From Bacillus niameyensis (lineage in GTDB: Bacteria; Bacillota; Bacilli; Bacillales; Bacillaceae_C), in NCBI RefSeq assembly GCF_001375535.1, contig NZ_LN831197.1, positions 3,204,780 to 3,268,779 on the forward strand: a DNA stretch of 64,000 nt, written 5' to 3'. Under the pieces are notes generated by a model. The model did no database searches. It had not been told where the DNA came from and saw only the letters and a list, made by a program, of their open reading frames with translations. The position numbers were made by a program, and so were the translations under genes. Below are positions 1 through 64,000 of this stretch, in pieces; the first letter of the stretch is position 1; the number at the start of each line of letters is the position of its first letter.

Positions 1-593
1 TTAATCGTTGGTACAATAAATTAAAAAGTTATTATTATGCTGCATTACGAAACGGGAGGAGTTCAAAAGAGGGTCAAAGATATTCAAAAAGATTAAGCAA
101 GTTAGACAGCAAGCGTCATAATCAAATCAAAGATTTCTTTCATAAAGTGAGTTTTAACATTGTGAAAGTAGCAAAAGAACATCGCATCGATACCATCATT
201 ATCGGTAAAAATATGGATTGGAAACAGAAAGTCGCTTTAGGCTCCAAAAATAATCAAAATTTTGTTCAAATCCCACATGCGATGTTGGTGTCAATGATTC
301 GGTACAAAGCAAATACCGAGGGCATAGCCGTCATTGAAACAGAAGAAAGCTATACATCTCGAGCAAGCTTTTTAGATGAAGACCCGATCCCAACCTACAA
401 ATCGGGGGAAAAAAGTGATGACATCTTTAGCGGAAAGCGAATCTCGAGAGGGATGTACCGTTCAAAAAAAGGAATTTTAATCAACGCCGATGTAAATGGC
501 TCGGTGAATATACTAAGAAAAGTAGTCCCAAAGGCATTTGCCAACGGGATAGCGGTTGTGTGTACCCAGCCTCTAGCGGTCAATGTGCATTAG
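1..593 (+). CDS. tnpB: TnpB/IS1341-type RNA-guided nuclease, 3' part
   Basis: The reading frame is open from base 3 to the stop at 593, so the gene enters from outside the window; an internal ATG at 147 is not the true start. The protein is the C-terminal part of a TnpB (OrfB of IS200/IS605 elements). The segment ESYTSRASFLDED carries the RuvC glutamate and NADVNGSVNILRK carries the final RuvC aspartate. Between them this lineage has no zinc-ribbon cysteines; the stretch YKSGEKSDDIFSGKR replaces it, a variant I recall from other IS1341-type proteins. TnpB proteins cut DNA guided by an RNA made from the element's right end. No TnpA is visible in the window. Confidence 0.9.
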   Translation, partial: NRWYNKLKSYYYAALRNGRSSKEGQRYSKRLSKLDSKRHNQIKDFFHKVSFNIVKVAKEHRIDTIIIGKNMDWKQKVALGSKNNQNFVQIPHAMLVSMIRYKANTEGIAVIETEESYTSRASFLDEDPIPTYKSGEKSDDIFSGKRISRGMYRSKKGILINADVNGSVNILRKVVPKAFANGIAVVCTQPLAVNVH

Positions 594-633
594 CACCAAC
601 CCTGAAACCTGCGACTTCAGTCGTAGGAGGTTC
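500..633 (+). ncRNA. Candidate omega/reRNA scaffold and right end of the TnpB element
   Basis: The last part of tnpB and the bases after it form the expected omega RNA region. A stem-loop at 608-627 (CCTGCGAC, loop TTCA, GTCGTAGG) lies just before GAGGTTCA, which looks like the right end of an IS1341-type element. By analogy the guide would be the roughly 16-20 bases after about 633, which are aldo/keto reductase sequence. The 5' limit of the RNA is a guess, and the boundary is placed by the resumption of the reductase reading frame at 633-636. Confidence 0.5.
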
Positions 634-1394
634 ATGGACCGGAAAAATCGGAAATTGTAATCGGGGAAGTATTGAAGGATAGAGGGGGGAGAGAAGACAT
701 CGTACTTGCAACAAAAGGCGCGCATAAATTTGTCGGAGAGCAGGTGCAAGTAGATAATTCTCCTGACTTTTTGAAAAAGTCGGTGGAGGAAAGTTTGAAA
801 AGGTTGCAGACCGACTATATCGATCTTTACTATATTCATTTTCCTGATAAAGACACACCAAAGGATGAGGCGGTCGGAGCGCTCAAAGAAATGAAAGATA
901 AAGGGATGATCAGAGCAATTGGCGTATCCAATTTCTCTATGGAGCAATTGTTAGAGGCCAATAAAGATGGCTATATTGATGTTTATCAAGGTGGATACAA
1001 CCTTATTGACCGCACAGCGGAAAAAGAATTGCTCCCATATATGAGAGATCATCATATTTCATTTGTTCCATATTTTCCATTAGCATCTGGATTGTTAACT
1101 GGTAAATACGATAAAAATACAGTGCTTACTGAAGCTCAGCTAAAAAGACGTCAATTTCAGGGGCAGGATTATATGAATAATCTAGAAAAGGTGGAGATGC
1201 TCCGTAAAATTGCTGATGAAAAAGGAGCAAAGATAAGTCATGTTGTTTTAGCTTGGTATTTGACAAGAGATACAATTGATTCTGTTATTCCAGGGGCTAA
1301 AAGACCTGATCAAGTTATGGAAAATTTGAAAACTCTAGATACGCATTTAACGGAGGAAGAGATTCAAGAAATCGACCGTATTTTTAGTGAATAA
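634..1394 (+). pseudogene. Aldo/keto reductase, 5' end removed by TnpB element
   Basis: From the element's edge the frame reads GPEKSEIVIGEVLKDR and continues to a stop at 1394, matching an aldo/keto reductase from just after its catalytic Tyr region. The N-terminal 60 or so residues, with the catalytic Asp and Tyr, are missing; the Lys (LATK) and His (YYIHFPD) segments remain. The C-terminal half is complete (AWYLTRDTIDSVIPGAKR). It resembles the IolS/YhdN group of Bacillus NADPH-dependent reductases. A TTG at 672 could begin a 240-residue product, but it would lack half the active site. The 5' part should lie upstream of the element, outside the window. Confidence 0.88.
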
Positions 1395-1424
1395 AGAAAG
1401 GGCTTAGCGGCCCTTTCTTTGTGT
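1393..1424 (+). terminator. Rho-independent terminator after the reductase remnant
   Basis: AAAGAAAGGGC pairs with GCCCTTTCTTT across a 6-base loop, followed by a T/G-rich run. It overlaps the reductase stop codon. Confidence 0.85.
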
Positions 1425-1479
1425 TTGTTAAGTAAATTATAAAATTTTAGCGTGTGGATAAGTTCTAACAGGAAGGTTT

Positions 1480-1687
1480 GTCGTCCAGCTCCAGCGCCTA
1501 GCGACTAGCAAATTTACGTCTTCTTCCTACGATAAGTCAACATCGGCTCATGCTTCGCCGTGTTTCCTTTATCTCAGGCCAACAGGATGTTGGTCAGAAC
1601 GGCGTTGCGCCAGGACGGCGCGTTTTTAGCCGTTCATCCTTATTATTAAAATTTGTACGTCGCTAAACAGGCGCTTGCGCTTTTGTT
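1480..1687. repeat. Intergenic repeat of Bacillaceae type, about 208 bp
   Basis: No gene lies here. The block starts TCCAGCTCCAGCGCCTAGCG and ends GCGCTTGCGCTTTTGTTC. Its ends are imperfect inverted repeats: AGCGCCTAGCGAC at the left against the complement of GTCGCTAAACAGGCGCT at the right. Inner parts also fold, for example CCAACAGGATGTTGG and GCGCCAGGACGGCGC. I recall near-identical sequences between genes in many Bacillus genomes, without an agreed function; this recall is not checked. A short relative may lie at 52270-52350. Confidence 0.6.
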
Positions 1688-1689
1688 CT

Positions 1690-2970
1690 TTAAAATGTTT
1701 TTGTACTGTCCGAAGGGACATTCCTAGTTTTCGGTTCAGGAACACGAGAAAGCAAAACAATACCGATAATGAAGAGAATGACTAAACTGAATACCCCATA
1801 AGAAGTATTACCGGTAATTTGTGCTGTAACTCCAAGTAAAATTGGCCCCATGACAGCAGCGAACTTTCCGATAATATTATAAAACCCAAAAAATTCATTA
1901 GACTTTTCCTTGGGGATCATTTTAGCATAGTAAGAACGGCTCAACGCCTGAATTCCTCCTTGTGACGTAGCAACGAGCATGGCTAAAATCCAAAAATCTA
2001 ATGCAGTTTTTAAGAAGAATGCGTAAATACATACGATGATATAAACAAATATTCCAACATAAAGCATCTTCTTTCCTGTGAACCTTTCTGACAGCTTGCC
2101 AAATAAAATGGAAAAGGGAGCGGCTACAACTTGAGTAAAGAATAAGACAATCAATAAAGTAGTGGCAGATAGCCCTAAATCTGTTCCGTAGGCGGTTGAC
2201 ATCGAAATGATGGTTCCGACGCCATCAATATAAAAGAAGTAAGCTAGCAAAAACAGGAATAATGCCCGATACTTTCGGATATCTTTAAAGGTAGTCCCAA
2301 GGCGCTTAAAACTGTTAATAATTGGTTTAGATTCCCGTTCAATATAATGGAGTTGATAGACGTTTTTAAACATTGGAATCGAAAAGACGCCCCACCAGAT
2401 GGCCGTGATTAAGAAGGCAATTCTACTTGCAGCTGCTGGAGAAAGCGGGAGAATTTCTTTTTGGGACAACAAAATAATCGCGATGCTAATTATAAATGGA
2501 ATTGTACTGCCGATATACCCCAACCCATATCCACGAGTAGAGACTCGGTTCATTTTCTCTTCAGTCGTGATATCAACAAGGAAAGCGTCATAGAAAATAT
2601 TAGCACCAGAAAATCCAATTGTAGCAATCGTATAACAAATTAATAGTGGGAGCCATTGTTCCCCAGGAATGAAAGCAAGTGAGGCAGTTGCCCCGGCTCC
2701 TAAGATAAAAAAGAAAGTAAAAAACTTTTTCTTATAGCCCTGATAATCGGCAATTGTCCCTAGGATTGGGCTAAGTAATGCCAAAATAAACGTTGCAATT
2801 GCAATCGTATAACCAAGATAGGCAGTCGAGTTAACATCACTGACCCCTGCAGCTGAAGCAACCGATTTGTAAAAAATAGGGAATACCGCTGTCGTAATGA
2901 TAATAGAATAGGCTGAATTTGCCCAATCATATAAGATCCAGCTTTTTTCTCCCTTTGTAAATGTCCCCAT
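1690..2970 (-). CDS. MFS transporter, UMF1 family
   Basis: The 426-residue protein has about 12 hydrophobic segments and the N-terminal signature of the UMF1/Atg22-like branch of the major facilitator superfamily (SWILYDWANSAYSIIITTAVFPIF). B. subtilis YxiO belongs to this family, whose bacterial substrates are not well established. GADYQGYKKK-type loop residues between helices 2 and 3 fit an MFS fold. The start ATG follows a purine-rich AAAAAAGGAGATG site. It is transcribed alone, away from the reductase remnant, with 72 bases separating it from the phosphatase gene upstream on the same strand. Confidence 0.85.
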   Translation of the reverse strand: MGTFTKGEKSWILYDWANSAYSIIITTAVFPIFYKSVASAAGVSDVNSTAYLGYTIAIATFILALLSPILGTIADYQGYKKKFFTFFFILGAGATASLAFIPGEQWLPLLICYTIATIGFSGANIFYDAFLVDITTEEKMNRVSTRGYGLGYIGSTIPFIISIAIILLSQKEILPLSPAAASRIAFLITAIWWGVFSIPMFKNVYQLHYIERESKPIINSFKRLGTTFKDIRKYRALFLFLLAYFFYIDGVGTIISMSTAYGTDLGLSATTLLIVLFFTQVVAAPFSILFGKLSERFTGKKMLYVGIFVYIIVCIYAFFLKTALDFWILAMLVATSQGGIQALSRSYYAKMIPKEKSNEFFGFYNIIGKFAAVMGPILLGVTAQITGNTSYGVFSLVILFIIGIVLLSRVPEPKTRNVPSDSTKTF

Positions 2971-3042
2971 AGTATCATCTCCTTTTTTCTATTATATTTG
3001 ATGTGCAATTTGAATAGTTTAGATAATTAAAATTAATTAAGT

Positions 3043-4362
3043 TCATCTCTTAAAAATAATATCGATTACTTTTCCGTCCGTCTCACCTAGATGGATCCCC
3101 AACAATTTAGCCAGAGTTGGTCCTTCATCTGCAAGGTGCATGGTAGGTATAATCTGTTTCTTTCGGATCCCTTTTCCAGAGGCTATGAAAACGGTTGTGT
3201 AATCTTCCTTTTCTGGAGAATATCCATGGGCTGCATGTGTGTAGCGTTTTTCTATCACATCTGTTTCTGTTATTTCGTCAATAAAATTTCCTTCCCAGCT
3301 CTCGTGAAAATAAAATCCTTGGCGAGCTTCTAACATAAAAGCGGCATGGGGATCAGCACCCCTTTTTGCGGCTTCCTTACCTGTCATTATGTTTTCAATT
3401 CCATTTTCTTTATGATCTAAAAGCTCCTGTAGAAGACTTAGAATGGCGTCTTTTGTAAGCAAATCATTGTCATCTTGTAAGTAAATATAGGCAGAGCCAT
3501 CACAACTTTTGCAGTATGCTTTCCAAGCATCGACTTTACCACGCTCATTAATGTGGAGGAGGCCGTGTTCCTTTAGTAATCCATTTATTTTAATAGCCTT
3601 TGATTCATCAAGCGCACTATGATCTCCTAAAGCGATAAGAGTAGTATTTTCATAGACTCCTGTTGTTGTGAGGGCATCGATGATTCTTCCAAGTCGTTTA
3701 TCGTGACGAATCAGGGCAGCATGGGCTTCAGATGAGGAAAACCCGTGAAGATGCCGTTGAGTATCAAGATCAGTAAAGTGGATTAGCATCAAGTTCGGTC
3801 TTTTCGCATGGATTGTATGTACAGCTGATTCAAGGACAAAATCATCTAATTCAGGTTGGCTCAATCCTTTCCGAATATGACCAAACCGTCTATTCATATC
3901 AAGTTGATAGAAAAAGCTGCCATTCAGAAGGGATACTGTTATTTGATTGAGCCAAGGGCGATTTGCAAAAATTTCAGGCATATGATAATCAATATTTGCC
4001 TTTGCAGTTACTGGCCAAAGAAGGGCGGCTGTTTTCATTCCAGCCCTTTTTGCTTCATCATATAAGGTTGTTCCTTGGATATGTGAGCGGTGCCAATACC
4101 AATCAGGGGAGTGTCTGCCGGGTTGTAGTAAAGTATTATTGATAATTCCGTGACGATTAGGGAGATTTCCTGTCACAATGGTTGCATGACAAGGATAAGT
4201 GACGGATGGATAAATAGTCTCCACATTTTTACAGTAAGATGCTGTTTTTAAAAGTTTTCTAAAGTTAGGAAGATGTTCAATGATGGGGAAATCTAAGGAG
4301 GATAGACAATCAAATGAGATAACAATTAAATGCTCAGTCAGACGGTTCATAGTATTATTCAC
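3043..4362 (-). CDS. Alkaline phosphatase family / type I phosphodiesterase
   Basis: At 439 residues this matches the type I phosphodiesterase/nucleotide pyrophosphatase family. Metal and nucleophile motifs are visible: FDC near residue 18, the nucleophile segment YPSVTYPCHATIVTG near 53, the paired Asp/His of IHFTDLDTQRHLHG, LGDHS, and the last His in HAAHGYSP. No signal peptide is seen, so it should be cytoplasmic. Substrate cannot be told from sequence; family members hydrolyse phosphomonoesters or diesters. The gene precedes the UMF1 transporter on the same strand and may be co-transcribed with it. Confidence 0.85.
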   Translation of the reverse strand: MNNTMNRLTEHLIVISFDCLSSLDFPIIEHLPNFRKLLKTASYCKNVETIYPSVTYPCHATIVTGNLPNRHGIINNTLLQPGRHSPDWYWHRSHIQGTTLYDEAKRAGMKTAALLWPVTAKANIDYHMPEIFANRPWLNQITVSLLNGSFFYQLDMNRRFGHIRKGLSQPELDDFVLESAVHTIHAKRPNLMLIHFTDLDTQRHLHGFSSSEAHAALIRHDKRLGRIIDALTTTGVYENTTLIALGDHSALDESKAIKINGLLKEHGLLHINERGKVDAWKAYCKSCDGSAYIYLQDDNDLLTKDAILSLLQELLDHKENGIENIMTGKEAAKRGADPHAAFMLEARQGFYFHESWEGNFIDEITETDVIEKRYTHAAHGYSPEKEDYTTVFIASGKGIRKKQIIPTMHLADEGPTLAKLLGIHLGETDGKVIDIIFKR

Positions 4363-4451
4363 CCTTTCCTATAATCAGTAAATTCCAAATTATATTTCTA
4401 TTATACTGTAGGAGTAGGGAATTATCTTCTTAATCTTAAAATAATCAGCAT

Positions 4452-4486
4452 AATAAAGGGAGTCTCCTATTGAGAGCTCCCTTATT
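4452..4486 (-). terminator. Terminator of sspP
   Basis: On the minus strand AATAAGGGAG pairs with CTCCCTTTATT, just past the sspP stop. Confidence 0.75.
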
Positions 4487-4487
4487 T

Positions 4488-4610
4488 TTACATACCTTTA
4501 CCAGCATGATTTTGACGACTGTGATTTTTATTTTTGGTTTTTTTCGAACCACTTAATGGTTCAGGTTGTCCAGAACGGTTTAACTTGGACTTATTATCAT
4601 TCTTTGACAT
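4488..4610 (-). CDS. sspP: Small acid-soluble spore protein P
   Basis: This 40-codon gene is read directly from the sequence. The product starts MSKNDNKSKLNRSGQPEPLS and ends KNHSRQNHAGKGM. The core GQPEPLSGSKK followed by K/N/H-rich residues is the SspP (formerly CotL) signature; B. subtilis SspP has GQPEPLSGSKKVKNRNH. SspP is a minor spore protein made in the forespore under SigG in B. subtilis. A strong ribosome site (TAGGAGGG) sits 7 bases before the ATG and a terminator follows the stop. It shows that the host makes endospores. The partner gene sspO, adjacent in B. subtilis, is not seen here. Confidence 0.92.
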   Translation of the reverse strand: MSKNDNKSKLNRSGQPEPLSGSKKTKNKNHSRQNHAGKGM

Positions 4611-4771
4611 GTTTTCACCCTCCTATTGAAATGATTACAATTTAGTTTGTCTTAAAATAAAGGAATTATGATTTAATGGAAAATAATGATGAATAATATG
4701 TAGAAATTTTACGAATCATGTATAATTTAGTTATCAATGGAAACACATACATCAGAAAGGAAGACATCAAC

Positions 4772-5788
4772 ATGAGTCATGAACCTTTGATTATAGAAAC
4801 AAGAGCGGGGTTAATTGAAAATATTCACGAAGGTTTGATTTGCGGAGTGAATGATCAACTTAAGTCCATTCATAAAGTCGGAGATGAAGAGCAATACGTC
4901 TACTATCGTTCGGCCTCTAAGCCTATTCAAGCAATCCCGGCATTTATGTCCGGTATTGTGGAGAAATATCAATTGACAGATGAAGAAGCTGCTTTATTTA
5001 CAGCATCCCAACGCGGGGAGACTTATCACATCGCTGCATTAGAATCACTGCTAGAGAAACTGCCCGCAAAGGAAGATTATTTACATTGTGCAGCCTCTCT
5101 ACCTTTAAATCAGGAACCTAGAGATGAAATGATTCGGAATAAAACAGAAAAGAGAAGATTATACCATAACTGTGCAGGGAAGCATTTGGGTTTTCTCGCT
5201 GTTTGTCATGAGCTGGGCTATCCTGTTGAAGGTTACTGGGAAATTGACCATCCCCTTCAACAAGAGCTATTAAGTATACTAGCTACACTTGCTGAGATTC
5301 CTGTCTCTAAAATTAAGGTAGGAGTTGATGGCTGCGGAGTTCCAGTTTTTGCTATCCCGCTTAAAAATATGGCCATTACTTATTTGAAGCTAGCTTGTCC
5401 AGATTTAATTGAAGATGAAGCAATAAGAAATGCTGTCGTTAAAATGGTAAAGGTGATGAATGAACATCCCGATATCGTAGCTTCTGAACATTTTGTTTGC
5501 TCAGTCCTCCTCAGAGATGAAAATATTGTCGCAAAGGGTGGAGCACAAGGAGTATATTGCTTTGGTTTGAAAAGGGAAAGAATCGCATTTGCGTTAAAAG
5601 TACTAAGTGGGTCTGAGGCTGTTTGGCCAAATATTTTGGCATCGATTTTAGAGCAAATCAATTATAGTAATAAGAGTACAATTAACGCCTTACAGGAATT
5701 GCGCCCAGCTATTGTAAAAAATGATGCTGGAATTGAAGTAGGTCAAGTGCAAACGGCATTTTCATTAAAGAATTTAATGGAGGTTTAG
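4772..5788 (+). CDS. L-asparaginase II family protein
   Basis: The 338-residue protein belongs to the PF06089 (asparaginase II, Rhizobium-type) family, unrelated to AnsA/AnsB. Conserved blocks include YRSASKPIQAIP, SQRGETYHIAALE, NCAGKHLGFLA and VGVDGCGVPVFAIPL, where SASKP and NCSGKH-like segments carry the active-site Ser and Lys of the family. I place the start at ATG 4772 because AGAAAGGAAG lies 7-16 bases upstream; an in-frame ATG at 4718 has no such site. Family members hydrolyse asparagine to aspartate and ammonia. The stop is three bases from the cutC start, so the two genes form an operon. Confidence 0.88.
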   Translation: MSHEPLIIETRAGLIENIHEGLICGVNDQLKSIHKVGDEEQYVYYRSASKPIQAIPAFMSGIVEKYQLTDEEAALFTASQRGETYHIAALESLLEKLPAKEDYLHCAASLPLNQEPRDEMIRNKTEKRRLYHNCAGKHLGFLAVCHELGYPVEGYWEIDHPLQQELLSILATLAEIPVSKIKVGVDGCGVPVFAIPLKNMAITYLKLACPDLIEDEAIRNAVVKMVKVMNEHPDIVASEHFVCSVLLRDENIVAKGGAQGVYCFGLKRERIAFALKVLSGSEAVWPNILASILEQINYSNKSTINALQELRPAIVKNDAGIEVGQVQTAFSLKNLMEV

Positions 5789-5791
5789 TCA

Positions 5792-6481
5792 TTGATTATT
5801 GAAGTGATTGTCCAAAACTTTGTTGATGCGATTAAAGCTGAAGAACTAGGTGTTGATCGACTCGAACTTGTATCTGCCATTGAGGAGGGCGGGTTAACTC
5901 CAAGTGCTGGTGTTGTAAAAAGTGTTTTGGAAAATGTCTCGATTCCTGTCCAAGTTATGGTTCGGCCACACGGGTACAGTCATGTCTATTCAAAGGACGA
6001 AATAAAAGTGCTACTTGAAGATATTAAATATTTGCATGAACTTGGTGTGAAAGGAATTGTCATTGGTGCTATAAACCCTGACCATACAGTAAATATAGAT
6101 TTAATAGAGTCTATTATACATCTCGGATTAGATTTAGATATAACATTCCATCGCGCATTCGATGAAGTTCGATCTTTAGAAGAAGCATATAGATCACTTA
6201 TTCCGTATAGCAAACATGTTAAACGAATATTAACATCTGGTGGTAAATCAACATGTTTAGAAGGAGTAAACGAACTCCAAAAGCTAGTTGAACTTTCAAA
6301 AGACTTAAATGGCCCAGAAATTTTACCAGGAGCAGGGTTAAGCTCAACAAACATTAAAGAAATTCATGAACAAGTAAAAGCTAACCAATACCACTTTGGA
6401 AAAGCTGTTAGAATCAATGATTTATTTACGGAAAGCTTTGATTCTAATAAAATAGACGTGTTAAAGGGAGTATTAAAATAA
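5792..6481 (+). CDS. cutC: CutC family TIM-barrel protein
   Basis: The product is 229 residues, the usual CutC length. Signature segments are VMVRPHGYSHVYSKDE, the central TFHRAFDEV and KRILTSGGKST. CutC was named for copper homeostasis, but its enzymatic role is unsettled. The start is TTG 5792, inferred because GGAGG at the end of the asparaginase gene lies 9 bases upstream and there is no closer ATG. It is translationally close to the asparaginase gene and ends with a terminator at about 6500. Confidence 0.9.
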   Translation: MIIEVIVQNFVDAIKAEELGVDRLELVSAIEEGGLTPSAGVVKSVLENVSIPVQVMVRPHGYSHVYSKDEIKVLLEDIKYLHELGVKGIVIGAINPDHTVNIDLIESIIHLGLDLDITFHRAFDEVRSLEEAYRSLIPYSKHVKRILTSGGKSTCLEGVNELQKLVELSKDLNGPEILPGAGLSSTNIKEIHEQVKANQYHFGKAVRINDLFTESFDSNKIDVLKGVLK

Positions 6482-6498
6482 GTCTACTTTCTTTATTA

Positions 6499-6536
6499 GA
6501 AACAAGCATCTTGAATTAAGGTGCTTGTTTTTCTTT
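6499..6536 (+). terminator. Terminator after cutC
   Basis: AAACAAGCA pairs with TGCTTGTTT across a 13-base loop and runs into TTTTTCTTTT. Confidence 0.85.
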
Positions 6537-6607
6537 TATTAAGAAGAAACTAGTCTGAAGGTCACTAAGTCCTTTTATCTATATTTTGAATCTTTAGAAT
6601 ATTTTGG

Positions 6608-6865
6608 TTGACTTTCGAAATACCCTCCTTTATTCTAAAGGTAATATCCAGAATTGATAGAAAAATTGGAGGATTTATCTTTTTGGCCATCATGGGTTAC
6701 ATATAATAGAAGAACAAGTTGAAGCGTTAACTATTACTGTTTGAAAAGGGAAGGAGGACTAATAGGATAGACAACGTGCTGTAATGTTATGGATGAATGA
6801 AACTTACATTCACCTAGTAACTTTTTGCGTGAAGACTTATTGAAAAGATAGTTAGGAGGAGAAAT
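6608..6865 (+). promoter_or_regulatory. Promoter and long leader of calY
   Basis: TTGACT (6608-6613) and TATTCT (6631-6636) are spaced by 17 bases and make a plausible SigA promoter. It would give a leader of about 220 bases before calY. The leader holds two extra purine-rich ribosome-like sites (GGAGGA near 6670 and AAGGAGGAC near 6752) without a convincing ORF after either. No gene is seen in the whole 6537-6865 gap. Confidence 0.5.
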
Positions 6866-7486
6866 ATGGGGATCAAACGAAAATTGGGAATGGGAGTTGC
6901 AAATGCCCTGTTGGCTGTCAGCTTAATCGGTGGAGGAACATATGCTTATTTCAGCGACGAGGCTGAAACAAATAATACCTTTGCAGCAGGTACATTAGAT
7001 TTGAACGTTGATCCATCCGTGATCGTAGAAGTAGATAGCTTAAAACCTGGGGATACGGTCGAAAGATATTTCTATTTAAAAAATGATGGTAGTCTTGATA
7101 TTTCTAAAATCGTTCTTCATACAGAATATGATGTGGAAGATGCAAAAGGTGATAATACAGAGGATTTTGGTAAACATATTATGGTCCACTTCTTGGAAAA
7201 TACGGAGAAAACGGATTTGGATCCGACAACATGGGAGTGGAATTACAATGATATTGTTTCATCTGTAACATTATACGATTTGCAAAATTTAAGGCCAGAT
7301 GCCGTGGAAAAGCTTGTTCCACTCTGGTTAACAGAGCAGAGCGGTTTGGAGGCAGAATCTAATGACCTTATGTATGTCTTAATTGAATTTGTTGACAATG
7401 GCGAAGAGCAGAATCAATTCCAAGGGGATAAATTGAAACTAAAGTGGACGTTTGATGCCCACCAAACGGATGGAACGAACAGGTAA
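6866..7486 (+). CDS. calY: CalY/TasA family matrix protein (camelysin-like)
   Basis: The 206-residue protein starts with a SipW-type signal region: basic start, a hydrophobic stretch (VANALLAVSLIGGGTYAYFSD) and FAAGTLDLNVDPS after it, the hallmark of the camelysin/TasA (M73) family. These exported proteins form fibres of the biofilm matrix. The ribosome site TTAGGAGGAG precedes the ATG. In B. subtilis the gene follows tapA and the dedicated peptidase gene sipW; here it stands alone, so its processing peptidase must be encoded elsewhere. A strong terminator follows. Confidence 0.88.
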   Translation: MGIKRKLGMGVANALLAVSLIGGGTYAYFSDEAETNNTFAAGTLDLNVDPSVIVEVDSLKPGDTVERYFYLKNDGSLDISKIVLHTEYDVEDAKGDNTEDFGKHIMVHFLENTEKTDLDPTTWEWNYNDIVSSVTLYDLQNLRPDAVEKLVPLWLTEQSGLEAESNDLMYVLIEFVDNGEEQNQFQGDKLKLKWTFDAHQTDGTNR

Positions 7487-7496
7487 CTTACAAATT

Positions 7497-7540
7497 AAAG
7501 GAGTGCTTTGGACAAGCCAAAGTACTCCTTTATTTTTGCT
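7497..7540 (+). terminator. Terminator of calY
   Basis: A 15-bp stem, AAAGGAGTGCTTTGG against CCAAAGTACTCCTTT with one mismatch and loop ACAAG, is followed by TATTTTTG. Confidence 0.9.
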
Positions 7541-7608
7541 TAGGGATGCATCCTTGTCTAGCTGCGGAAGAAACTCCTTCATTGTGGAAAGAGCATTGCC
7601 TGTCCGTT

Positions 7609-9288
7609 TTAGTCTTCTAATTTGTTATCTCTTACTAGTTGCAATAGGGCTGGGATATGGTGTGGTGTTATTTGCGGCTCCGCTAATTCTTCTTTCACAA
7701 TATGCCACCAATCAAACAATTCGAGATAGATTAGATCAAATATCATGATCCCGTGTGTCTTCTCTAAATCCATCCGTATTGCTTCTCTGAAAACTTCAGG
7801 CCGATCTTTATACTGATTTAAATATAGGCTTCCATAAACAAAGGTAGCACTATTAACTGCCTCCATGGCAAGCTCGGCAGATCCTTCTACACTATATACT
7901 TCCGGGCGATTATTTGCGATTGCCTCTTCTTTTGTAATATCTTCAAAATAGGTGCCTGTCATAATGAAATCAAGTGTCTCAGCATAACCCGTTTTATGGT
8001 AGTCTTCACTTGCCCAACTATATTCTGGTTTGTATGTTTGGCTTGCCCAGTTCACACCTTCACTATAATAATCGGAATACCACGCTCCAACATAGGTACT
8101 GAAATATACATCTTCATTAATTTCATGAATTAAGTTTTCAGCCTTTTTAAAGAAGGATTGAATATTCTTAGCTCTCCACTCAATCCACTTCTTATAATGA
8201 ACACCCGGGACGAGCTTGTCTCCATTCTCATGATCAATTGTAAAAATGTCAGCTGGCCAACTCTCAATTTGTTGTCCAATATATTCTTCAAATTTATCTC
8301 TACTTAAATCGCTAAAATCAGCGTTAACATTATTATATCTCGCTCTGTCTAAGACAATGCCGTCCAACTCATAATTTTGAACCAATTCTTCTATAATGCC
8401 AAGCTCATAGTTTTGCACATCTTTGTTGATAGGATTAACAAAAGTCGAATGACCTGGAGCCTCTGATGCAGGAATAAGCTGTGCTTCGGAATTCACCTCG
8501 ATTTCATCACCGACTGAAAGGTTGCCCAAGATCCATTGTCTAGCTGTACCATGGCCAGATAGGACATATCCATTTTCAGGAATATCTAAAGCTGGTTCAC
8601 CTGTTGTACTTTGATCGGAAATTTTCGTAATAATCCCATCGACGACTTGTACTTCTGCTCCCCAACGATTAGCTGGTGAAACTTCGTAAGCATCTCTCGT
8701 ATACATCACTAAATAATTTGTATTTCTAGTTATATTTGTGCCTGATAGATTAAAAGTCGCTCCGTTGTTATTTTTGACTTGGCGAACACTTTGATAAAGG
8801 ACGCTCTGCCATTCTGGATGCTCGTAAGCAGGTCCTTCTTGATAAGTCGTACTACCTTCTGAAAATACATTAATAGCTGCATGTACTTTTATATTATATT
8901 TTTTTGCTTCATCTATCACCGTTTGGAGTAAATCATAGTTTGCAGGATAGCCTTGATAATTAGGTATTGTTGATGTGCTTATGTGCGGAGCCAGTCTACT
9001 ATTGTATGCTGTATAGCCTGTGGAGTTTTTTATGTCAAGGATGATCGTATCAAAGTTTGCATCTGCTGTTTTTGCAACAATGTCTTTAACCTTTTCAGGA
9101 GTATCAAGATTAAATAAGTTTGCCGATAAATCGTACCAAAGGATTCTTGCTTTTGAGTTTTTGTCCTTAATTAAATTTTCAAGCATCATAGGTCGAAGAT
9201 GATCTCTTCCCCCATCTCTTGCGCTTACTGGTAATGCCATCATAAAAACTAAAAGGAAACAAGAACATAAAGAAAACCATTTCTTCAA
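7609..9288 (-). CDS. Secreted glycosyl hydrolase-like 10 (GHL10) protein, YngK type
   Basis: A 559-residue exported protein. Residues 1-23 form a signal peptide (MKKWFSLCSCFLLVFM, cleavage likely after PVSA). The body matches the GHL10 family (formerly DUF187): ILWYDLSANLFNLDTPEKV, FDTIILDIKNSTGYTAYNS, KKYNIKVHAAINVFSEG, ELDGIVLDRARYNNVNADFSD and YFSTYVGAWYSDYYSEGVNW. Relatives include B. subtilis YngK and E. coli DigH, which acts on peptidoglycan strands lacking stem peptides. It lies opposite to the ABC operon and may release glycan fragments that the importers take up; that link is inference. Confidence 0.82.
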   Translation of the reverse strand: MKKWFSLCSCFLLVFMMALPVSARDGGRDHLRPMMLENLIKDKNSKARILWYDLSANLFNLDTPEKVKDIVAKTADANFDTIILDIKNSTGYTAYNSRLAPHISTSTIPNYQGYPANYDLLQTVIDEAKKYNIKVHAAINVFSEGSTTYQEGPAYEHPEWQSVLYQSVRQVKNNNGATFNLSGTNITRNTNYLVMYTRDAYEVSPANRWGAEVQVVDGIITKISDQSTTGEPALDIPENGYVLSGHGTARQWILGNLSVGDEIEVNSEAQLIPASEAPGHSTFVNPINKDVQNYELGIIEELVQNYELDGIVLDRARYNNVNADFSDLSRDKFEEYIGQQIESWPADIFTIDHENGDKLVPGVHYKKWIEWRAKNIQSFFKKAENLIHEINEDVYFSTYVGAWYSDYYSEGVNWASQTYKPEYSWASEDYHKTGYAETLDFIMTGTYFEDITKEEAIANNRPEVYSVEGSAELAMEAVNSATFVYGSLYLNQYKDRPEVFREAIRMDLEKTHGIMIFDLIYLELFDWWHIVKEELAEPQITPHHIPALLQLVRDNKLED

Positions 9289-9823
9289 ATTAATTCACTC
9301 CTTTTAAAATATGCCCTAAAACTAAAGAAAATAGTGTCCTCCTCCTTTCTATACAACATTCTGAAGTCAGGGCTAGACTTCAAGATGATAATAACATAAT
9401 TTTCAGTATAGTAGATCAATTCTCCAGTTATATTATAAAAAGAGGAATTAATCCCTATAACGTCCAAAAAGGGACTAAAAAAAAACGGTAGATAGGCAAA
9501 TAGTTGTTATTCAAATAAACAGTAGATATCTTTTTATATGAACCAATTAATTTTATAGAGTAGGAAATCAAGCATTGCTCTTTAAGGTTTACAACTTGCC
9601 TATAGTATCTTTGGCAATGAATAGAAATTGGTATAAAACAAATATTCGAGTAACGGCATAATATAATGAATAGTCATAACTTTTGTATTGACATAAATAG
9701 TGTGAATAATATAAAATAAAGTTGGTGGTAAATACCTTCGTAGTATTATTTTATGGAGGCAAATACCATCTGAAAATAGAATAATAATAACTTAAGAATG
9801 GTTCACTAAAAGGGGGATAAAGA
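9289..9823 (+). promoter_or_regulatory. Intergenic region with promoter of the first ABC operon
   Basis: No gene is seen in these 535 bases. TTGACA (9688-9693) and TATAAA (9710-9715), 16 bases apart, form a good promoter for the operon starting at 9824. Just downstream are GGTGGTAAATACC (9724-9736) and GGCAAATACCATC (9757-9769). The first resembles the GGTGGTAATACC motif at the GntR genes at 28.3 and 29.2 kb, with one extra base. Confidence 0.6.
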
Positions 9824-11155
9824 TTGCTAAAAATGAAAAGGCTTTCAGTGTTGTTGGCTGTTTTTGTTTTACTTCTGATGGCGGGTTGTTCAGGAAACGG
9901 TACTTCTGATTCTACTTCAAAGACAGGCGGCTCTTCAGATGGAAATACGCAAGGGGAAAAGGCTGGTACGGATACAGAGAAACCCCCGAAAGATGTAGAA
10001 CTTAAGTTTTGGACAATTTCATTAAGCCCAACGTTTGATGATTATATTAATGGATTAATTGATCAATTTGAAGAGGAGAACCCTGGTGTCACTGTTAAAT
10101 GGGAGGACATTCCATATGACACGATTGAACAGAAAACATTGACAGCAGCAGCTTCTGGTCAACTTGCTGATGTTATGAATTTGAACACGGATTACCTGAA
10201 AAAACTTGCCGCTGTAGGAGGGATTCTTGATTTAACAGAAAGAGCAGCTGATGTAAAAGATGATTTCTTTGCAGGTGTTTGGGAAGCTGGTAATTTAGGT
10301 GATAAAACATATGCTCTACCTTGGTACCTCTCAACGGGTGGTTTACTCTATAATACAGAGTTATTGGCAAAAGTCGGATATGATCATCCTCCAGCAACAG
10401 ATGAAGAGGCTTGGGAAATTTCGGAAGCCCTTTATGAAAAGTTAGGGGTATACGGAAGTACTCCGAAAGATGTCCATTTATATCTGCCGCAAAATGGCAT
10501 GCCTCTAGTATCGGAAGATCTAAAGAGTGCAGCATTCAACACACCAGAAGTTCTTGCGGTGTTTAAGGATTTCAAAGAAAAATTTGATAAAGGATTAATT
10601 CCGAAAGAGATTTTATTAGGTCAAGCTGAACCGAATGAATGGTATGCGCAAGAAAAGATGGCTTGGTGGGGAACAGGGCCGCAGCTTTTCCGCCAGGTGA
10701 AAGATTTATCTCCTGAAGTGTATGAAAAATCGGATGCAGCACCTTCTATTGTTGGATCTTCTGGATTCAGGCACGTTTCCATTATGAATATTGCTGTAGC
10801 TGCGAAATCTAAAAATCCAGATGAAGCTGTTGAATTCGCTAAGTTTGTGACAAATGCAGAAAGTCAATTAGCATTCGCTAAAATTGTCGCTATCCTGCCT
10901 TCTGTTATTGAAGCGACTGAAGATGAGTTCTTTACTCAGGGCGAAGATTCAGATGATCCTGCGGAAAAAGGGAAATTCTTTGGTGCCAAACAATTGGATA
11001 TAGCGAAGGATATGTTTGCTCCAGTTGAAAATATCTCGGAGATTAATAAGACAATTAATGAAGAGTTCCATAAAGTCTTAATTGACAATAAAGATCCACA
11101 GAAAGCACTTGACGATGCTGAAGCAAAAGTTAATGAACTACTGAAGGATGAGTAA
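9824..11155 (+). CDS. Sugar-type ABC transporter solute-binding lipoprotein
   Basis: A 443-residue family 1 extracellular binding protein (MalE-like). The start TTG 9824 is chosen because AAAGGGGG ends 7 bases upstream; the ATG three codons later is too far. The lipobox LMAGC puts the lipidated Cys at residue 22, after a 16-residue hydrophobic stretch, followed by a Ser/Gly/Thr-rich linker. ELKFWTISLSPTFDDYINGLIDQFEEENPGV-type sequence begins the mature fold. It is the first gene of an importer operon with two permeases but no ATPase; a shared MsmX-type ATPase is usual for such operons in Bacillus. Confidence 0.9.
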   Translation: MLKMKRLSVLLAVFVLLLMAGCSGNGTSDSTSKTGGSSDGNTQGEKAGTDTEKPPKDVELKFWTISLSPTFDDYINGLIDQFEEENPGVTVKWEDIPYDTIEQKTLTAAASGQLADVMNLNTDYLKKLAAVGGILDLTERAADVKDDFFAGVWEAGNLGDKTYALPWYLSTGGLLYNTELLAKVGYDHPPATDEEAWEISEALYEKLGVYGSTPKDVHLYLPQNGMPLVSEDLKSAAFNTPEVLAVFKDFKEKFDKGLIPKEILLGQAEPNEWYAQEKMAWWGTGPQLFRQVKDLSPEVYEKSDAAPSIVGSSGFRHVSIMNIAVAAKSKNPDEAVEFAKFVTNAESQLAFAKIVAILPSVIEATEDEFFTQGEDSDDPAEKGKFFGAKQLDIAKDMFAPVENISEINKTINEEFHKVLIDNKDPQKALDDAEAKVNELLKDE

Positions 11156-11306
11156 TAGTTTGCCAGAAACTATTTTAAAAAGATTCTAGTTTAATACTGT
11201 TTTGAAGGCATTCTAGTGCAATAGCATGATGAATGCCTTCTTTACTAAATCAGTAAGTTTCACTTTATGCACTTTGACATTCACGAGATTGCTAGGGGGG
11301 GTAGTA

Positions 11307-12164
11307 TTGTATAAAGCTAGACATGCTTGGTCGTTTCTAATACCAGCAGGATTATTATTGGCCGTTTTTAGCCTTATTCCTGCTGCAGCCGCATTAGGAC
11401 TGAGCTTTACAAAGTATAATGTGTTTGAGCAGTCTGTAGATTGGGTTGGATTTGACAATTTTATAAAAGCATTTAAAGATGAAGATTTTTTGCAAGCGTT
11501 GAAAAATACGTTTTACTATTGGATTCTCGTTACTCCTGCCTTAGTCGTACTGCCTGTTTTTCTTGCTATATTAGTCAATCAAAAGCTAATTGGAATAAAG
11601 CTATTTCGTCTAACTTACTATTTTCCTGTTCTTGTTTCAGTCGTCATCACTGCAATACTTTGGAATTGGTTGTTCTCCAGTGATGGTATCTTAAACTATC
11701 TACTAAGTCTTGTTGGAATTAGTGCTGTAGATTGGTTAACGAGTACGAAAATGGTCATGCCAAGTCTAGCGTTGGTAACCGTTTGGCAAGGACTTGGCTA
11801 CTATATGCTCTTTTATTTGGCCGGTTTGCAATCTGTGCCAACAGATTTATATGAGGCATCTGAACTCGACGGAGCAAACTTTTGGCAAAAACATGTACAT
11901 ATTACATTTCCAATGTTGCGTCCAATCATCTTTTTTGTTGCCGTTGTTTCGACGATGTCAGCATTTAAAGAGTTTACTCTTATGTTAACAATGACAGAAG
12001 GCGGACCGATCGGGGCTTCGACTACGGTTGTTTATATGGTTTTCCATAAGGCTTTTAAGCAGTTAGATATGGGTTACGCGAGTGCAATTTCATTTTTATT
12101 ATTTATTATCATCATGTTGTTAACTCTTCTTAATAAAACTACCTTGGATAAGGAATCAACGTAA
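11307..12164 (+). CDS. ABC sugar permease, MalF type
   Basis: The frame is open from further upstream, but TTG 11307 has a GGGGGGG ribosome site 5 bases before it and gives 285 residues beginning MYKARHAWSFLIPAGLLL, the usual permease length. Six hydrophobic segments are visible. The ATPase-contact (EAA) loop is EASELDGANFWQKHVHITFP near the C-terminal third. It pairs with the permease 13 bases downstream and with the binding protein upstream. Confidence 0.88.
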   Translation: MYKARHAWSFLIPAGLLLAVFSLIPAAAALGLSFTKYNVFEQSVDWVGFDNFIKAFKDEDFLQALKNTFYYWILVTPALVVLPVFLAILVNQKLIGIKLFRLTYYFPVLVSVVITAILWNWLFSSDGILNYLLSLVGISAVDWLTSTKMVMPSLALVTVWQGLGYYMLFYLAGLQSVPTDLYEASELDGANFWQKHVHITFPMLRPIIFFVAVVSTMSAFKEFTLMLTMTEGGPIGASTTVVYMVFHKAFKQLDMGYASAISFLLFIIIMLLTLLNKTTLDKEST

Positions 12165-12177
12165 GGAGGGAGCCGCT

Positions 12178-13077
12178 ATGAGCTACAATAAAGTGAACCC
12201 AGATCAAGTAGTAGGGGTAAATCCGAAAATTAAAAGGCGCTGGATGCCAAGTAGACGAAAAGCGATTAGTTATCTAATTTCATATTTCTTTTTAATTCTT
12301 ATGGCTGTGGTTACGATTGTTCCCTTTTTATGGTCAGTTTCAACGGCATTAAAAGGACAAAATGAAGCAATCTATTCATTTCCCCCTAATTTTATTCCGG
12401 AAAATATAACTTTTAGTAACTTTGTAACAGTATGGAAAACAATTCCCATCCCTCGTTATTTATGGAATAGTACGATTCTAGCCTTTTGGGGTGTAGTTCT
12501 ACCATTAATTTTTTGCTCCTTGGCTGCCTTCCCATTGGCGCGGATGAATTTTAAGGGGAAGAATATCGTATTCATGGTCATTCTTGCGACGATGATGATT
12601 CCTGGAGAAGTAACGATGATTCCGATTTATTTAATATTGGAGAGGTTACATTTAATCGGGTCATTTTCTGGAGTCATTCTGCCAGGAGCAGTATCCGCAT
12701 TCGGAATTTTCTTGATGAGACAAGCTTATATGGGGATACCGAAGGAAATCGATGAATCTGCGATTATTGATGGAGCAAATCCATGGCAAATTTGGTGGCA
12801 TATATTGCTTCCAATGGTGACGCCAATGCTTGCGACACTAGCAATCTTAAGTTTCATCGGATCATGGAATAATTTCCTTTGGCCCTTGCTAGTTTTACAA
12901 GAACCAAGTACATACCCGCTAACGGTAGGGCTATACAACCTAAAAGGCGCCTTTGTATCAGATACAAGACTCGTTTCCGCAGGTGCTGTTATTGCCCTAA
13001 TCCCAATTTTAATTGTCTTTGTCGCATTCCAAAAGTACTTTATTAAGGGAGCCTATAGTAGTGCGGTGAAGGGGTAA
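12178..13077 (+). CDS. ABC sugar permease, MalG type
   Basis: A 299-residue inner-membrane permease with six hydrophobic segments and the EAA loop DESAIIDGANPWQIWWHILLP. The ending FIKGAYSSAVKG is typical of MalG-type subunits. The ribosome site AAGGAGGGAG lies close to the ATG and only 13 bases separate it from the previous gene. It completes the membrane part of the first importer; no nucleotide-binding subunit follows, and a terminator closes the operon. Confidence 0.9.
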   Translation: MSYNKVNPDQVVGVNPKIKRRWMPSRRKAISYLISYFFLILMAVVTIVPFLWSVSTALKGQNEAIYSFPPNFIPENITFSNFVTVWKTIPIPRYLWNSTILAFWGVVLPLIFCSLAAFPLARMNFKGKNIVFMVILATMMIPGEVTMIPIYLILERLHLIGSFSGVILPGAVSAFGIFLMRQAYMGIPKEIDESAIIDGANPWQIWWHILLPMVTPMLATLAILSFIGSWNNFLWPLLVLQEPSTYPLTVGLYNLKGAFVSDTRLVSAGAVIALIPILIVFVAFQKYFIKGAYSSAVKG

Positions 13078-13097
13078 GTTTTGGCGATGATGAGATG

Positions 13098-13140
13098 AAT
13101 AGAAAGAACCCAAAAGAGTTTTGGGTTCTTTCTATTGTTT
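13098..13140. terminator. Bidirectional terminator between ABC operon and glpP
   Basis: An 18-bp perfect stem (AATAGAAAGAACCCAAAA and its complement) around loop GAG, with T-rich tails on both strands. Confidence 0.92.
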
Positions 13141-13159
13141 TTATATATGATCTAGTTAA

Positions 13160-13729
13160 CTATTCAATGTCTATATTCCAAAGTCTTGAATTTCCTGAAG
13201 AAATCGCAAGTGCTCCTGCCTTAACAGCAGCTAATATCCCTTGTTTATTGTCGATGAAGCCCCCAGCAATAATTGGAAAATCAATCTCATGAGAAAGTTG
13301 ATCAATAATGCTAGGCATAAGTCCTGGAAGCACTTCAACTGCATCAGGATGGCAGGACTTTGAAGTCTCAATCCCTTTTGTTAGAGCGCTGTGATCAATT
13401 AGAAAGATGCGCTGAATAGTATATAAACCTAATTCTTTGGCATATTTTATCAAGGAAACTCTAGTTGTAATAATACCAGCTGGATTCCAAGCCTTAGCAA
13501 TATATTCTATGGCACTCTTCGTATTAGAAAGGCCCTCGACGAAATCAATATGGATAAACGCATGTTTATTAGCCTTCTTAAGTTCCTTTATATATTTATC
13601 CATGTTTAGCAAATTCCCAGTTAAAATAAAAACGACATCACTTTTGCTATTGATAGCCTTTTCAATATCGGATTCCTTTTGGACAGAAGGGATGATGAGT
13701 GAGTCTACCATATCAACTATATCTAGCAT
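13160..13729 (-). CDS. glpP: Glycerol-3-phosphate responsive antiterminator GlpP
   Basis: The 189-residue protein is full length for GlpP. Characteristic segments are HIDFVEGLSNTKSAIEYIAK, NPAGIITTRVSLIKYAKELG, TIQRIFLIDHSAL and the end PIIAGGFIDNKQGILAAVKAGALAISS. In B. subtilis GlpP with glycerol-3-phosphate lets transcription pass leader terminators of glpD, glpFK and glpTQ. It is usually next to those genes; here it lies inside the ABC/phosphodiester island, opposite to its neighbours. A candidate target is the leader hairpin at 23876 before a glycerophosphodiesterase gene. The start follows GAGGGAGA. Confidence 0.9.
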   Translation of the reverse strand: MLDIVDMVDSLIIPSVQKESDIEKAINSKSDVVFILTGNLLNMDKYIKELKKANKHAFIHIDFVEGLSNTKSAIEYIAKAWNPAGIITTRVSLIKYAKELGLYTIQRIFLIDHSALTKGIETSKSCHPDAVEVLPGLMPSIIDQLSHEIDFPIIAGGFIDNKQGILAAVKAGALAISSGNSRLWNIDIE

Positions 13730-13960
13730 GTCTATATCTCCCTCGATATTATTTCAATTTAATGTTTTTTCCATTCTATCATTAATCGAATCTCTAAAAA
13801 AGGAATAAAACCTTCTAATCCGAATATAGCGACCAAAGACAGGTGGAGAAGACAAGGGGAAATTTTCTCCTTAATCCTATTCAGATAGTTCCATTCAGTA
13901 AGGATAAATTAAAATATTCTAAAAATGCTTGATATTCACAAATCGTTGTATTATGATTTA

Positions 13961-14011
13961 TTCAATCAATTTGATTAATGCTCAAAACTTATTCAATCAA
14001 ATTGATTAATG
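13961..14011 (+). promoter_or_regulatory. Tandem palindromic operators for the ROK regulator
   Basis: TTCAATCAATTTGATTAATG (13961-13980) and TTCAATCAAATTGATTAATG (13992-14011) differ at one central position and start 31 bp apart, three helical turns. Each has the palindromic core AATCAA/TTGATT. Looser relatives, AAATCATTTTGATTT and ATAATCAAAAT, follow at about 14026-14050. The rest of the 13730-14114 gap holds no gene. They probably serve autoregulation by the ROK protein. Confidence 0.7.
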
Positions 14012-14114
14012 AATGTCTCTTTACTAAATCATTTTGATTTATAATCAAAATAGAGAGAGAAATTTATAGGTGAAATGATTAATTTTAAACGCACAACAGG
14101 AAAGAGAGACTGAA

Positions 14115-15281
14115 ATGAAAATAAAAAAAGCCTCAAATAGTAAAATGATCAAAGCTATTAATGAAAAGTCAATTTTAAACCTTATTTACATGGAAGGCCC
14201 CATTCCCCGTGTAAAGCTAGCGGAGAAAACAGGACTTTCACAACAAACGATAACGAACATTGTTAATCGTTTGCTTTCAGAAAGAATAGTTTTGGAAACA
14301 AGCGGGGTTTCTAATGGAGGTGGCCGAAAGCCCATTCCACTCATTATAAATGGTAGGAATATGTACGCCATTGGTATAGAAATAGCTGTTAAATATATTC
14401 GCGGGACGCTAATGGACTTTGAAAATAATATTATTACGGAATCAATAGAACAAGTTCCTATCTATAGGGATGAAGAGCAACCATTAAAATATATTTTTAG
14501 AGTTGTTGAGAGATTATTAGAATTTGTCCCAAATCGTGAAGCACTAAAAGGGATAGGTTGCAGTATTCAAGGGATTGTTGATTCAGAAAATGGAATAGTA
14601 GTTTACGCAGCAGGTGTAAGACTAAATAATTTCCCTTTGAAGGAAAAAATTCAGGAGCACTTTGGCTATCCCGTTTATCTACAAAACGACGCAAACCTGC
14701 TTGCTATTGTAGAAAATTTAAACGGAACGTTAGCATCTTCTCGCCAAAATATTACATTGAAATTTGACTATGGAATTGGGGGAGCCGCTGTTGTAAATAA
14801 ACAATTAGTTCACGGTGCAGACAATGTGGCATTTGAATTTGGGCATTACAAAGCTTTTATGGGAAAAGAGGCTTATCCTTGTCACTGTGGTTCAAAAGGA
14901 TGTTTAACTACTTTAGCTTCTTTAAGTGGGTTAAAAAGGAATGAAGGATACTTATTGGAGGAATTTTCCTTGGGAGTTAGAGAGAAGAATAAACAGGCCC
15001 TTCAACTTTTTGGCAAACTTGAATCAGCCATTTCTTATGCTATTGCAAATGTAATAACTTTATTAAATCCAGATCATGTGCTGCTTACAGGACAAATCAT
15101 TGATACATTGACAGATGAATTGGTTCCTTTACTAGAACAACATGTTAGAGAATTAATCCCTGAGTCATGTAAGAAAGTAAAGCTTATTCAATTATCAAAA
15201 ACTCCAGATGAATCAAAGTTGGCTGTCGGTTTAGTCATGCATGAGTTTTTTGCTGTTCCTATTGATCAATATTATTTATAG
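14115..15281 (+). CDS. ROK family transcriptional repressor
   Basis: At 388 residues it has an N-terminal winged helix (residues about 10-70: ILNLIYMEGPIPRVKLAEKTGLSQQTITNIVNRLL-type) followed by a ROK sugar-kinase-like domain. The zinc motif is CHCGSKGC near residue 255, and DYGIGGAAVV is the phosphate-binding-like loop. XylR and NagC are relatives; they bind sugars or sugar phosphates and release DNA. It is followed 32 bases later by the HAD and phosphodiester glycosidase genes, so it likely controls this unit and perhaps both importers. Confidence 0.87.
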   Translation: MKIKKASNSKMIKAINEKSILNLIYMEGPIPRVKLAEKTGLSQQTITNIVNRLLSERIVLETSGVSNGGGRKPIPLIINGRNMYAIGIEIAVKYIRGTLMDFENNIITESIEQVPIYRDEEQPLKYIFRVVERLLEFVPNREALKGIGCSIQGIVDSENGIVVYAAGVRLNNFPLKEKIQEHFGYPVYLQNDANLLAIVENLNGTLASSRQNITLKFDYGIGGAAVVNKQLVHGADNVAFEFGHYKAFMGKEAYPCHCGSKGCLTTLASLSGLKRNEGYLLEEFSLGVREKNKQALQLFGKLESAISYAIANVITLLNPDHVLLTGQIIDTLTDELVPLLEQHVRELIPESCKKVKLIQLSKTPDESKLAVGLVMHEFFAVPIDQYYL

Positions 15282-15313
15282 GATTCTAAATTTTAATGAT
15301 AAGGGGGAGTCAT

Positions 15314-16054
15314 GTGCTGAATTACAAGTTGTTAGCTCTAGATTTGGATGGAACAACATTAACAGATGATAAGAAAATAACGAAAAAAACTAGAGAATGG
15401 ATTCGAAATGCAATAAATGCAGGAGTAACTGTTATTTTTTCTACAGGTCGTGGCATCCAGACGTCCGGAGATATTTGGAAGGACCTTGCTCTTGATGCAC
15501 CGATGGTTTTAGTGAACGGTGCGGAAATTTGGAAGGGCCCTGGTCAATTGTGGGAACGCCACTTTATCAGCAGAGAGGATATTCGCTGGCTTCACGAGCA
15601 AGCAACAACAGCAGGCGCAAAATTTTGGGGTTATAGTGTAGAGAGCCTAACACATAGTCGTGATTGGACAGATGAAATGTTTGAAAGGGATTGGCTGAAG
15701 TTTGGCATGAATCATAGAGATTTAAGTGAAATCAGCAGAGTTCGCGAATTGTTAAAAAGTAGGGAAAGCATTGAAATTACCCGATCAGATCCTAGTAATA
15801 TAGAAATCTCATTAAAAGGGATTACTAAGGAGACTGGTGTACGAAGAGTTTGTCAGTTACTCGGAATTACAATCGATCAAGTAATGGCTATTGGTGATAA
15901 TTTGAATGATCTGCATCTGATTCGTGCTGCTGGTCTTGGTGTAGCAATGGGAAATGCAGATGAGGAATTAAAGAAGATAGCAGATGTGATTACAGAAACA
16001 AATGAAGAGGATGGAGTCGCGAAGGCAATAGAAAGGTATCTGTTAGGTTCTTAA
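15314..16054 (+). CDS. Cof-type HAD phosphatase, copy A
   Basis: A 246-residue HAD hydrolase of the Cof/YidA branch. The nucleophile motif is LDLDGTTLT (residues 9-17) and the metal-binding end motif is GDNLNDL. GTG 15314 is chosen as start because AAGGGGGAG ends 4 bases before it and because the paralogue at 24838 begins at the matching codon. Such enzymes dephosphorylate small sugar phosphates or flavin/pyridoxal phosphates. Its stop codon abuts the ATG of the phosphodiester glycosidase gene, which ties the two functions together. Confidence 0.88.
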   Translation: MLNYKLLALDLDGTTLTDDKKITKKTREWIRNAINAGVTVIFSTGRGIQTSGDIWKDLALDAPMVLVNGAEIWKGPGQLWERHFISREDIRWLHEQATTAGAKFWGYSVESLTHSRDWTDEMFERDWLKFGMNHRDLSEISRVRELLKSRESIEITRSDPSNIEISLKGITKETGVRRVCQLLGITIDQVMAIGDNLNDLHLIRAAGLGVAMGNADEELKKIADVITETNEEDGVAKAIERYLLGS

Positions 16055-18340
16055 ATGTCCCTAAAAAGCCTATGTCATAGTTACATCAGTGGGGATGGAG
16101 ATGAGAAATTGGATAAGCAAATAATAGGGAATAAAGATGGACATGTTAGCTTACTTGATAGTAATCAGAATGATGGATATTGGGCTTTGAAAGAAGAGGA
16201 TACTTTCGAAGTGGCGCCGGGGCTTATCCACTCGCATCAACTATTTCGCGGGAAATTATTGCAATCCATACACATTCTTGAAGTTGATCTAAAGAGTCCA
16301 TATATTCAACCTATCGTTTTCTCTTCACACGGAAAAGTTGATCGATTAGAAACGGTGGGGAAAATGCAAGACCAATTGTTAAAAGTAGGAAAGAGAATAG
16401 TGGCTGGCGTGAATGGTGACTTCTTTAATTGGTTAGGTGTACCATCAGGTTTGCAAATCCAGAACGGGGAGATTGTTACTTCTCCCTCTTATATCAAAGT
16501 ATTACTGGCAATTATGCCTGATGGAACCGTAGAGCTTAAAGATCAAGTAACAATGAGTGCTTTTATCCTTGATGAATGCGGTTGCAATTTAAAGGTGGAT
16601 AACATTAATCGCACAAGATACTTAACACAGCAAGACCATGCAGTAATTTATAGTTGGAGGTTTGGATCTACGACCCGTACACCAGAGGGCGGCGTAGAAG
16701 TAGTTCTCACTGTATCCGATGACCGTTTGTTGTTAGGAAAACGAATAAATGGCGTTGTGGATTCTATTAAGGAAACAGATAATACTTCGATTGAGCATGG
16801 AAAACTTGTTTTATCGTTAACTGGCTTGAAAGCGGATTGGGCTCGTGAAAATTTGAAGGTAGGTGAAAAAGTCTCGATTGATATTTCCTGCGATCGAGGT
16901 GTGGATGAAGCTAAACATGTAATCTCTGGAAATTCTACATTAGGTTATATGCTTCTAAAGGATGGAGAGATCTCAAAAGCGATATTGGATCCGGATAATC
17001 CTCACAATCATGATAGGCATCCGCGAACAATGGTAGCAACGCAAAAAGGAAAGATGTTCATAGTTGTAGTCGATGGCCGTCAACCAGAGCATTCTGATGG
17101 TATTACTCTGGCTGAAGGAGCATGTTATTTAAAAAGTAAAGGTATGGAGAATGCAATTAATATTGACGGTGGTGGCTCAACGGCTTGTTATATACGTCAT
17201 GCCGGGGATGAATATCCGTCATTAATTAATCTACCCTCTGATGGCTATGAAAGAACAGTTGGAAATGCATTGTTTTTTGAGAGTGTTGCCCCTATTTCAG
17301 AATTAAACAAGTTGGTGTTAACCCCTAAATCAACGATAAGAGTTTTAGCAAGTAGCAAAATTACGTTTAAAGTAAAGGGACAAGATCAATTTTTCAATGC
17401 AGTTCCTGTTAAGCAATCGGAATTAGAGTGGCTGGTTAATGAAGAGTTAGGAAGTATACAGACAAATGGAGAATTTACAGCATCAAAAAAAGCAGCGAGT
17501 GGTCATGTAATAGTACGCCGTGGAAAAATTGTTCAAGATTGTCATGTTAAAGTTGTGGAGCGAATAGCTGGCCTAAAGGCGAAACAGTCTGGCATTGTTG
17601 TAGAGCCTGGCGGTGAATGGAGGATTGATCTTCAAGCATTTGATGAGCAAGGAAATGTTGTTTGGGTGTCACCTGAACTTCTTGAGTGGTCTGTAGAAGG
17701 ATTAATAGGTGAAATAACGCCGAGCGGAATTTTAAAGGCGAGTCGAGAAACAACTAAGGGGGCTATTATTGTTAGATATAGTAGTGTTGACGCCAAAATA
17801 AACATTAGTGTGGGAAAACCGCCGTATGTCATTACAAATTTTGAATCATTAGAAGGAATGTCAGTTTATAGTGATAGAGCAGTCCCAGGTTCAGTTACTT
17901 TAACCCGGGCGCCAAGACCCCAACCTGTTCGTTTTGGTACATTTTCTGGAAAGTTAACTTATGATTTTACAAATATTTCTGGCTCCTCTAAAGCGGTTAT
18001 TCAGTTTTCCAATCAATCAGGCGAAAAAGGGCTACAAATCGAAGGGCGTCCGTACCGATTTGGTGTTTGGGTATACGGAGATGCTAATGGTCATTGGCTC
18101 AGATTAGGCATTACTGATGCGAACGGGGAACATAGACCCCTGAATTTTACAGAGCACGGAGGACTAGATTGGCACGGCTGGAAATACGTTCATGCTAAAG
18201 TGGCAGAAGGCACTGCATTTCCAATTACTTTGCACTATCTATTTATCGTTGAAACAAATGACGCAAACAAGAATGCAGGAACACTCTATTTTAATAGACT
18301 ACGAGCTGAATATTTTTATAGTTTTGAAGAGCTGGAATGA
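16055..18340 (+). CDS. Phosphodiester glycosidase (NAGPA domain), no signal peptide
   Basis: The 761-residue protein carries a NAGPA domain (PF09992) at about residues 60-410: GVNGDFFN at 118, HPRT at 322, VVDGRQPEHSDG at 337, NIDGGGST at 369 and GNALFF at 403. NAGPA enzymes split a sugar-1-phosphodiester; the human one uncovers mannose-6-phosphate on lysosomal enzymes. After the domain come Ig-like segments and a C-terminal beta-rich, carbohydrate-binding-like domain (about 590-755). Most bacterial relatives are exported, but this one starts MSLKSLCHSYISGDGDEKLD with no hydrophobic segment, so it should be cytoplasmic. Its ATG directly follows the HAD stop. Confidence 0.85.
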   Translation: MSLKSLCHSYISGDGDEKLDKQIIGNKDGHVSLLDSNQNDGYWALKEEDTFEVAPGLIHSHQLFRGKLLQSIHILEVDLKSPYIQPIVFSSHGKVDRLETVGKMQDQLLKVGKRIVAGVNGDFFNWLGVPSGLQIQNGEIVTSPSYIKVLLAIMPDGTVELKDQVTMSAFILDECGCNLKVDNINRTRYLTQQDHAVIYSWRFGSTTRTPEGGVEVVLTVSDDRLLLGKRINGVVDSIKETDNTSIEHGKLVLSLTGLKADWARENLKVGEKVSIDISCDRGVDEAKHVISGNSTLGYMLLKDGEISKAILDPDNPHNHDRHPRTMVATQKGKMFIVVVDGRQPEHSDGITLAEGACYLKSKGMENAINIDGGGSTACYIRHAGDEYPSLINLPSDGYERTVGNALFFESVAPISELNKLVLTPKSTIRVLASSKITFKVKGQDQFFNAVPVKQSELEWLVNEELGSIQTNGEFTASKKAASGHVIVRRGKIVQDCHVKVVERIAGLKAKQSGIVVEPGGEWRIDLQAFDEQGNVVWVSPELLEWSVEGLIGEITPSGILKASRETTKGAIIVRYSSVDAKINISVGKPPYVITNFESLEGMSVYSDRAVPGSVTLTRAPRPQPVRFGTFSGKLTYDFTNISGSSKAVIQFSNQSGEKGLQIEGRPYRFGVWVYGDANGHWLRLGITDANGEHRPLNFTEHGGLDWHGWKYVHAKVAEGTAFPITLHYLFIVETNDANKNAGTLYFNRLRAEYFYSFEELE

Positions 18341-18510
18341 CTGATATTTTATACGAAAGGGTCATACCTGAAATAGTGCGAATGTTCGGATTCCAATTCC
18401 CGCCGCGGGTTTAGAAGTATTATGAGTCCAATAGGGCTTTTATAAAGCAATCTAATAAAGATCGAATGTATAAAATGGTCATTGAAACTCCAGATATGCC
18501 CGGAAATTAA
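18337..18510 (+). pseudogene. Short interrupted ORF coupled to the glycosidase gene
   Basis: An ATG at 18337 overlaps the glycosidase stop (ATGA). The frame reads MTDILYERVIPEIVRMFGFQ and five more residues to a TAG, then continues in the same frame as KYYESNRAFIKQSNKDRMYK and eleven more residues to a TAA at 18508. The overlap and amino-acid make-up look like a real, translationally coupled gene that has decayed or been cut down. I do not recognise the family. Confidence 0.4.
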
Positions 18511-18835
18511 ATGATGTCATCTGCAAGTTGGAAATACAAGTTGAGAATTTACAGAACTTTAATAAGAAGTGAATAGATTCATAACATTTGTTGATTAGGA
18601 TAGAAAATGGATAGAAAGCTTTTGTTTACATTTGGACAATGGATTAAGGAGGTGAGTCATCTGTAGCATAGCACTTATATGAAGACAGGTTGTAAGGGGA
18701 ATAAGTCGAGAGCTTATTGTAAAAGATACATCTATTTTTGAAAAAGCCTTTGTATAAACAAGGAAATAGAAGAGGTTTTATTTATTAAAAAAAACACACT
18801 AATCAGGTGTAATAAATTGAAGAGGGTGAGCTTTA
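18511..18835 (+). other. Gap before the second ABC operon
   Basis: No gene is seen. There is a ribosome-like AAGGAGGTGAG near 18648 with no usable ORF after it, and a GAAGAGGGTGAG site serving the ATG at 18836. I could not assign a convincing promoter. Confidence 0.4.
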
Positions 18836-20278
18836 ATGAGAAGAGCCTTACAGGTTATGTTCATATTGATGTTACCATTATTCATTATAATTGGTTGTAG
18901 TAATTCTAATAACACTGCAGGGGAGAAAACTGATAATAGTAATAACCCTGACGAGTCAGGTGAGGTAGAAGTATACGAAAATGGCTTACCGAAAAATGAA
19001 AAGGTGACATTAAAGTATGGCTTTTTTGTCGGGGGGTATGGACGTGAATGGGTAGATTATGCAATAGATACTTTTACAGAAAAGTACCCAAATGTAAAAA
19101 TCGAAATTACAGCTTCACCTGATATCTCTCAAATATTATCAACTAAAATTTCAGCAAATAATGATAAAGATATGTTCGATATTTTTAACCGTGAACCATC
19201 TGGTGGGGTAGTAACCTTAGCGGAAGCAGGAAAATTAGAAGAGATGGATGATTTTTGGGGATATAGCATACCGGATGCCTCCGATAATACGGTTAAAGAT
19301 TTAATGATGAATGGATTATTTGAATCGGTTAACCGAGTGAATGGGAAGTCATATGAAATTCCAACATCAGCTAGTGTTGGCGGATTGTTTTTTAATAAAA
19401 ATTTATTTGAAGAGCATGGATGGAATCAGAATCCGAAAACTTGGGATGAATTTGTCCAACTTCTTGAGGAGATAAAAAGTGACGGAATAACTCCAATTAC
19501 ATTTCCGGGTATTCATCCAAGTTACCATGATTGGGCGTTCGGTGATGTAAAGTCATTTGAAATTGCTGATAAGAATGGAAACGCAGAACAGTATATGGAG
19601 GAGTACCAAACATATCAAAATTTAGTTTTTACAAAGCCAGAGGATGAAGAGCGCTGGGAAAAGATTTATGAACTTGGCAAAAAGGGTTATTTCGCTGAAG
19701 GGTTACCAGCATTAAACCACACTCAATCACAAATGCAAGTACTACAAGCTGATGTTGCAATGGTATCTACAGGCAGTCATGTTGAAAATGAAATGAAGAA
19801 CTCTGCCCCAGAGGATTTTGAATGGGGGTTTATGTCGGTTCCATTTATTGATTCAACAGATCAAACATTATGGGTACGGCAAGGAACGTCTAATGGCCAC
19901 TTCATTTGGGCAGGAAAACCAGATTTAAATAAAAAATGGGCAAAAGAATTTATTCTTTGGATGTTAACACTTGATATTCAAGAAAAGGCTGCTGAGAGTG
20001 GATCACTCTCCGTTCGAAATGACTTTGTGAATGACCCTGAAAGATTTGAGAAACTTCAAAGTTCAGCTAAATCTGTACTCGATTATATAGATAAAAATAA
20101 TGTGCAATTAGCTAGAGCTTACAGATCTGTATCAATTACACATCCATCTCGGGAACAGGCTTTCAAAGTAAGAGACGAGGCTATTTCGAACATATTCTTA
20201 GGTAAACAAGATCCAAAACCGATATTTGAAAAAGCAGAGAAACTCATACAAGAGGCGTTAAAAGATAATGAAAAATAA
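18836..20278 (+). CDS. Second ABC solute-binding lipoprotein
   Basis: A 480-residue family 1 extracellular binding protein. The lipobox IIGC places the lipidated Cys at residue 21 after a hydrophobic stretch, then an Asn/Ser/Gly linker. The mature part has the typical TLKYGFFVGGYGREWVDYAI opening and WDEFVQLLEEIKSDGITPI. It is not close to the first binding protein (9824) beyond the fold, so the two importers probably take different substrates. Two permease genes follow. Confidence 0.9.
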   Translation: MRRALQVMFILMLPLFIIIGCSNSNNTAGEKTDNSNNPDESGEVEVYENGLPKNEKVTLKYGFFVGGYGREWVDYAIDTFTEKYPNVKIEITASPDISQILSTKISANNDKDMFDIFNREPSGGVVTLAEAGKLEEMDDFWGYSIPDASDNTVKDLMMNGLFESVNRVNGKSYEIPTSASVGGLFFNKNLFEEHGWNQNPKTWDEFVQLLEEIKSDGITPITFPGIHPSYHDWAFGDVKSFEIADKNGNAEQYMEEYQTYQNLVFTKPEDEERWEKIYELGKKGYFAEGLPALNHTQSQMQVLQADVAMVSTGSHVENEMKNSAPEDFEWGFMSVPFIDSTDQTLWVRQGTSNGHFIWAGKPDLNKKWAKEFILWMLTLDIQEKAAESGSLSVRNDFVNDPERFEKLQSSAKSVLDYIDKNNVQLARAYRSVSITHPSREQAFKVRDEAISNIFLGKQDPKPIFEKAEKLIQEALKDNEK

Positions 20279-20320
20279 ATCGAGGAGGGGATTCCCCCTT
20301 CTTAGGAGAGGAGTGATACT

Positions 20321-21268
20321 GTGTCTGTTACTTCCCTTGCCCAAAAGTTGAAGGCCCCATTTCAAAAGTCATCACTTGAAAAAGCTAATGTGCAAAAGAC
20401 TATGTTTTTATTACTAGCAATTGGTCCCCCATTCGGCGGCTATTTACTTTTTACATTGTATCCCAACATCTTGTCGGTCTACTATGCTTTCCTAGATTGG
20501 GATGGTATGACAGATCCCACTTTTGTGGGCTTTAAAAATTTTGTTGCGATGTTTAAGGATGAATTTGTTTGGAGAGCGCTATATCATAATTTGCTATTAA
20601 TTATTGTTATACCTACTTTTGTTATCGTAATCTCGCTCATTCTAGCCTATTTCCTTGCAAATAAGAGTTATAGGGAAAATGGATTGTTAAAGGTATTATT
20701 CTTTTTTCCAAATGTGTTATCCACCGTTGTGGTTGCTCTTCTTTGGGCATTTATTTATGACGGGAATTATGGATTACTTAATGGGGTATTACGATTCGTT
20801 GGTTTAGATATCGGGAATTTTTACTGGCTTGGGAATGAAAAAACGGCATTATGGGCTATAGTGCCAGCTTGGGTATGGGGAGGCGTTGGGCTATATGTCA
20901 TAATTTTTGTCAATGCAATGATTGCGATTCCTAAGTCCTTTTATGAGTCTGCTATTATGGACGGCGCAGGTGATTGGACCCTATTAAGAAAAATTACCTT
21001 ACCTATGATCATGCCTGTTGTGAGAGTAAGTATATTATTTTTAGCCGTAGGTACAATCAAGGGATTCGAATTTATTTTAATTTTGACTAATGGCGGGCCA
21101 GCTGGATCGACGGATGTAATCGGTCTTTATATGTTTAATCTTGCATTTGGCGAAGGCTCTCATAATTATGGGTACGCTTCAGCTATTGGCATGTTATTGT
21201 TTGTCATTTTGTGTATGACAAAGATTCTGATGGATAAATATATGGATAAACGCGGAATTGATTATTAA
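20321..21268 (+). CDS. Second importer, permease of MalF type
   Basis: The 315-residue protein has six hydrophobic segments and the EAA loop ESAIMDGAGDWTLLRKITLP. Its N-terminal cytoplasmic tail is about 30 residues long. The GTG start at 20321 follows AGGAGAGGAGTGATACT, a clear ribosome site. Family members import sugars or glycerophosphodiesters (UgpA is a close relative in type); the exact substrate is open. Confidence 0.88.
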   Translation: MSVTSLAQKLKAPFQKSSLEKANVQKTMFLLLAIGPPFGGYLLFTLYPNILSVYYAFLDWDGMTDPTFVGFKNFVAMFKDEFVWRALYHNLLLIIVIPTFVIVISLILAYFLANKSYRENGLLKVLFFFPNVLSTVVVALLWAFIYDGNYGLLNGVLRFVGLDIGNFYWLGNEKTALWAIVPAWVWGGVGLYVIIFVNAMIAIPKSFYESAIMDGAGDWTLLRKITLPMIMPVVRVSILFLAVGTIKGFEFILILTNGGPAGSTDVIGLYMFNLAFGEGSHNYGYASAIGMLLFVILCMTKILMDKYMDKRGIDY

Positions 21269-21288
21269 TTGAAAGGGGTTGAGCAAAG

Positions 21289-22125
21289 TTGGTAGAAAGG
21301 CGAACAATGATGGATGTCGTATGGCGCCTATTATTATATTTATGGGCATTTACTATTCTTTTTCCATTGGGATGGATTTTTTATCAGTCGTTAAAAACAA
21401 ATCCAGAATTTTTCCAGAATATATGGGCCTTTCCAGAAAAAATGCAATTTCACAATTATACAAATGCATGGAATGATTATGGGTTTGCAAAAGCGCTATT
21501 AAATACATTATATTATGTCGGCGGTACCCTCGTTGTTGGCTTATTTTTTACTACAATTAACGCGTATGCATTAACACGGATAGAGTTTAAGGGAAGGAAA
21601 ATCATTTGGGCTTTAATTATGCTCTCCCTTTTCTTACCTGGAATTAACGCACTTGTTCCGCAATATGTTGTGATGAGGTCACTAGGTTTAACAAACAGTC
21701 TAACAGGTTTGATCTTATTATCCAGTTTAGGAGAAAGTGTATTTTACTTAATGCTTCTTGGAGGATTTATGAAATCAATTCCAAAAGAGGTAGAAGAAAG
21801 TGCCTTCTTGGATGGTGCTTCCTACTTCCAAATCTTTTTGAAAATCATTATTCCGTTATCTTCTCCAGGTATTGTTACTGTAGCGATTTTCAAATTTATC
21901 GGCTATTACAATAGTTTCCTAGGTCCATTTATTTATTTGAGTGACCCTGAAAAGTACACTATAGGGGTGCAAATGTATCAAGCAAATAAGCTTATGGAAT
22001 ATACAGCTGATTGGGTAACGTTATTCGCAGGCGTAATGATTGCGATGATTCCGTCAATTGTAATCTTTATATTGTTCCAAAAGTGGATATTGAAAGGAGC
22101 ATCACTGGGTGCTGTTAAAGGGTAA
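21289..22125 (+). CDS. Second importer, permease of MalG type
   Basis: A 278-residue permease with six hydrophobic segments and the EAA loop EESAFLDGASYFQIFLKIIIP; the end KGASLGAVKG is typical. The TTG start at 21289 follows GAAAGGGGTTGAG by a few bases; the ATG at 21307 is an alternative. No ATPase subunit gene follows, so like the first importer it must borrow one. The phosphodiesterase-like gene downstream starts 62 bases later. Confidence 0.87.
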   Translation: MVERRTMMDVVWRLLLYLWAFTILFPLGWIFYQSLKTNPEFFQNIWAFPEKMQFHNYTNAWNDYGFAKALLNTLYYVGGTLVVGLFFTTINAYALTRIEFKGRKIIWALIMLSLFLPGINALVPQYVVMRSLGLTNSLTGLILLSSLGESVFYLMLLGGFMKSIPKEVEESAFLDGASYFQIFLKIIIPLSSPGIVTVAIFKFIGYYNSFLGPFIYLSDPEKYTIGVQMYQANKLMEYTADWVTLFAGVMIAMIPSIVIFILFQKWILKGASLGAVKG

Positions 22126-22187
22126 TTGTTGAACAAATTTTTATTGGGTCATCTAAGACTCTATAAACTTTAAAAGGTGATATTGTT

Positions 22188-22973
22188 ATGAAAATATTAC
22201 AGTATAATGTTTTGGATGGTTGTAAGGAAAGCGGACGTTATAATCAGTTAAAGCAGTTACTCATTCAAGAGAAATACGATATTGCAGGATTTAATGAATT
22301 AAATGACTGGACTCAGAAGGAATTTCAAAAAGAAATGGAAAAGATAGGTTTTTCCCATAGCTATTTGTTCGAAATGAAATCTAGTCCTTACTTTTTGGGG
22401 ATAACTGCTAAATACCCAATAGAACTTATTTATACGGAGGAAGCCGCCCCATTTCATCATGGTCTTTTACATGTGAAGATTCGTGATATCAATATAATCG
22501 TTACACATTTAAGTCCATTTGAATCCATTATTCGTGAACTGGAAACTAAAAAAATTGCAGAGTATATTCGTGAGATTAAAGCACCTCTTTTAGTCATGGG
22601 TGATTTAAATACTTTATCACCTTTAGACAAGGAGTATCATAATCAAATTAATATGAAGGAGAAAATTCAGAACCGAAGTTTTCAGAACAGGCAACATATT
22701 TTTGAGGGAGAAATTAATTATAGACCAATGCAAACTCTGCTTGAAGCTGGTCTGAAGGATATCGGTTTTAATGGTTCTTCCGATTATTCGATGCCTACAA
22801 AAATCAAAGGGAAGCCAGAAAATCCTACGTATTTAAGGATTGACTATATGCTCGCAAATTCAGCTCTCTTACAATTTGAACCAGAAGCAGAGATTGTCCA
22901 TGGGTCAGAAGTGGATACATTATCAGATCATTATCCAATTCAGTGCATAATGAAAAAATTTCAGCATAAATAG
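22188..22973 (+). CDS. Endonuclease/exonuclease/phosphatase (EEP) family enzyme
   Basis: The 261-residue protein shows the EEP motifs in order: LQYNVLDG near residue 4, FNELNDW near 37, VTHLSP near 105, MGDLNTLSPLD near 139, RIDYMLAN near 222 and LSDHYPI near 245. The family includes DNases, sphingomyelinases and sugar-nucleotide or glycan phosphodiesterases. There is no signal peptide, so it acts in the cytoplasm. Placed between an importer and phosphatase genes, it most likely cleaves an imported phosphodiester rather than nucleic acid, though that is inference. Confidence 0.82.
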   Translation: MKILQYNVLDGCKESGRYNQLKQLLIQEKYDIAGFNELNDWTQKEFQKEMEKIGFSHSYLFEMKSSPYFLGITAKYPIELIYTEEAAPFHHGLLHVKIRDINIIVTHLSPFESIIRELETKKIAEYIREIKAPLLVMGDLNTLSPLDKEYHNQINMKEKIQNRSFQNRQHIFEGEINYRPMQTLLEAGLKDIGFNGSSDYSMPTKIKGKPENPTYLRIDYMLANSALLQFEPEAEIVHGSEVDTLSDHYPIQCIMKKFQHK

Positions 22974-23017
22974 TAGAGGTCCATTAGTGTTAGTAATTAG
23001 GAAGGGTGGCTGAAATT

Positions 23018-23773
23018 TTGAAGAAATGGATTACGTTCGACTTGGATGAAACGCTAATGCAAAATCCATTTGGTAAATGGGTTTTTCCGGAAGTAGAGAA
23101 CCTTGTATCTTCATTCCACATCAAGGATGGAATTCTAAAAAAAATAAGAAATGAACATAAAAGGAGAATGGACCAACAAAAATTAAGGGATGCCTATGAT
23201 TGGGACAATATTATAAAACAGGTATTAAGAGAAGAAGGCATCCAACTTGAGATTAATATTGAATCACTCGTCCGTAAACATTCAATTCCGCCAAAAGTTT
23301 ATTTGTTAGAGGAGAATCTTTTAAATACTTTAGACCGCGTCAAGCAAAAGGGATTTTCTCTTGGAGTAGTAACAAATGGCTTTTATAAATATCAATTTCC
23401 AGTTATGGAGTCTATCGGTTTGGCGGATGTTATGGATATGATAGTGACACCTTGTCAAACGGATTGTGCTAAGCCTGATATTAGTATGGTTAAGAGATTG
23501 CCAGGAGAAGGGGAAATAGTTGCACATGTTGGTGATCGACTAGATCATGATGTTTCATTTGCTAATGAGCTAGGGATTCAATCTATACTAATCGATCGGG
23601 AAATGCCAGAGGAAATGAGAAAGTTAGCTCCGGTAAACCGTGCACAGCAAACGGAATATGTGGAAAAGTTATTTAAAAAGGGTATCTACCGCGATCTTCA
23701 GTTTGAGAAAAAATACATTCCGAACATTATTATTCACTCCATTTATGAACTACTAGAGAAAGAAATGTCATAA
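23018..23773 (+). CDS. HAD family hydrolase
   Basis: A HAD-superfamily protein with the nucleophile motif TFDLDETLM at the N-terminus, VVTNGF as motif II, and HVGDRLDHDVSFANELG as the metal motif. It is of the subclass I type (helical cap between about residues 20 and 100). The frame opens with GTG 23006, but GGAAGGGTGG sits too close to it; TTG 23018 (MKKWITFDLDETL) has better spacing and I prefer it. It probably removes phosphate from a product of the preceding EEP enzyme. Confidence 0.82.
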   Translation: MKKWITFDLDETLMQNPFGKWVFPEVENLVSSFHIKDGILKKIRNEHKRRMDQQKLRDAYDWDNIIKQVLREEGIQLEINIESLVRKHSIPPKVYLLEENLLNTLDRVKQKGFSLGVVTNGFYKYQFPVMESIGLADVMDMIVTPCQTDCAKPDISMVKRLPGEGEIVAHVGDRLDHDVSFANELGIQSILIDREMPEEMRKLAPVNRAQQTEYVEKLFKKGIYRDLQFEKKYIPNIIIHSIYELLEKEMS

Positions 23774-23812
23774 AAGTAATTAAAAATGTTATGTTAGAAA
23801 ATTGTGTATTGG

Positions 23813-23841
23813 TTGACAAGTGAAAAATCAATTTATATAAT
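23813..23841 (+). promoter_or_regulatory. Strong SigA-type promoter before the GDPD gene
   Basis: TTGACA (23813-23818) and TATAAT (23836-23841) match consensus exactly with a 17-base spacer. It starts a leader of about 180 bases. Confidence 0.88.
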
Positions 23842-23875
23842 TGGGTGAAAATGAATATCGGGTGGAGAAGAAGAG

Positions 23876-23945
23876 AACCCTAAAAAAGTTAATGAGTCGA
23901 ACAAGATGTTTGAATTCTATTAATCTTTTTAGGGTTTTGTTCTTT
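23876..23945 (+). terminator. Leader terminator, candidate GlpP target
   Basis: Within the leader, AACCCTAAAAAAGTTAAT pairs with ATTAATCTTTTTAGGGTT (16 of 18 positions) across a loop of about 25 bases and is followed by TTGTTCTTTG. It lies between a consensus promoter and the GDPD gene, so transcription would stop unless antiterminated. GlpP, encoded at 13160, controls such hairpins in B. subtilis glp leaders. Confidence 0.65.
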
Positions 23946-24032
23946 GAATTAAAAGACCACAAATCTTAATATAAAGGTAGAAAAGCTAGCAAAAGGGAAA
24001 TAAATAAATCTAGAATCAAAGGGGTTTTTCTT

Positions 24033-24764
24033 GTGACAAAAATATTTGCGCACCGAGGGAGTTCTGGAACACATCCAGAAAACACACTGGCTTCATTTAA
24101 AGAGGCGATCCGACTTGGAGTAGATGGAATTGAATTGGATATTCAATTAACAAAAGACCAAAATCTTGTTGTTATTCATGACTATACACTAGATCGCACG
24201 ACTAATGGTACAGGGCAAGTGAATGAGTATACACTAGAAGAAATAAAAGGCTTCGATGCGGGATCGAAATTTTCTCCAGAGTTTCAAAGTGAGAGAATCC
24301 CTACTTTTCGAGAGGTTCTAGAATTGTTGAAGGACACAAATATAGAATTGAATATTGAAATTAAAAGCCCAGTGAAACATGAAACAGGTATTGAAGAGAG
24401 AATGATACAAGAGATAAAGGAGTATGGCTTATTAAATAGAGTTGTTGTGTCCTCTTTTAACCATGATTCTCTCAAGCGAGTAATAAAACTCGTTCCAGAA
24501 GTAGAAAGTGCCATTTTATATACAAAAAAGATGGATGATCCTTGGAAGTATGCCGCAGCAATTGGGGCGACAGCTCTTCATACTTATGAACCTGAAACGG
24601 AAATAGAAATGATTGCAGAAGCGCAAGAGAAGGGTTTTCCTGTTCGAGTATTTACCGTGAACGAAAAGGAGAGCATGGAAAAGTTTTTTAAATGTAATGT
24701 TGCGGCCATTTTTACTGATTATCCCGAGAAAGCGTTGAGTCTTAGAGAAGTTTCATTAAGATAA
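24033..24764 (+). CDS. Glycerophosphodiester phosphodiesterase, cytoplasmic
   Basis: At 243 residues it is a compact GDPD enzyme. Catalytic and metal residues are visible: FAHRGSSGTHPENTLASF (His, Arg, Glu), GIELDIQLTKD (Glu, Asp), VVIHDYTLDRTTNG (His), LNIEIKSP (Glu, Lys) and the end IFTDYPEKAL. No signal peptide is present, unlike exported GlpQ. It hydrolyses glycerophosphodiesters to glycerol-3-phosphate and an alcohol, which would feed the GlpP signal. Start GTG 24033 follows AAAGGGG. It sits behind a leader terminator. Confidence 0.9.
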   Translation: MTKIFAHRGSSGTHPENTLASFKEAIRLGVDGIELDIQLTKDQNLVVIHDYTLDRTTNGTGQVNEYTLEEIKGFDAGSKFSPEFQSERIPTFREVLELLKDTNIELNIEIKSPVKHETGIEERMIQEIKEYGLLNRVVVSSFNHDSLKRVIKLVPEVESAILYTKKMDDPWKYAAAIGATALHTYEPETEIEMIAEAQEKGFPVRVFTVNEKESMEKFFKCNVAAIFTDYPEKALSLREVSLR

Positions 24765-24837
24765 ATAAAATTTCCCTACTGCCTAGTTCCTCCTATGAGG
24801 GACTTGAAGCGAAAAAAATTAAGGAGACAATAATATA

Positions 24838-25590
24838 ATGCCTAATTACAAACTGTTAGCCCTTGATTTGGATGGAACTACATTGACAGATGATAAGCGA
24901 ATTACAGATGAAACAAAGAAGTGGATTCGCCAAGCGACAAATGAAGGGGTAACTGTTATTTTCGCCACTGGACGTGGCATTCAAACGACAATTGACTACT
25001 GGAAGGAATTAGCTCTAGAGTCACCAATGGTTTTAGTCAATGGAGCAGAAATTTGGAAAGGCCCAGAGCAAGTTTGGGAGCGATACTTTCTTAACCAAGA
25101 CGATTTACGTTGGCTCCATGACAAAGCAGAGCAGGCAGGAGTTCACTATTGGGGCTATAGTGTGGAAAGTTTTACAAATAAACATAGTTGGACAACTGAA
25201 ATGTTTGAAAGAAAATGGCTAAAGTTTGGAATGAGCGATACGAATGAAGCTAAAATTACAGAGATTCGCGAACTTTTGCAAAAGCGAGGTACATTAGAAA
25301 TAACTTGTTCAGCTCCTACTAATATAGAAATCTCAGTAAAGGGGATTTCTAAAGAAACAGGTGTAAGAAGGGTATGTGAGTTACTTAATATCACTATGGA
25401 TCAGGTTATGGCTATTGGTGATAATCTGAATGACGAGCGATTAATCCGTGCAGCAGGTCTTGGTGTTGCAATGGGAAATGGTGATGAGTCATTGAAAAAG
25501 GCAGCGGACGTTGTAACAGGGACGAATGAAGATAATGGCGTAGCCAAAGCGATTGAACGTTATTTGTTGGGGACTTATGTAAAATCATAA
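24838..25590 (+). CDS. Cof-type HAD phosphatase, copy B
   Basis: A 250-residue close paralogue of the product at 15314: both open with NYKLLALDLDGTTLTDDK and share long blocks such as MVLVNGAEIWKGP, WLKFGM, KETGVRRVC and MAIGDNLND. By eye roughly two thirds of residues are identical. The HAD motifs are intact in both. An AAGGAGA site precedes the ATG. The two copies lie 9.5 kb apart in one island, each next to a phosphodiester-cleaving enzyme, so they probably process related but distinct phosphorylated products. A terminator follows. Confidence 0.88.
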   Translation: MPNYKLLALDLDGTTLTDDKRITDETKKWIRQATNEGVTVIFATGRGIQTTIDYWKELALESPMVLVNGAEIWKGPEQVWERYFLNQDDLRWLHDKAEQAGVHYWGYSVESFTNKHSWTTEMFERKWLKFGMSDTNEAKITEIRELLQKRGTLEITCSAPTNIEISVKGISKETGVRRVCELLNITMDQVMAIGDNLNDERLIRAAGLGVAMGNGDESLKKAADVVTGTNEDNGVAKAIERYLLGTYVKS

Positions 25591-25624
25591 TTCATAAATA
25601 TAATAGGTTGAAGTTTCTTTTTGA

Positions 25625-25676
25625 AAGTGGTGGCGAATCTCTATTGCAAAGATAGGGATTTGCCATCACTTTTTTC
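25625..25676 (+). terminator. Terminator after HAD copy B
   Basis: AAGTGGTGGCGAATC pairs imperfectly with GATTTGCCATCACTT, the inner part also pairs, and TTTTTT follows. Confidence 0.88.
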
Positions 25677-25870
25677 CTAACATATAAATGAATATTCGTA
25701 AAAAATCCTCTTTCTAAATAAGGCTCCCGTAATCAATTGTTAAGCGATTACACCATTTCCTTTACAAAATCTTTACATTCCTTAATATTTACATTTCTAT
25801 TGTTCTTATTTAAGATGGGAAAGGGAAGAGTGAAATATGTCGAAATGAATAAATTATTAGGGGAGAAGAC

Positions 25871-27496
25871 ATGGACTTGCAAGCATTGCTTTTTACATTT
25901 TTTGGTGGCTTGGGGATTTTCCTTTATGGTATTAAAAGCATGGGGGATGGTCTTCAAAAGGTTGCAGGTGATGGACTAAGAGATTTATTAGATCGATTTA
26001 CAACAAAGCCGATAATGGGTGTGTTAACAGGTATACTTGTAACAGTCTTAATACAATCAAGTTCCGGAACAACCGTACTGACGGTAGGTCTTGTAACAGC
26101 TGGTTTTATGACTCTTAGACAAGCGATCGGTGTCATCATGGGTGCCAATATTGGTACAACTGTAACGGCTTTTATTATTGGTGTTGATGTTGGTGAGTAT
26201 GCTTTACCTATTTTAGCATTAGGTGCTTTTCTTATATTCTTCTTTAAAAATCATAAGATCAATAATTTTGGTCAAGTTTTCTTTGGATTTGGAGCTTTAT
26301 TCTTTGGTTTAAATTTAATGGGTGACGCTATGAAGCCACTCCGAGATGCACAAGCATTTATTGATATGATGGTCAGTTTAGGGGAAACCCCAATATTAGG
26401 TGCTGGCATCGGGGCGCTCTTTACGATGGTTGTTCAAAGTTCATCAGCATCTGTCGCACTATTGCAAACTTTGTATGATCAAAATGTTGTTACATTACAA
26501 ACAGCCCTACCGATTCTTTTTGGGGAAAATATTGGTACAACGATTACCGCTGTTTTAGCTTCAATAGGTGCTTCTATTTCAGCTAGGAGAGCGGCGGCTA
26601 CACATGTTCTTTTTAATTTAATTGGGACGATACTAGTCCTTATATTGCTTACACCATTTACTCATTTGATAGAGTTTTTCCAATCAGGTTTGGACTTGAA
26701 TAATAAAATGACCATTGCCTTTGCACATGGGACGTTTAACATTACTAATACGGTTATCCAATTTCCTTTCATAGCGGGTCTAGCTTGGATTGTGACAAAG
26801 CTGGTACCTGGTGAAGATACTGCTATTGAGCATAAGGCTATTCATTTAGGGGAACAGTTTATCCGTCAATCGCCTTCTGTTGCTTTGGGACAAGGGAAAA
26901 AGGAAGTATTGCGGATGGCTGAACTAACTGAAAAGGGAATGGATGAAGTCGGTACGTATTTTAAAACGCAAAATAAAAAACAACGTGAATTACTTCCACA
27001 AATCGAAGATGCTCTTAATAATTTAGATAAGACAATTACAGAATATTTAATGCAAGTTTCTTACCATTCTTTATCGGATCAAGATTTGAAAACACACCAT
27101 GTGTTAATGGATTCAGTGATTAACTTGGAAAGAATCGGGGATCATATCGAAAATATTATGGAATTGATCGATATTCAGATCCAAAATAAGGTGAAATTTT
27201 CTGAGTCAGCTCTAGCTGATCTAGATGAGATGTTTGGGTTAACGATCTCTACGTTAAGACAGGCTATAAATGCATTAGAGAATAACGATATCGAACAAGC
27301 CCAAGCTGTTCGAGAAAAGGAAATTCTTATTGATAAAATGGAGCGGGAACTTCGCAAAAACCATATCCTGCGCCTAAATGAAAATCAATGTACTGGAACT
27401 GCAGGAATTGTATATGTTGATATTGTAAGTAACCTTGAGCGAATCGGTGACCATGCAGTGAATATTGCAGATGGGGTTATTGGTGAGGATAAGTAA
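25871..27496 (+). CDS. Na+/phosphate cotransporter with PhoU-like tail
   Basis: The 541-residue protein has the duplicated Na/Pi-cotransporter core in its first 310 residues, with paired motifs QSSSGTTVL and QSSSASVAL, one in each repeat. Residues about 340-540 form a helical PhoU-like domain (NLERIGDHIENI and NLERIGDHAVNI repeats). NptA-type proteins move phosphate with sodium and can run either way. Its place at the end of a phosphodiester-degrading island suggests phosphate balance or export of excess phosphate. The ATG follows AGGGGAGA. Confidence 0.92.
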   Translation: MDLQALLFTFFGGLGIFLYGIKSMGDGLQKVAGDGLRDLLDRFTTKPIMGVLTGILVTVLIQSSSGTTVLTVGLVTAGFMTLRQAIGVIMGANIGTTVTAFIIGVDVGEYALPILALGAFLIFFFKNHKINNFGQVFFGFGALFFGLNLMGDAMKPLRDAQAFIDMMVSLGETPILGAGIGALFTMVVQSSSASVALLQTLYDQNVVTLQTALPILFGENIGTTITAVLASIGASISARRAAATHVLFNLIGTILVLILLTPFTHLIEFFQSGLDLNNKMTIAFAHGTFNITNTVIQFPFIAGLAWIVTKLVPGEDTAIEHKAIHLGEQFIRQSPSVALGQGKKEVLRMAELTEKGMDEVGTYFKTQNKKQRELLPQIEDALNNLDKTITEYLMQVSYHSLSDQDLKTHHVLMDSVINLERIGDHIENIMELIDIQIQNKVKFSESALADLDEMFGLTISTLRQAINALENNDIEQAQAVREKEILIDKMERELRKNHILRLNENQCTGTAGIVYVDIVSNLERIGDHAVNIADGVIGEDK

Positions 27497-27530
27497 AAAA
27501 ACGTTCGAGTACTATTAAATAGATAGTAAA

Positions 27531-27563
27531 AACGACTAAGTCATGTGCGACTTGGTCGTTTTT
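27531..27563. terminator. Bidirectional terminator between Na/Pi and gntR genes
   Basis: AAAAACGACTAAGTC pairs with GACTTGGTCGTTTTT across ATGTGC, with A/T tails on both sides. Confidence 0.92.
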
Positions 27564-27564
27564 G

Positions 27565-28296
27565 TTAATTTCTAAACACTTTCGAATGTTGTAAATGTAA
27601 CTTTAGCAGCTCCAATGCTTTTTCCTTATTACTTTCTTTTAAGGCATTAATGATGGAACGATGTTCGTGCAATGTTGTTTCCTTTTCAATATCTGTTAAG
27701 GACAAAGAAGGCATATCATTAAAGTATTGTAAAATAATATCCGCAAGTTGGTTGAAGAGTCCATTTCTAGTTGCTTGAATCAATCCCATGTGAAATTCAG
27801 CATCATACCTTTTGAAAGCCTCAGGATCATTCGTTAGTTCCATTTTTTGAATAACCTTTTCAAGAGCTTCCAAATAGCTAGTATCAGTATGGTGAATGAT
27901 TTGTTCAATCGCGGATTTCTCTAGTAAAATCCTCAAATCTAAGAGCTCTTTTACATTTTGATTATTAATCTTCCAAAAATAAAGGAGATGATTAAAGATA
28001 ATACTAGGGTCATCTGTATTTACAAATGCTCCTTCACCATGCCTTATAGTAATCATTCCTGTTGCCTCTAATGAACGCAAAGCCTCTCTAACAACTACAC
28101 GGCTTACATTCAACTGTGCTGATAAATCTCTTTCCGAAGGGAGGCGATCACCAGTTGTTAAGTTGTTTTGGACAATATACTCTCTAAGGTCATCACTTAC
28201 TATTTTACTTAAGGTAAATCGTTCATTGTCTTGAATCGGTTTCAAAGCAATCACCGTCTTATAGTTAGAGTTAATATACAATCTAATGAAAATCAT
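27565..28296 (-). CDS. GntR family regulator, FadR subfamily (1)
   Basis: The product of up to 243 residues has a winged helix (LREYIVQNNLTTGDRLPSER, then VSRVVVREALRSLEATGMI) and an all-helical FadR-type sensing domain with metal-binding His/Asp residues (FHMGLIQATRN, HEHRSIINAL). Such proteins respond to sugar acids and related ligands. The start is uncertain: ATG 28296 has no ribosome site, and a GTG 16 codons later is possible. A perfect palindrome lies 10 bases upstream of the ATG, so the gene is probably autoregulated. It is divergent from nanA together with a second GntR gene. Confidence 0.87.
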   Translation of the reverse strand: MIFIRLYINSNYKTVIALKPIQDNERFTLSKIVSDDLREYIVQNNLTTGDRLPSERDLSAQLNVSRVVVREALRSLEATGMITIRHGEGAFVNTDDPSIIFNHLLYFWKINNQNVKELLDLRILLEKSAIEQIIHHTDTSYLEALEKVIQKMELTNDPEAFKRYDAEFHMGLIQATRNGLFNQLADIILQYFNDMPSLSLTDIEKETTLHEHRSIINALKESNKEKALELLKLHLQHSKVFRN

Positions 28297-28305
28297 GTGC
28301 TGAGG

Positions 28306-28318
28306 GTGGTAATACCAC
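28306..28318. promoter_or_regulatory. FadR-type GntR operator 1
   Basis: GTGGTAATACCAC is a perfect palindrome that fits the FadR-subfamily pattern TNGTNNNACNA. Confidence 0.75.
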
Positions 28319-28398
28319 TACTTCTTACCATATAAAATGAGAGCTCAAAATGCAAGCTCCTTTAGCCTGGAAGAGGTAAATAACAGCTGTTTATTCTG

Positions 28399-29073
28399 TT
28401 AATCACCCAGTAAATGGTAGAGATGACTTATATGATTTCTCATAGCTTCTTTAGCATTTACCTTGTCCTTTTTGATCATATATTCAATTACTAGTTTATG
28501 CTCTTTATAAGAATTTTCGTATTCCTCTATATCCACAACTTCCTCTAATTGATTGGCTTGAAAGTAATCACTGATAATGGAGGACAGCTGAATATATGTT
28601 TCATTGCATGTTGATTCGAACAAGGCTTTATGAAAATAAAGGTCTTCATTTTTCGGCTTCTCACCGAGTTTTGCCTTATGGTATATTAATTCGTTCCATT
28701 TTTCCATTTGCTTGATTTTATTTAAATCATAATGGTTGATCGCAAGTTCGATCGCTCCAAGCTCAAGTACCAATCTTGTATCAACTAATTCTTTAAACTT
28801 TGTTTCGTCAAATTTTAAAAAAGGAGATATATTTTTAAAATACCCTCTAAGGTGAACCTCCTTAACAAAAATTCCAACCCCTTGCCTTATTTCTATAATC
28901 CCTTGGGATTGGAGGGACTTTAAGGCTTCTCTAACAGCCGTTCTGCTTACTCCCAGCATATCTATTATTTCCTTTTCAGTAGGAAGGCGATCCCCAGGTT
29001 GGCACTGTTGGTCGGAAATATAGTTTTTGATCCGGTCAGTTACAATTTCTGATAATGTTTGTTTTCGCTGCAC
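28399..29073 (-). CDS. GntR family regulator, FadR subfamily (2)
   Basis: A 224-residue regulator with an N-terminal winged helix (IKNYISDQQCQPGDRLPTEK, VSRTAVREALKSLQSQGIIE) and a helical FadR-type effector domain (LYFHKALFESTCNETY, YKEHKLVIEYM). It differs clearly from regulator 1, so this is not a simple recent duplication. It is the gene directly divergent from nanA, and the same half-site motif occurs on both sides. Two regulators of one family facing a sialic acid operon may respond to two different ligands or form mixed control. Confidence 0.88.
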   Translation of the reverse strand: MQRKQTLSEIVTDRIKNYISDQQCQPGDRLPTEKEIIDMLGVSRTAVREALKSLQSQGIIEIRQGVGIFVKEVHLRGYFKNISPFLKFDETKFKELVDTRLVLELGAIELAINHYDLNKIKQMEKWNELIYHKAKLGEKPKNEDLYFHKALFESTCNETYIQLSSIISDYFQANQLEEVVDIEEYENSYKEHKLVIEYMIKKDKVNAKEAMRNHISHLYHLLGD

Positions 29074-29146
29074 GACGCTTCACCTATTTTTCTCTTTATT
29101 ATAATATAAGGAATTAATAAAATCCGTTGAAAGTTTTTAAAGGCCG

Positions 29147-29201
29147 TTGACAAAGGTAATGGAAACGCTTAAGTTAGTAATTAAAGACGGTGGTAATACC
29201 A
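29147..29201 (+). promoter_or_regulatory. nanA promoter region with GntR operator 2 and cre-like site
   Basis: TTGACA at 29147-29152 is a good -35; the -10 (TAAGTT at 29170) is weak. GGAAACGCTTAAG (29161-29173) resembles a cre site, matching 11 of 14 positions with its flank. TGGTAATACCA (29191-29201) repeats the operator core of 28308-28317 and would block transcription just past the start. Confidence 0.65.
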
Positions 29202-29236
29202 TAATACAATTAAATATGAAAAGAGATGAATTTTAA

Positions 29237-30154
29237 ATGACTTCTTGGGATTTACAAAAGTTTAAAGGTGTTTTTGTGGCCATGTATTCAGCTTACGATG
29301 TATCAGGAGAAATAAGTGTAAACAGGGTGAAAAAACTAGCAAACTACTATGTTGATTCAGGTGTGAAAGGATTGTACGTAGGTGGTAGCTCTGGAGAGGG
29401 TATTCTTCAATCATCTGATGAAAGAAAAAAAGTATTAGAAGCCATAATGGAAGAGGTTGGCAGTCAACTAACGATAATTGCTCATACTGGGGCTAATTCA
29501 ACGAGGGAAAGTAAAGAATTAGCTATTCATGCAGAAAAATGTGGGGTCGATGCTATTTCTTCTGTACCTGCTATTTATTATCGGTTGTCCGAGCAATCAG
29601 TTGAACGGCATTGGCAAGAAATGATTGATGCTACCTCGCTACCATTTATTATCTACAACATCCCGCAAACTACAGGCTTTCAGCTGACTCAGCCTTTATT
29701 TAAGAGAATGGCTGCCCAAGAGAAGGTAATTGGAATTAAAATGTCGGGTGAAAGCGTCTATGAATTGCAACAGTTTAAAGCAAATGCTGGAAAGGAATTT
29801 TTAGTTTTTAATGGACCAGATGAGCAATTTCTGGGAGGAAGAATTATGGGGGCCGATGGAGGAATTGGTGGGACATATGGTGTGATGCCTGAATTGTTCT
29901 GTCAGTTAGATTCCTATTTTCAAAAGGGAATGATTAAGGAAGCTCAAGCTCTACAAGAAAAAATTAATTCAATTATTACTAGATTGCTAAGTTATCCTTC
30001 CTTGTACGGTGCATGTAAAGCTATCTTAAGCATAAGAGGGATTGAAACAGGAGAACCAAGATTACCGTTATTACCAATCGAAGAAAGTCATTGGGACGAT
30101 TTAAAAGTACTTAATAAGGAAATCGAAGAATCTATTACATTAGTAAAAGGTTAA
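29237..30154 (+). CDS. nanA: N-acetylneuraminate lyase
   Basis: A 305-residue DHDPS-superfamily TIM barrel. GLYVGGSSGEG near residue 44 is the variant typical of N-acetylneuraminate lyase rather than dihydrodipicolinate synthase. The catalytic Tyr lies in IIYNIPQTTGF and the Schiff-base Lys in IGIKMSGES. NanA splits sialic acid into pyruvate and N-acetylmannosamine. It is followed by sialidase and nanE genes, which supports the assignment. The ribosome site before the ATG is weak (AAAAGAGATG). Confidence 0.88.
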   Translation: MTSWDLQKFKGVFVAMYSAYDVSGEISVNRVKKLANYYVDSGVKGLYVGGSSGEGILQSSDERKKVLEAIMEEVGSQLTIIAHTGANSTRESKELAIHAEKCGVDAISSVPAIYYRLSEQSVERHWQEMIDATSLPFIIYNIPQTTGFQLTQPLFKRMAAQEKVIGIKMSGESVYELQQFKANAGKEFLVFNGPDEQFLGGRIMGADGGIGGTYGVMPELFCQLDSYFQKGMIKEAQALQEKINSIITRLLSYPSLYGACKAILSIRGIETGEPRLPLLPIEESHWDDLKVLNKEIEESITLVKG

Positions 30155-30218
30155 TATTCTCTTCGCATTAAGATGAGGATACAAATAGTAGTATGAAAAA
30201 ATGGGAGGATTATATAAA

Positions 30219-31559
30219 ATGGCAACGATCGAAACGCAAGCAATTTTTTATCCGAATTTAGCTGGGTCTAAATCGTATCGCATACCATCAATGATTACAA
30301 CGAAAAGGGGAACAGTTATTGCCGGAATAGATGCACGAATTGTTTCTTCTGCAGATAATCCTAATAAGATCGATACGACTATAAGACGCAGTGAGGATAA
30401 TGGAAAAACATGGGGCCCTATTCAAAAGCTCGTTTCTTTTGCTGGAGAAGGGTTAGATGGTGCCGCAGCTATTGATACAGCGCTCCTGCAAGATGAAACG
30501 ACAGGTACGATTTTCATGATTTATTGTCATACTCCCGGAGGAATTGGTTTGTGGGCGAGCGAACCTGGGATTGGGTTTGATTCAGAAGGTCGGAGACAAT
30601 TATATGATGCAAATGGTAAAGAATTTTTATTATATGATGATGGAGCGGTAACGGACGCAGAAGGTAATCCTACAGACTATATTGTTGATGAGGCAGGATA
30701 TGTCTTTCAAGCAGGAGAAGAATGTGGAAATATCTATTTTAAAAAAGGCATTGATCCGAAAGAAAGTTTACTAGAAGCAAGAACATCCTTTTTACAAATC
30801 ATTCAAAGTGATGATGATGGACTAACTTGGTCAAAACCTAGAGAATTAAATCTCATGGTAAAAGAAGAATGGATGCGATTTATTGGATCGGGACCAGGGT
30901 GCGGGATTCAGTTGAAACATGGTGAGAAAAAGGGCCGTCTTGTTTTTCCGATTTATTTCGCTAATGAAGCAAACTGCTTGTCTTGTGCTTGTATTTACAG
31001 TGATGACCACGGGATGACTTGGAAACGTGGGGAATCACCAAATGATGGCAGAGTAGTAGATGGCGAAGAATTAACAGCGGAGACAATCTCAAAGGAAAAA
31101 CAATTTTTAACTGAATCTCAAGTTATTCAGCTTCCGACAGGTGAGTTAAAATATTATTTAAGAAACCACTATGGACTTCAAAGAACGGCGGTTACGACGA
31201 GCACAGATGGTGGTGAAACTTGGGGAGAAGTAATCTTTGATGATGCTTTGCTTGATCCGATCTGTCAATCCAGCGTCATTCTTTATCCAGATTTGGGAGA
31301 TGGAAAAGATCGTGTTCTATTCTCAAATCCTGCTGATGAAAAGGCAAGAATAAATGGAACCATCCGCCTTAGTGAGGATGGTGGCAAGACTTGGCCGTAT
31401 AGTAAAGTGATCGAGGAGGGCGGCTACAGCTATTCTTGTCTAACTGTCTTAAATAATGGCGAAGTGGGCGTTCTTTATGAGCGCATTAAAGATCATAGTG
31501 ATTGGAGCAAAATAGAAATAGCGTTTGGCACTTTCACGTTAGATTGGTTAAAATCATAA
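30219..31559 (+). CDS. Sialidase (BNR/Asp-box), cytoplasmic by sequence
   Basis: The 446-residue protein is a six-bladed sialidase. The N-terminal RIP motif is YRIPSM, and five Asp boxes are seen: SEDNGKTWG, SDDDGLTWS, SDDHGMTWK, STDGGETWG and SEDGGKTWP. ATG 30219 is preferred since GGGAGGA precedes it; the ATG at 30201 overlaps that site. The protein opens MATIETQAIFYPNLAGSKSY with no signal peptide, whereas most bacterial sialidases are exported. It would therefore act on sialylated compounds after import. A terminator follows it. Confidence 0.9.
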   Translation: MATIETQAIFYPNLAGSKSYRIPSMITTKRGTVIAGIDARIVSSADNPNKIDTTIRRSEDNGKTWGPIQKLVSFAGEGLDGAAAIDTALLQDETTGTIFMIYCHTPGGIGLWASEPGIGFDSEGRRQLYDANGKEFLLYDDGAVTDAEGNPTDYIVDEAGYVFQAGEECGNIYFKKGIDPKESLLEARTSFLQIIQSDDDGLTWSKPRELNLMVKEEWMRFIGSGPGCGIQLKHGEKKGRLVFPIYFANEANCLSCACIYSDDHGMTWKRGESPNDGRVVDGEELTAETISKEKQFLTESQVIQLPTGELKYYLRNHYGLQRTAVTTSTDGGETWGEVIFDDALLDPICQSSVILYPDLGDGKDRVLFSNPADEKARINGTIRLSEDGGKTWPYSKVIEEGGYSYSCLTVLNNGEVGVLYERIKDHSDWSKIEIAFGTFTLDWLKS

Positions 31560-31565
31560 TAAGAG

Positions 31566-31609
31566 AAGCCTTGCCCTTGCTCTTGTAAACAAGTGGGCAA
31601 GGCTTTTTA
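31566..31609 (+). terminator. Terminator after the sialidase gene
   Basis: AAGCCTTGCCC pairs with GGGCAAGGCTT over an 18-base loop, then TTTT. nanE lies beyond it, so nanE expression depends on read-through or its own promoter. Confidence 0.85.
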
Positions 31610-31644
31610 AAAGGAACATAAATTTTCAATAAGGATTTGATGTA

Positions 31645-32334
31645 ATGAAAGGGAGAGACTTTTTTGGAACGATCCATCATAAATTGATCGTATCTTGCCA
31701 GGCTTTAGAGGATGAGCCCTTACACGGGTCGGAAATGATGGCCAAAATGGCACAAGCTGCAAAAGAGGGTGGTGCGGTTGCAATCCGCAGCAATTCTGCT
31801 GTTGATGTTGCTGCAATTAAGGCACAAACAGGACTGCCAATTATTGCTTTATTGAAGAGGAATTATCCTGGTAGCGAAGTGTTCATTACGGCAACCTTGA
31901 AGGAAGTAAAGGAATTACTCGAAGTGAAACCAGATGTGATTGCACTAGATGCAACAATCCGAAAAAGGCCAAATGATGAGAAGCTTAAGGATTTGGTCCA
32001 ATTTATTCATGATGAGAGTGACACGCTCGTCATGGCTGATATCGCAACGATAAAGGATGCAGAATATGCGATTGAATGTGGTGTTGATATGTTATCGACT
32101 ACTTTATCGGGCTATACAGCGGATAGTCCTAGTCTTGTGGGACCTGATTTTGAGCTTGTAAAGGAAGTATCTAATATTTCGTCGCTTCCTGTCATAGCTG
32201 AAGGGAGAATTCATACCCCTGAGCAAGCAAGGAAGATGATTGAATTAGGAGCTTGGTCAATTGTTGTCGGCGGTGCGATTACACGTCCACAGTTGATAAC
32301 AAAGTCATTTGTGGACGGTATTCAGGGAGTTTAG
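31645..32334 (+). CDS. nanE: N-acetylmannosamine-6-phosphate 2-epimerase
   Basis: A 229-residue NanE TIM barrel with the family blocks LIVSCQALEDEPLHGSEMMA, GAVAIRSNS, PIIALLKRNYPGS, ALDATIRKRP and PVIAEGRIHTPEQA. It converts ManNAc-6-P to GlcNAc-6-P. The ATG at 31645 has AAGGA eleven bases upstream. The ManNAc kinase (NanK) that should lie between NanA and NanE in the pathway is not present in this window, and no dedicated sialic acid transporter is adjacent. Confidence 0.93.
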   Translation: MKGRDFFGTIHHKLIVSCQALEDEPLHGSEMMAKMAQAAKEGGAVAIRSNSAVDVAAIKAQTGLPIIALLKRNYPGSEVFITATLKEVKELLEVKPDVIALDATIRKRPNDEKLKDLVQFIHDESDTLVMADIATIKDAEYAIECGVDMLSTTLSGYTADSPSLVGPDFELVKEVSNISSLPVIAEGRIHTPEQARKMIELGAWSIVVGGAITRPQLITKSFVDGIQGV

Positions 32335-32336
32335 AA

Positions 32337-32378
32337 AGAAAAAAGATCAACGACTATAACGCGCGTTGATCCTTTTTT
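32337..32378. terminator. Bidirectional terminator between nanE and zupT
   Basis: AAAAAAGATCAACG pairs with CGTTGATCCTTTTTT across about 10 bases. Confidence 0.88.
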
Positions 32379-32382
32379 CATC

Positions 32383-33192
32383 TTAAATAATGAGCAAGAG
32401 ACTTAAAGCCATCACGACCATACCACTAATTAACCCGAAAATGGATGTATGTGCTTCATCATATTTTTTGGCTGCAGGCAGTAAACCGTCAAGGGAAATA
32501 AATACCATAATCCCTGCTACTGCAGAGAAAATAATTCCGAACATAATATCATTTAGAAAAGGCATTAAAATTAAGAATGCGACGAGGGCACCGATCGGTT
32601 CTGCCAGACCTGATAGGAAAGACAGTCGAAAGGCCTTCATTCGGTTACCAGTGGAAAAGTAAACCGGGACAGCAACTGCAATTCCTTCAGGTATATTGTG
32701 AATGGCAATCGCAATGGCGATCGCAACTCCAAGTGATGGATCCTGTAGCGCCGCCGTAAATGTCGCAATTCCTTCAGGGAAATTGTGAATACCAATTGCT
32801 AATGCCGTAAAGGTACCCATCTTTAATAATGCAGGGTCCTTAAGTCCCTTTTGTGGTTTATTCATTTCCTCGACTTTTTTCAATTCATGAGGGTTGCTTT
32901 GCTTAGGTACAAACTGGTCAATTAAGGCAATGACGAGCATCCCTCCGAAAAAGCCGCCGACAGTTGCCCAATTTCCTGATTCTACGCCTAATGCCGCAGT
33001 TAAAGCGTCCTTGGCCTTTGCAAATATTTCAATCATCGATACATAAATCATAACCCCGGCTGAAAAGCCAAGTGAAAAGGAAAGAAACTTCGTATTCGTT
33101 GTTGATGTAAAAAGTGCGAACAGGCTGCCTACTCCTGTTGCTAGACCTGCCATAAGTGTTAATCCAAATGCAATCCACAGATTCCCAGACAT
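32383..33192 (-). CDS. zupT: ZIP family zinc/metal transporter ZupT
   Basis: The 269-residue membrane protein has eight hydrophobic segments. The metal-binding helices read HNFPEGIATF and HNIPEGIAVAVPVYF, the standard pair of HN-PEG motifs in ZIP transporters of the ZupT type. A charged loop (KQSNPHELKKVEEMNKPQKG) lies between helices 3 and 4. It imports Zn2+ and other divalent metals. AAGGAG precedes the ATG. It is transcribed alone toward nanE. Confidence 0.93.
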   Translation of the reverse strand: MSGNLWIAFGLTLMAGLATGVGSLFALFTSTTNTKFLSFSLGFSAGVMIYVSMIEIFAKAKDALTAALGVESGNWATVGGFFGGMLVIALIDQFVPKQSNPHELKKVEEMNKPQKGLKDPALLKMGTFTALAIGIHNFPEGIATFTAALQDPSLGVAIAIAIAIHNIPEGIAVAVPVYFSTGNRMKAFRLSFLSGLAEPIGALVAFLILMPFLNDIMFGIIFSAVAGIMVFISLDGLLPAAKKYDEAHTSIFGLISGMVVMALSLLLII

Positions 33193-33504
33193 TAAACGTT
33201 AACTCCTTCGCGGGTTATATGACATGATATTTTATATGCAAAAAACTATTTTTGTTGCTATTGGTAAACAATTTTAATTATAGCAAACCTTTTAGATTAA
33301 TAGATTGATTCAGCTAAATATATTTTAACTATTCTTCAATAGCTAATAAACGGAATAATTGTAATTCATTGGGAAAGTTATAACTTAACTTTCCATCGAA
33401 CTTGAGATTGTATTCTTATTTTGCTGCAAGGTAAAAGATTTATGTTTAATCCCTTTAAATAAAGGAAAACTAACGATATCTTACTGTAAAGGGAGTTCAA
33501 TCCA
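33193..33504. other. Divergent intergenic region zupT / aldehyde dehydrogenase
   Basis: No gene is seen in these 312 bases. A near-palindrome GGAAAGTTATAACTTAACTT at 33371-33390 extends to TTTCC and may be an operator for the dehydrogenase gene. AAAGGGAG is the ribosome site for the ATG at 33505. I found no clear promoter. Confidence 0.35.
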
Positions 33505-34962
33505 ATGGTAAAATACACTGATCTTAATAAACAGTATATTGCAGGTGTTTGGCGAGATGGAACAGGGAAGACTGTTTATCAGGATAAAAATCCATATAAT
33601 CAGGAAGTTGTAACCGAGATTAAAATGGCAAGCCAAAAAGATATCGATGAAGCATATGAATCTGCAAAACGTGTGCAAAAGCAATGGGAAAAGGTTAGTG
33701 CGTTTGATAAATCTGAGGTTCTAACAAGAGCAGTCCAAATTATGAAAAATCGTCGGGAGGAGTTGGTTGAGCTTTTAATGATTGAATCTGGTTCCTCCAT
33801 ATTAAAGGCAAATGTAGAAATCGACTTCTGCATTTCTATTACCAATGAAGCGGCGAGTTATCCGATGAGAATGGGTGGAGAAATTGTCCCGTCTTTAGTA
33901 CCCGGGAAAGAAAATCGCTTGTTCCGTCGTCCATTAGGTGTTCTTGGTGTGATTAGCCCTTTTAATTTCCCAATGTATTTATCGATGCGCTCGGTTGCAA
34001 CAGCTTTAGGTGCTGGAAACGGTGTAGTATTAAAACCTGATGAACAGACCGCAATGTCAGGAGGAACCGTGTTAGGGAAAATCTTTGAGGAAGCAGGAAT
34101 ACCTGAAGGCCTCTTTAATGTCGTGATTCCTTCGATTGAAGAGGTAGGAGATGGATTTGTAGAACACCCGATTCCTAGAATGATTTCCTTTACAGGATCA
34201 ACAGAAGTCGGAAAACATATCGGTGAACTGTGTGGAAGGAATGTTAAAAAGGTAGCTCTTGAACTAGGCGGCAACAATGCCTTGATTATTCTTGAAGATG
34301 CTGACATAGATCGCGCTGTCAATTCGGCAATTTTTGGGAAGTTTATGCACAATGGGCAAATTTGTATGGCGATCAATCGTATTATCGTTCATAAAAACAT
34401 CCACGATCAATTTATAGAAAAGTTTATTGCAGCCGCCAAAAATATTAAGGTAGGTGACCCAAAAGATAAGGAAAACATGATTGGTCCCCTTATTAATCCA
34501 GGTGCGGTTGAGCGTATTTTAGGAGAAATAGAAAAGGCTAAATCTCAAGGTGCCAAAGTTGTTTTGGAGGGGAAAGTAGAAGGAAGTATTATTCATCCAA
34601 CTATTCTAACATCTAATACAAATGATGTTGCAACTGCCAAAAATGAAATGTTTGGACCTGTTGTAACAGTTATCCCTTTTTCAACAGAAGAAGAAGCAAT
34701 CAAAATTTGTAATGATACTCAATATGGTTTAAGTGGGGCAGTGCATGCGGGCTCAATTGAAAAGGGTGTAGAAATTGCCTTGCAATTAGAAACAGGGATG
34801 GTTCATATTAATGACCAAAGTGTAAATGATGAACCGTTGATTGCCTTTGGCGGCGAGAAACAATCAGGAATTGGCCGATTTGGAGGAAGATGGTCACTAG
34901 ATGAGTTCACGACCTTTCAATGGATATCTGCTCAAAATCGGCATCGAGAATATCCATTCTAA
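33505..34962 (+). CDS. NAD(P)-dependent aldehyde dehydrogenase, YfmT-like
   Basis: A 485-residue aldehyde dehydrogenase with the catalytic Glu in ALELGGNN and the nucleophilic Cys in NGQICMAINR. The cofactor segment FTGSTEVGKHIG and the C-terminal GGEKQSGIGRFGG are standard. Length and character match B. subtilis YfmT, assigned as a vanillin/benzaldehyde dehydrogenase. The substrate here is probably an aromatic or other hydrophobic aldehyde, but this cannot be told from sequence alone. It is a single gene with its own terminator. Confidence 0.88.
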   Translation: MVKYTDLNKQYIAGVWRDGTGKTVYQDKNPYNQEVVTEIKMASQKDIDEAYESAKRVQKQWEKVSAFDKSEVLTRAVQIMKNRREELVELLMIESGSSILKANVEIDFCISITNEAASYPMRMGGEIVPSLVPGKENRLFRRPLGVLGVISPFNFPMYLSMRSVATALGAGNGVVLKPDEQTAMSGGTVLGKIFEEAGIPEGLFNVVIPSIEEVGDGFVEHPIPRMISFTGSTEVGKHIGELCGRNVKKVALELGGNNALIILEDADIDRAVNSAIFGKFMHNGQICMAINRIIVHKNIHDQFIEKFIAAAKNIKVGDPKDKENMIGPLINPGAVERILGEIEKAKSQGAKVVLEGKVEGSIIHPTILTSNTNDVATAKNEMFGPVVTVIPFSTEEEAIKICNDTQYGLSGAVHAGSIEKGVEIALQLETGMVHINDQSVNDEPLIAFGGEKQSGIGRFGGRWSLDEFTTFQWISAQNRHREYPF

Positions 34963-34975
34963 TCTTTTAAAAAAA

Positions 34976-35020
34976 CAAAGGAACAAGGGATTCCACTTCG
35001 GAATTCTTTGTTCCTTTTTA
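34976..35020 (+). terminator. Terminator after the aldehyde dehydrogenase gene
   Basis: AAAGGAACAAGGGATTCC pairs with GGAATTCTTTGTTCCTTT across ACTTC, followed by TT. Confidence 0.9.
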
Positions 35021-35123
35021 GTGATACTTTTAATTCAGAAAGGGAGTCTGCTATGTTAAAATAAGGCAAGAGAGCGCATTCAAAATAAATAAAGGGTCTT
35101 CATCAAAAAGGGGAGGAAGTATA

Positions 35124-35789
35124 GTGCAGAGTCAACAACATTTTCAAAAGGAAATTACTGTTAAGAAAGAAGCTAATATGTCTTATTTATTATCACTTCC
35201 TGAAGATTATGAGAAAAACTCTGAAACAGAGTATCCACTCGTTCTTTTTTTACACGGAATGGGTGAAAGAGGAGATGACCTTGAACTTGTAAAAGTACAC
35301 GGTCCCGCTAAATTAGCTGAAGAAAAGAGTTTTCCCTTTATTTTAGTGTCTCCACAGTGCCCACTCGAAACGGGGCATTCAACATGGGAGACTTATTTAG
35401 ATGATCTTGTGGCTCTTGTTGATGATGTAGTTGAAAATTATAGAGCTGATAAAAAAAGAATTTATGTAACGGGCCTCAGCATGGGTGGATATGGAACATG
35501 GGAGTTAGCTAAGCGTTATTCTGATCGATTTGCCGCTGCTGCACCGATTTGTGGCGGGGGTTCGGTCAAGGGAATTGAGCGTTTAAAGGATGTAGCAGTT
35601 TGGGCGTTTCACGGTGCAAAGGATGATGTTGTTCCTTTAGAGGAAAGTGAAAAAATGGTAAACGCACTTCAGGAAGTTGGAGCTAATGTAAAGTTAACGG
35701 TTTACCCAGAAGCAAATCATGATTCTTGGACAGATACATATAATAATCCCGAATTTTACTCATGGCTTTTAAGTCATCGGAAACAATAG
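35124..35789 (+). CDS. Alpha/beta-hydrolase (carboxylesterase/prolyl-oligopeptidase type)
   Basis: A 221-residue cytoplasmic alpha/beta hydrolase. The oxyanion segment is LFLHGMGERGDD, the nucleophile elbow GLSMGGYGTWE, the acid in AFHGAKDDVVP and the His in EANHDSWTDTY. The family includes PHB-depolymerase-like and feruloyl/acetyl esterases of sugar-use clusters. The GTG start follows GGGGAGGAAG. It heads a three-gene operon with an oxidoreductase and an isomerase-fold enzyme, so an ester-bearing sugar or polyol substrate is likely. Confidence 0.86.
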   Translation: MQSQQHFQKEITVKKEANMSYLLSLPEDYEKNSETEYPLVLFLHGMGERGDDLELVKVHGPAKLAEEKSFPFILVSPQCPLETGHSTWETYLDDLVALVDDVVENYRADKKRIYVTGLSMGGYGTWELAKRYSDRFAAAAPICGGGSVKGIERLKDVAVWAFHGAKDDVVPLEESEKMVNALQEVGANVKLTVYPEANHDSWTDTYNNPEFYSWLLSHRKQ

Positions 35790-35816
35790 CATAGATATTT
35801 CTAAGGAGGTTCTTTA

Positions 35817-36845
35817 ATGACTAAGTTAAAAGTTGGTGTAGTTGGTTGTGGCAGTATTGCGAAGTTTCGCCATCTTCCAGAATACGCTATGAATAAGGAA
35901 GTAGAAATTGCGGCCGTTTGCGATATTGTCGAAGAGAGAGCAAATGAAATGGCGGATAAATACGGCGGGAAGGCTTATGCAGATTACAAATTGATGTTAG
36001 CCGAAGCAGATCTTGATCTAGTCTCTGTATGTACGCCAAACTATCTTCATGCACCAATATCCATTGATGCTTTAAAAGCTGGTAAACATGTATTATGTGA
36101 AAAGCCGATGGCGACGAAGGAAGAGGAAGCTCAGAACATGATTCAAGCCGCAAAAGAAAGCGGAAAGAAGCTCATGATCGCTCATAATCAGCGTTTTGTT
36201 CCTTCTCATAAAAAGGCGAAAGAAATGATTGAAAGTGGTCAAGTTGGCAAAATCTTTAGCTTTAGGACGGCTTTTGGGCATGGAGGTCCAGAAGGATGGA
36301 GTGTCGACGGGAAAGATAGTTGGTTTTTCGAAAAGGAAAAAGCATTTATTGGTGCAATGGGTGATCTTGGTGTTCATAAAACGGATTTAATGCGCTATAT
36401 ACTTGGTGAAGAGTTTGTAGAAGTTGGTTCCTTCGTGGAATCAGGGGCAAAAGAAGACAGTACTGTAGATGATCAAGCTGTCTGTATTTTAAAAACAGAA
36501 AGCGGCATTATTGGGACACTTGCGGCAAGTTGGGCATATGGAAAAGAAGATAATTCCACTGTTATCTACGGAGAAAAGGCAGTATTACGTCTTGAAGATG
36601 ATCCGGAGTATTCGTTAATTGTCCACCACCGTAATGGCGAAACAGAAACATTCGACCTTGGGAAAATTCAATCAAATGACGAAGGTGGGCAAACGAGCAC
36701 ACATGTCATTGACACTTTTGTCGATTGCGTAGTTAATAATAGCGAACCACCAATTAATGGCGAAGAAGGTAGAAAATCGTTAAAAGTCGTATTGGCTGCA
36801 TTAGAGTCTAGTGAGACCAAGAAAATTGTTCAAGTAACAAAGTAA
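35817..36845 (+). CDS. Gfo/Idh/MocA family oxidoreductase
   Basis: The 342-residue protein has an N-terminal Rossmann fold (VGVVGCGSIAKFRHLPEY) and the dinucleotide/substrate motif CEKPMATKEEEA with the conserved Lys, then the C-terminal alpha/beta domain with GDLGVHKTDLMRY, where the His is the likely proton donor. Such enzymes oxidise or reduce sugars and inositols with NAD(P). AAGGAGGTTC is a strong ribosome site. It lies 27 bases after the esterase gene and 48 before the isomerase gene. Confidence 0.9.
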   Translation: MTKLKVGVVGCGSIAKFRHLPEYAMNKEVEIAAVCDIVEERANEMADKYGGKAYADYKLMLAEADLDLVSVCTPNYLHAPISIDALKAGKHVLCEKPMATKEEEAQNMIQAAKESGKKLMIAHNQRFVPSHKKAKEMIESGQVGKIFSFRTAFGHGGPEGWSVDGKDSWFFEKEKAFIGAMGDLGVHKTDLMRYILGEEFVEVGSFVESGAKEDSTVDDQAVCILKTESGIIGTLAASWAYGKEDNSTVIYGEKAVLRLEDDPEYSLIVHHRNGETETFDLGKIQSNDEGGQTSTHVIDTFVDCVVNNSEPPINGEEGRKSLKVVLAALESSETKKIVQVTK

Positions 36846-36893
36846 AGATATAATAGATAATAGAATTCAAATGGAAAGGATTGTGGTTGCAGT

Positions 36894-37862
36894 ATGAAAC
36901 TTGGCGTATTTACTGTACTATTTTCGCAGAAATCTTTTGAAGAAATGCTTGACCATGTAAAAGATTCAGGACTTCAAGCTGTTGAGATTGGAACTGGCGG
37001 TTATCCAGGTAATGCACATTGTGATATGGATGCTTTGCTTGAAAGTGAAGAGAAACGGAAAGATTATTTGCATCAAGTAGAATCACGCGGCTTAACGATC
37101 AGTGCATTCAGCTGCCATAATAACCCGATTCATCCTGATAAAGAGATCGCCCAAAAGGCGGACGAAACTTTAAGAAAAACGATTAAATTGGCATCCCTTA
37201 TGAATGTTCCTGTTGTTAATACATTTTCTGGAACAGCAGGTGACCACGAAGATGCGAAACAACCTAACTGGCCAACAGTTGCATGGCCACCGGAATATTT
37301 AGATGTTTATAACTGGCAATGGGAACAAAAGCTAATTCCATATTGGAAGGAAATTGGGAAGTATGCGGAAGAACATAATGTGAAGATCGGTATCGAGCTT
37401 CATGGTGGATTCCTAGTCCACTCTCCTTATACGATGTTGAAGCTCAGAGAAGCTACTTCTGATGCTATTGGTGCAAACCTAGACCCAAGCCATATGTGGT
37501 GGCAAGGTATTGATCCTGTAGCTGCTATTAAAATTCTTGCAGAAAAAAATGCGATCCATCATTTCCATGCGAAGGATACATACATTGATCAAGATAATTT
37601 GAATATGCATGGTTATTTAGATATGCAAAACTATGACCAGCTGAAAACTAGAGCATGGACATTCCGCTCTGTTGGCTGTGCCCACGATGTAAAAGTTTGG
37701 TCTGATATGATGAGTGCTCTTCGTTTGTATGGATATGACTATGTTGTGTCAATTGAGCATGAAGATCCACTCATGTCGATTGAAGAAGGTTTCCAAACGG
37801 CAGTAAGAAATTTAAAATCGGTATTGATTAAAGAAAAACCTGCTGATATGTGGTGGGCGTAA
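36894..37862 (+). CDS. Sugar phosphate isomerase/epimerase (AP endonuclease 2 fold)
   Basis: A 322-residue TIM barrel of PF01261. Metal-ligand segments include EIGTGGYPGNAHCD, IGIELHGGFLVHSP, NLDPSHMWWQGIDP, HFHAKDTYID and VSIEHEDPLMSIEEG. This pairing with a Gfo/Idh/MocA oxidoreductase is typical of inositol-like or keto-sugar pathways, where one enzyme oxidises and the other isomerises or dehydrates. The precise reaction is unknown. A good terminator ends the operon. Confidence 0.9.
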   Translation: MKLGVFTVLFSQKSFEEMLDHVKDSGLQAVEIGTGGYPGNAHCDMDALLESEEKRKDYLHQVESRGLTISAFSCHNNPIHPDKEIAQKADETLRKTIKLASLMNVPVVNTFSGTAGDHEDAKQPNWPTVAWPPEYLDVYNWQWEQKLIPYWKEIGKYAEEHNVKIGIELHGGFLVHSPYTMLKLREATSDAIGANLDPSHMWWQGIDPVAAIKILAEKNAIHHFHAKDTYIDQDNLNMHGYLDMQNYDQLKTRAWTFRSVGCAHDVKVWSDMMSALRLYGYDYVVSIEHEDPLMSIEEGFQTAVRNLKSVLIKEKPADMWWA

Positions 37863-37874
37863 TTGATAAGAACC

Positions 37875-37917
37875 TGTAGAAGGGATGTTGTCGGCAATAT
37901 CCCTTCTACATTTTTTG
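37875..37917 (+). terminator. Terminator of the oxidoreductase operon
   Basis: TGTAGAAGGGAT pairs with ATCCCTTCTACA, followed by TTTTTT. Confidence 0.9.
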
Positions 37918-38065
37918 GAATCGAACTTACATTTTGTAAGCTTATTACGAAAAACAATTAAATATCTTGAATATAGTTATAAAAGATGATATTATTTGTG
38001 TTGAATTCAAATATCGCGAATTAGAGGTATGTGAATAGTAAACAAACATTTTAGGGAGGCTTATC

Positions 38066-38623
38066 ATGTTAAAAATAGGGATTATCATAGGAAGTACACG
38101 CCAAGGTCGTAATGGGGAGGCTGTTGCCCAATGGATTAACGACTTCGCGAAAAATCGCAACGATGAAGCTGAGTATGAGTTAGTGGATCTAGCTGAATAT
38201 AATCTTCCATTATTAGGTGCAGCTCTACCTGAAGCAGCACAACAAGACGCTGGAACAGCGATCAAGGCTTGGTCAGAAAAAATGGCTTCTTTCGACGGTT
38301 ATATTTTCGTGCCAGCTGAATATAATCACGCGGTCAATGGAGCGCTCAAAAATGCTATAGATTATTTGAACCCAGAATTGAATAATAAAGCAGCTGGTTT
38401 CGTTGCTTACGGCAGCCTAGGTGGTTCCCGTGCTATTGAAAACCTACGTCTTATTTTAGGTGAGTTACAAGTAGCTGATGTTAGAACAGCTGTGACATTC
38501 TCGCTAATGACAGACTTTGAAAATATGAGTGTCTTTAAGCCTGCTGACTATCATGCAGATAATGCTAACCAAATGCTTGATCAACTGCTTTCTTGGAGTA
38601 AGGCTTTGAAAACAATTCGATAA
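38066..38623 (+). CDS. NAD(P)H-dependent FMN reductase
   Basis: A 185-residue flavodoxin-like protein of the FMN_red family. The phosphate-binding loop is IIGSTRQGRNGEAVA, the central loop is VPAEYNHAVNGALKNAIDYL, and YGSLGGSRAIENLR follows. Relatives are azo- and quinone reductases such as YieF/ChrR. The ATG follows TAGGGAGG. It is a single gene with a terminator, unrelated in function to its neighbours as far as can be seen. Confidence 0.92.
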   Translation: MLKIGIIIGSTRQGRNGEAVAQWINDFAKNRNDEAEYELVDLAEYNLPLLGAALPEAAQQDAGTAIKAWSEKMASFDGYIFVPAEYNHAVNGALKNAIDYLNPELNNKAAGFVAYGSLGGSRAIENLRLILGELQVADVRTAVTFSLMTDFENMSVFKPADYHADNANQMLDQLLSWSKALKTIR

Positions 38624-38636
38624 TATAACTTTTGAT

Positions 38637-38672
38637 GAGGCTTCCGTCTTTTGATGGAGGCTTTTTTTGGTG
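38637..38672 (+). terminator. Terminator after the FMN reductase gene
   Basis: GCTTCCGTC pairs with GATGGAGGC, using two wobble pairs, across TTTT; a run of seven T follows. Confidence 0.8.
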
Positions 38673-39044
38673 TGGCAGGCATGGGCTATAACTTGGTGGT
38701 GAAAATCCACTACATGCTTGGCAGTAGAAAACTTGTTCATCGTGATATGGAATCTTAATAACGGAACATTCTGCATTAAACGGGATCATAATCTAATAAT
38801 AATTGTTTTTTTCAGTCGCATATATTGTAACCATGACGGAATATAAAGGCTAATACTTTACAGGCTCGATTAATGTCAAAGCGGAAATTTTTCCTAAAAA
38901 AAAACACATTTTTCAAAAAAACGGAAACTATTTCTTTCATCATCACGTCTTATAAACAGACAAGCTTGTTATGGGTAACTTTATATTAACCATTCAACTG
39001 TCAAAAGCCGGTGTATAAAGGGGGAGTTAACACAAAGTTAATGA
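38673..39044. other. AT-rich gap with no gene seen
   Basis: Nothing convincing lies here. A minus-strand ORF (MIPFNAECSVIKIPYHDEQV and on, from 38789) has no ribosome site and runs through the FMN reductase terminator, so I leave it out. Confidence 0.4.
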
Positions 39045-39164
39045 GATAAGAAAATTATAAATGATAGCGATATACGTTTTGTAACTTCTTATTTTGATGA
39101 CCCCAAAGATACTGCAGCTATTAATGATGGGATTAAAGACTATGCAAATGGAATTGTCTTTTGA
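39045..39164 (+). pseudogene. Possible 3' fragment of a small gene
   Basis: An open stretch of 39 codons without an ATG or GTG start reads DKKIINDSDIRFVTSYFDDP, then KDTAAINDGIKDYANGIVF, then stop. The composition looks coding and it ends 23 bases before the membrane-protein gene at 39188. I do not recognise the family; it may be chance. Confidence 0.3.
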
Positions 39165-39535
39165 TGTCAAACGTAAGGTATTAAAATATGACTTTACTAA
39201 GAAAAAAAATTATATGGTTTATTTCTAGTATTATTATTTTGATTGGGTTGTTAGCTCTCTTGCTTTTCTCCCTATTACATACAAGTCTTGATGAGCTTAA
39301 TGGAGAAGGATACATTGAAGATATTTATGTTTCTACAAATAATAAGTATCAAGCGGTCACATATGTATGGAGTGAAGGCGGAGCGACAGTAGGTTTCTCC
39401 CAAAGGGTAGGAATCAATTCTGTGCACGACTATGGAGTGGAATTCAGTGATCAAACAATCTACTGGCAATATCCTGCAGGAGATCCACTTGCTGTTAAAT
39501 GGAAAGATGACAATACAATTATTATCAATAATATA

Positions 39536-41064
39536 CTCAACTTTCGCAGAGTGAAATTGGCAAATAAGCCTTGATATAGCTTGGAAGGCCAGAGACCCAC
39601 TGCTCAAGTTGACTTTGTATTAACTTTTTGATTTTCTTATTCGTTTGTTTTAGTGCATCCTGAAGAAGCTCGATCAACTGCTGTAGTGCGACAGCCCAAT
39701 CAAGTTCATTTATTTCATCGCATAATTCGTAAAATAGCCCACCTATTGTGCGTTGATCGGTGTTACAACGATTCTGCCATGAGAGTACGATATAACGGGT
39801 AAACACAATAGTTGTATGGCAAATAAGCGCATCATAAGACCGGCTTTGGAACTCTTTTTCAAGTTTCAAAAAAGATTTGGCCGTCTTAAAAAAAACCTCG
39901 ATATCCCAGCGCATTCCATAGATTCGGACGATTTCCTGTTCTGAAAGAGTGCAATCGGTACTGAGGATGGCAAGCCAGTCACTTTTCTTGTTTCTGTTTT
40001 GAATAAAAACAACTTTTATTGGTGTTCCATTGGCCATTGTCGTATGGATGGAACGAAGAATCCCTTTCTTTGATTGGACCGGTCCCGCCAAGCGGTATAG
40101 TTGCTTTAAAGATACCAATGTCCCGTTTACGTTATAGCGCTGTTTTGTTTCTTTGACCATTCCAATAACATCCAAACCTTGTTCAACTATAGCTTTTATA
40201 AGTGGTGGCAATGTAAACCAAGAATCCATAAGAACATAACTCGCATCAATTCCATTAGCTAGCGCACGTTTGATCATGTCAGGAATTTGTTCAGGCACTG
40301 TTTGTAATGCATTTTCTCGACGCTTATAGCCACTGGTACGTTTATCAATAGTTTCAGAAATACCATTGATTTGAGACTTTTTTGAACTGACTAAAGAAAA
40401 GTCAATTGGCATAAATGTATAGCCATCTGACCAGCCCAAAGTGAGCATACGAAAGCCTTTATAGAAACGCATTTTAAGAGAAGCGTGATCAAAACAACGA
40501 GCGAGAAGTTCCACCTTTTTACTACGATTTCGGTCATACGCAGAATCATCGAGAATCAGTACTTTTGGACGCTCTTTATTCGTAAGATGAGAAACCTTTT
40601 GAATGGTAAAAGTGCTCAACAGTAATAAAAAACGGCGCCAATTAAAAGTTGATTGGTTTAAAAAGCGATAGACCGCGTCTTTGGCTGGAAACTGATCAGC
40701 CTTCTTTGAATCAAGAAGAGAAAACCAATTTTTATGTTGGAAAATCAAACAGAAAACGAGCTGAAATAAGTAAGAACAGCTAAAACCAAAGGATTTTTTT
40801 ATTCCTGCTTGGCGTAGATGTTTATGCATTTCAAGCTCAGAAAAAACAGAATCAAGTTCTTTTGGTAGTTGATTGTATTGCTTATTTTGGTCTATCATAT
40901 AGGGAGCACCTCTTCTGTATGGTAGTGTTCTCTTGACAATTACACTATACCAAAGAATGAGGTGTTTTTTCATTTTAATAAACACTGTCAAGCAACATAT
41001 TTAATTGACCTTAAACATAATACAGCCAATGATTAGCACTTATTTTTCTGGTGCGAAAGTTGAG
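39536..41064 (-). mobile_element. Complete IS4-family insertion sequence, 1529 bp
   Basis: The element is bounded by inverted repeats CTCAACTTTCGCA (39536-39548) and TGCGAAAGTTGAG (41052-41064). It carries one transposase gene on the minus strand and is flanked by a 7-bp duplication, so it is an intact and probably recent insertion. The short duplication fits the ISPepr1-like part of the IS4 family better than IS231 or IS10, as far as I recall. Confidence 0.93.
39537..40898 (-). CDS. IS4-family DDE transposase
   Basis: Taking ATG 40898 (MIDQNKQYNQLPKELDSVFS) gives 453 residues; the frame is open 31 codons further but those lack a ribosome site. The DDE residues lie in LILDDSAYDRNRSKK, YVLMDSWFTLPP and YGMRWDIEVFFKTAKSFLKL, the last being the Y-(2)-R-(3)-E-(6)-K signature of IS4. 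The stop codon TGA falls inside the terminal inverted repeat. The gene appears intact. Confidence 0.93.
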   Translation of the reverse strand: MIDQNKQYNQLPKELDSVFSELEMHKHLRQAGIKKSFGFSCSYLFQLVFCLIFQHKNWFSLLDSKKADQFPAKDAVYRFLNQSTFNWRRFLLLLSTFTIQKVSHLTNKERPKVLILDDSAYDRNRSKKVELLARCFDHASLKMRFYKGFRMLTLGWSDGYTFMPIDFSLVSSKKSQINGISETIDKRTSGYKRRENALQTVPEQIPDMIKRALANGIDASYVLMDSWFTLPPLIKAIVEQGLDVIGMVKETKQRYNVNGTLVSLKQLYRLAGPVQSKKGILRSIHTTMANGTPIKVVFIQNRNKKSDWLAILSTDCTLSEQEIVRIYGMRWDIEVFFKTAKSFLKLEKEFQSRSYDALICHTTIVFTRYIVLSWQNRCNTDQRTIGGLFYELCDEINELDWAVALQQLIELLQDALKQTNKKIKKLIQSQLEQWVSGLPSYIKAYLPISLCES

Positions 41065-41200
41065 TAATATAGAAATCGATATTCATAATCCGAAAACTTA
41101 TTATAATTGGAAGGATCATATTAAGTAAGAATAAGAAATGGTGCATCCAAAAAGCTATAGTAGCAGGTAACTTATCAACTACTCCAAAAAGTATGGGCTA

Positions 41201-41232
41201 AAAAAACCGGGCAAACGCTCGGTTTTTTTAGC
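41201..41232 (+). terminator. Terminator of the split membrane-protein gene
   Basis: AAAAAACCGGGC pairs with GCTCGGTTTTTT across AAAC. It lies 72 bases after the restored stop codon. Confidence 0.8.
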
Positions 41233-41424
41233 GAATATCCGATATCTTATATTATTTTCGTTAATATTACTATCCCGTTCTTGTTTTGATAGGTAAATAT
41301 AGTCAGAACTTGTTGGGCGCGCCTTTCACCCCTCAGCCGTTAATAGGGTTATTAAAAAAGGATATTCTAAGAGTTGAGGGTAGTAACCTTCCTGCTAACG
41401 GGTATAATTACATATTTAATTATA

Positions 41425-41466
41425 TTGTGATATTAATCACAACAGATCGTATTTTTTTATGATACT
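41425..41466 (+). promoter_or_regulatory. Fnr box and -10 region upstream of the U32 gene pair
   Basis: TTGTGATATTAATCACAA (41425-41442) is a perfect 18-bp palindrome matching the Fnr/Crp consensus TGTGA-N6-TCACA. A -10 candidate GATACT lies at 41461-41466, placing the box centre near -41 of the expected start, the position of an activator. Apart from this and the terminator at 41201, I see nothing in the 41129-41507 gap. Confidence 0.75.
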
Positions 41467-41507
41467 CTTTTCGCTTAGTGGATTAGTTTTTGAAAAGGGG
41501 AATCGAA

Positions 41508-42422
41508 ATGATTGAATTAATCGCTACAGCAGAATCGGTTGAACAAGCTCAAGAGTTGATTGCTGTTGGAGTTGATACTATATATATCGGTGAAGATCAG
41601 TTTGGCCTGCGCTTACCATCATCGTTTTCCTGCGAAGAGATTAAGAGCATTACAGAATATGCTCATAAGCAAAAAAGACAGGTTTGTATAGCGGTAAATG
41701 CATTATTCCATAATGATCGAATAGAAAAGGTTGTCCCATATTTAGAACTTTTACAAGATGTCGGTGTGGATTCGATCACGGTTGGTGACCCAGGGGTTAT
41801 TGGTTTAATTCAAAAATATAAAATAAAAATTCCATACATTTATGATGCCCATACATTGGTGACGAGTTCAAGGCAAATCAACTTTTGGGCGAAGCGGGGG
41901 GCTACTAGTTCTGTCCTGGCGAGAGAAATAACCTTTGAAGAGTTAAAGGCAATTGGATCAGAGGTTTCCATTCCAGTCGAACTTTTAGTTTATGGAGCAA
42001 CGTGTATCCATCATTCGAAGCGCCCGCTAGTAGCGAATTATTTTCAATTTACGGGCGAAGTAGAGTCAAGTATGGAAGGACTATTTATATCGGAACCGAA
42101 AAAGCCGGATACACACTATTCGATTTACGAAGATGTAAATGGAACCCATGTATTTGCTACAAATGATATCAATTTACTACCTTATCTCAAGGATTTAATG
42201 GAAGTCAGTGTAAAACGGTGGAAGTTAGACGGAATCTTCACACGCGGTGAACAATTTGTGGAAATTGCCAGTCTGTTTGTTCAAGCAAAGCATGCCATTG
42301 TAGAAGGTAGATGGACAGAAAGCTTCATGTACGAATTAAATGAACGGTTAGCAGCTCTTCATCCAAAAGAAAGATCTTTGGATCCTGGCTTTTTTATAAA
42401 AGATCCGAATGATGTGAAATAG
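41508..42422 (+). CDS. U32 family protein, TrhP1/YrrN-like
   Basis: A 304-residue U32 (collagenase-like) protein, close in length to B. subtilis YrrN (TrhP1), half of a pair needed for 5-hydroxyuridine in tRNA. Visible blocks are VDTIYIGEDQFGLRLPSSFS, GVDSITVGDPGVIGLIQKY and VLAREITFEELKAIG. It has the single YGATCIHHSKRP segment where the partner has a four-Cys cluster. ATG 41508 follows AAAAGGGG; TTG 41490 lies before that site. In B. subtilis the genes sit by udk and greA, so this copy may be a paralogue under oxygen control. Confidence 0.75.
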   Translation: MIELIATAESVEQAQELIAVGVDTIYIGEDQFGLRLPSSFSCEEIKSITEYAHKQKRQVCIAVNALFHNDRIEKVVPYLELLQDVGVDSITVGDPGVIGLIQKYKIKIPYIYDAHTLVTSSRQINFWAKRGATSSVLAREITFEELKAIGSEVSIPVELLVYGATCIHHSKRPLVANYFQFTGEVESSMEGLFISEPKKPDTHYSIYEDVNGTHVFATNDINLLPYLKDLMEVSVKRWKLDGIFTRGEQFVEIASLFVQAKHAIVEGRWTESFMYELNERLAALHPKERSLDPGFFIKDPNDVK

Positions 42423-42435
42423 TGAGGGATTATAA

Positions 42436-43668
42436 ATGAGAGTAATCACAAAAAGGCCAGAAGTTTTGGCACCAGCGGGAACATTGGAAAAGCTAAAAAT
42501 AGCGATCATTTATGGAGCTGATGCTGTTTATATTGGTGGGAATCAGTACGGTTTACGAAGCCGGGCCGGTAATTTCACATACGATGAGATGCGAGAAGGG
42601 GTTAAATTTGCTAAACAATTTCAGGCTAAGGTATACGTAGCAGCTAATATGGTGACTCATGAAGGGGATTCAGATGGAGCGGGAGAGTTCTTCCGGACAT
42701 TAAGGGATATTGGGATTAATGCTGTTATTGTTTCAGATCCAGCATTGATTGAAATTTGTGCAATGGATGCGCCGGGATTGCCGATTCATTTGTCCACCCA
42801 AGCATCGGCAACGAACTATGAAACCCTCAATTTTTGGAAAAATGAAGGATTAGAACGTGTTGTATTAGCGAGAGAAGTAGGCATGGAGGAAATAAAGGAA
42901 ATAAGAAGAAAGACAGATATAGAGATTGAAGCCTTTATTCATGGGGCAATGTGTATTTCTTATTCGGGCCGGTGTACATTATCGAACCACATGTCTGATC
43001 GAGATGCGAACCGTGGTGGTTGTTCACAATCGTGTCGTTGGAAATATGACTTATTTCAAATGCCAGAGCCAGATAATCGCATATCTAAGTTAGGCGGTGC
43101 TCCACTTGAAGATTTTTCAATGAGTGCGGTCGATATGTCTATGATTCGTCATATACCTGATTTGGTCGAAAATGGTGTCGATAGTTTAAAAATTGAAGGC
43201 CGAATGAAATCAATCCATTACGTATCAACGGTTTCTAATGTGTATCGCCAAGCTGTCGATGCTTATTGCAATGATCCGGACCATTTTGAATTTAATCAGG
43301 AATGGGAAGATGAGTTATGGAAGGTTGCTCAGCGCGAGTTGGCAACAGGCTTTTATTATGGAACTCCTACCGAAGAGGAACAATTATTTGGAGAAAGGCG
43401 AAAAATACCAGCCTATTCTTTTATTGGCCAAGTGTTGGAATATGACGAAGAGAATCAAGTGGCGACGATCCAGCAACGGAATCACTTCCGAGTAGGGGAT
43501 GAGATTGAGTTTTACGGTCCTGGATTTACACATGTCTATCAAACAATCGCTGCTCTATGGGATGAGAAGGGAAATCGCATTGACCGTGCACCGAATGCGA
43601 TGATGATTGTGAAAATGAAGGTAAATTCTCCAGTGAAGCCTCATGATATGATTCGGAAGAGAAAGTAA
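42436..43668 (+). CDS. U32 family protein, TrhP2/YrrO-like
   Basis: At 410 residues this matches the larger U32 partner (B. subtilis YrrO/TrhP2 type). It opens RPEVLAPAGTLEKLKIAI, and the likely iron-sulfur cysteines lie in FIHGAMCISYSGRCTLSNHM and GGCSQSCRWKYDLF. SLKIEGRMKSIHYVSTV is also conserved. The C-terminal domain from about residue 330 is beta-rich. The gene starts 13 bases after the first U32 gene, so they are co-transcribed. Roles in tRNA hydroxylation are known for the family; oxygen-independent ubiquinone hydroxylation by UbiU/UbiV is another branch. Confidence 0.8.
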   Translation: MRVITKRPEVLAPAGTLEKLKIAIIYGADAVYIGGNQYGLRSRAGNFTYDEMREGVKFAKQFQAKVYVAANMVTHEGDSDGAGEFFRTLRDIGINAVIVSDPALIEICAMDAPGLPIHLSTQASATNYETLNFWKNEGLERVVLAREVGMEEIKEIRRKTDIEIEAFIHGAMCISYSGRCTLSNHMSDRDANRGGCSQSCRWKYDLFQMPEPDNRISKLGGAPLEDFSMSAVDMSMIRHIPDLVENGVDSLKIEGRMKSIHYVSTVSNVYRQAVDAYCNDPDHFEFNQEWEDELWKVAQRELATGFYYGTPTEEEQLFGERRKIPAYSFIGQVLEYDEENQVATIQQRNHFRVGDEIEFYGPGFTHVYQTIAALWDEKGNRIDRAPNAMMIVKMKVNSPVKPHDMIRKRK

Positions 43669-43729
43669 ACAATAGGTGTTATGTTATACTTTTCTTACGA
43701 GAAAAGGGCTTAAAATTAAGGAGATGTTA

Positions 43730-44854
43730 TTGTTTAAAATGAAACAATATATAGTGATTGGCGCAGGTATTCTCGGTGCATCGACAGCTTATCATCTGGC
43801 AAAAAAGGGCGCCAAAGTGACGGTGATCGATCGAAAAGACGAGGGACAGGCAACAGATGCTGCAGCCGGGATTGTTTGCCCATGGATATCACAAAGACGT
43901 AATCAAGCCTGGTACGGGCTCGCCAAAAACGGAGCGCGCTACTATTCGGAGTTGATAGAGGAACTTGGCAAAGAGGGAGAAATGGATACGGGATATGCTC
44001 GCGTCGGAGCGATAAGCATTCATAAAGATGTAGAAAAACTGATCGCTATGGAAAAGAGGGCAAAGTCACGATCTAAGGACGCTCCCGAAATAGGGGATGT
44101 ACAGATTTTAACCTCTAGTGAAGCAAAAGAAATCTTTCCTCCGCTTGCAGATGGATATGGAGCTGTATATGTGTCGGGTGCTGCCCGTGTGGATGGCCGA
44201 GCGATTCGGGATGCGCTACTTAGAGCGGCGGCACGCAATGCTGCTGTTTTAGTAAATGGTACTGCAGCATTACTCATTCAAGATGATAAAGTGATAGGGG
44301 CTAATACGGGAGAAACGGAGTACTTCGCTGATGAAGTAATTGTCACTAATGGCGCATGGGCACCAAGCTTACTAAAGCCATTAGGTATAGACATTCAAGT
44401 TGATTTTCAAAAGGGTCAAATTATTCATATGAAAATACCGAATGTCGCTACAGGTCAATGGCCAGTTATCATGCCCCCAGGCTCCCATTATATTGTGCCT
44501 TTTCATGATGGAAGAATTGTCGCAGGCGTTACCCATGAAAATAATACTGGATTTGATTTGGATCCAACGATTAGTGGTATGAATGAGATCTTGCAGGCAA
44601 CGTTAGAAGTTGCACCAGGACTTGAAAAAGGCATTTATCTTGAAACGAGAGTGGGTTTTCGCCCCTATACGCCAGGGTTTTTACCTATTATTGGAGCGCT
44701 TCCTAGATATAAAGGTATCTTTTTAGCCAACGGTCTTGGTTCAAGTGGATTAACGATGGGTCCATATCTTGGATCGGAATTGACAAAATTAGTTTTAGGC
44801 GAACAAACGGAAATGAACCTTGAACTTTATACAGTACAAGCTGCAATGAAGTGA
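43730..44854 (+). CDS. FAD-dependent amino-acid oxidase/dehydrogenase (DAO family)
   Basis: The protein has the FAD-binding start KQYIVIGAGILGASTAYHLA and VTVIDRK at the end of the second strand. Other family blocks are VSGAARVDGRAIRDALLRAA and the C-terminal RVGFRPYTPGFLPIIGA with GLGSSGLTMGPYLGSEL. It resembles D-amino acid dehydrogenase/glycine oxidase types, about 374 residues. TTG 43730 is six bases after AAGGAG, whereas ATG 43739 is 15 away, so I prefer the TTG. It follows the U32 pair by 61 bases. Confidence 0.85.
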   Translation: MFKMKQYIVIGAGILGASTAYHLAKKGAKVTVIDRKDEGQATDAAAGIVCPWISQRRNQAWYGLAKNGARYYSELIEELGKEGEMDTGYARVGAISIHKDVEKLIAMEKRAKSRSKDAPEIGDVQILTSSEAKEIFPPLADGYGAVYVSGAARVDGRAIRDALLRAAARNAAVLVNGTAALLIQDDKVIGANTGETEYFADEVIVTNGAWAPSLLKPLGIDIQVDFQKGQIIHMKIPNVATGQWPVIMPPGSHYIVPFHDGRIVAGVTHENNTGFDLDPTISGMNEILQATLEVAPGLEKGIYLETRVGFRPYTPGFLPIIGALPRYKGIFLANGLGSSGLTMGPYLGSELTKLVLGEQTEMNLELYTVQAAMK

Positions 44855-44875
44855 TGCTTAGCACAGAAGTTATCG

Positions 44876-44911
44876 AATACGCCCTAAAGTTTAGGACGTA
44901 TTTTTTTTTGA
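44876..44911 (+). terminator. Terminator after the DAO gene
   Basis: AATACGCCCTAAA pairs with TTTAGGACGTATT with one mismatch; a run of T follows. Confidence 0.85.
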
Positions 44912-44960
44912 AAAAAATAGGCACATTTTTACAAAGAATCAGGCCATTACTCCTAATAAT

Positions 44961-44990
44961 CTGTTATAATGTATATAGAAAACGCTTACA
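44961..44990 (+). promoter_or_regulatory. Extended -10 promoter and cre site of the exported GDPD gene
   Basis: TGTTATAAT is an extended -10 (TATAAT at 44965-44970). Just downstream, AGAAAACGCTTACA (44977-44990) matches the CcpA cre consensus TGWAANCGNTNWCA at 13 of 14 positions, in a place suited to repression by glucose. Confidence 0.75.
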
Positions 44991-45021
44991 TTTAACATCA
45001 CAATAGCAGAGGGGAATATAT

Positions 45022-45870
45022 ATGAAACTAACATCAAGAGTATTAAAAACATCAATCCTTGCTATTATTTCTATAGCTAGCCTTACTTTACTTATTGGTT
45101 CGATCGAAAAACCTACACCAAGTTTTGAACTTGAAGGAATTATTAGTGTTGCGCACAGAGGAGCATCCAGTTCGGCTCCAGAGAATACGATGGCAGCCTT
45201 TCAAAAGGGCGTTGACCAAGGGGTAGATTATATCGAATTGGATGTGCATTTAACAAAGGATAATCATTTAGTCATCATTCATGATACAACCGTGAATCGA
45301 ACAACAAATGGGTCAGGTTATATAAGAAATTTCACCTTGGAAGATATAAAACAGTTGGACGCGGGTATGAAATTCCATTCCACTTATGCGGGAGAACGGA
45401 TTATCACATTAGAAGAATTATTTGATGAATTGCTGCATAAGGTTGGAATGATCATTGAAATTAAAAATCCAAAGTTAAACAAGGGGATTGAAGAAATATT
45501 AGCCAACGTCATTAACCAGTATAACAATACTGAAAATATTATTATTCAATCGACGGACTTTGAATCTATGAAAATAATGCATGAACTTCTACCAGAAATT
45601 CCAGTTGCTGTTTTAGTTTCTAGGTCAAAGCATCCACTTTCTAGCAAACAATTAAACCAAATTGCAGAATATGCAACCTATATCAATTACAATATTCGTT
45701 ATTTACGTCAAACTGATGTAGAGGAGATTCATAAAAGGGATAAAAAAGTAATGGCTTGGACAATAAGAGACCCAAAAAGTATGAAAAAGGCTCTAGATTT
45801 AAATGTTGATGGTATTATTACAGACTATCCAAAATGGATAATAACTTCACAACAGCTTGCTAGCGAATAG
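45022..45870 (+). CDS. Exported or membrane-anchored glycerophosphodiester phosphodiesterase
   Basis: A 282-residue GDPD enzyme with an N-terminal hydrophobic segment (TSILAIISIASLTLLIG, residues about 10-27) that should act as signal or anchor. Catalytic blocks are VAHRGASSSAPENTMAAF, YIELDVHLTKD, VIIHDTTVNRTTNGSG, GMIIEIKNP and GIITDYPKWI. It would release glycerol-3-phosphate from teichoic acid or phospholipid-derived diesters outside the cell, in contrast to the cytoplasmic enzyme at 24033. AGAGGGGA precedes the ATG. Confidence 0.9.
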   Translation: MKLTSRVLKTSILAIISIASLTLLIGSIEKPTPSFELEGIISVAHRGASSSAPENTMAAFQKGVDQGVDYIELDVHLTKDNHLVIIHDTTVNRTTNGSGYIRNFTLEDIKQLDAGMKFHSTYAGERIITLEELFDELLHKVGMIIEIKNPKLNKGIEEILANVINQYNNTENIIIQSTDFESMKIMHELLPEIPVAVLVSRSKHPLSSKQLNQIAEYATYINYNIRYLRQTDVEEIHKRDKKVMAWTIRDPKSMKKALDLNVDGIITDYPKWIITSQQLASE

Positions 45871-45884
45871 TTGAAAAATCACCT

Positions 45885-45916
45885 AAGACTGTCATTCTCG
45901 TCAGTCTTTTTTTTGC
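45885..45916 (+). terminator. Terminator of the exported GDPD gene
   Basis: AAGACTG pairs with CAGTCTT across a 10-base loop, then seven T. Confidence 0.85.
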
Positions 45917-45944
45917 AATTTTATCCCGCTTTTACTGGCTGTAA

Positions 45945-46020
45945 GGCCCCCCACTTCAGCAGGGATTGTAAGTGGGGGACGAAGAAAACCCCCACTGATT
46001 GAATTTCCACTTTATTTAAG
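45945..46020 (+). other. Structured GC-rich remnant, possible IS200/IS605-type right end
   Basis: CCCCCACTTCAGCAGGGATT, then GTAAGTGGGGGACGAAGAAA and ACCCCCACTGATTGAA fold into a strong hairpin (CCCCCACTT/AAGTGGGGG) with an extra CCCCCACT copy. It stands out in AT-rich surroundings. I recall similar ends of IS1341-type elements in Bacillus; here there is no tnpB beside it. This is a weak identification. Confidence 0.35.
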
Positions 46021-46159
46021 TGATCCTTATCATTTAACGTGGAAAATAGTTAATAAATGAAAAAAAGCTGATTTTACATTTTATAAATAAAGAAAGATAG
46101 GGGATTTACAACCGTTGATAGTAAGAGGATATTAATCAAATTAATAAAATATTAAAACA

Positions 46160-46212
46160 TTGATTAAAGTAATTGTGATAATATAATCATTATGATATTA
46201 TAATTATTATAA
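46160..46212 (+). promoter_or_regulatory. katA promoter with two Per boxes
   Basis: TTGATT (46160-46165) and TATAAT (46182-46187) form a promoter with a 16-base spacer. TTATAATTATTATAA (46198-46212) is a perfect Per box over the start region, and ATATAATCATTATGA (46181-46195) matches 12 of 14 positions over the -10. Their centres are 17 bp apart. Confidence 0.88.
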
Positions 46213-46241
46213 ATAAGGGAAGTCGATGAGGAGGAAATAAA

Positions 46242-47735
46242 GTGGAACAAAATAACGATAAAAAAAGAATGACAACTGCCTTCGGTGCACCAGTAGTAAA
46301 CGATGACGATTCCAAAACAGCTGGCCCTAGAGGCGGCCTATTAATGGAAGATGTATGGTTCCTAGAAAAAATGGCTCACTTTGATCGAGAAGTTATTCCT
46401 GAACGCCGAATGCACGCAAAAGGGTCTGGTGCTTACGGAACATTTACAGTTACTAATGACATTACAAAATATACAAAAGCAAAATTATTTTCTGAAGTGG
46501 GTAAGAAAACGGATATGTTTGTACGCTTTTCTACCGTTGCGGGTGAACGTGGCGCTGCTGACGCAGAACGTGATATTCGTGGTACAGCGATGAAATTTTA
46601 CACAGAAGAAGGGAACTGGGATTTAGTGGGTAATAATACACCTGTATTCTTCTTAAGAGATCCTAAGAGATTCCCAGATTTAAACCATGTAGTTAAACGG
46701 AATCCGAAGACAAATATGCACAGTGCTCAAGCTAACTGGGATTTCTGGACATCGCTTCCTGAGGCTTTGCATCAAGTAACAGTTGTTATGAGTGACCGTG
46801 GAATTCCAGCAAGCTATCGCAATATGCATATGTTTGGAAGCCACACTTACAGTATGTTCAATGAAAATAATGAGCGTGTATGGGTAAAATTCCACTTTAA
46901 AACCCAACAAGGCATTAAAAATATAACAGATCAAGAAGCCGAAGCAATTATTGGTAAAGATCGCGAAAGCCACCAAAGAGATTTGTATGAAGCTATTGAA
47001 CGTGGAGATTATCCAAAGTGGAAAATGTTTATCCAAGTGATGACAGAAGAGGAAGCTAGAAATCTCCCTTATAATCCATTTGATTTAACGAAAGTTTGGT
47101 ATAAAAAAGACTTCCCATTAATTGAGGTTGGAGAAGTTGAATTAAATAGAAACCCTGCAAACTATTTTGCAGAAGTGGAGCAAGCGGCATTCGCCCCTAC
47201 GAACCATGTTCCTGGGATTGGCTTCTCACCAGATAAAATGTTGCAAGGGCGTTTATTCTCCTATGGTGACACACAGCGTTATCGTTTAGGGGTAAACCAT
47301 TGGCAAATTCCTGTTAACTATCCGAAAAATGCGAAGAACTTTTGCCCATATCATCGGGATGGGGCGATGAGAATCTTTAATGCAGCTGAAGGTGGAGAAA
47401 TTTCGTATAGTCCTAACAGCTATGGTATGTGGAATGACAGTAAGGAACATCAAGAACCTGCCCTGGACCTTCTAGGCACTGCAGACTATCATAACTTCCG
47501 TGAAGATGATGATCTCTATTATGAGCAGCCAGGAAAATTGTTCCGTTTAATGGACGCAGATGAACAACAAAGATTATTTGAAAACACTGCCCGTGCAATG
47601 CAAGGAACAACAAAAGAAATTCAGTTAAGACATATCAGCAACTGCTTTAAAGCTGATCCAGCATATGGAGAAGGTGTAGCGAGAGCTCTTGGAATTGACA
47701 TGAGTGAAGTAGAAGCTGCAATTGCTCAAGTATAA
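46242..47735 (+). CDS. katA: Monofunctional heme catalase
   Basis: A 497-residue clade 3 (small-subunit) catalase. Catalytic His is in [12 protein letters not shown] near residue 55, the Asn in GNNTPVFF, and the heme-ligand Tyr in [33 protein letters not shown] is also typical. It splits hydrogen peroxide to water and oxygen in the cytoplasm. The GTG start at 46242 follows GAGGAGGAAA. Two Per boxes in the promoter indicate PerR repression relieved by peroxide, as for B. subtilis katA. A terminator follows. Confidence 0.96.
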
Positions 47736-47750
47736 ATTCAGTATAAATGA

Positions 47751-47792
47751 AAACCGCAAGTCCACAGTTTGTGTTGGACATGCGGTTTTTTA
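47751..47792 (+). terminator. Terminator of katA
   Basis: AAACCGCAAGTCCA pairs with TGGACATGCGGTTT with one mismatch, then TTT. Confidence 0.9.
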
Positions 47793-47926
47793 CGTTTCAA
47801 TTAAACTTTAGTATGTTATGTTCAGTTAACTTGTTTCAGTTTTAGACAAAGTGTATGATAAAATCATCTTACAGACATTTGTTTGACCTTGAATCATGAC
47901 TATACATACACTAGGAGGATAAGACA

Positions 47927-49342
47927 TTGTCAAAACAACAAATTGGTGTTATTGGACTAGCCGTTATGGGGAAAAATTTGGCTATGAATATCGAAAGCCG
48001 TGGATATTCTGTAGCCGTATATAACCGCAGTTCTGACAAAACTGAAGATTTTATGAAAAAGGAAGCTGAAGGGAAAAATATCGTCGGTGCTTTTTCCATA
48101 GAAGAATTTGTAAATTCCCTTGAGAAGCCACGCAAAATTTTATTGATGGTGAAAGCCGGCCCTGCGACGGATGCGACTATTGAATCATTAAAGCCGTATT
48201 TGGAAAAAGGCGATATTCTTATCGATGGCGGAAATACGAATTTTAAAGATACGATTCGACGTAACCAAGAACTTAGTGAGGCAGGACTTCATTTTATTGG
48301 GACAGGTGTTTCTGGTGGGGAAGAAGGCGCATTGACAGGTCCTTCCATTATGCCAGGTGGCCAAAAAGAAGCTTATGATCTTGTGGCACCGATTTTTGAG
48401 GCGATCTCTGCTAAGGTAAATGGTGAACCATGTACAACTTATATTGGGGCTGACGGGGCTGGTCACTATGTGAAAATGGTTCATAATGGTATCGAATATG
48501 GGGATATGCAGCTTATTAGTGAAGCTTATTTTATGTTGAAGCATGTTCTAGGTTTAGGTGCTGATGAACTTCACGAGGTATTTTCTGAATGGAATAAAGG
48601 TGAACTAGACAGCTATTTGATTGAAATTACTGCAGATATCTTCACGAAAAAAGATGAAGAAACAGGCAAGCCGCTTGTTGACCTAATCTTAGATACTGCC
48701 GGTCAAAAAGGCACTGGAAAATGGACAAGTCAAGATGCTCTTGATTTAGGTGTGCCACTACCATTGATTACAGAGTCCGTATTTGCTCGTTGTATTTCTG
48801 CTATGAAAGAAGAGCGTGTTGCAGCAAGTAAAGTATTATCAGGACCAGAAGCTATTTCCTATGATGGCGATAAGGCAGAATTAATTGAAGCGATTCGCAA
48901 AGCCTTATATATGAGTAAAATTTGCTCTTATGCCCAAGGATTTGCTCAAATGAGAGCAGCTGCTGAGGAATATGGCTGGGATCTAAAATACGGTGATATT
49001 GCGATGATCTTTAGAGGCGGCTGTATCATTCGTGCGCAATTCTTGCAAAAAATCAAGGAAGCTTATGACAAAGATCCAGAACTTGCAAACTTGATGTTAG
49101 ATCCTTATTTTAAAGATATTGTAGAAAACTACCAAGGTGCTCTTCGTAAAGTGATAGCAGTTGCCGTGGAAAGAGGAATTGCAGTTCCTTGTTTCTCAAG
49201 TGCAATTGCTTACTATGATAGCTACCGTACAGAAAGTCTTCCTGCAAATCTTCTTCAAGCTCAGCGTGACTACTTCGGTGCACACACTTATAAACGTGTG
49301 GATAAAGAAGGAGTCTTCCATACAGAATGGATGAGCAAATAA
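47927..49342 (+). CDS. gndA: 6-phosphogluconate dehydrogenase, decarboxylating
   Basis: At 471 residues this is the long-form enzyme like B. subtilis GndA. The cofactor loop is [13 protein letters not shown], with [12 protein letters not shown] as the NADP-selecting turn. [32 protein letters not shown] and [18 protein letters not shown] are catalytic blocks. It converts 6-phosphogluconate to ribulose-5-phosphate with CO2 and NADPH. TTG 47927 is the start, since TAGGAGG lies 8 bases before it. A strong terminator follows. A lactonase gene of the same pathway lies at 54526. Confidence 0.95.
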
Positions 49343-49343
49343 T

Positions 49344-49386
49344 AAAAAAATCCCTTGGGAGAAGAAATTCTCCCAGGGGATTTTTT
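49344..49386 (+). terminator. Terminator of gndA
   Basis: AAAAATCCCTTGGGAGAA pairs with TTCTCCCAGGGGATTTTT across GAAA, followed by TT. Confidence 0.93.
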
Positions 49387-49418
49387 TCGACAAAATTCGA
49401 GGCGTGCCAGGCACCGCA

Positions 49419-50714
49419 TTAATCGTTTGACAGCTTTAGTACTTCCAGCAATTTGAAGAAGAGGCTTAGGATGATGGCAACGATGGTGGCAAGGCCCATT
49501 CCGGAAAGGGAGACTGCAGAACCAATTTTAATAGCGGCACCACTAATTCCGATTGCGAGAACTACACATGTTAGAATTAAGTTTTTAGAAAGGCTGAAGT
49601 CTACATTCGACTCTACGAGCATGCGTAAGCCACTTACGGCGATGATTCCAAATAGCAGTAAGGAGATTCCACCCATAACTGGTGCCGGGATGGCCATTAT
49701 TAGCGCAGCTAGTTTACCACAGAAGGAGAGTATAATGGCGATGATTCCAGCTCCACCGATAATCCATGTCGAGTATACCCTTGTAATGGCTAGAACACCG
49801 ATGTTTTCTCCGTAAGTTGTATTTGGTGTAGCACCGACAAAACTTGAGATAACAGTTGAAATACCGTTACCTAAGAATGATTTGTCGAGCCCTGGGTCTT
49901 TGACTAAATCTTTTTTGACAATATTTCCAGTTACGATTAAGTGCCCTATATGCTCAGGTATTAATACTAATGCAGCTGGGAGAATAATCAGCATATCAGA
50001 CCAATTAATTTTCATCGTATAAATCGTAGGTAAAGCAAACCATTTTGCTTCTTTAACGGCTGATAAGTCAAGCAAGTTAATACCAGGCAATGCAGAAATG
50101 ATATATCCAGAGACAATCCCAAGTAGAATTGGGATAATTTTCAAAAACCCTCTTAGTGTTACCCAGTAAATAATCGTCAGTCCTAGGGTTAATAAGGCGA
50201 CTATAATAACCTTTGTATCTGGGACCCAATCAGCCAGCGATACACCAACAGGAGGAACCAGGCCTGCCATATCCCGTGCAGCTACTGGGACAAGCTCAAG
50301 TCCAATAACCGCAACGATTGCCCCCATAGCTGCTGGAGGGAAAATGACATCAATCCACGCTGTGCCAACAACTTTGACAAGTAAACCAACGGCAACTAGG
50401 ACAATACCGACTAAGAGGAAGCCCCCGAGTGCATGGGCATAACCATCGATACCTGTGTATTTGCCTAGTACTGCTGTTACAGGCGAAATAAAAGCAAAGC
50501 TAGACCCGAGATAAGCAGGAATTTTCCCTTTAGTGATAAAAATATAAAGAATAGTTCCAAAGCCGTTCATTAATAGCATGATAGCTGGGTTAACGCCGAA
50601 AAGTAATGGAACAAGAACAGTCGATCCGAACATAGCGAATAAATGTTGAAAACTTAGCGGTAAGCTTTGTATAAGCGGTAGTCTTTCATCGACTCCAATT
50701 TCTCTTTGTTTCAT
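49419..50714 (-). CDS. pyrP: Uracil permease
   Basis: A 431-residue NCS2-family permease, near the 435 of B. subtilis PyrP, with about 14 hydrophobic segments. Family blocks are SFQHLFAMFGSTVLVPLLFG, AYLGSSFAFISPV, ILPAALVLIPEHIGHL with the conserved Glu-His, and GATPNTTYGENIG. It imports uracil with protons. AGGGAGAGATTTCGG precedes the ATG. The leader contains a PyrR-type site and a terminator, as in the pyr operon, although the other pyr genes are not here. Confidence 0.92.
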   Translation of the reverse strand: MKQREIGVDERLPLIQSLPLSFQHLFAMFGSTVLVPLLFGVNPAIMLLMNGFGTILYIFITKGKIPAYLGSSFAFISPVTAVLGKYTGIDGYAHALGGFLLVGIVLVAVGLLVKVVGTAWIDVIFPPAAMGAIVAVIGLELVPVAARDMAGLVPPVGVSLADWVPDTKVIIVALLTLGLTIIYWVTLRGFLKIIPILLGIVSGYIISALPGINLLDLSAVKEAKWFALPTIYTMKINWSDMLIILPAALVLIPEHIGHLIVTGNIVKKDLVKDPGLDKSFLGNGISTVISSFVGATPNTTYGENIGVLAITRVYSTWIIGGAGIIAIILSFCGKLAALIMAIPAPVMGGISLLLFGIIAVSGLRMLVESNVDFSLSKNLILTCVVLAIGISGAAIKIGSAVSLSGMGLATIVAIILSLFFKLLEVLKLSND

Positions 50715-50821
50715 CCGAAATCTCTCCCTTTTACTAGATTGAATTCAGACTGTGTCATTGGGTTTAGGAGTTGCATTTGGAAGAAGCCTTTTTGATAGGG
50801 TTAGTTCTAATTCCTCATGCA

Positions 50822-51002
50822 AAAAAGCACCTTGCCCAATGACTGGCAAGGTGCATATGTAATCGGATGATACAATCGATTTTATGCAAAAGTATACACA
50901 ATTAGCTTGTGCATTCAACCTTGTCAGCCTCACGGGACTGGTTTAAAGGCAGCCTGATTCTTTTGTTATTCATATTATTGCAGGTAGGTATGGGAAAGTC
51001 AA
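50822..51002 (-). promoter_or_regulatory. Promoter and PyrR attenuator of pyrP
   Basis: Read on the minus strand, TTGACT (50997-51002) and AATAAT (50974-50979) are 17 bases apart. AGTCCCGTGAGGCT at 50939-50926 matches the PyrR-binding consensus ARUCCNGNGAGGYU in all positions. The intrinsic terminator GCACCTTGCC...GGCAAGGTGC followed by TTTTTT covers 50855-50822. With UMP bound, PyrR would favour this terminator. Confidence 0.88.
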
Positions 51003-51009
51003 TCCCTTT

Positions 51010-52236
51010 TTAGGCTCGCTCTTCAAATAAATTAGCTATTTCCGCAATGACTAATACAGCCTTTTCCATGTTATCAACAGAGACAAATTCATAGGGACCA
51101 TGGAAGTTTTCGCCACCAGTAAAAATATTAGGTGTCGGAAGTCCCATATAGGAAAGCTGAGACCCATCTGTACCGCCGCGAATAGGAGATATAATCGGTT
51201 CAATATGGAGGTTTTTCATAGCGTCTGCAGCGATCTCTACAATTTCTTGAACAGGTTCAATTTTGTCTCGCATGTTATAGTATTGGTCGTTTATATCAAA
51301 TTCTATCCGGTTTTCTCCATACTTTTCTTTAAGCATATTAACTATTTTTTCAACGCGGGTTTTCTTCGCCTCGAATTGCTTTTTATCAAAATCCCGGATG
51401 ATGTAATAAAGTTGAGCAGATTCGACATCACCATTAAATGAGAGTAAATGGTAGAATCCTTCGTAACCTTCAGTAAATTCAGGAGCTTGGTTGGCCGGAA
51501 GTGCTTGGTGGAACTCCATAGCGATTTTGGAGGCATTCACCATAACGTCTTTAGCTGTTCCAGGATGTATATTTGTTCCTTTAAATCTTACTTTCAATGC
51601 GGCCGCATTAAAGCTTTCATATTGTAGTTCTCCAATTGGACCACCATCCATTGTGTAAGCAAAGCTCGCACCAAACGCTTTTACGTCAAATTTATGGGGG
51701 CCTCTCCCAATCTCCTCATCAGGTGTAAAAGCAACTCTAATTTTTCCGTGCTTTATTTGCGGATTCTGGATTAAATAATTCATAGCTGTCATAATTTCCG
51801 CAATGCCCGCTTTATTATCTGCACCAAGAAGAGTGGTGCCATCAGTTGTAATTAACGTATGTCCAATGTAATTTTTAAGGAAGGGAAAGTCTTTCGGAGA
51901 GAGTCCCATTTGTTCATTTAGTTGTATGGCCTCTCCGTCAAAATCCGTAACAATTTGTGGATTAACTCCATCTCCAGTAAAATCTGTAGCAGTATCTAGA
52001 TGGGCCAAAAAGCCAATAACTGGAACTTGTTTCTCCGTATTAGCAGGAAGTGTTGCCATGACATAACCATTCTCATCAAGGGAAATCTCCTGCATTCCGA
52101 TGCTTTCCAGTTCCTTTACTAACATATTGGCCAATTCAAGTTGACCAGGAGTTGATGGGCAGTTGTTATTATCTTCATTTGATTGCGTGTTTACTTTGAC
52201 ATAGGATGTAAAACGTTCAATTATTTCATTCCTCAT
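51010..52236 (-). CDS. pepT: Peptidase T (tripeptide aminopeptidase)
   Basis: An M20-family metallopeptidase of about 408 residues. Metal and catalytic blocks are [40 protein letters not shown] and MDGGPIGEL, and the C-terminal [17 protein letters not shown] and [11 protein letters not shown]. PepT removes the N-terminal residue of tripeptides in the cytoplasm. The frame opens at 52248, but that ATG overlaps GGAG; ATG 52236 ([13 protein letters not shown]) matches known PepT starts better. Its stop lies just after the pyrP promoter, and no clear terminator is seen. Confidence 0.95.
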
Positions 52237-52269
52237 TGTTTTCTTCATCTCCTAAAACTTTTTCTAAAT

Positions 52270-52350
52270 GTCTAGCTCTAGCCCAAGTTGTTCTAGAATA
52301 GGCTTGGCGAAGTCAACGTACTTAGCTAGAGGGCGCATCTGCTTTTCTTA
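52270..52350. repeat. Short repeat related to the 1480-1687 element (possible)
   Basis: This 81-bp block opens GTCTAGCTCTAGCCC and ends GGGCGCATCTGCTTTTCTTA, with terminal complementarity (CTCTAGC and GCTAGAG). The ends resemble those of the repeat at 1480-1687 (TCCAGCTCCAGCGCC; AGGCGCTTGCGCTTTTGTTC). It could be a deleted copy or an unrelated hairpin. Confidence 0.4.
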
Positions 52351-52464
52351 TTGTATCGCAAAGGTTAAAAAACAGTCATGAAATGAACCTCGTAACTTTA
52401 ATAAAAAAAAAATAATAAGAATACCATTTCGTACTTTTCACAAAGTAAAATACCGGCTGTTGAT

Positions 52465-52797
52465 TTAACAGTCGGTATTAGTTGAGTTGGTTAACTCGAT
52501 CCATTTTTCGGCCCAAATTTGCATTTCTTTCATAAGGGGCAGTAACTCTTTACCCTTTTCTGTTAATGAATATTCAATTCGTACAGGTGTTTCAGGATAA
52601 ACATTCCTTTTTACGATCCCCTCACGCTCTAAATCCTTTAATCTTTCTGACAGTACCCTCGCACTAATGGGCATGGATGATTCAATTGTACAAAAACGTT
52701 GTGGTCCATTTAATAGTTGATTAATAATGAGTCCGGTCCAACGCTGACCAAAAATTCCCATGGCTTTTTCGAATTTAGGACACAGGTTAGAATTCAT
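52465..52797 (-). CDS. HxlR-family redox-type regulator (YodB/CatR-like)
   Basis: The 110-residue winged-helix protein opens MNSNLCPKFEKAMGIFGQRW, with the conserved Cys at position 6 that senses quinones and diamide in B. subtilis YodB and CatR. PISARVLSERLKDLEREGIV is the recognition region. A second Cys is the last residue. It is divergent from a dioxygenase and a nitroreductase gene, the same gene kinds that YodB and CatR repress. Either ortholog name could apply, so no symbol is given. Confidence 0.87.
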   Translation of the reverse strand: MNSNLCPKFEKAMGIFGQRWTGLIINQLLNGPQRFCTIESSMPISARVLSERLKDLEREGIVKRNVYPETPVRIEYSLTEKGKELLPLMKEMQIWAEKWIELTNSTNTDC

Positions 52798-52904
52798 ATC
52801 GTTCCCTCCACTTTTATATTATATATCACTAATTTGCTTAACGTATTCTTAAATTCAGCTCCTGTATTAACGGGCGATGAGGATAAAATTTCCAATTTAT
52901 TTTT

Positions 52905-52951
52905 TTGACATTATAATATGTTTAATGTATAGTCACTTACATAAAGTAAGT
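52905..52951 (+). promoter_or_regulatory. Promoter and HxlR-type operator of the dioxygenase operon
   Basis: TTGACA (52905-52910) and TATAGT (52928-52933) have a 17-base spacer. Directly after, ACTTAC-ATAAA-GTAAGT (52935-52951) is a perfect inverted repeat covering the start site, a fitting place for the divergent HxlR repressor. Confidence 0.8.
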
Positions 52952-52973
52952 AACTTCTTAAGGGGGGGTTCAT

Positions 52974-53816
52974 ATGAAAAACCAACCTATTGTTGATCAG
53001 GTCGTTTTAAATGTAAGAGATCTTGAATTAACTTTAGACTTTTATACTAAAGTCCTAGGTTTTAAGGTCATCAAGCATTCAGATAAAAAAGCTGTTTTAT
53101 CAGCAAATGGAGCGGCTGGCCTTTTGATCCTTGAAAAGGAAGAGGGTTCCATTCCAAGGCCACCTCGGACGACTGGTTTATATCATATCGCATTTTTATT
53201 GCCGAGTCGACCAGACCTTGCTAATTTTGTTCAATATTTAATTGACTTTCAATATCCAATCCAAGGAGCATCTGATCATTCTGTGAGTGAGGCGCTCTAT
53301 TTAGCAGATCCTGAAGGAAATGGGATTGAAATTTATACTGATCGTGATTCACAATTGTGGAAATGGAATAAAGATGAGGTTCATATGACGACAGAAGCGC
53401 TCGATATAAGGGACTTATTGGAGGAAAAGACGGAAATTGGCTGGAAGGGAATACCAGTGGATACCGTTATTGGGCATATTCATTTGCAAGTGTCAGACCT
53501 TAAAAAAACTGAACAATTTTATTGTGAGGGGCTTGGTTTTGACGTTGTTGCCCGATATGGTCCGCAAGCACTGTTTGTTTCCAAGGATAGATACCACCAT
53601 CATATTGGCTTAAATACTTGGAATTCATTAAATGGCATGGTACCGCCCGAAAATAGCACGGGGTTAAAATGGTATTCAATTACTTTATCCAGTAATGAAG
53701 ATTATGTTAAGGTTAAAGAACAACTGAGCGAGATACATGCAGACGCACAGGAGAAGGATGAAATGTTATTTGTGAAGGATCCTTCTGGTATCTCTATTAG
53801 AATCCAATTCAACTAG
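52974..53816 (+). CDS. Two-domain VOC dioxygenase, CatE-like
   Basis: The 280-residue protein holds two vicinal-oxygen-chelate domains (about residues 8-130 and 165-278). Likely metal ligands are His in TGLYHIAFLL or GHIHLQVSD and Glu in GNGIEIYTDRD. It resembles B. subtilis CatE, catechol-2,3-dioxygenase, and the Mhq ring-cleavage proteins that remove quinone-type stressors. A strong AAGGGGGGG site precedes the ATG. The nitroreductase gene starts 15 bases later. Confidence 0.85.
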   Translation: MKNQPIVDQVVLNVRDLELTLDFYTKVLGFKVIKHSDKKAVLSANGAAGLLILEKEEGSIPRPPRTTGLYHIAFLLPSRPDLANFVQYLIDFQYPIQGASDHSVSEALYLADPEGNGIEIYTDRDSQLWKWNKDEVHMTTEALDIRDLLEEKTEIGWKGIPVDTVIGHIHLQVSDLKKTEQFYCEGLGFDVVARYGPQALFVSKDRYHHHIGLNTWNSLNGMVPPENSTGLKWYSITLSSNEDYVKVKEQLSEIHADAQEKDEMLFVKDPSGISIRIQFN

Positions 53817-53831
53817 AAGGAGAGAAAATAA

Positions 53832-54440
53832 ATGATTCAAACTAAACATGACTTTTATAAAGTTGTAGAAGAAAGACGATCTATCCGTGGGATTAGCAAA
53901 GAAACACAAGTAACGGAGGAACGTATTGAAGAAGTAGTAGCCCATGCTTTAAAACATGCGCCTACAGCTTTTCATTCACAAAGTAGCAGGGTGGTCGTTC
54001 TTTTTGGTGAAAATCATGAGAAGTTATGGAATATAACAGAAGCAGCTCTAAAGGAAGTAACACCTGCTGAAAGATTCCAAGCAACTGCTGACAAAATGGC
54101 AGCATTTCGCAATGGATTTGGGACTGTTTTATTTTTTGAAGACCAAGATGTTGTAAAAGATTTGCAAGAAAGATTCCCTCTTTACCAAGATAAAATGCCG
54201 GAATACTCTTTTCAAGCTACAGGTATTTTACAATATATTGTTTGGACATCATTTCATATTGAAGGTTTAGGTGCTTCTGTTCAGCATTATAACCCTTTAA
54301 TTGATGATGCTGTTCAAAAGATATGGGATATTCCAAATAATTGGCAGCTTATGGCACAAATGCCATTTGGTCATCCAACTGAGGTAACAGGTGAAAAACA
54401 ATTTGCCAGTTTAGAAGAAAGAATGAAAGTATTTAAATAA
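53832..54440 (+). CDS. yodC: Nitroreductase family protein, YodC-like
   Basis: At 202 residues it equals B. subtilis YodC in length. The FMN-binding start is VVEERRSIRGISKETQV, and APTAFHSQSSRVVVLFG and GILQYIVWTSFHIEGLGASV are family blocks. YodC-type enzymes reduce quinones or nitroaromatics with NAD(P)H and are repressed by YodB. Coupled to a dioxygenase and a divergent HxlR regulator, it completes an electrophile-stress module. AGAAGGAGAG is its ribosome site and a terminator follows. Confidence 0.85.
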   Translation: MIQTKHDFYKVVEERRSIRGISKETQVTEERIEEVVAHALKHAPTAFHSQSSRVVVLFGENHEKLWNITEAALKEVTPAERFQATADKMAAFRNGFGTVLFFEDQDVVKDLQERFPLYQDKMPEYSFQATGILQYIVWTSFHIEGLGASVQHYNPLIDDAVQKIWDIPNNWQLMAQMPFGHPTEVTGEKQFASLEERMKVFK

Positions 54441-54474
54441 ACAAAAGCGTCCAAAGGGGCGCTTTTGTTTATTT
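54435..54474 (+). terminator. Terminator of the dioxygenase-nitroreductase operon
   Basis: AAATAAACAAAAGCG pairs with CGCTTTTGTTTATTT, a 15-bp stem. Confidence 0.88.
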
Positions 54475-54525
54475 CGAAGTTCAAATGTATAATGAAACAT
54501 AGTTAAGATGGGAGGAGCTGTAGAG

Positions 54526-55563
54526 ATGGGAACTCAATATATTGGATATGTTGGAACTTATACTAGGCAAACGAGTAAAGGGATTTATCGTTTTATACTT
54601 GATACCGAGACAGGAAAACTATCTGTTCCTGAGGTAGCTGCAGAGGTGGGGAGTCCAACCTATTTAGCTATTAGTGAGGATAAAAAATACTTATATTCCG
54701 TTGCGCAACAGGAAAAATTGGGTGGCGTAGCGGCCTTCGAAATTGTAAATGAACAGGGCGAATTGAAAAAAGTAAATGCGCAGGTTGAGGAAGGTGCCCC
54801 TCCATGTCATCTTGATGTGTATGGCGATCATCTAGTGACAGGTAATTATCATGAAGGAAAAATCCACCTGTTTGACATTAACCGTGATGGCGGCATTGAG
54901 CTAGCAGTAGATGTGGAACAACATAAAGGAAACGGTCCACATGAGCGTCAGGATAAACCTCATGTTCATTATACTGCACTAACCCCTGATCAAAATTATG
55001 TTGTTGTCGCAGATTTGGGAACGGATGAAGTGGTTACATATAAAATAGAAAATGACGAGTTACAAAAGGTTAGTACATTAAATGTAAACCAAGGAAGCGG
55101 TCCTCGTCATCTGACGTTTCACCCAAATGGAAAGCTAGCATACCTTTTGACCGAATTATCATCTGAAGTGTTTGTGCTTGAATATAATGCAACGAATGGT
55201 AGCTTTACAGTGAATCAGTCCATTTTAGCAAAACCAGAAGATTTTGTCGGCCAAAATGATGCGAGTGCCATTCACATTTCTCCTGACGGTCGTTTTGTTT
55301 ATGCAGGGAATCGTGGTCATAATAGCATTGCTGTTTTTAAAGTCGATGAAAATACTGGCGAGTTGACATTTATCGAATTCGTCGCGACTGGTGGAGAATG
55401 GCCACGTGATTTTTGCTTAGATCCAAGTGGTGCTTATCTCGTGGTAGCAAACCAACAAACTGGGAATCTTGTTTTATTTAAGCGTGACCAGGAAACTGGA
55501 AAATTGACACAATTGGATGCGGAAGTGGAAGTGCCTGAAGGAGTTTGTGTGAAGTTTTTATAA
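54526..55563 (+). CDS. pgl: Lactonase, seven-bladed beta-propeller (6-phosphogluconolactonase)
   Basis: A 345-residue lactonase family (PF10282) protein, near B. subtilis Pgl (YkgB). It opens GYVGTYTRQTSKGIYRFILD and repeats propeller blade ends such as SPTYLAISEDKKYLYSV, GPRHLTFHPNGKLAYLL and AIHISPDGRFVYAGNRGHNS. It hydrolyses 6-phosphogluconolactone in the pentose phosphate pathway, which links it to gndA at 47927. ATG 54526 follows GGGAGGAGC; the ATG at 54508 overlaps that site. Confidence 0.9.
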   Translation: MGTQYIGYVGTYTRQTSKGIYRFILDTETGKLSVPEVAAEVGSPTYLAISEDKKYLYSVAQQEKLGGVAAFEIVNEQGELKKVNAQVEEGAPPCHLDVYGDHLVTGNYHEGKIHLFDINRDGGIELAVDVEQHKGNGPHERQDKPHVHYTALTPDQNYVVVADLGTDEVVTYKIENDELQKVSTLNVNQGSGPRHLTFHPNGKLAYLLTELSSEVFVLEYNATNGSFTVNQSILAKPEDFVGQNDASAIHISPDGRFVYAGNRGHNSIAVFKVDENTGELTFIEFVATGGEWPRDFCLDPSGAYLVVANQQTGNLVLFKRDQETGKLTQLDAEVEVPEGVCVKFL

Positions 55564-55564
55564 T

Positions 55565-55604
55565 AATGGAGAGGTCATCATTATTCAGTGATGACCTCTC
55601 CATT
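55565..55604. terminator. Bidirectional terminator between pgl and the YfjL-like gene
   Basis: AATGGAGAGGTCATCA and its exact complement surround TTATTCAG, a 16-bp perfect stem. Confidence 0.93.
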
Positions 55605-56321
55605 TCATTGGTTATACTCTTCAATATCTTTCAAGGAGAGCTTCTTATCTTTCGTAAAGGAGCTCGCATACTTCACATAACCTTGATCATCTTTTCCATA
55701 TTTGCCATCGAATAGATTTGCGTTAATATTAACGTAATCATAGGTGTATCCTTCCGTGTTTAAATGGCTTTGCATCTTTTTCATTTCCTCGAGCAGCTGC
55801 TCTCTCGGCATATTGCCTGCATCCATTAAAATATCGATATAGATTGGCTTTTCGATTTTTAAGTCCTTGCTCCAATTGATCGAGGAATCATAAGTTCCTT
55901 TTAAAACTTCAATCCGAACGTTAATTGTAACGATATTATTCACATCATTGAATACTGTTTGTAACTCTGCCGCTGCTTCATTTCCGAGCTTTTCCATTAA
56001 TGGTTCATCAAGATTATCCATATAGATTTCATCAAAAGCCACAGTTGGTTTGAAAAATCCCCGCACGTTTATTTCATACTTTTTCTGATCCTCTACGCCG
56101 ATTTTATTGACTTTAAACGAGTATTCGCTAAATTTAAAGTTGTAAAAACCCTCATCAATATTAAACTCTTGATTTGGATATGTCTCTTTTAAATAGTTTT
56201 TTAAGGCTGATTCGGAAGCCATCTTCCAAATGGGGTTTCCGTTAAAAGCGTTATAGAAAAATAAAATGGGGACAACCAAAATGATAATGAGCACGATGTA
56301 AATCCATTTCTTCCTCTTCAT
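55605..56321 (-). CDS. YfjL-like membrane-anchored protein
   Basis: A 238-residue protein with one N-terminal membrane helix (WIYIVLIIILVVPILFFYNA) and an extracytoplasmic domain with no catalytic motif I can name. KMASESALKNYLKETYPNQE resembles the YfjL-like family of Bacillus as I remember it. Its start overlaps the anti-sigma stop by four bases (ATGA), so it belongs to the sigma operon and may sense or modulate the envelope stress signal. Confidence 0.65.
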   Translation of the reverse strand: MKRKKWIYIVLIIILVVPILFFYNAFNGNPIWKMASESALKNYLKETYPNQEFNIDEGFYNFKFSEYSFKVNKIGVEDQKKYEINVRGFFKPTVAFDEIYMDNLDEPLMEKLGNEAAAELQTVFNDVNNIVTINVRIEVLKGTYDSSINWSKDLKIEKPIYIDILMDAGNMPREQLLEEMKKMQSHLNTEGYTYDYVNINANLFDGKYGKDDQGYVKYASSFTKDKKLSLKDIEEYNQ

Positions 56322-56860
56322 GTTGTTTCACCTTTTTCTCTTATTTTTAAAACAAGCAGACCAATGACACATCCTATGATCGCAAAGATTAAATGAACGA
56401 AAGCTAAGAAAGCCGAACCAACTATAGCATGAAAAACAGTTGCTTCATTTGATAGACTATCAACGATTGACCAAATGAAATTTGGTATGAAGGCAATTGT
56501 AATAACAAGGTAGATTCTACGGTAAAAAAGATAAGTGATTAATCCTAGAACCGTATAGGACAAGATAAACCCAAAACTTTCATTTAACAAAGAAGTTTTG
56601 ATTGCAAAGATGAAAGATATCGCAACGAAGATGATCTGATAAAAGGCGATTTTAAAGTTAATCTTTTTCATCATCTTTTCATTATCAATTGATGAATTAA
56701 TAGGTTCCTTATCAAGAGGTTCATTTGACAGGGAAGCAAGGTCCCGGCAATTTTCGCAAGACTTTAAGTGTGCTTCTACCCATTTAGTCGTTTCTTCCTG
56801 CAAAAGACCTTCATTGTAGAGAGGAAGTAAGTCCTCCACGATATAGCAATCTTTATTCAT
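56318..56860 (-). CDS. Zinc-type anti-sigma factor, membrane
   Basis: The 180-residue protein begins with a zf-HC2 anti-sigma domain: HLKSCENCRDL shows the His-x3-Cys-x2-Cys motif around residue 31. Four or five hydrophobic segments follow from about residue 70 (FYQIIFVAISFIFAI onward). Such proteins hold an ECF sigma factor at the membrane until a signal arrives. The gene overlaps the end of the sigma gene by 8 bases, as expected for a sigma/anti-sigma pair. Confidence 0.85.
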   Translation of the reverse strand: MNKDCYIVEDLLPLYNEGLLQEETTKWVEAHLKSCENCRDLASLSNEPLDKEPINSSIDNEKMMKKINFKIAFYQIIFVAISFIFAIKTSLLNESFGFILSYTVLGLITYLFYRRIYLVITIAFIPNFIWSIVDSLSNEATVFHAIVGSAFLAFVHLIFAIIGCVIGLLVLKIREKGETT

Positions 56861-57353
56861 TATTCACCCTCATTTCTTTTTGGAGTTGCAATTTTGCTCG
56901 ATGAAAAGCGAGACGTGTGTAGTTTTCACTTTTATTCACTAATTCTCCTATTTCCTTAAAAGAGAGTTCCCCGTAAAGTCGCAAAATCATAATTTCTCTC
57001 GGTAAATCAGCTAATCGCTCCAACCTTTTTAAAAATTGAGATTCCTCTTCCTTAGAAATGTATAATTCTTCTGGAGAAGCTGATAGGGAAGGGGGGTCTT
57101 CTAGAACTAGCTTTTCATGAAGAGAATTCATATACTTTTTTGATCGATAATATGTTTTTAAGCGATTTTTAGCTATAGAAAAAACCCATGTTTTTAAAGT
57201 CGACTTGCCCGAAAAGGAATGAATTCCTTTTAAAGCTTGATAAAAAACGTCCTGAGTTAAATCTTCGGCTAATGACTGATTCATTGTTTTTATATAGAAA
57301 AAGGCATAAATCTTCGGCTGGATTTCTGTATATAACTTTTCCAAATCCTTCAC
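56853..57353 (-). CDS. ECF RNA polymerase sigma factor
   Basis: An ECF sigma with region 2 (QSLAEDLTQDVFYQALKGIH and WVFSIAKNRLKTYYR) and region 4 (LPREIMILRLYGELSFKEIG, then NYTRLAFHRAKLQLQ). I place the start at GTG 57353 because AGGGAGGGGG lies 6-8 bases upstream; the frame is open nine codons further, through that site. The product is 166 residues. Sigma, anti-sigma and YfjL-like genes overlap and form one operon. I did not find a clear autoregulated promoter in the short region shared with bioY. Confidence 0.9.
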   Translation of the reverse strand: MKDLEKLYTEIQPKIYAFFYIKTMNQSLAEDLTQDVFYQALKGIHSFSGKSTLKTWVFSIAKNRLKTYYRSKKYMNSLHEKLVLEDPPSLSASPEELYISKEEESQFLKRLERLADLPREIMILRLYGELSFKEIGELVNKSENYTRLAFHRAKLQLQKEMRVNNE

Positions 57354-57422
57354 GATGGCCCCCTCCCTTCTGCCTTTCAATAATTTAGTAACACGAGATT
57401 ATGTTTCGTTACAAAAAAATTA

Positions 57423-57477
57423 TATGTTAACTAAAAATATTATTAGGTTGACATATATTAACTACTTCGTTTATTCT
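57423..57477 (+). promoter_or_regulatory. BirA operator and bioY promoter
   Basis: TATGTTAACT (57423-57432) and AGGTTGACATA (57445-57455) are inverted arms of the BirA-type site (consensus near TTGTTAACC and GGTTAACAA). The right arm contains the -35 TTGACA (57448-57453), with TATTCT (57472-57477) 18 bases on. Biotin-bound BirA would block this promoter. Confidence 0.82.
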
Positions 57478-57507
57478 CATAATATATAAAAAGTATGAGG
57501 TGAAAAT

Positions 57508-58104
57508 ATGAATACCGCAACTATTCAATCAAAGGGGAAATTAACGGCGCTTGATGTAACATATGTCGGAATGTTTTCTGCCTTAATGATGATTGGGGCA
57601 AATATTACTTCGTTCCTTCCGTTTATGACAATTGGTGGTGTACCGATTACATTGCAGGCCTTTTTCGCTGTATTAGCTGGCGCATTTTTAGGAAGCCGGC
57701 TTGGTGCAATCTCAATGGCCGTTTATGCCTTTATCGGACTGGTGGGTGCTCCAGTCTTCGCAAAATTCCAAGGTGGATTTGCTCAAATTCTTAGCCCGAC
57801 ATTTGGGTTCGTCCTAGCTTTTATATTAACTGCCTATATTACAGGGAAAATTATTGAGAAAAATAGTAAACTTTATTCCTATATTATTGCTGCCCTAGTT
57901 GGGATCTTAATAGATTACCTGATTGGGCCAAATTGGATGTATGCTGCTTATAAGTTATGGACTCAAGCGCCCGAGGCTTTTTCCTATAAAGTCGTTTGGC
58001 TGTGGATGGCTGTCCCGTTCCCTAAAGATATTGTGTTGGCTGTTTTAGCAGGGATGTTTGCCCATCGAATGAGACATATTGTGAAACGAAGGGTGACGAT
58101 ATGA
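57508..58104 (+). CDS. bioY: Biotin transporter S component BioY
   Basis: A 198-residue membrane protein with six hydrophobic segments. The BioY signature is GVPITLQAFFAVLAGAFLGS and GPNWMYAAYKLW near the end. It binds biotin and works with a shared ECF energizing module (EcfAAT), not encoded here. GTATGAGGTG precedes the ATG. The stop overlaps the bioB start, and a BirA site controls both. Confidence 0.94.
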   Translation: MNTATIQSKGKLTALDVTYVGMFSALMMIGANITSFLPFMTIGGVPITLQAFFAVLAGAFLGSRLGAISMAVYAFIGLVGAPVFAKFQGGFAQILSPTFGFVLAFILTAYITGKIIEKNSKLYSYIIAALVGILIDYLIGPNWMYAAYKLWTQAPEAFSYKVVWLWMAVPFPKDIVLAVLAGMFAHRMRHIVKRRVTI

Positions 58105-59099
58105 TGTTTGAGCAAATGGCTAAAAAGGTATTAGCGGGGGAGGAACTTACAAATGAGGAGGCCTTGGCAGTATTACAATGTCCTGATGAGGAAATTCTTT
58201 TATTACTGCATGCAGCTTTCCAAGTGAGGAAGTACTATTACGAAAATAAAGTAAAGTTGAATATGATCATAAATACAAAATCAGGATTGTGCCCCGAAAA
58301 TTGTGGATACTGTGCCCAATCGATCGTTTCGAAGGCACCGATTGAAAAATACTCTATGATGAAAAAAGATGAAATCGTCGCTGGTGCGATGCGTGCAGCA
58401 GAACTGAATGCGGGAACTTATTGTATTGTCGCGAGCGGTCGGGGGCCAGTAAATCGCGAACTTGATATTGTGGTGGATGCCGTGAAGGAAATTAAAAATA
58501 AACATGAAGATATGACAATTTGTGCTTGTCTAGGTATTTTAAAACCTGAACAGGCAACAAGGTTAAAAGAGGCTGGAGTCGATCGTTACAATCATAATAT
58601 TAATACATCAGAAACACATCATACGAATATTACAACATCACATACATATGAAGATCGCGTTAATACAGTAGGGCTTGTAAAGGATTCGGGGATATCGCCA
58701 TGTTCGGGAGTTATTATCGGAATGAAAGAGACTTTTACGGATGTTATTGATATGGCACGCAGTTTAAAAGTACTAGATGCCGATTCGATTCCAGTTAATT
58801 TTTTACATGCGATTGATGGAACGCCGCTTGAGGGTACCGATTTGTTAAACCCACGTTACTGTTTAAAGGTTTTATGCCTATTTAGATTCATTAATCCAAC
58901 AAAGGAAATTCGAATTTCTGGTGGTAGGGAAGTGAACTTACGAAGTTTGCAACCGCTTGGCCTATATCCTGCCAATTCCATTTTTATTGGGGATTATTTG
59001 ACAACTGAGGGGCAGGAAGGTTTGGCTGATAAACTTATGCTAGAGGATATGGGGTTTGAGGTGGATCTGGAACCCTTGAACCAAGGTGTTGGCAAGTGA
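58101..59099 (+). CDS. bioB: Biotin synthase
   Basis: The 332-residue radical SAM enzyme has the 4Fe-4S motif CPENCGYC near residue 64. Cysteines for the sacrificial cluster appear in TICACLGILK and SPCSGVIIGM, with the conserved Arg in KEIRISGGREVNLR. It inserts sulfur into dethiobiotin. The start overlaps bioY by four bases. No other biotin synthesis genes are here, so the cell either has them elsewhere or uses bioB to finish imported dethiobiotin. A stem GGCAAGTGA/TCACTTGCC sits at the stop without a T-run. Confidence 0.94.
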   Translation: MMFEQMAKKVLAGEELTNEEALAVLQCPDEEILLLLHAAFQVRKYYYENKVKLNMIINTKSGLCPENCGYCAQSIVSKAPIEKYSMMKKDEIVAGAMRAAELNAGTYCIVASGRGPVNRELDIVVDAVKEIKNKHEDMTICACLGILKPEQATRLKEAGVDRYNHNINTSETHHTNITTSHTYEDRVNTVGLVKDSGISPCSGVIIGMKETFTDVIDMARSLKVLDADSIPVNFLHAIDGTPLEGTDLLNPRYCLKVLCLFRFINPTKEIRISGGREVNLRSLQPLGLYPANSIFIGDYLTTEGQEGLADKLMLEDMGFEVDLEPLNQGVGK

Positions 59100-59201
59100 T
59101 ATAGTCACTTGCCTTACTATGAAAAATCCGCTTGAAGGTACTTTTTGATAACTCTATCATCTTATAGTAGAATAGTAGAAAACTCAGAAAGGAAGTGAAG
59201 T

Positions 59202-60107
59202 ATGTTTTACAATCCTAGAGAGAAGTCGTTAGAGTTGCAGACGTTGGAGGAGCTTCATGTTCGGATGGACCTATCCATGTCGGACAAGCAACATTTGCTC
59301 AATTTGCAAAAAGGCTTCGAAGGGGAGGTGCTGTTTGACCGTCACCTTGAAAAAATGGAAGGCAACTCCCTGATTCTTCGCGACCTATTGCTAAAGATAA
59401 ATGGAAGAACCATTCAAATTGACACCTTGCCCATCCTGTACAATACGATCCATCTTTTTGAAGTGAAAAACTTTGAAGGAAACTATCTTTATGATGATGG
59501 AAAAATGTTCAAGTTCCCCAAACATGAAATCATCAACCCCTTAAATCAACTAGAACGCATCGAAACCCATTTCAGACAACTACTCAAAAATCTCGGCTTT
59601 CATTTTGAAGTAAAAGCATCCGTCGTATTTGTTAATCCCACTTTCACCCTATACCAAGCACCCCTAACACACCCTTTATTTATCCAACTCAGATTCAACC
59701 CTTTGTGCAGCAACTAAATACTCATCCTGACAAATTAACGCGTAAACACAAGGCGCTCGCGGATAAGCTACTGTCATTGTGCTTGGAAGATTTCTCCATT
59801 TAAGGAAATACCCAAGTATTCATACGATTCATTGCGTAAGGGGATTGTGTGTGAGAATTGTCGATCATTTTCTATTTCTATTTTGGGCAGGAACTGCGTT
59901 TGTAGTGGATGTGGAATGGTAGATAGTGTGGACAAGGCCGTGCTGCGTAGTGTTCATGCTTTTAAGTTATTATTTCCGGGGGAGAAATTAACGACGAGGA
60001 AGATTCAGGAGTGGTGTGGGTTTATCGTTGGAAGAAAGACGATAATAAGAATATTAGATAGACATTTTAAAAAGATTAGATTACACAGATGGACTTATTT
60101 TGTGTAG
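59202..60107 (+). pseudogene. NERD-domain nuclease-related gene with two frameshifts
   Basis: Three frames in turn give one protein. ATG 59202 begins a NERD domain (FEGEVLFDRHLEKM, IDTLPILYNTIHLFEVKNFE, QLERIETHFRQLL) and stops at 59717. From about 59684 frame 2 continues PTQIQPFVQQLNTHPDKLTR and on to LEDFSI. From about 59796 frame 3 reads PFKEIPKYSYDSLRKGIVCE, then a zinc ribbon (CENC...CVCSGCG) to 60107. Intact relatives have this order in about 300 residues. The two shifts compensate in phase, but each produces early stops, so the gene is broken unless the sequence has errors. Confidence 0.85.
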
Positions 60108-60141
60108 TGTTCCATAAGAGAGAGATTCATTGAAGTAGTAT

Positions 60142-60168
60142 AGGACTTGAAAATAACCTTCAAGTCCT
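60142..60168 (+). terminator. Hairpin after the NERD pseudogene
   Basis: AGGACTTGAA pairs with TTCAAGTCCT across AATAACC; only a short T-rich tail (GTTCT) follows. Confidence 0.6.
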
Positions 60169-60210
60169 GTTCTAATGAAAAAGCTGGATACTGGGGACTT
60201 GATCCTGCAC

Positions 60211-60897
60211 CTCACGTCCCGACCTCGCGCAAAAGTCGCGGCAATGGTCCATGATAGAGTTTCTCACGTCCCGACCTCGCGCAAAAGTCGTGCCAATGGT
60301 TCATGATGGAGTCCCTCATGTCCCGAATCCACGCAAAAGTCGTGCCAATGGTTCATGATGGGGTCTCTCACGTCCCGAATCCGCGCAAAAGTCGTGCCAA
60401 TGGTTCATGATGGAGTCCCTCATGTCCCGAATCCGCGCAAAAGTCGCGGCAATGGTTCGTGGTGGGGTCTCTCATGTCCCGAATCCACGCAAAAATCGTG
60501 CCAATGGTTCATGATGGAGTCCCTCATGTCCCGACCTCGCGCAAAAGTCGCGGCAATGGTTCATGATGGGGTCTCTCATGTCCCGACCTCGCGCAAAAGT
60601 CGCGGCAATGGTCCATGATGGAGTCCCTCACGTCCCGACCTCGCGCAAAAGTCGTGCCAATGGTTCATGATGGGGTCTCTCATGTCCCGAATCCACGCAA
60701 AAGTCGTGCCAATGGTTCATGATGGAGTCCCTCATGTCCCGAATCCGCGCAAAAGTCGCGGCAATGGTTCATGATGGGGTCTCTCATGTCCCGAATCCAC
60801 GCAAAAGTCGTGCCAATGGTTCATGATGGAGTCCCTCACGTCCCGACCTCGAGCAAAAGTCGTGCCAATGGGTCACGATAGCGTCTCTCATGTCCCA
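60211..60897. repeat. 52-bp tandem repeat, 13 copies plus a partial one
   Basis: The motif GCAAAAGTCG recurs at exactly 52-bp spacing from about 60229 to 60853. Each unit reads roughly CTCAYGTCCCGA, an RCGCAAAAGTCG core, CAATGGTTCATGATGG and GGTCT or AGTCC. The last two features alternate in most units, giving a 104-bp higher order. Since 52 is not a multiple of three, it is not a protein repeat, and there are no unique spacers, so it is not CRISPR. A hairpin around loop CAAAAGT is kept in most units. The array ends at the hairpin CCCGAAGGTA/TACCATCGGG (60899-60923). Confidence 0.95.
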
Positions 60898-61037
60898 TCC
60901 CGAAGGTAAAACTATACCATCGGGACTTGACTTTTTCGGTGTGTTTTTACGTGCAAAACTCTACCCGAAGTGCCACGGTCCCGCTTAATAGTAGCATCTC
61001 AGTCAGCAGAACCCTAGCGTAGCCATTGTCTTATTCC

Positions 61038-61613
61038 TTAACTCTCAAACTTACCTTCAAAAACAGTCTCATCAAGTGAACGTCTTCCTGATGGTTTTTC
61101 ACGTTCCTGATGTACTTCGGATAATCCCTTTTTATCTCCTTGATATCCAATGGCAACCACAGCATGGAGTTGATATTCTTCAGGAATTCCAAGTACTTCT
61201 TTAGCTTTATTCCGATCAAATCCACCCATTGCGTGAGTGATTAAGCCTTTATGAGCTGCTTCTAATGATAAAAATCCCCATGCAGAACCTGCGTCAAATG
61301 CATGAGAGATGCTTGGTCCGCGTTCAGTTGTTGTTTTTGACATAACTAAGATGAGAGCGGGTGCTTTTTTACACCAGGTTAAATTTCCGTCATTGATAAA
61401 TGAATAAAATCGATTTCTATCCTTTTCTGTACGGGCAATAACGAATCTCCATGGTTGGATATTAGCTGCAGATGGCGCCCAACTGGCTGCTTCTAACACA
61501 CCAAGTAAGGTCTTTTCAGGTATTTCGTCCTCTCTAAACGCTCTTGGTGACCAGCGGTTTATAAAAATTGGTTCAATATTATATTTAGCTGTTCGATAAT
61601 CTTTCATATTCAT
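61038..61613 (-). CDS. Nitroreductase family protein
   Basis: A 191-residue FMN nitroreductase. NRWSPRAFREDEIP holds the flavin-contacting Arg, and ASWAPSAANIQPWRF is the second flavin block; GFLSLEAAHKGLITHAMGGF follows. Family members reduce nitro compounds, quinones or flavins. GGAGGAGATT precedes the ATG. It is a single gene facing the repeat array, differing from the YodC-like nitroreductase at 53832. Confidence 0.88.
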   Translation of the reverse strand: MNMKDYRTAKYNIEPIFINRWSPRAFREDEIPEKTLLGVLEAASWAPSAANIQPWRFVIARTEKDRNRFYSFINDGNLTWCKKAPALILVMSKTTTERGPSISHAFDAGSAWGFLSLEAAHKGLITHAMGGFDRNKAKEVLGIPEEYQLHAVVAIGYQGDKKGLSEVHQEREKPSGRRSLDETVFEGKFES

Positions 61614-61679
61614 TATTTAATCTCCTCCATTCAATCGAAAACATTTTACCATATTTAGGTGAATATAGGTTAGGTCCTA

Positions 61680-61722
61680 AAAAAACAGGTGATTCACCAA
61701 AATGGAGAATCACCTGTTTATA
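61680..61722 (-). terminator. Terminator of gdhA
   Basis: AAACAGGTGATTC pairs with GAATCACCTGTTT; the minus strand then has a T-run (complement of AAAAAAA at 61679). Confidence 0.9.
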
Positions 61723-61729
61723 AATATAA

Positions 61730-63106
<1,377 letters not shown>

Positions 63107-63167
63107 TTATAACACTCCTTTACAGCGTTCTTTCTAGGCCTTAGAGCCGATTCGTTCGATTTAGGTT

Positions 63168-63185
63168 GATAAGAAATATTTTATC
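63168..63185. promoter_or_regulatory. LysR-type dyad between gdhA and the gltC-like gene
   Basis: GATAA-N8-TTATC is an inverted repeat of the LysR T-N11-A type, placed in the divergent region of 159 bases. It is the best operator candidate seen. Confidence 0.5.
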
Positions 63186-63265
63186 TTTTAGAATTAATCT
63201 AAACAATATAGAAATGAGATAATAATGATATCAAAATTAGATGAATTGGGAAAAAGGGTGATTCT

Positions 63266-64000
63266 TTGGAATTAAGACAAATTCAATATTTTATTGAAGT
63301 CGCCAAACGGGAACATATGACTGATGCCGCTGATGCCTTGCATGTCGCTCAATCCGCTGTAAGCAGACAAATAGTTAATCTAGAGGCAGAGCTTGGAGTA
63401 AACCTTTTTATTAGAGAAGGTAGAAATATTCGTTTGACACAAATTGGTCAAATGTTTTTAGAGAAAATGCAACAAGCGATGGATGTTATTGAACAAGCCC
63501 GACGAGAAATTGAAGAAAATTTGGATCCAGAAAAGGGAACGGTTAGAATTGGATTTCCAAGCAGCTTAGCCGCTTATTTGTTACCGACTGTCATTTCAGG
63601 TTTTCGCAAAGAATATACGGATGTAAAATTTCAGCTTCATCAAGGAGCATATCATTATTTGATTGATTCTGTTATTAAAGGCGATATTGATATGGCGCTA
63701 TTAGGTCCTGTACCAAAGGAAGAGCACCGTGTTAAAAGTGAAATACTCTTTATGGAAAACCTTGTGGCACTGCTTCCAACAAACCACGCTTTGGCAAAAA
63801 AACCATCTATTTCGCTAGATGAATTGCGCGGGGATTCTTTTGTCCTTTCTCCTCAAGGTTATATCCTCCGTGATCTTGTGATACACGCCTGTAAGCAGCG
63901 TGGCTTTGAGCCAACAGTTGCTTTTGAAGGGATGGATATAGATGCACTTAAAGGCCTAGTATCTGCGGGATTAGGCGTTACATTACTTCCAGAAATTACT
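63266..64000 (+). CDS. gltC: LysR-family regulator, GltC-like, 3' end outside window
   Basis: The frame runs from TTG 63266 without a stop to the window edge (245 codons). The N-terminal helix-turn-helix reads LRQIQYFIEVAKREHMTDAA, then DALHVAQSAVSRQIVNLEAE. This opening and later blocks (GTVRIGFPSSLAAYLLPTVI, DIDMALLGPVP, GLVSAGLGVTLLPEIT) are very close to B. subtilis GltC, the activator of gltAB. It is divergent from gdhA, so it probably controls glutamate synthesis through that gene. AAAAAGGGTG is the ribosome site. Confidence 0.85.
   Translation, partial: MELRQIQYFIEVAKREHMTDAADALHVAQSAVSRQIVNLEAELGVNLFIREGRNIRLTQIGQMFLEKMQQAMDVIEQARREIEENLDPEKGTVRIGFPSSLAAYLLPTVISGFRKEYTDVKFQLHQGAYHYLIDSVIKGDIDMALLGPVPKEEHRVKSEILFMENLVALLPTNHALAKKPSISLDELRGDSFVLSPQGYILRDLVIHACKQRGFEPTVAFEGMDIDALKGLVSAGLGVTLLPEIT

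Follow-up and report, generated by a model that had tools for sequence, protein, structure and literature searches.

A candidate catabolic regulon for phosphodiester-linked saccharides around a probably cytoplasmic NAGPA-family protein in Bacillus niameyensis

The window, that is, the whole stretch of 64,000 nucleotides of Bacillus niameyensis DNA that was analysed, carries an island at 7609-27496 in which a sequence-only reading had listed glycosidase, importer, regulator, phosphodiesterase and phosphatase genes. All of the listed genes are present, each exceeding the curated Pfam cut-off of its family, and they lie among the following features:

7609-9288, reverse strand: glycosidase with GHL10 and DUF4985 domains
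9824-13077: importer 1, made of the solute-binding protein SBP1 and two permeases
13160-13729, reverse strand: GlpP (PF04309), the sole match within its own genome
13929-13957, forward strand: promoter of the ROK-Cof1-NAGPA operon, TTGATA-17-TATGAT; a similar promoter lies 5′ of Cof in four relatives
13964-14039, forward strand: three operator-like palindromes, the exact palindrome occurring also in relatives
14115-15281, forward strand: ROK-family repressor with a winged HTH
15296-16054, forward strand: Cof1, a Cof-type HAD-IIB sugar phosphatase
16055-18340, forward strand: ORF of the NAGPA phosphodiester glycosidase (Pfam, alignment and predicted fold), with a likely TTG start at 16109
18836-20278, forward strand: SBP2, the lipoprotein-like solute-binding protein of importer 2 (18836-22125)
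20321-21268 and 21289-22125, forward strand: permeases of importer 2
22188-22973, forward strand: EEP-superfamily (PF03372) phosphodiesterase/phosphatase
23006-23773, forward strand: HAD-IA-like phosphatase
23813-23841, forward strand: promoter of the GDPD unit, consensus TTGACA-17-TATAAT
23860-23950, forward strand: GlpP-type leader found by motif search, with the terminator-like hairpin GGGTGGAGAAGAAGAGAACCC and then a T-rich end
24033-24764, forward strand: glycerophosphodiester phosphodiesterase (GDPD)
24838-25590, forward strand: Cof2, a second Cof HAD phosphatase
25871-27496: Na/Pi cotransporter with PhoU domains

A near-identity search bearing on a plasmid origin matched only the Na/Pi gene, in two records at about 72%, and the search for CcpA-type cre sites gave a single chance-level match, inside the NAGPA gene.

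Which of these genes belong together? GHL10, SBP1, EEP, HAD, NAGPA, GlpP and ROK were compared across fetched stretches, and the counts given below for the family (34 genomes) and the order (397 genomes) refer to samples. Three other genomes carry, at the corresponding chromosomal site, a core of Cof, signal-less NAGPA, an ABC importer, EEP, HAD and GDPD; a fourth has it in part, and the order of the genes is conserved in three genomes. Three results described below speak for a functional unit: the cysteine content and predicted fold of NAGPA, a shared palindrome and a GlpP-type leader. The proposal of a single functional unit is thus partly supported. It finds support for an importer, the probably cytoplasmic NAGPA, EEP and the HAD phosphatases, but not for the Na/Pi gene, which belongs to the chromosomal backbone, nor for GHL10 and importer 1, which were not found together with the conserved core. 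GHL10 was set aside because no relative was found in 45 fetched stretches of at least 8 kb. Importer 1 was set aside because it was not found with the core elsewhere and SBP1 occurs in 2 of the 34 family genomes (its own and G003). In G003, SBP1 is followed by NanE, DUF4855 and DUF4127, and a GlpP gene 64% like that of the window lies about 2 kb away on the other side, which suggests that importer 1 and GlpP are linked in some way. The Na/Pi cotransporter had been thought to balance phosphate, a role that was rejected. At E 1e-150, 18 of the 34 family genomes have a relative of it, and a subset of these loci was fetched. In five of seven further loci (G006, G007, G016, G017, G020), from relatives without the island, it sits beside the same backbone neighbours, namely LLM, AsnII, a phosphodiesterase and an MFS gene, with no island gene among the matches listed. 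The remaining two are G010, which ends at a contig end, and G019, whose layout is different.

Within the core, the EEP gene is found in 4 of the 397 order genomes, and HAD follows it in each of the five genomes in which the island was seen. It was rejected as a sure island marker, since B. timonensis and two Paenibacillus records have it but lack the other core enzymes beside it; in both Paenibacillus records the adjoining importers are relatives of the G013, G009 and G014 importers. Cof1 matches the Cof of four relatives at 79-83% and has Cof2 as a paralogue (71% identical), and GDPD relatives at the same site reach 69-73%. By eye, neither EEP nor GDPD has a signal peptide. The importer differs between genomes: SBP2 is present in 2 of the 397 order genomes, its own and G109, where the permeases have 73 and 78% relatives, and the importer of G013, G009 and G014 is not orthologous to that of the window (25-30%). 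In G019, an importer of their kind (48-68%) is found close to the Na/Pi gene, and the 36 kb fetched there contain no NAGPA, EEP or exact palindrome, so this importer type has other uses. Both observations count against the catabolic role proposed below, as does the L044 site, where GDPD, Cof, EEP and HAD are retained but NAGPA and the importer are missing.

The NAGPA protein scores 97.7 bits against PF09992, whose gathering cut-off is 25. Its start is probably the TTG at 16109 and not the ATG at 16055, because the genes of relatives use TTG starts. No signal peptide was seen by eye from either start, and signal-less NAGPAs contain 3-8 cysteines whereas signal-bearing homologues contain 0-1; together these features suggest that the window protein is probably cytoplasmic. 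Twelve aligned homologues share invariant N120, F123, R324-T325, D340, N369 and D371-GGG-S375, the conserved stretch can be aligned to the solved 3ohg and 6pki, and the predicted model, aligned to PDB chains, has the fold of solved NAGPA. The window protein therefore has family match, conserved motifs and fold in common with the vertebrate uncovering enzyme (6pki, 6pkg) and the DUF2233 protein 3ohg, but differs from these solved members in being signal-less, multi-domain and encoded within an importer-linked operon. NAGPA-family proteins were found in 6 of 14 control genomes, the family is more often secreted, and almost no bacterial role has been assigned to it in the literature found.

The ROK operon begins with a repeated element. 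The palindrome AATCAAWTTGATT is exact at 13964 and 13995 and has one mismatch at 14027, with spacings of 31 and 32 bp, and it stands 5′ of ROK, of Cof-NAGPA and, in relatives, of the importer. Exact sites number 11 within 221 kb of island-bearing loci, against 0.08 expected, and 0 within 696 kb of other fetched loci; they precede island units in six genomes. The gene set is apparently jointly regulated, and we infer that the ROK protein binds AATCAAWTTGATT. Several findings speak against the catabolic regulon proposed below: SBP2 in the window has no palindrome 5′ of it at up to two mismatches, additional one-mismatch copies occur elsewhere in the genomes of G009 (1), G013 (3) and G014 (2), and the fetched stretches of these three genomes have no ROK close to that of the window beside the core. 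A ROK relative does lie beside the core in L044 (62%) and, split over two ORFs, in G109 (45%).

A second regulatory element precedes GDPD, or MgtC-GDPD, in the window and four relatives. It is a GlpP-type leader that has the same shape as, and a motif similar to, the leaders of the relatives' glpD and glpF, and before the window GDPD it shows the arrangement of promoter, GlpP-type motif and terminator hairpin. In B. subtilis, GlpP with glycerol-3-phosphate is described as disrupting a terminator just 3′ of the promoter (PMC9604022), and we infer a similar action on the GDPD leader. The GDPD leader and a glpD-like gene elsewhere in the genome are likely GlpP targets, and the leader makes glycerol-3-phosphate a likely product or signal. 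The regulon of Bacillus subtilis consists of glpD, glpF, glpK, glpQ and glpT, whereas the target here would be GDPD-Cof2, or MgtC-GDPD in relatives. Against this, the window leader is weak alone (E 1.12 in a whole-genome motif search), and a hairpin between PermB1 and GlpP is a slightly better match within the window (23.8 bits). The proposed part of GlpP in the system changes: its gene is not adjacent to the core in relatives, but a likely GlpP target precedes their MgtC-GDPD.

Whether the core is a catabolic regulon for phosphodiester-linked saccharides is, in our judgement, evenly balanced. In such a pathway, the ABC importer would bring small phosphodiester-linked saccharides into the cell, where NAGPA would cut the glycosidic side of a sugar-1-phosphodiester, releasing the sugar in free form and leaving a phosphomonoester. 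Phosphodiesters would be cleaved from the other side by GDPD and EEP, and Cof and HAD would remove phosphate. The ROK repressor on AATCAAWTTGATT would govern Cof-NAGPA; in relatives it would also govern the importer-EEP-HAD operon. GlpP, sensing glycerol-3-phosphate, would release the terminator ahead of GDPD. GlpP control would fit a glycerol-phosphate substrate, because glycerol-3-phosphate would be the product both of NAGPA acting on sugar-1-P-glycerol and of GDPD. Against this reading, NAGPA-family domains may cleave other glycosides, SBP2 resembles binders of sugars and chito-oligosaccharides, and the NAGPA protein keeps a domain like a carbohydrate-binding module, which is more usual outside the cell. 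Only tentatively do we specify the diet as glycosyl-1-phosphodiesters, for example teichoic-type sugar-1-phospho-glycerol, with an internalised relative of the uncovering enzyme, one ROK operator, exchangeable ABC importers and GlpP reading glycerol-3-phosphate as a success signal.

How does this compare with known systems? The Ugp importer with UgpQ combines ABC import with a cytoplasmic GDPD, for glycerophosphodiesters; however, both island binding proteins fall far under the UgpB cut-off of 411 (SBP1 18.7 bits, SBP2 25.2 bits), and NAGPA, EEP and ROK are extra in the island. In Agrobacterium, AccA binds the sugar phosphodiester agrocinopine for import and the phosphodiesterase AccF cleaves it inside the cell (PMC7356202); the likeness is one of description, and the text found names no NAGPA, EEP or Cof phosphatase. 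In Xanthomonas, xanthosan is a sugar phosphodiester taken up by XanT and hydrolysed as food by XanP (PMC12807533), a 2H-type phosphoesterase, whereas the island proteins scanned have no 2H match in Pfam. The suggestion that no described pathway has this gene set agrees with the literature found, whose coverage mostly leaves out subscription papers, though comparable pathways have been published. Import of phosphodiester sugars for intracellular cleavage is thus already known; the coupling of a cytoplasmic NAGPA to an importer appears to be a new form of it.

It is unlikely, although it deserves the most attention among the alternatives, that the importer regulon serves an oligosaccharide that is neutral or modified in another way, with EEP and the NAGPA-fold enzyme acting on non-phosphodiester bonds or on an intermediate phosphorylated after import. 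ROK and Cof genes, both present here, are typical of neutral-sugar catabolism. SBP2 scores best, under their cut-offs, with sugar binders of the NgcE and CPR_0540 types, and in the PDB it matches the family-1 binding protein 9h0n and the chito-oligosaccharide binder NagB2. The C-terminal domain of the NAGPA protein, in its model, resembles carbohydrate-binding modules in PDB chains, including the mannan-binding CBM27. L030 has a different signal-less NAGPA type near a sulfatase and an amidohydrolase. However, three families of phosphodiester chemistry (NAGPA, EEP and GDPD) recur jointly, and GDPD carries a GlpP-type leader.

GlpP-type control of GDPD would also suit a system in which the cell recycles its own wall or lipoteichoic acid and does not feed on foreign material, which we regard as improbable. 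A signal-bearing NAGPA copy follows HAD in three relatives, both signal-bearing copies tested have a FIMAH domain, and the G109 version includes a signal-bearing calcineurin-type phosphoesterase; ShfP, of that superfamily, generates glycerol outside the cell, with lipoteichoic acid as a possible source (PMC11488536). Yet the window type of NAGPA occurs in only 4 of the 34 family genomes, which argues against a housekeeping function. Very doubtful is an accidental association of unrelated genes at a variable chromosomal site, where SBP1, ROK, NAGPA and importers do come and go, given the exact palindrome before units in six genomes, the EEP-HAD pair in five and a conserved gene order in three, although these related genomes are not independent.

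For the phosphodiester-saccharide reading, a NAGPA that lacks a signal peptide, bears cysteines and lies next to an importer, one palindrome preceding both in relatives, would give this family a testable catabolic role with small candidate substrates. The GlpP-type leader links the regulon to glycerol phosphate, and AATCAAWTTGATT may be used to find further regulon members.

Every gene named in the sequence-only reading was found in the window, each with a Pfam match above cut-off. That reading had joined GHL10, two importers, the glycerol-3-phosphate antiterminator GlpP, ROK, NAGPA, EEP, HAD phosphatases, GDPD and a Na/Pi cotransporter into one phosphodiester-glycan system. In this 4.68 Mb genome, no gap separates the Cof-type HAD phosphatase gene Cof1 from NAGPA, SBP2-PermA2-PermB2-EEP-HAD (importer 2 and the genes after it) follow one another at 20 to 62 bases, and about 495 bases lie between NAGPA and SBP2. 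The 259-base gap 3′ of HAD, after which come GDPD and Cof2, contains a long hairpin as well as a perfect promoter. The window also contains Rfam matches to Bacillaceae-1 RNA (1579-1645, minus strand) and a PyrR binding site (50820-50953, minus strand), and a DDE_5 transposase-like gene (39537-40991, minus strand).

A core consisting of Cof, signal-less NAGPA, ABC importer, EEP, HAD and GDPD recurs in relatives. At the same site, three of them (G013, G009 and G014) carry MgtC-GDPD-Cof-NAGPA-permease-permease-SBP-SBP-EEP-HAD-NAGPA, the last NAGPA with a signal-like start; the site adjoins CutC in all three and AsnII as well in two. The records with the same-site island bear the titles Lederbergia galactosidilytica DSM 15595, Lederbergia sp. 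NSJ-179, Bacillus sp. SD088 and 'Bacillus subtilis DE0224'; the last (L042, NZ_VTQV01000014.1) groups with the window's genus and is probably misnamed. A further relative, L044, has ROK, MgtC, GDPD, Cof, EEP and HAD at this site, where NAGPA and importer are absent. Identity to the window is 79-83% for Cof, 69-73% for GDPD, 59-62% for EEP, 58-61% for NAGPA and 55-59% for HAD; the importers, at 25-30%, are not orthologous. Window-type NAGPA is present in 4 of 34 family genomes, the rest of the 15 that pass the E-value being C-terminal module matches or distant copies. EEP occurs in 4 of 397 order genomes (one without the other core genes). A class-level draw of 398 genomes showed it in one, the window's own, and a pattern scan of species genomes gave seven EEP loci, four of them this island. 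G109, from another family, carries ROK-Cof-DUF218-metallophosphoesterase-SBP2-PermA2-PermB2, including relatives of window genes; its importer is 65-78% identical to importer 2 and its metallophosphoesterase has a signal-like start.

A palindrome, the putative ROK operator, is shared by these loci. The ROK-Cof1-NAGPA promoter (13929-13957) is followed by three copies spaced 31 and 32 bp, and upstream of window SBP2 there is none at up to two mismatches. The palindrome and a similar promoter precede Cof in G013, G009, G014 and L044, and the first three have a second exact copy 66-87 bp upstream of the first importer permease. In G109, the phosphoesterase has an exact copy 71 bp upstream and SBP2 has one at 18 bp. 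Island-bearing loci contain 11 exact copies in 221,451 bases, all intergenic, against 0.08 expected (order-2 model); the 696,411 bases of 48 further loci, which overlap in part, contain none against 0.24 expected. Copies in genomes that are related do not count as independent events. G109, fetched for SBP2, entered the island group only after its sites were seen; leaving it out gives 9 in 198,699 bases. Elsewhere in the genome, one-mismatch copies number one in G009, three in G013 and two in G014.

The second shared element is a GlpP-type leader before GDPD. According to PMC9604022, such terminators are opened in B. subtilis by GlpP with glycerol-3-phosphate. A covariance model was built from nine glpD- or glpF-like gene leaders (names verified by Pfam) of seven genomes, three of them also island-bearing relatives; none of the nine was a GDPD leader. 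In a search of ten loci totalling 194,699 bases, the model's top five matches include four that precede MgtC-GDPD in four relatives (32.4, 27.6, 25.2 and 24.8 bits; MgtC by Pfam in all four); the remaining one is in G003 (25.0 bits). The window GDPD leader scores 22.8 bits (E 1.12), ranking second in the genome behind a glpD-like leader (62.2 bits); searching the window alone gave a 23.8-bit match, a hairpin between PermB1 and GlpP. The leaders of four relatives and of the window have the motif GGGTRGAGAAGAAGAGAACCC in common. Compared with shuffles, the hairpin folds better in the window (z -6.5) and three relatives (z -4.6 to -6.8); in L044 z is -1.4, from a shorter folded stretch. An MgtC-family gene separates leader and GDPD in four relatives (L023, L026, L028, L044), and none does so in the window. 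In other genera, similar motifs upstream of an MFS transporter-like gene (L076, 5048-5157; L077, 5602-5711; L081, 13828-13937, minus strand), with HAD-like, MgtC-like and GlpP genes nearby by eye, are possible further GlpP targets. GlpP itself is found in 27 of 34 family genomes, the window copy being the only match in its own.

Three of the components first assigned to the system are not supported as parts of it. The Na/Pi gene keeps its neighbours (LLM, AsnII, phosphodiesterase, MFS) without the island at five of seven further loci; the names LLM and PAP2 were verified. For importer 1 the family yielded a single relative (G003, 75-83%), which leads into NanE and other sugar genes, and the 45 fetched stretches showed no relative of GHL10. 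A sialic-acid type cluster occupies 27565-32334 of the window (two GntR/FCD regulators, DHDPS/NanA-like, BNR sialidase-like, NanE); in G009 and G014, regulators, NanA-like and BNR genes likewise adjoin the Na/Pi gene. G019 (L070, 16797-19936, with L093) has an importer akin to that of G013, G009 and G014 near a Na/Pi gene and beside a 2971-aa protein; the fetched stretch holding it contains neither NAGPA nor EEP.

Is such a pathway new? Sugar phosphodiesters are taken up and cleaved inside the cell in the agrocinopine (PMC7356202) and xanthosan (PMC12807533) pathways. No such pathway with an NAGPA-family enzyme was found in the literature searched (most subscription papers lie outside it). A second signal-less, cysteine-bearing NAGPA type (L030, 10269-12392; L031, 10334-12436), which in L030 has binding-protein, sulfatase and amidohydrolase genes close by, is possibly another cytoplasmic NAGPA context. 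An 890-aa calcineurin-type phosphoesterase with NAGPA's C-terminal module (L072, 8907-11579; L073, 7639-10311; Pfam on L072 only) lies directly upstream of GlpP and an FGGY (glycerol kinase-like) gene.

The island is best read as a route that imports a phosphodiester-linked saccharide and cleaves it inside the cell; the ligand, the reactions and the protein-DNA and protein-RNA contacts in this reading are inferred. The importer would take up the saccharide, NAGPA would attack it inside from the glycosidic side, GDPD and EEP would work from the phosphodiester side, and Cof and HAD would strip off phosphate. Were glycerol phosphate the partner, NAGPA and GDPD would each yield glycerol-3-phosphate, the ligand of GlpP.
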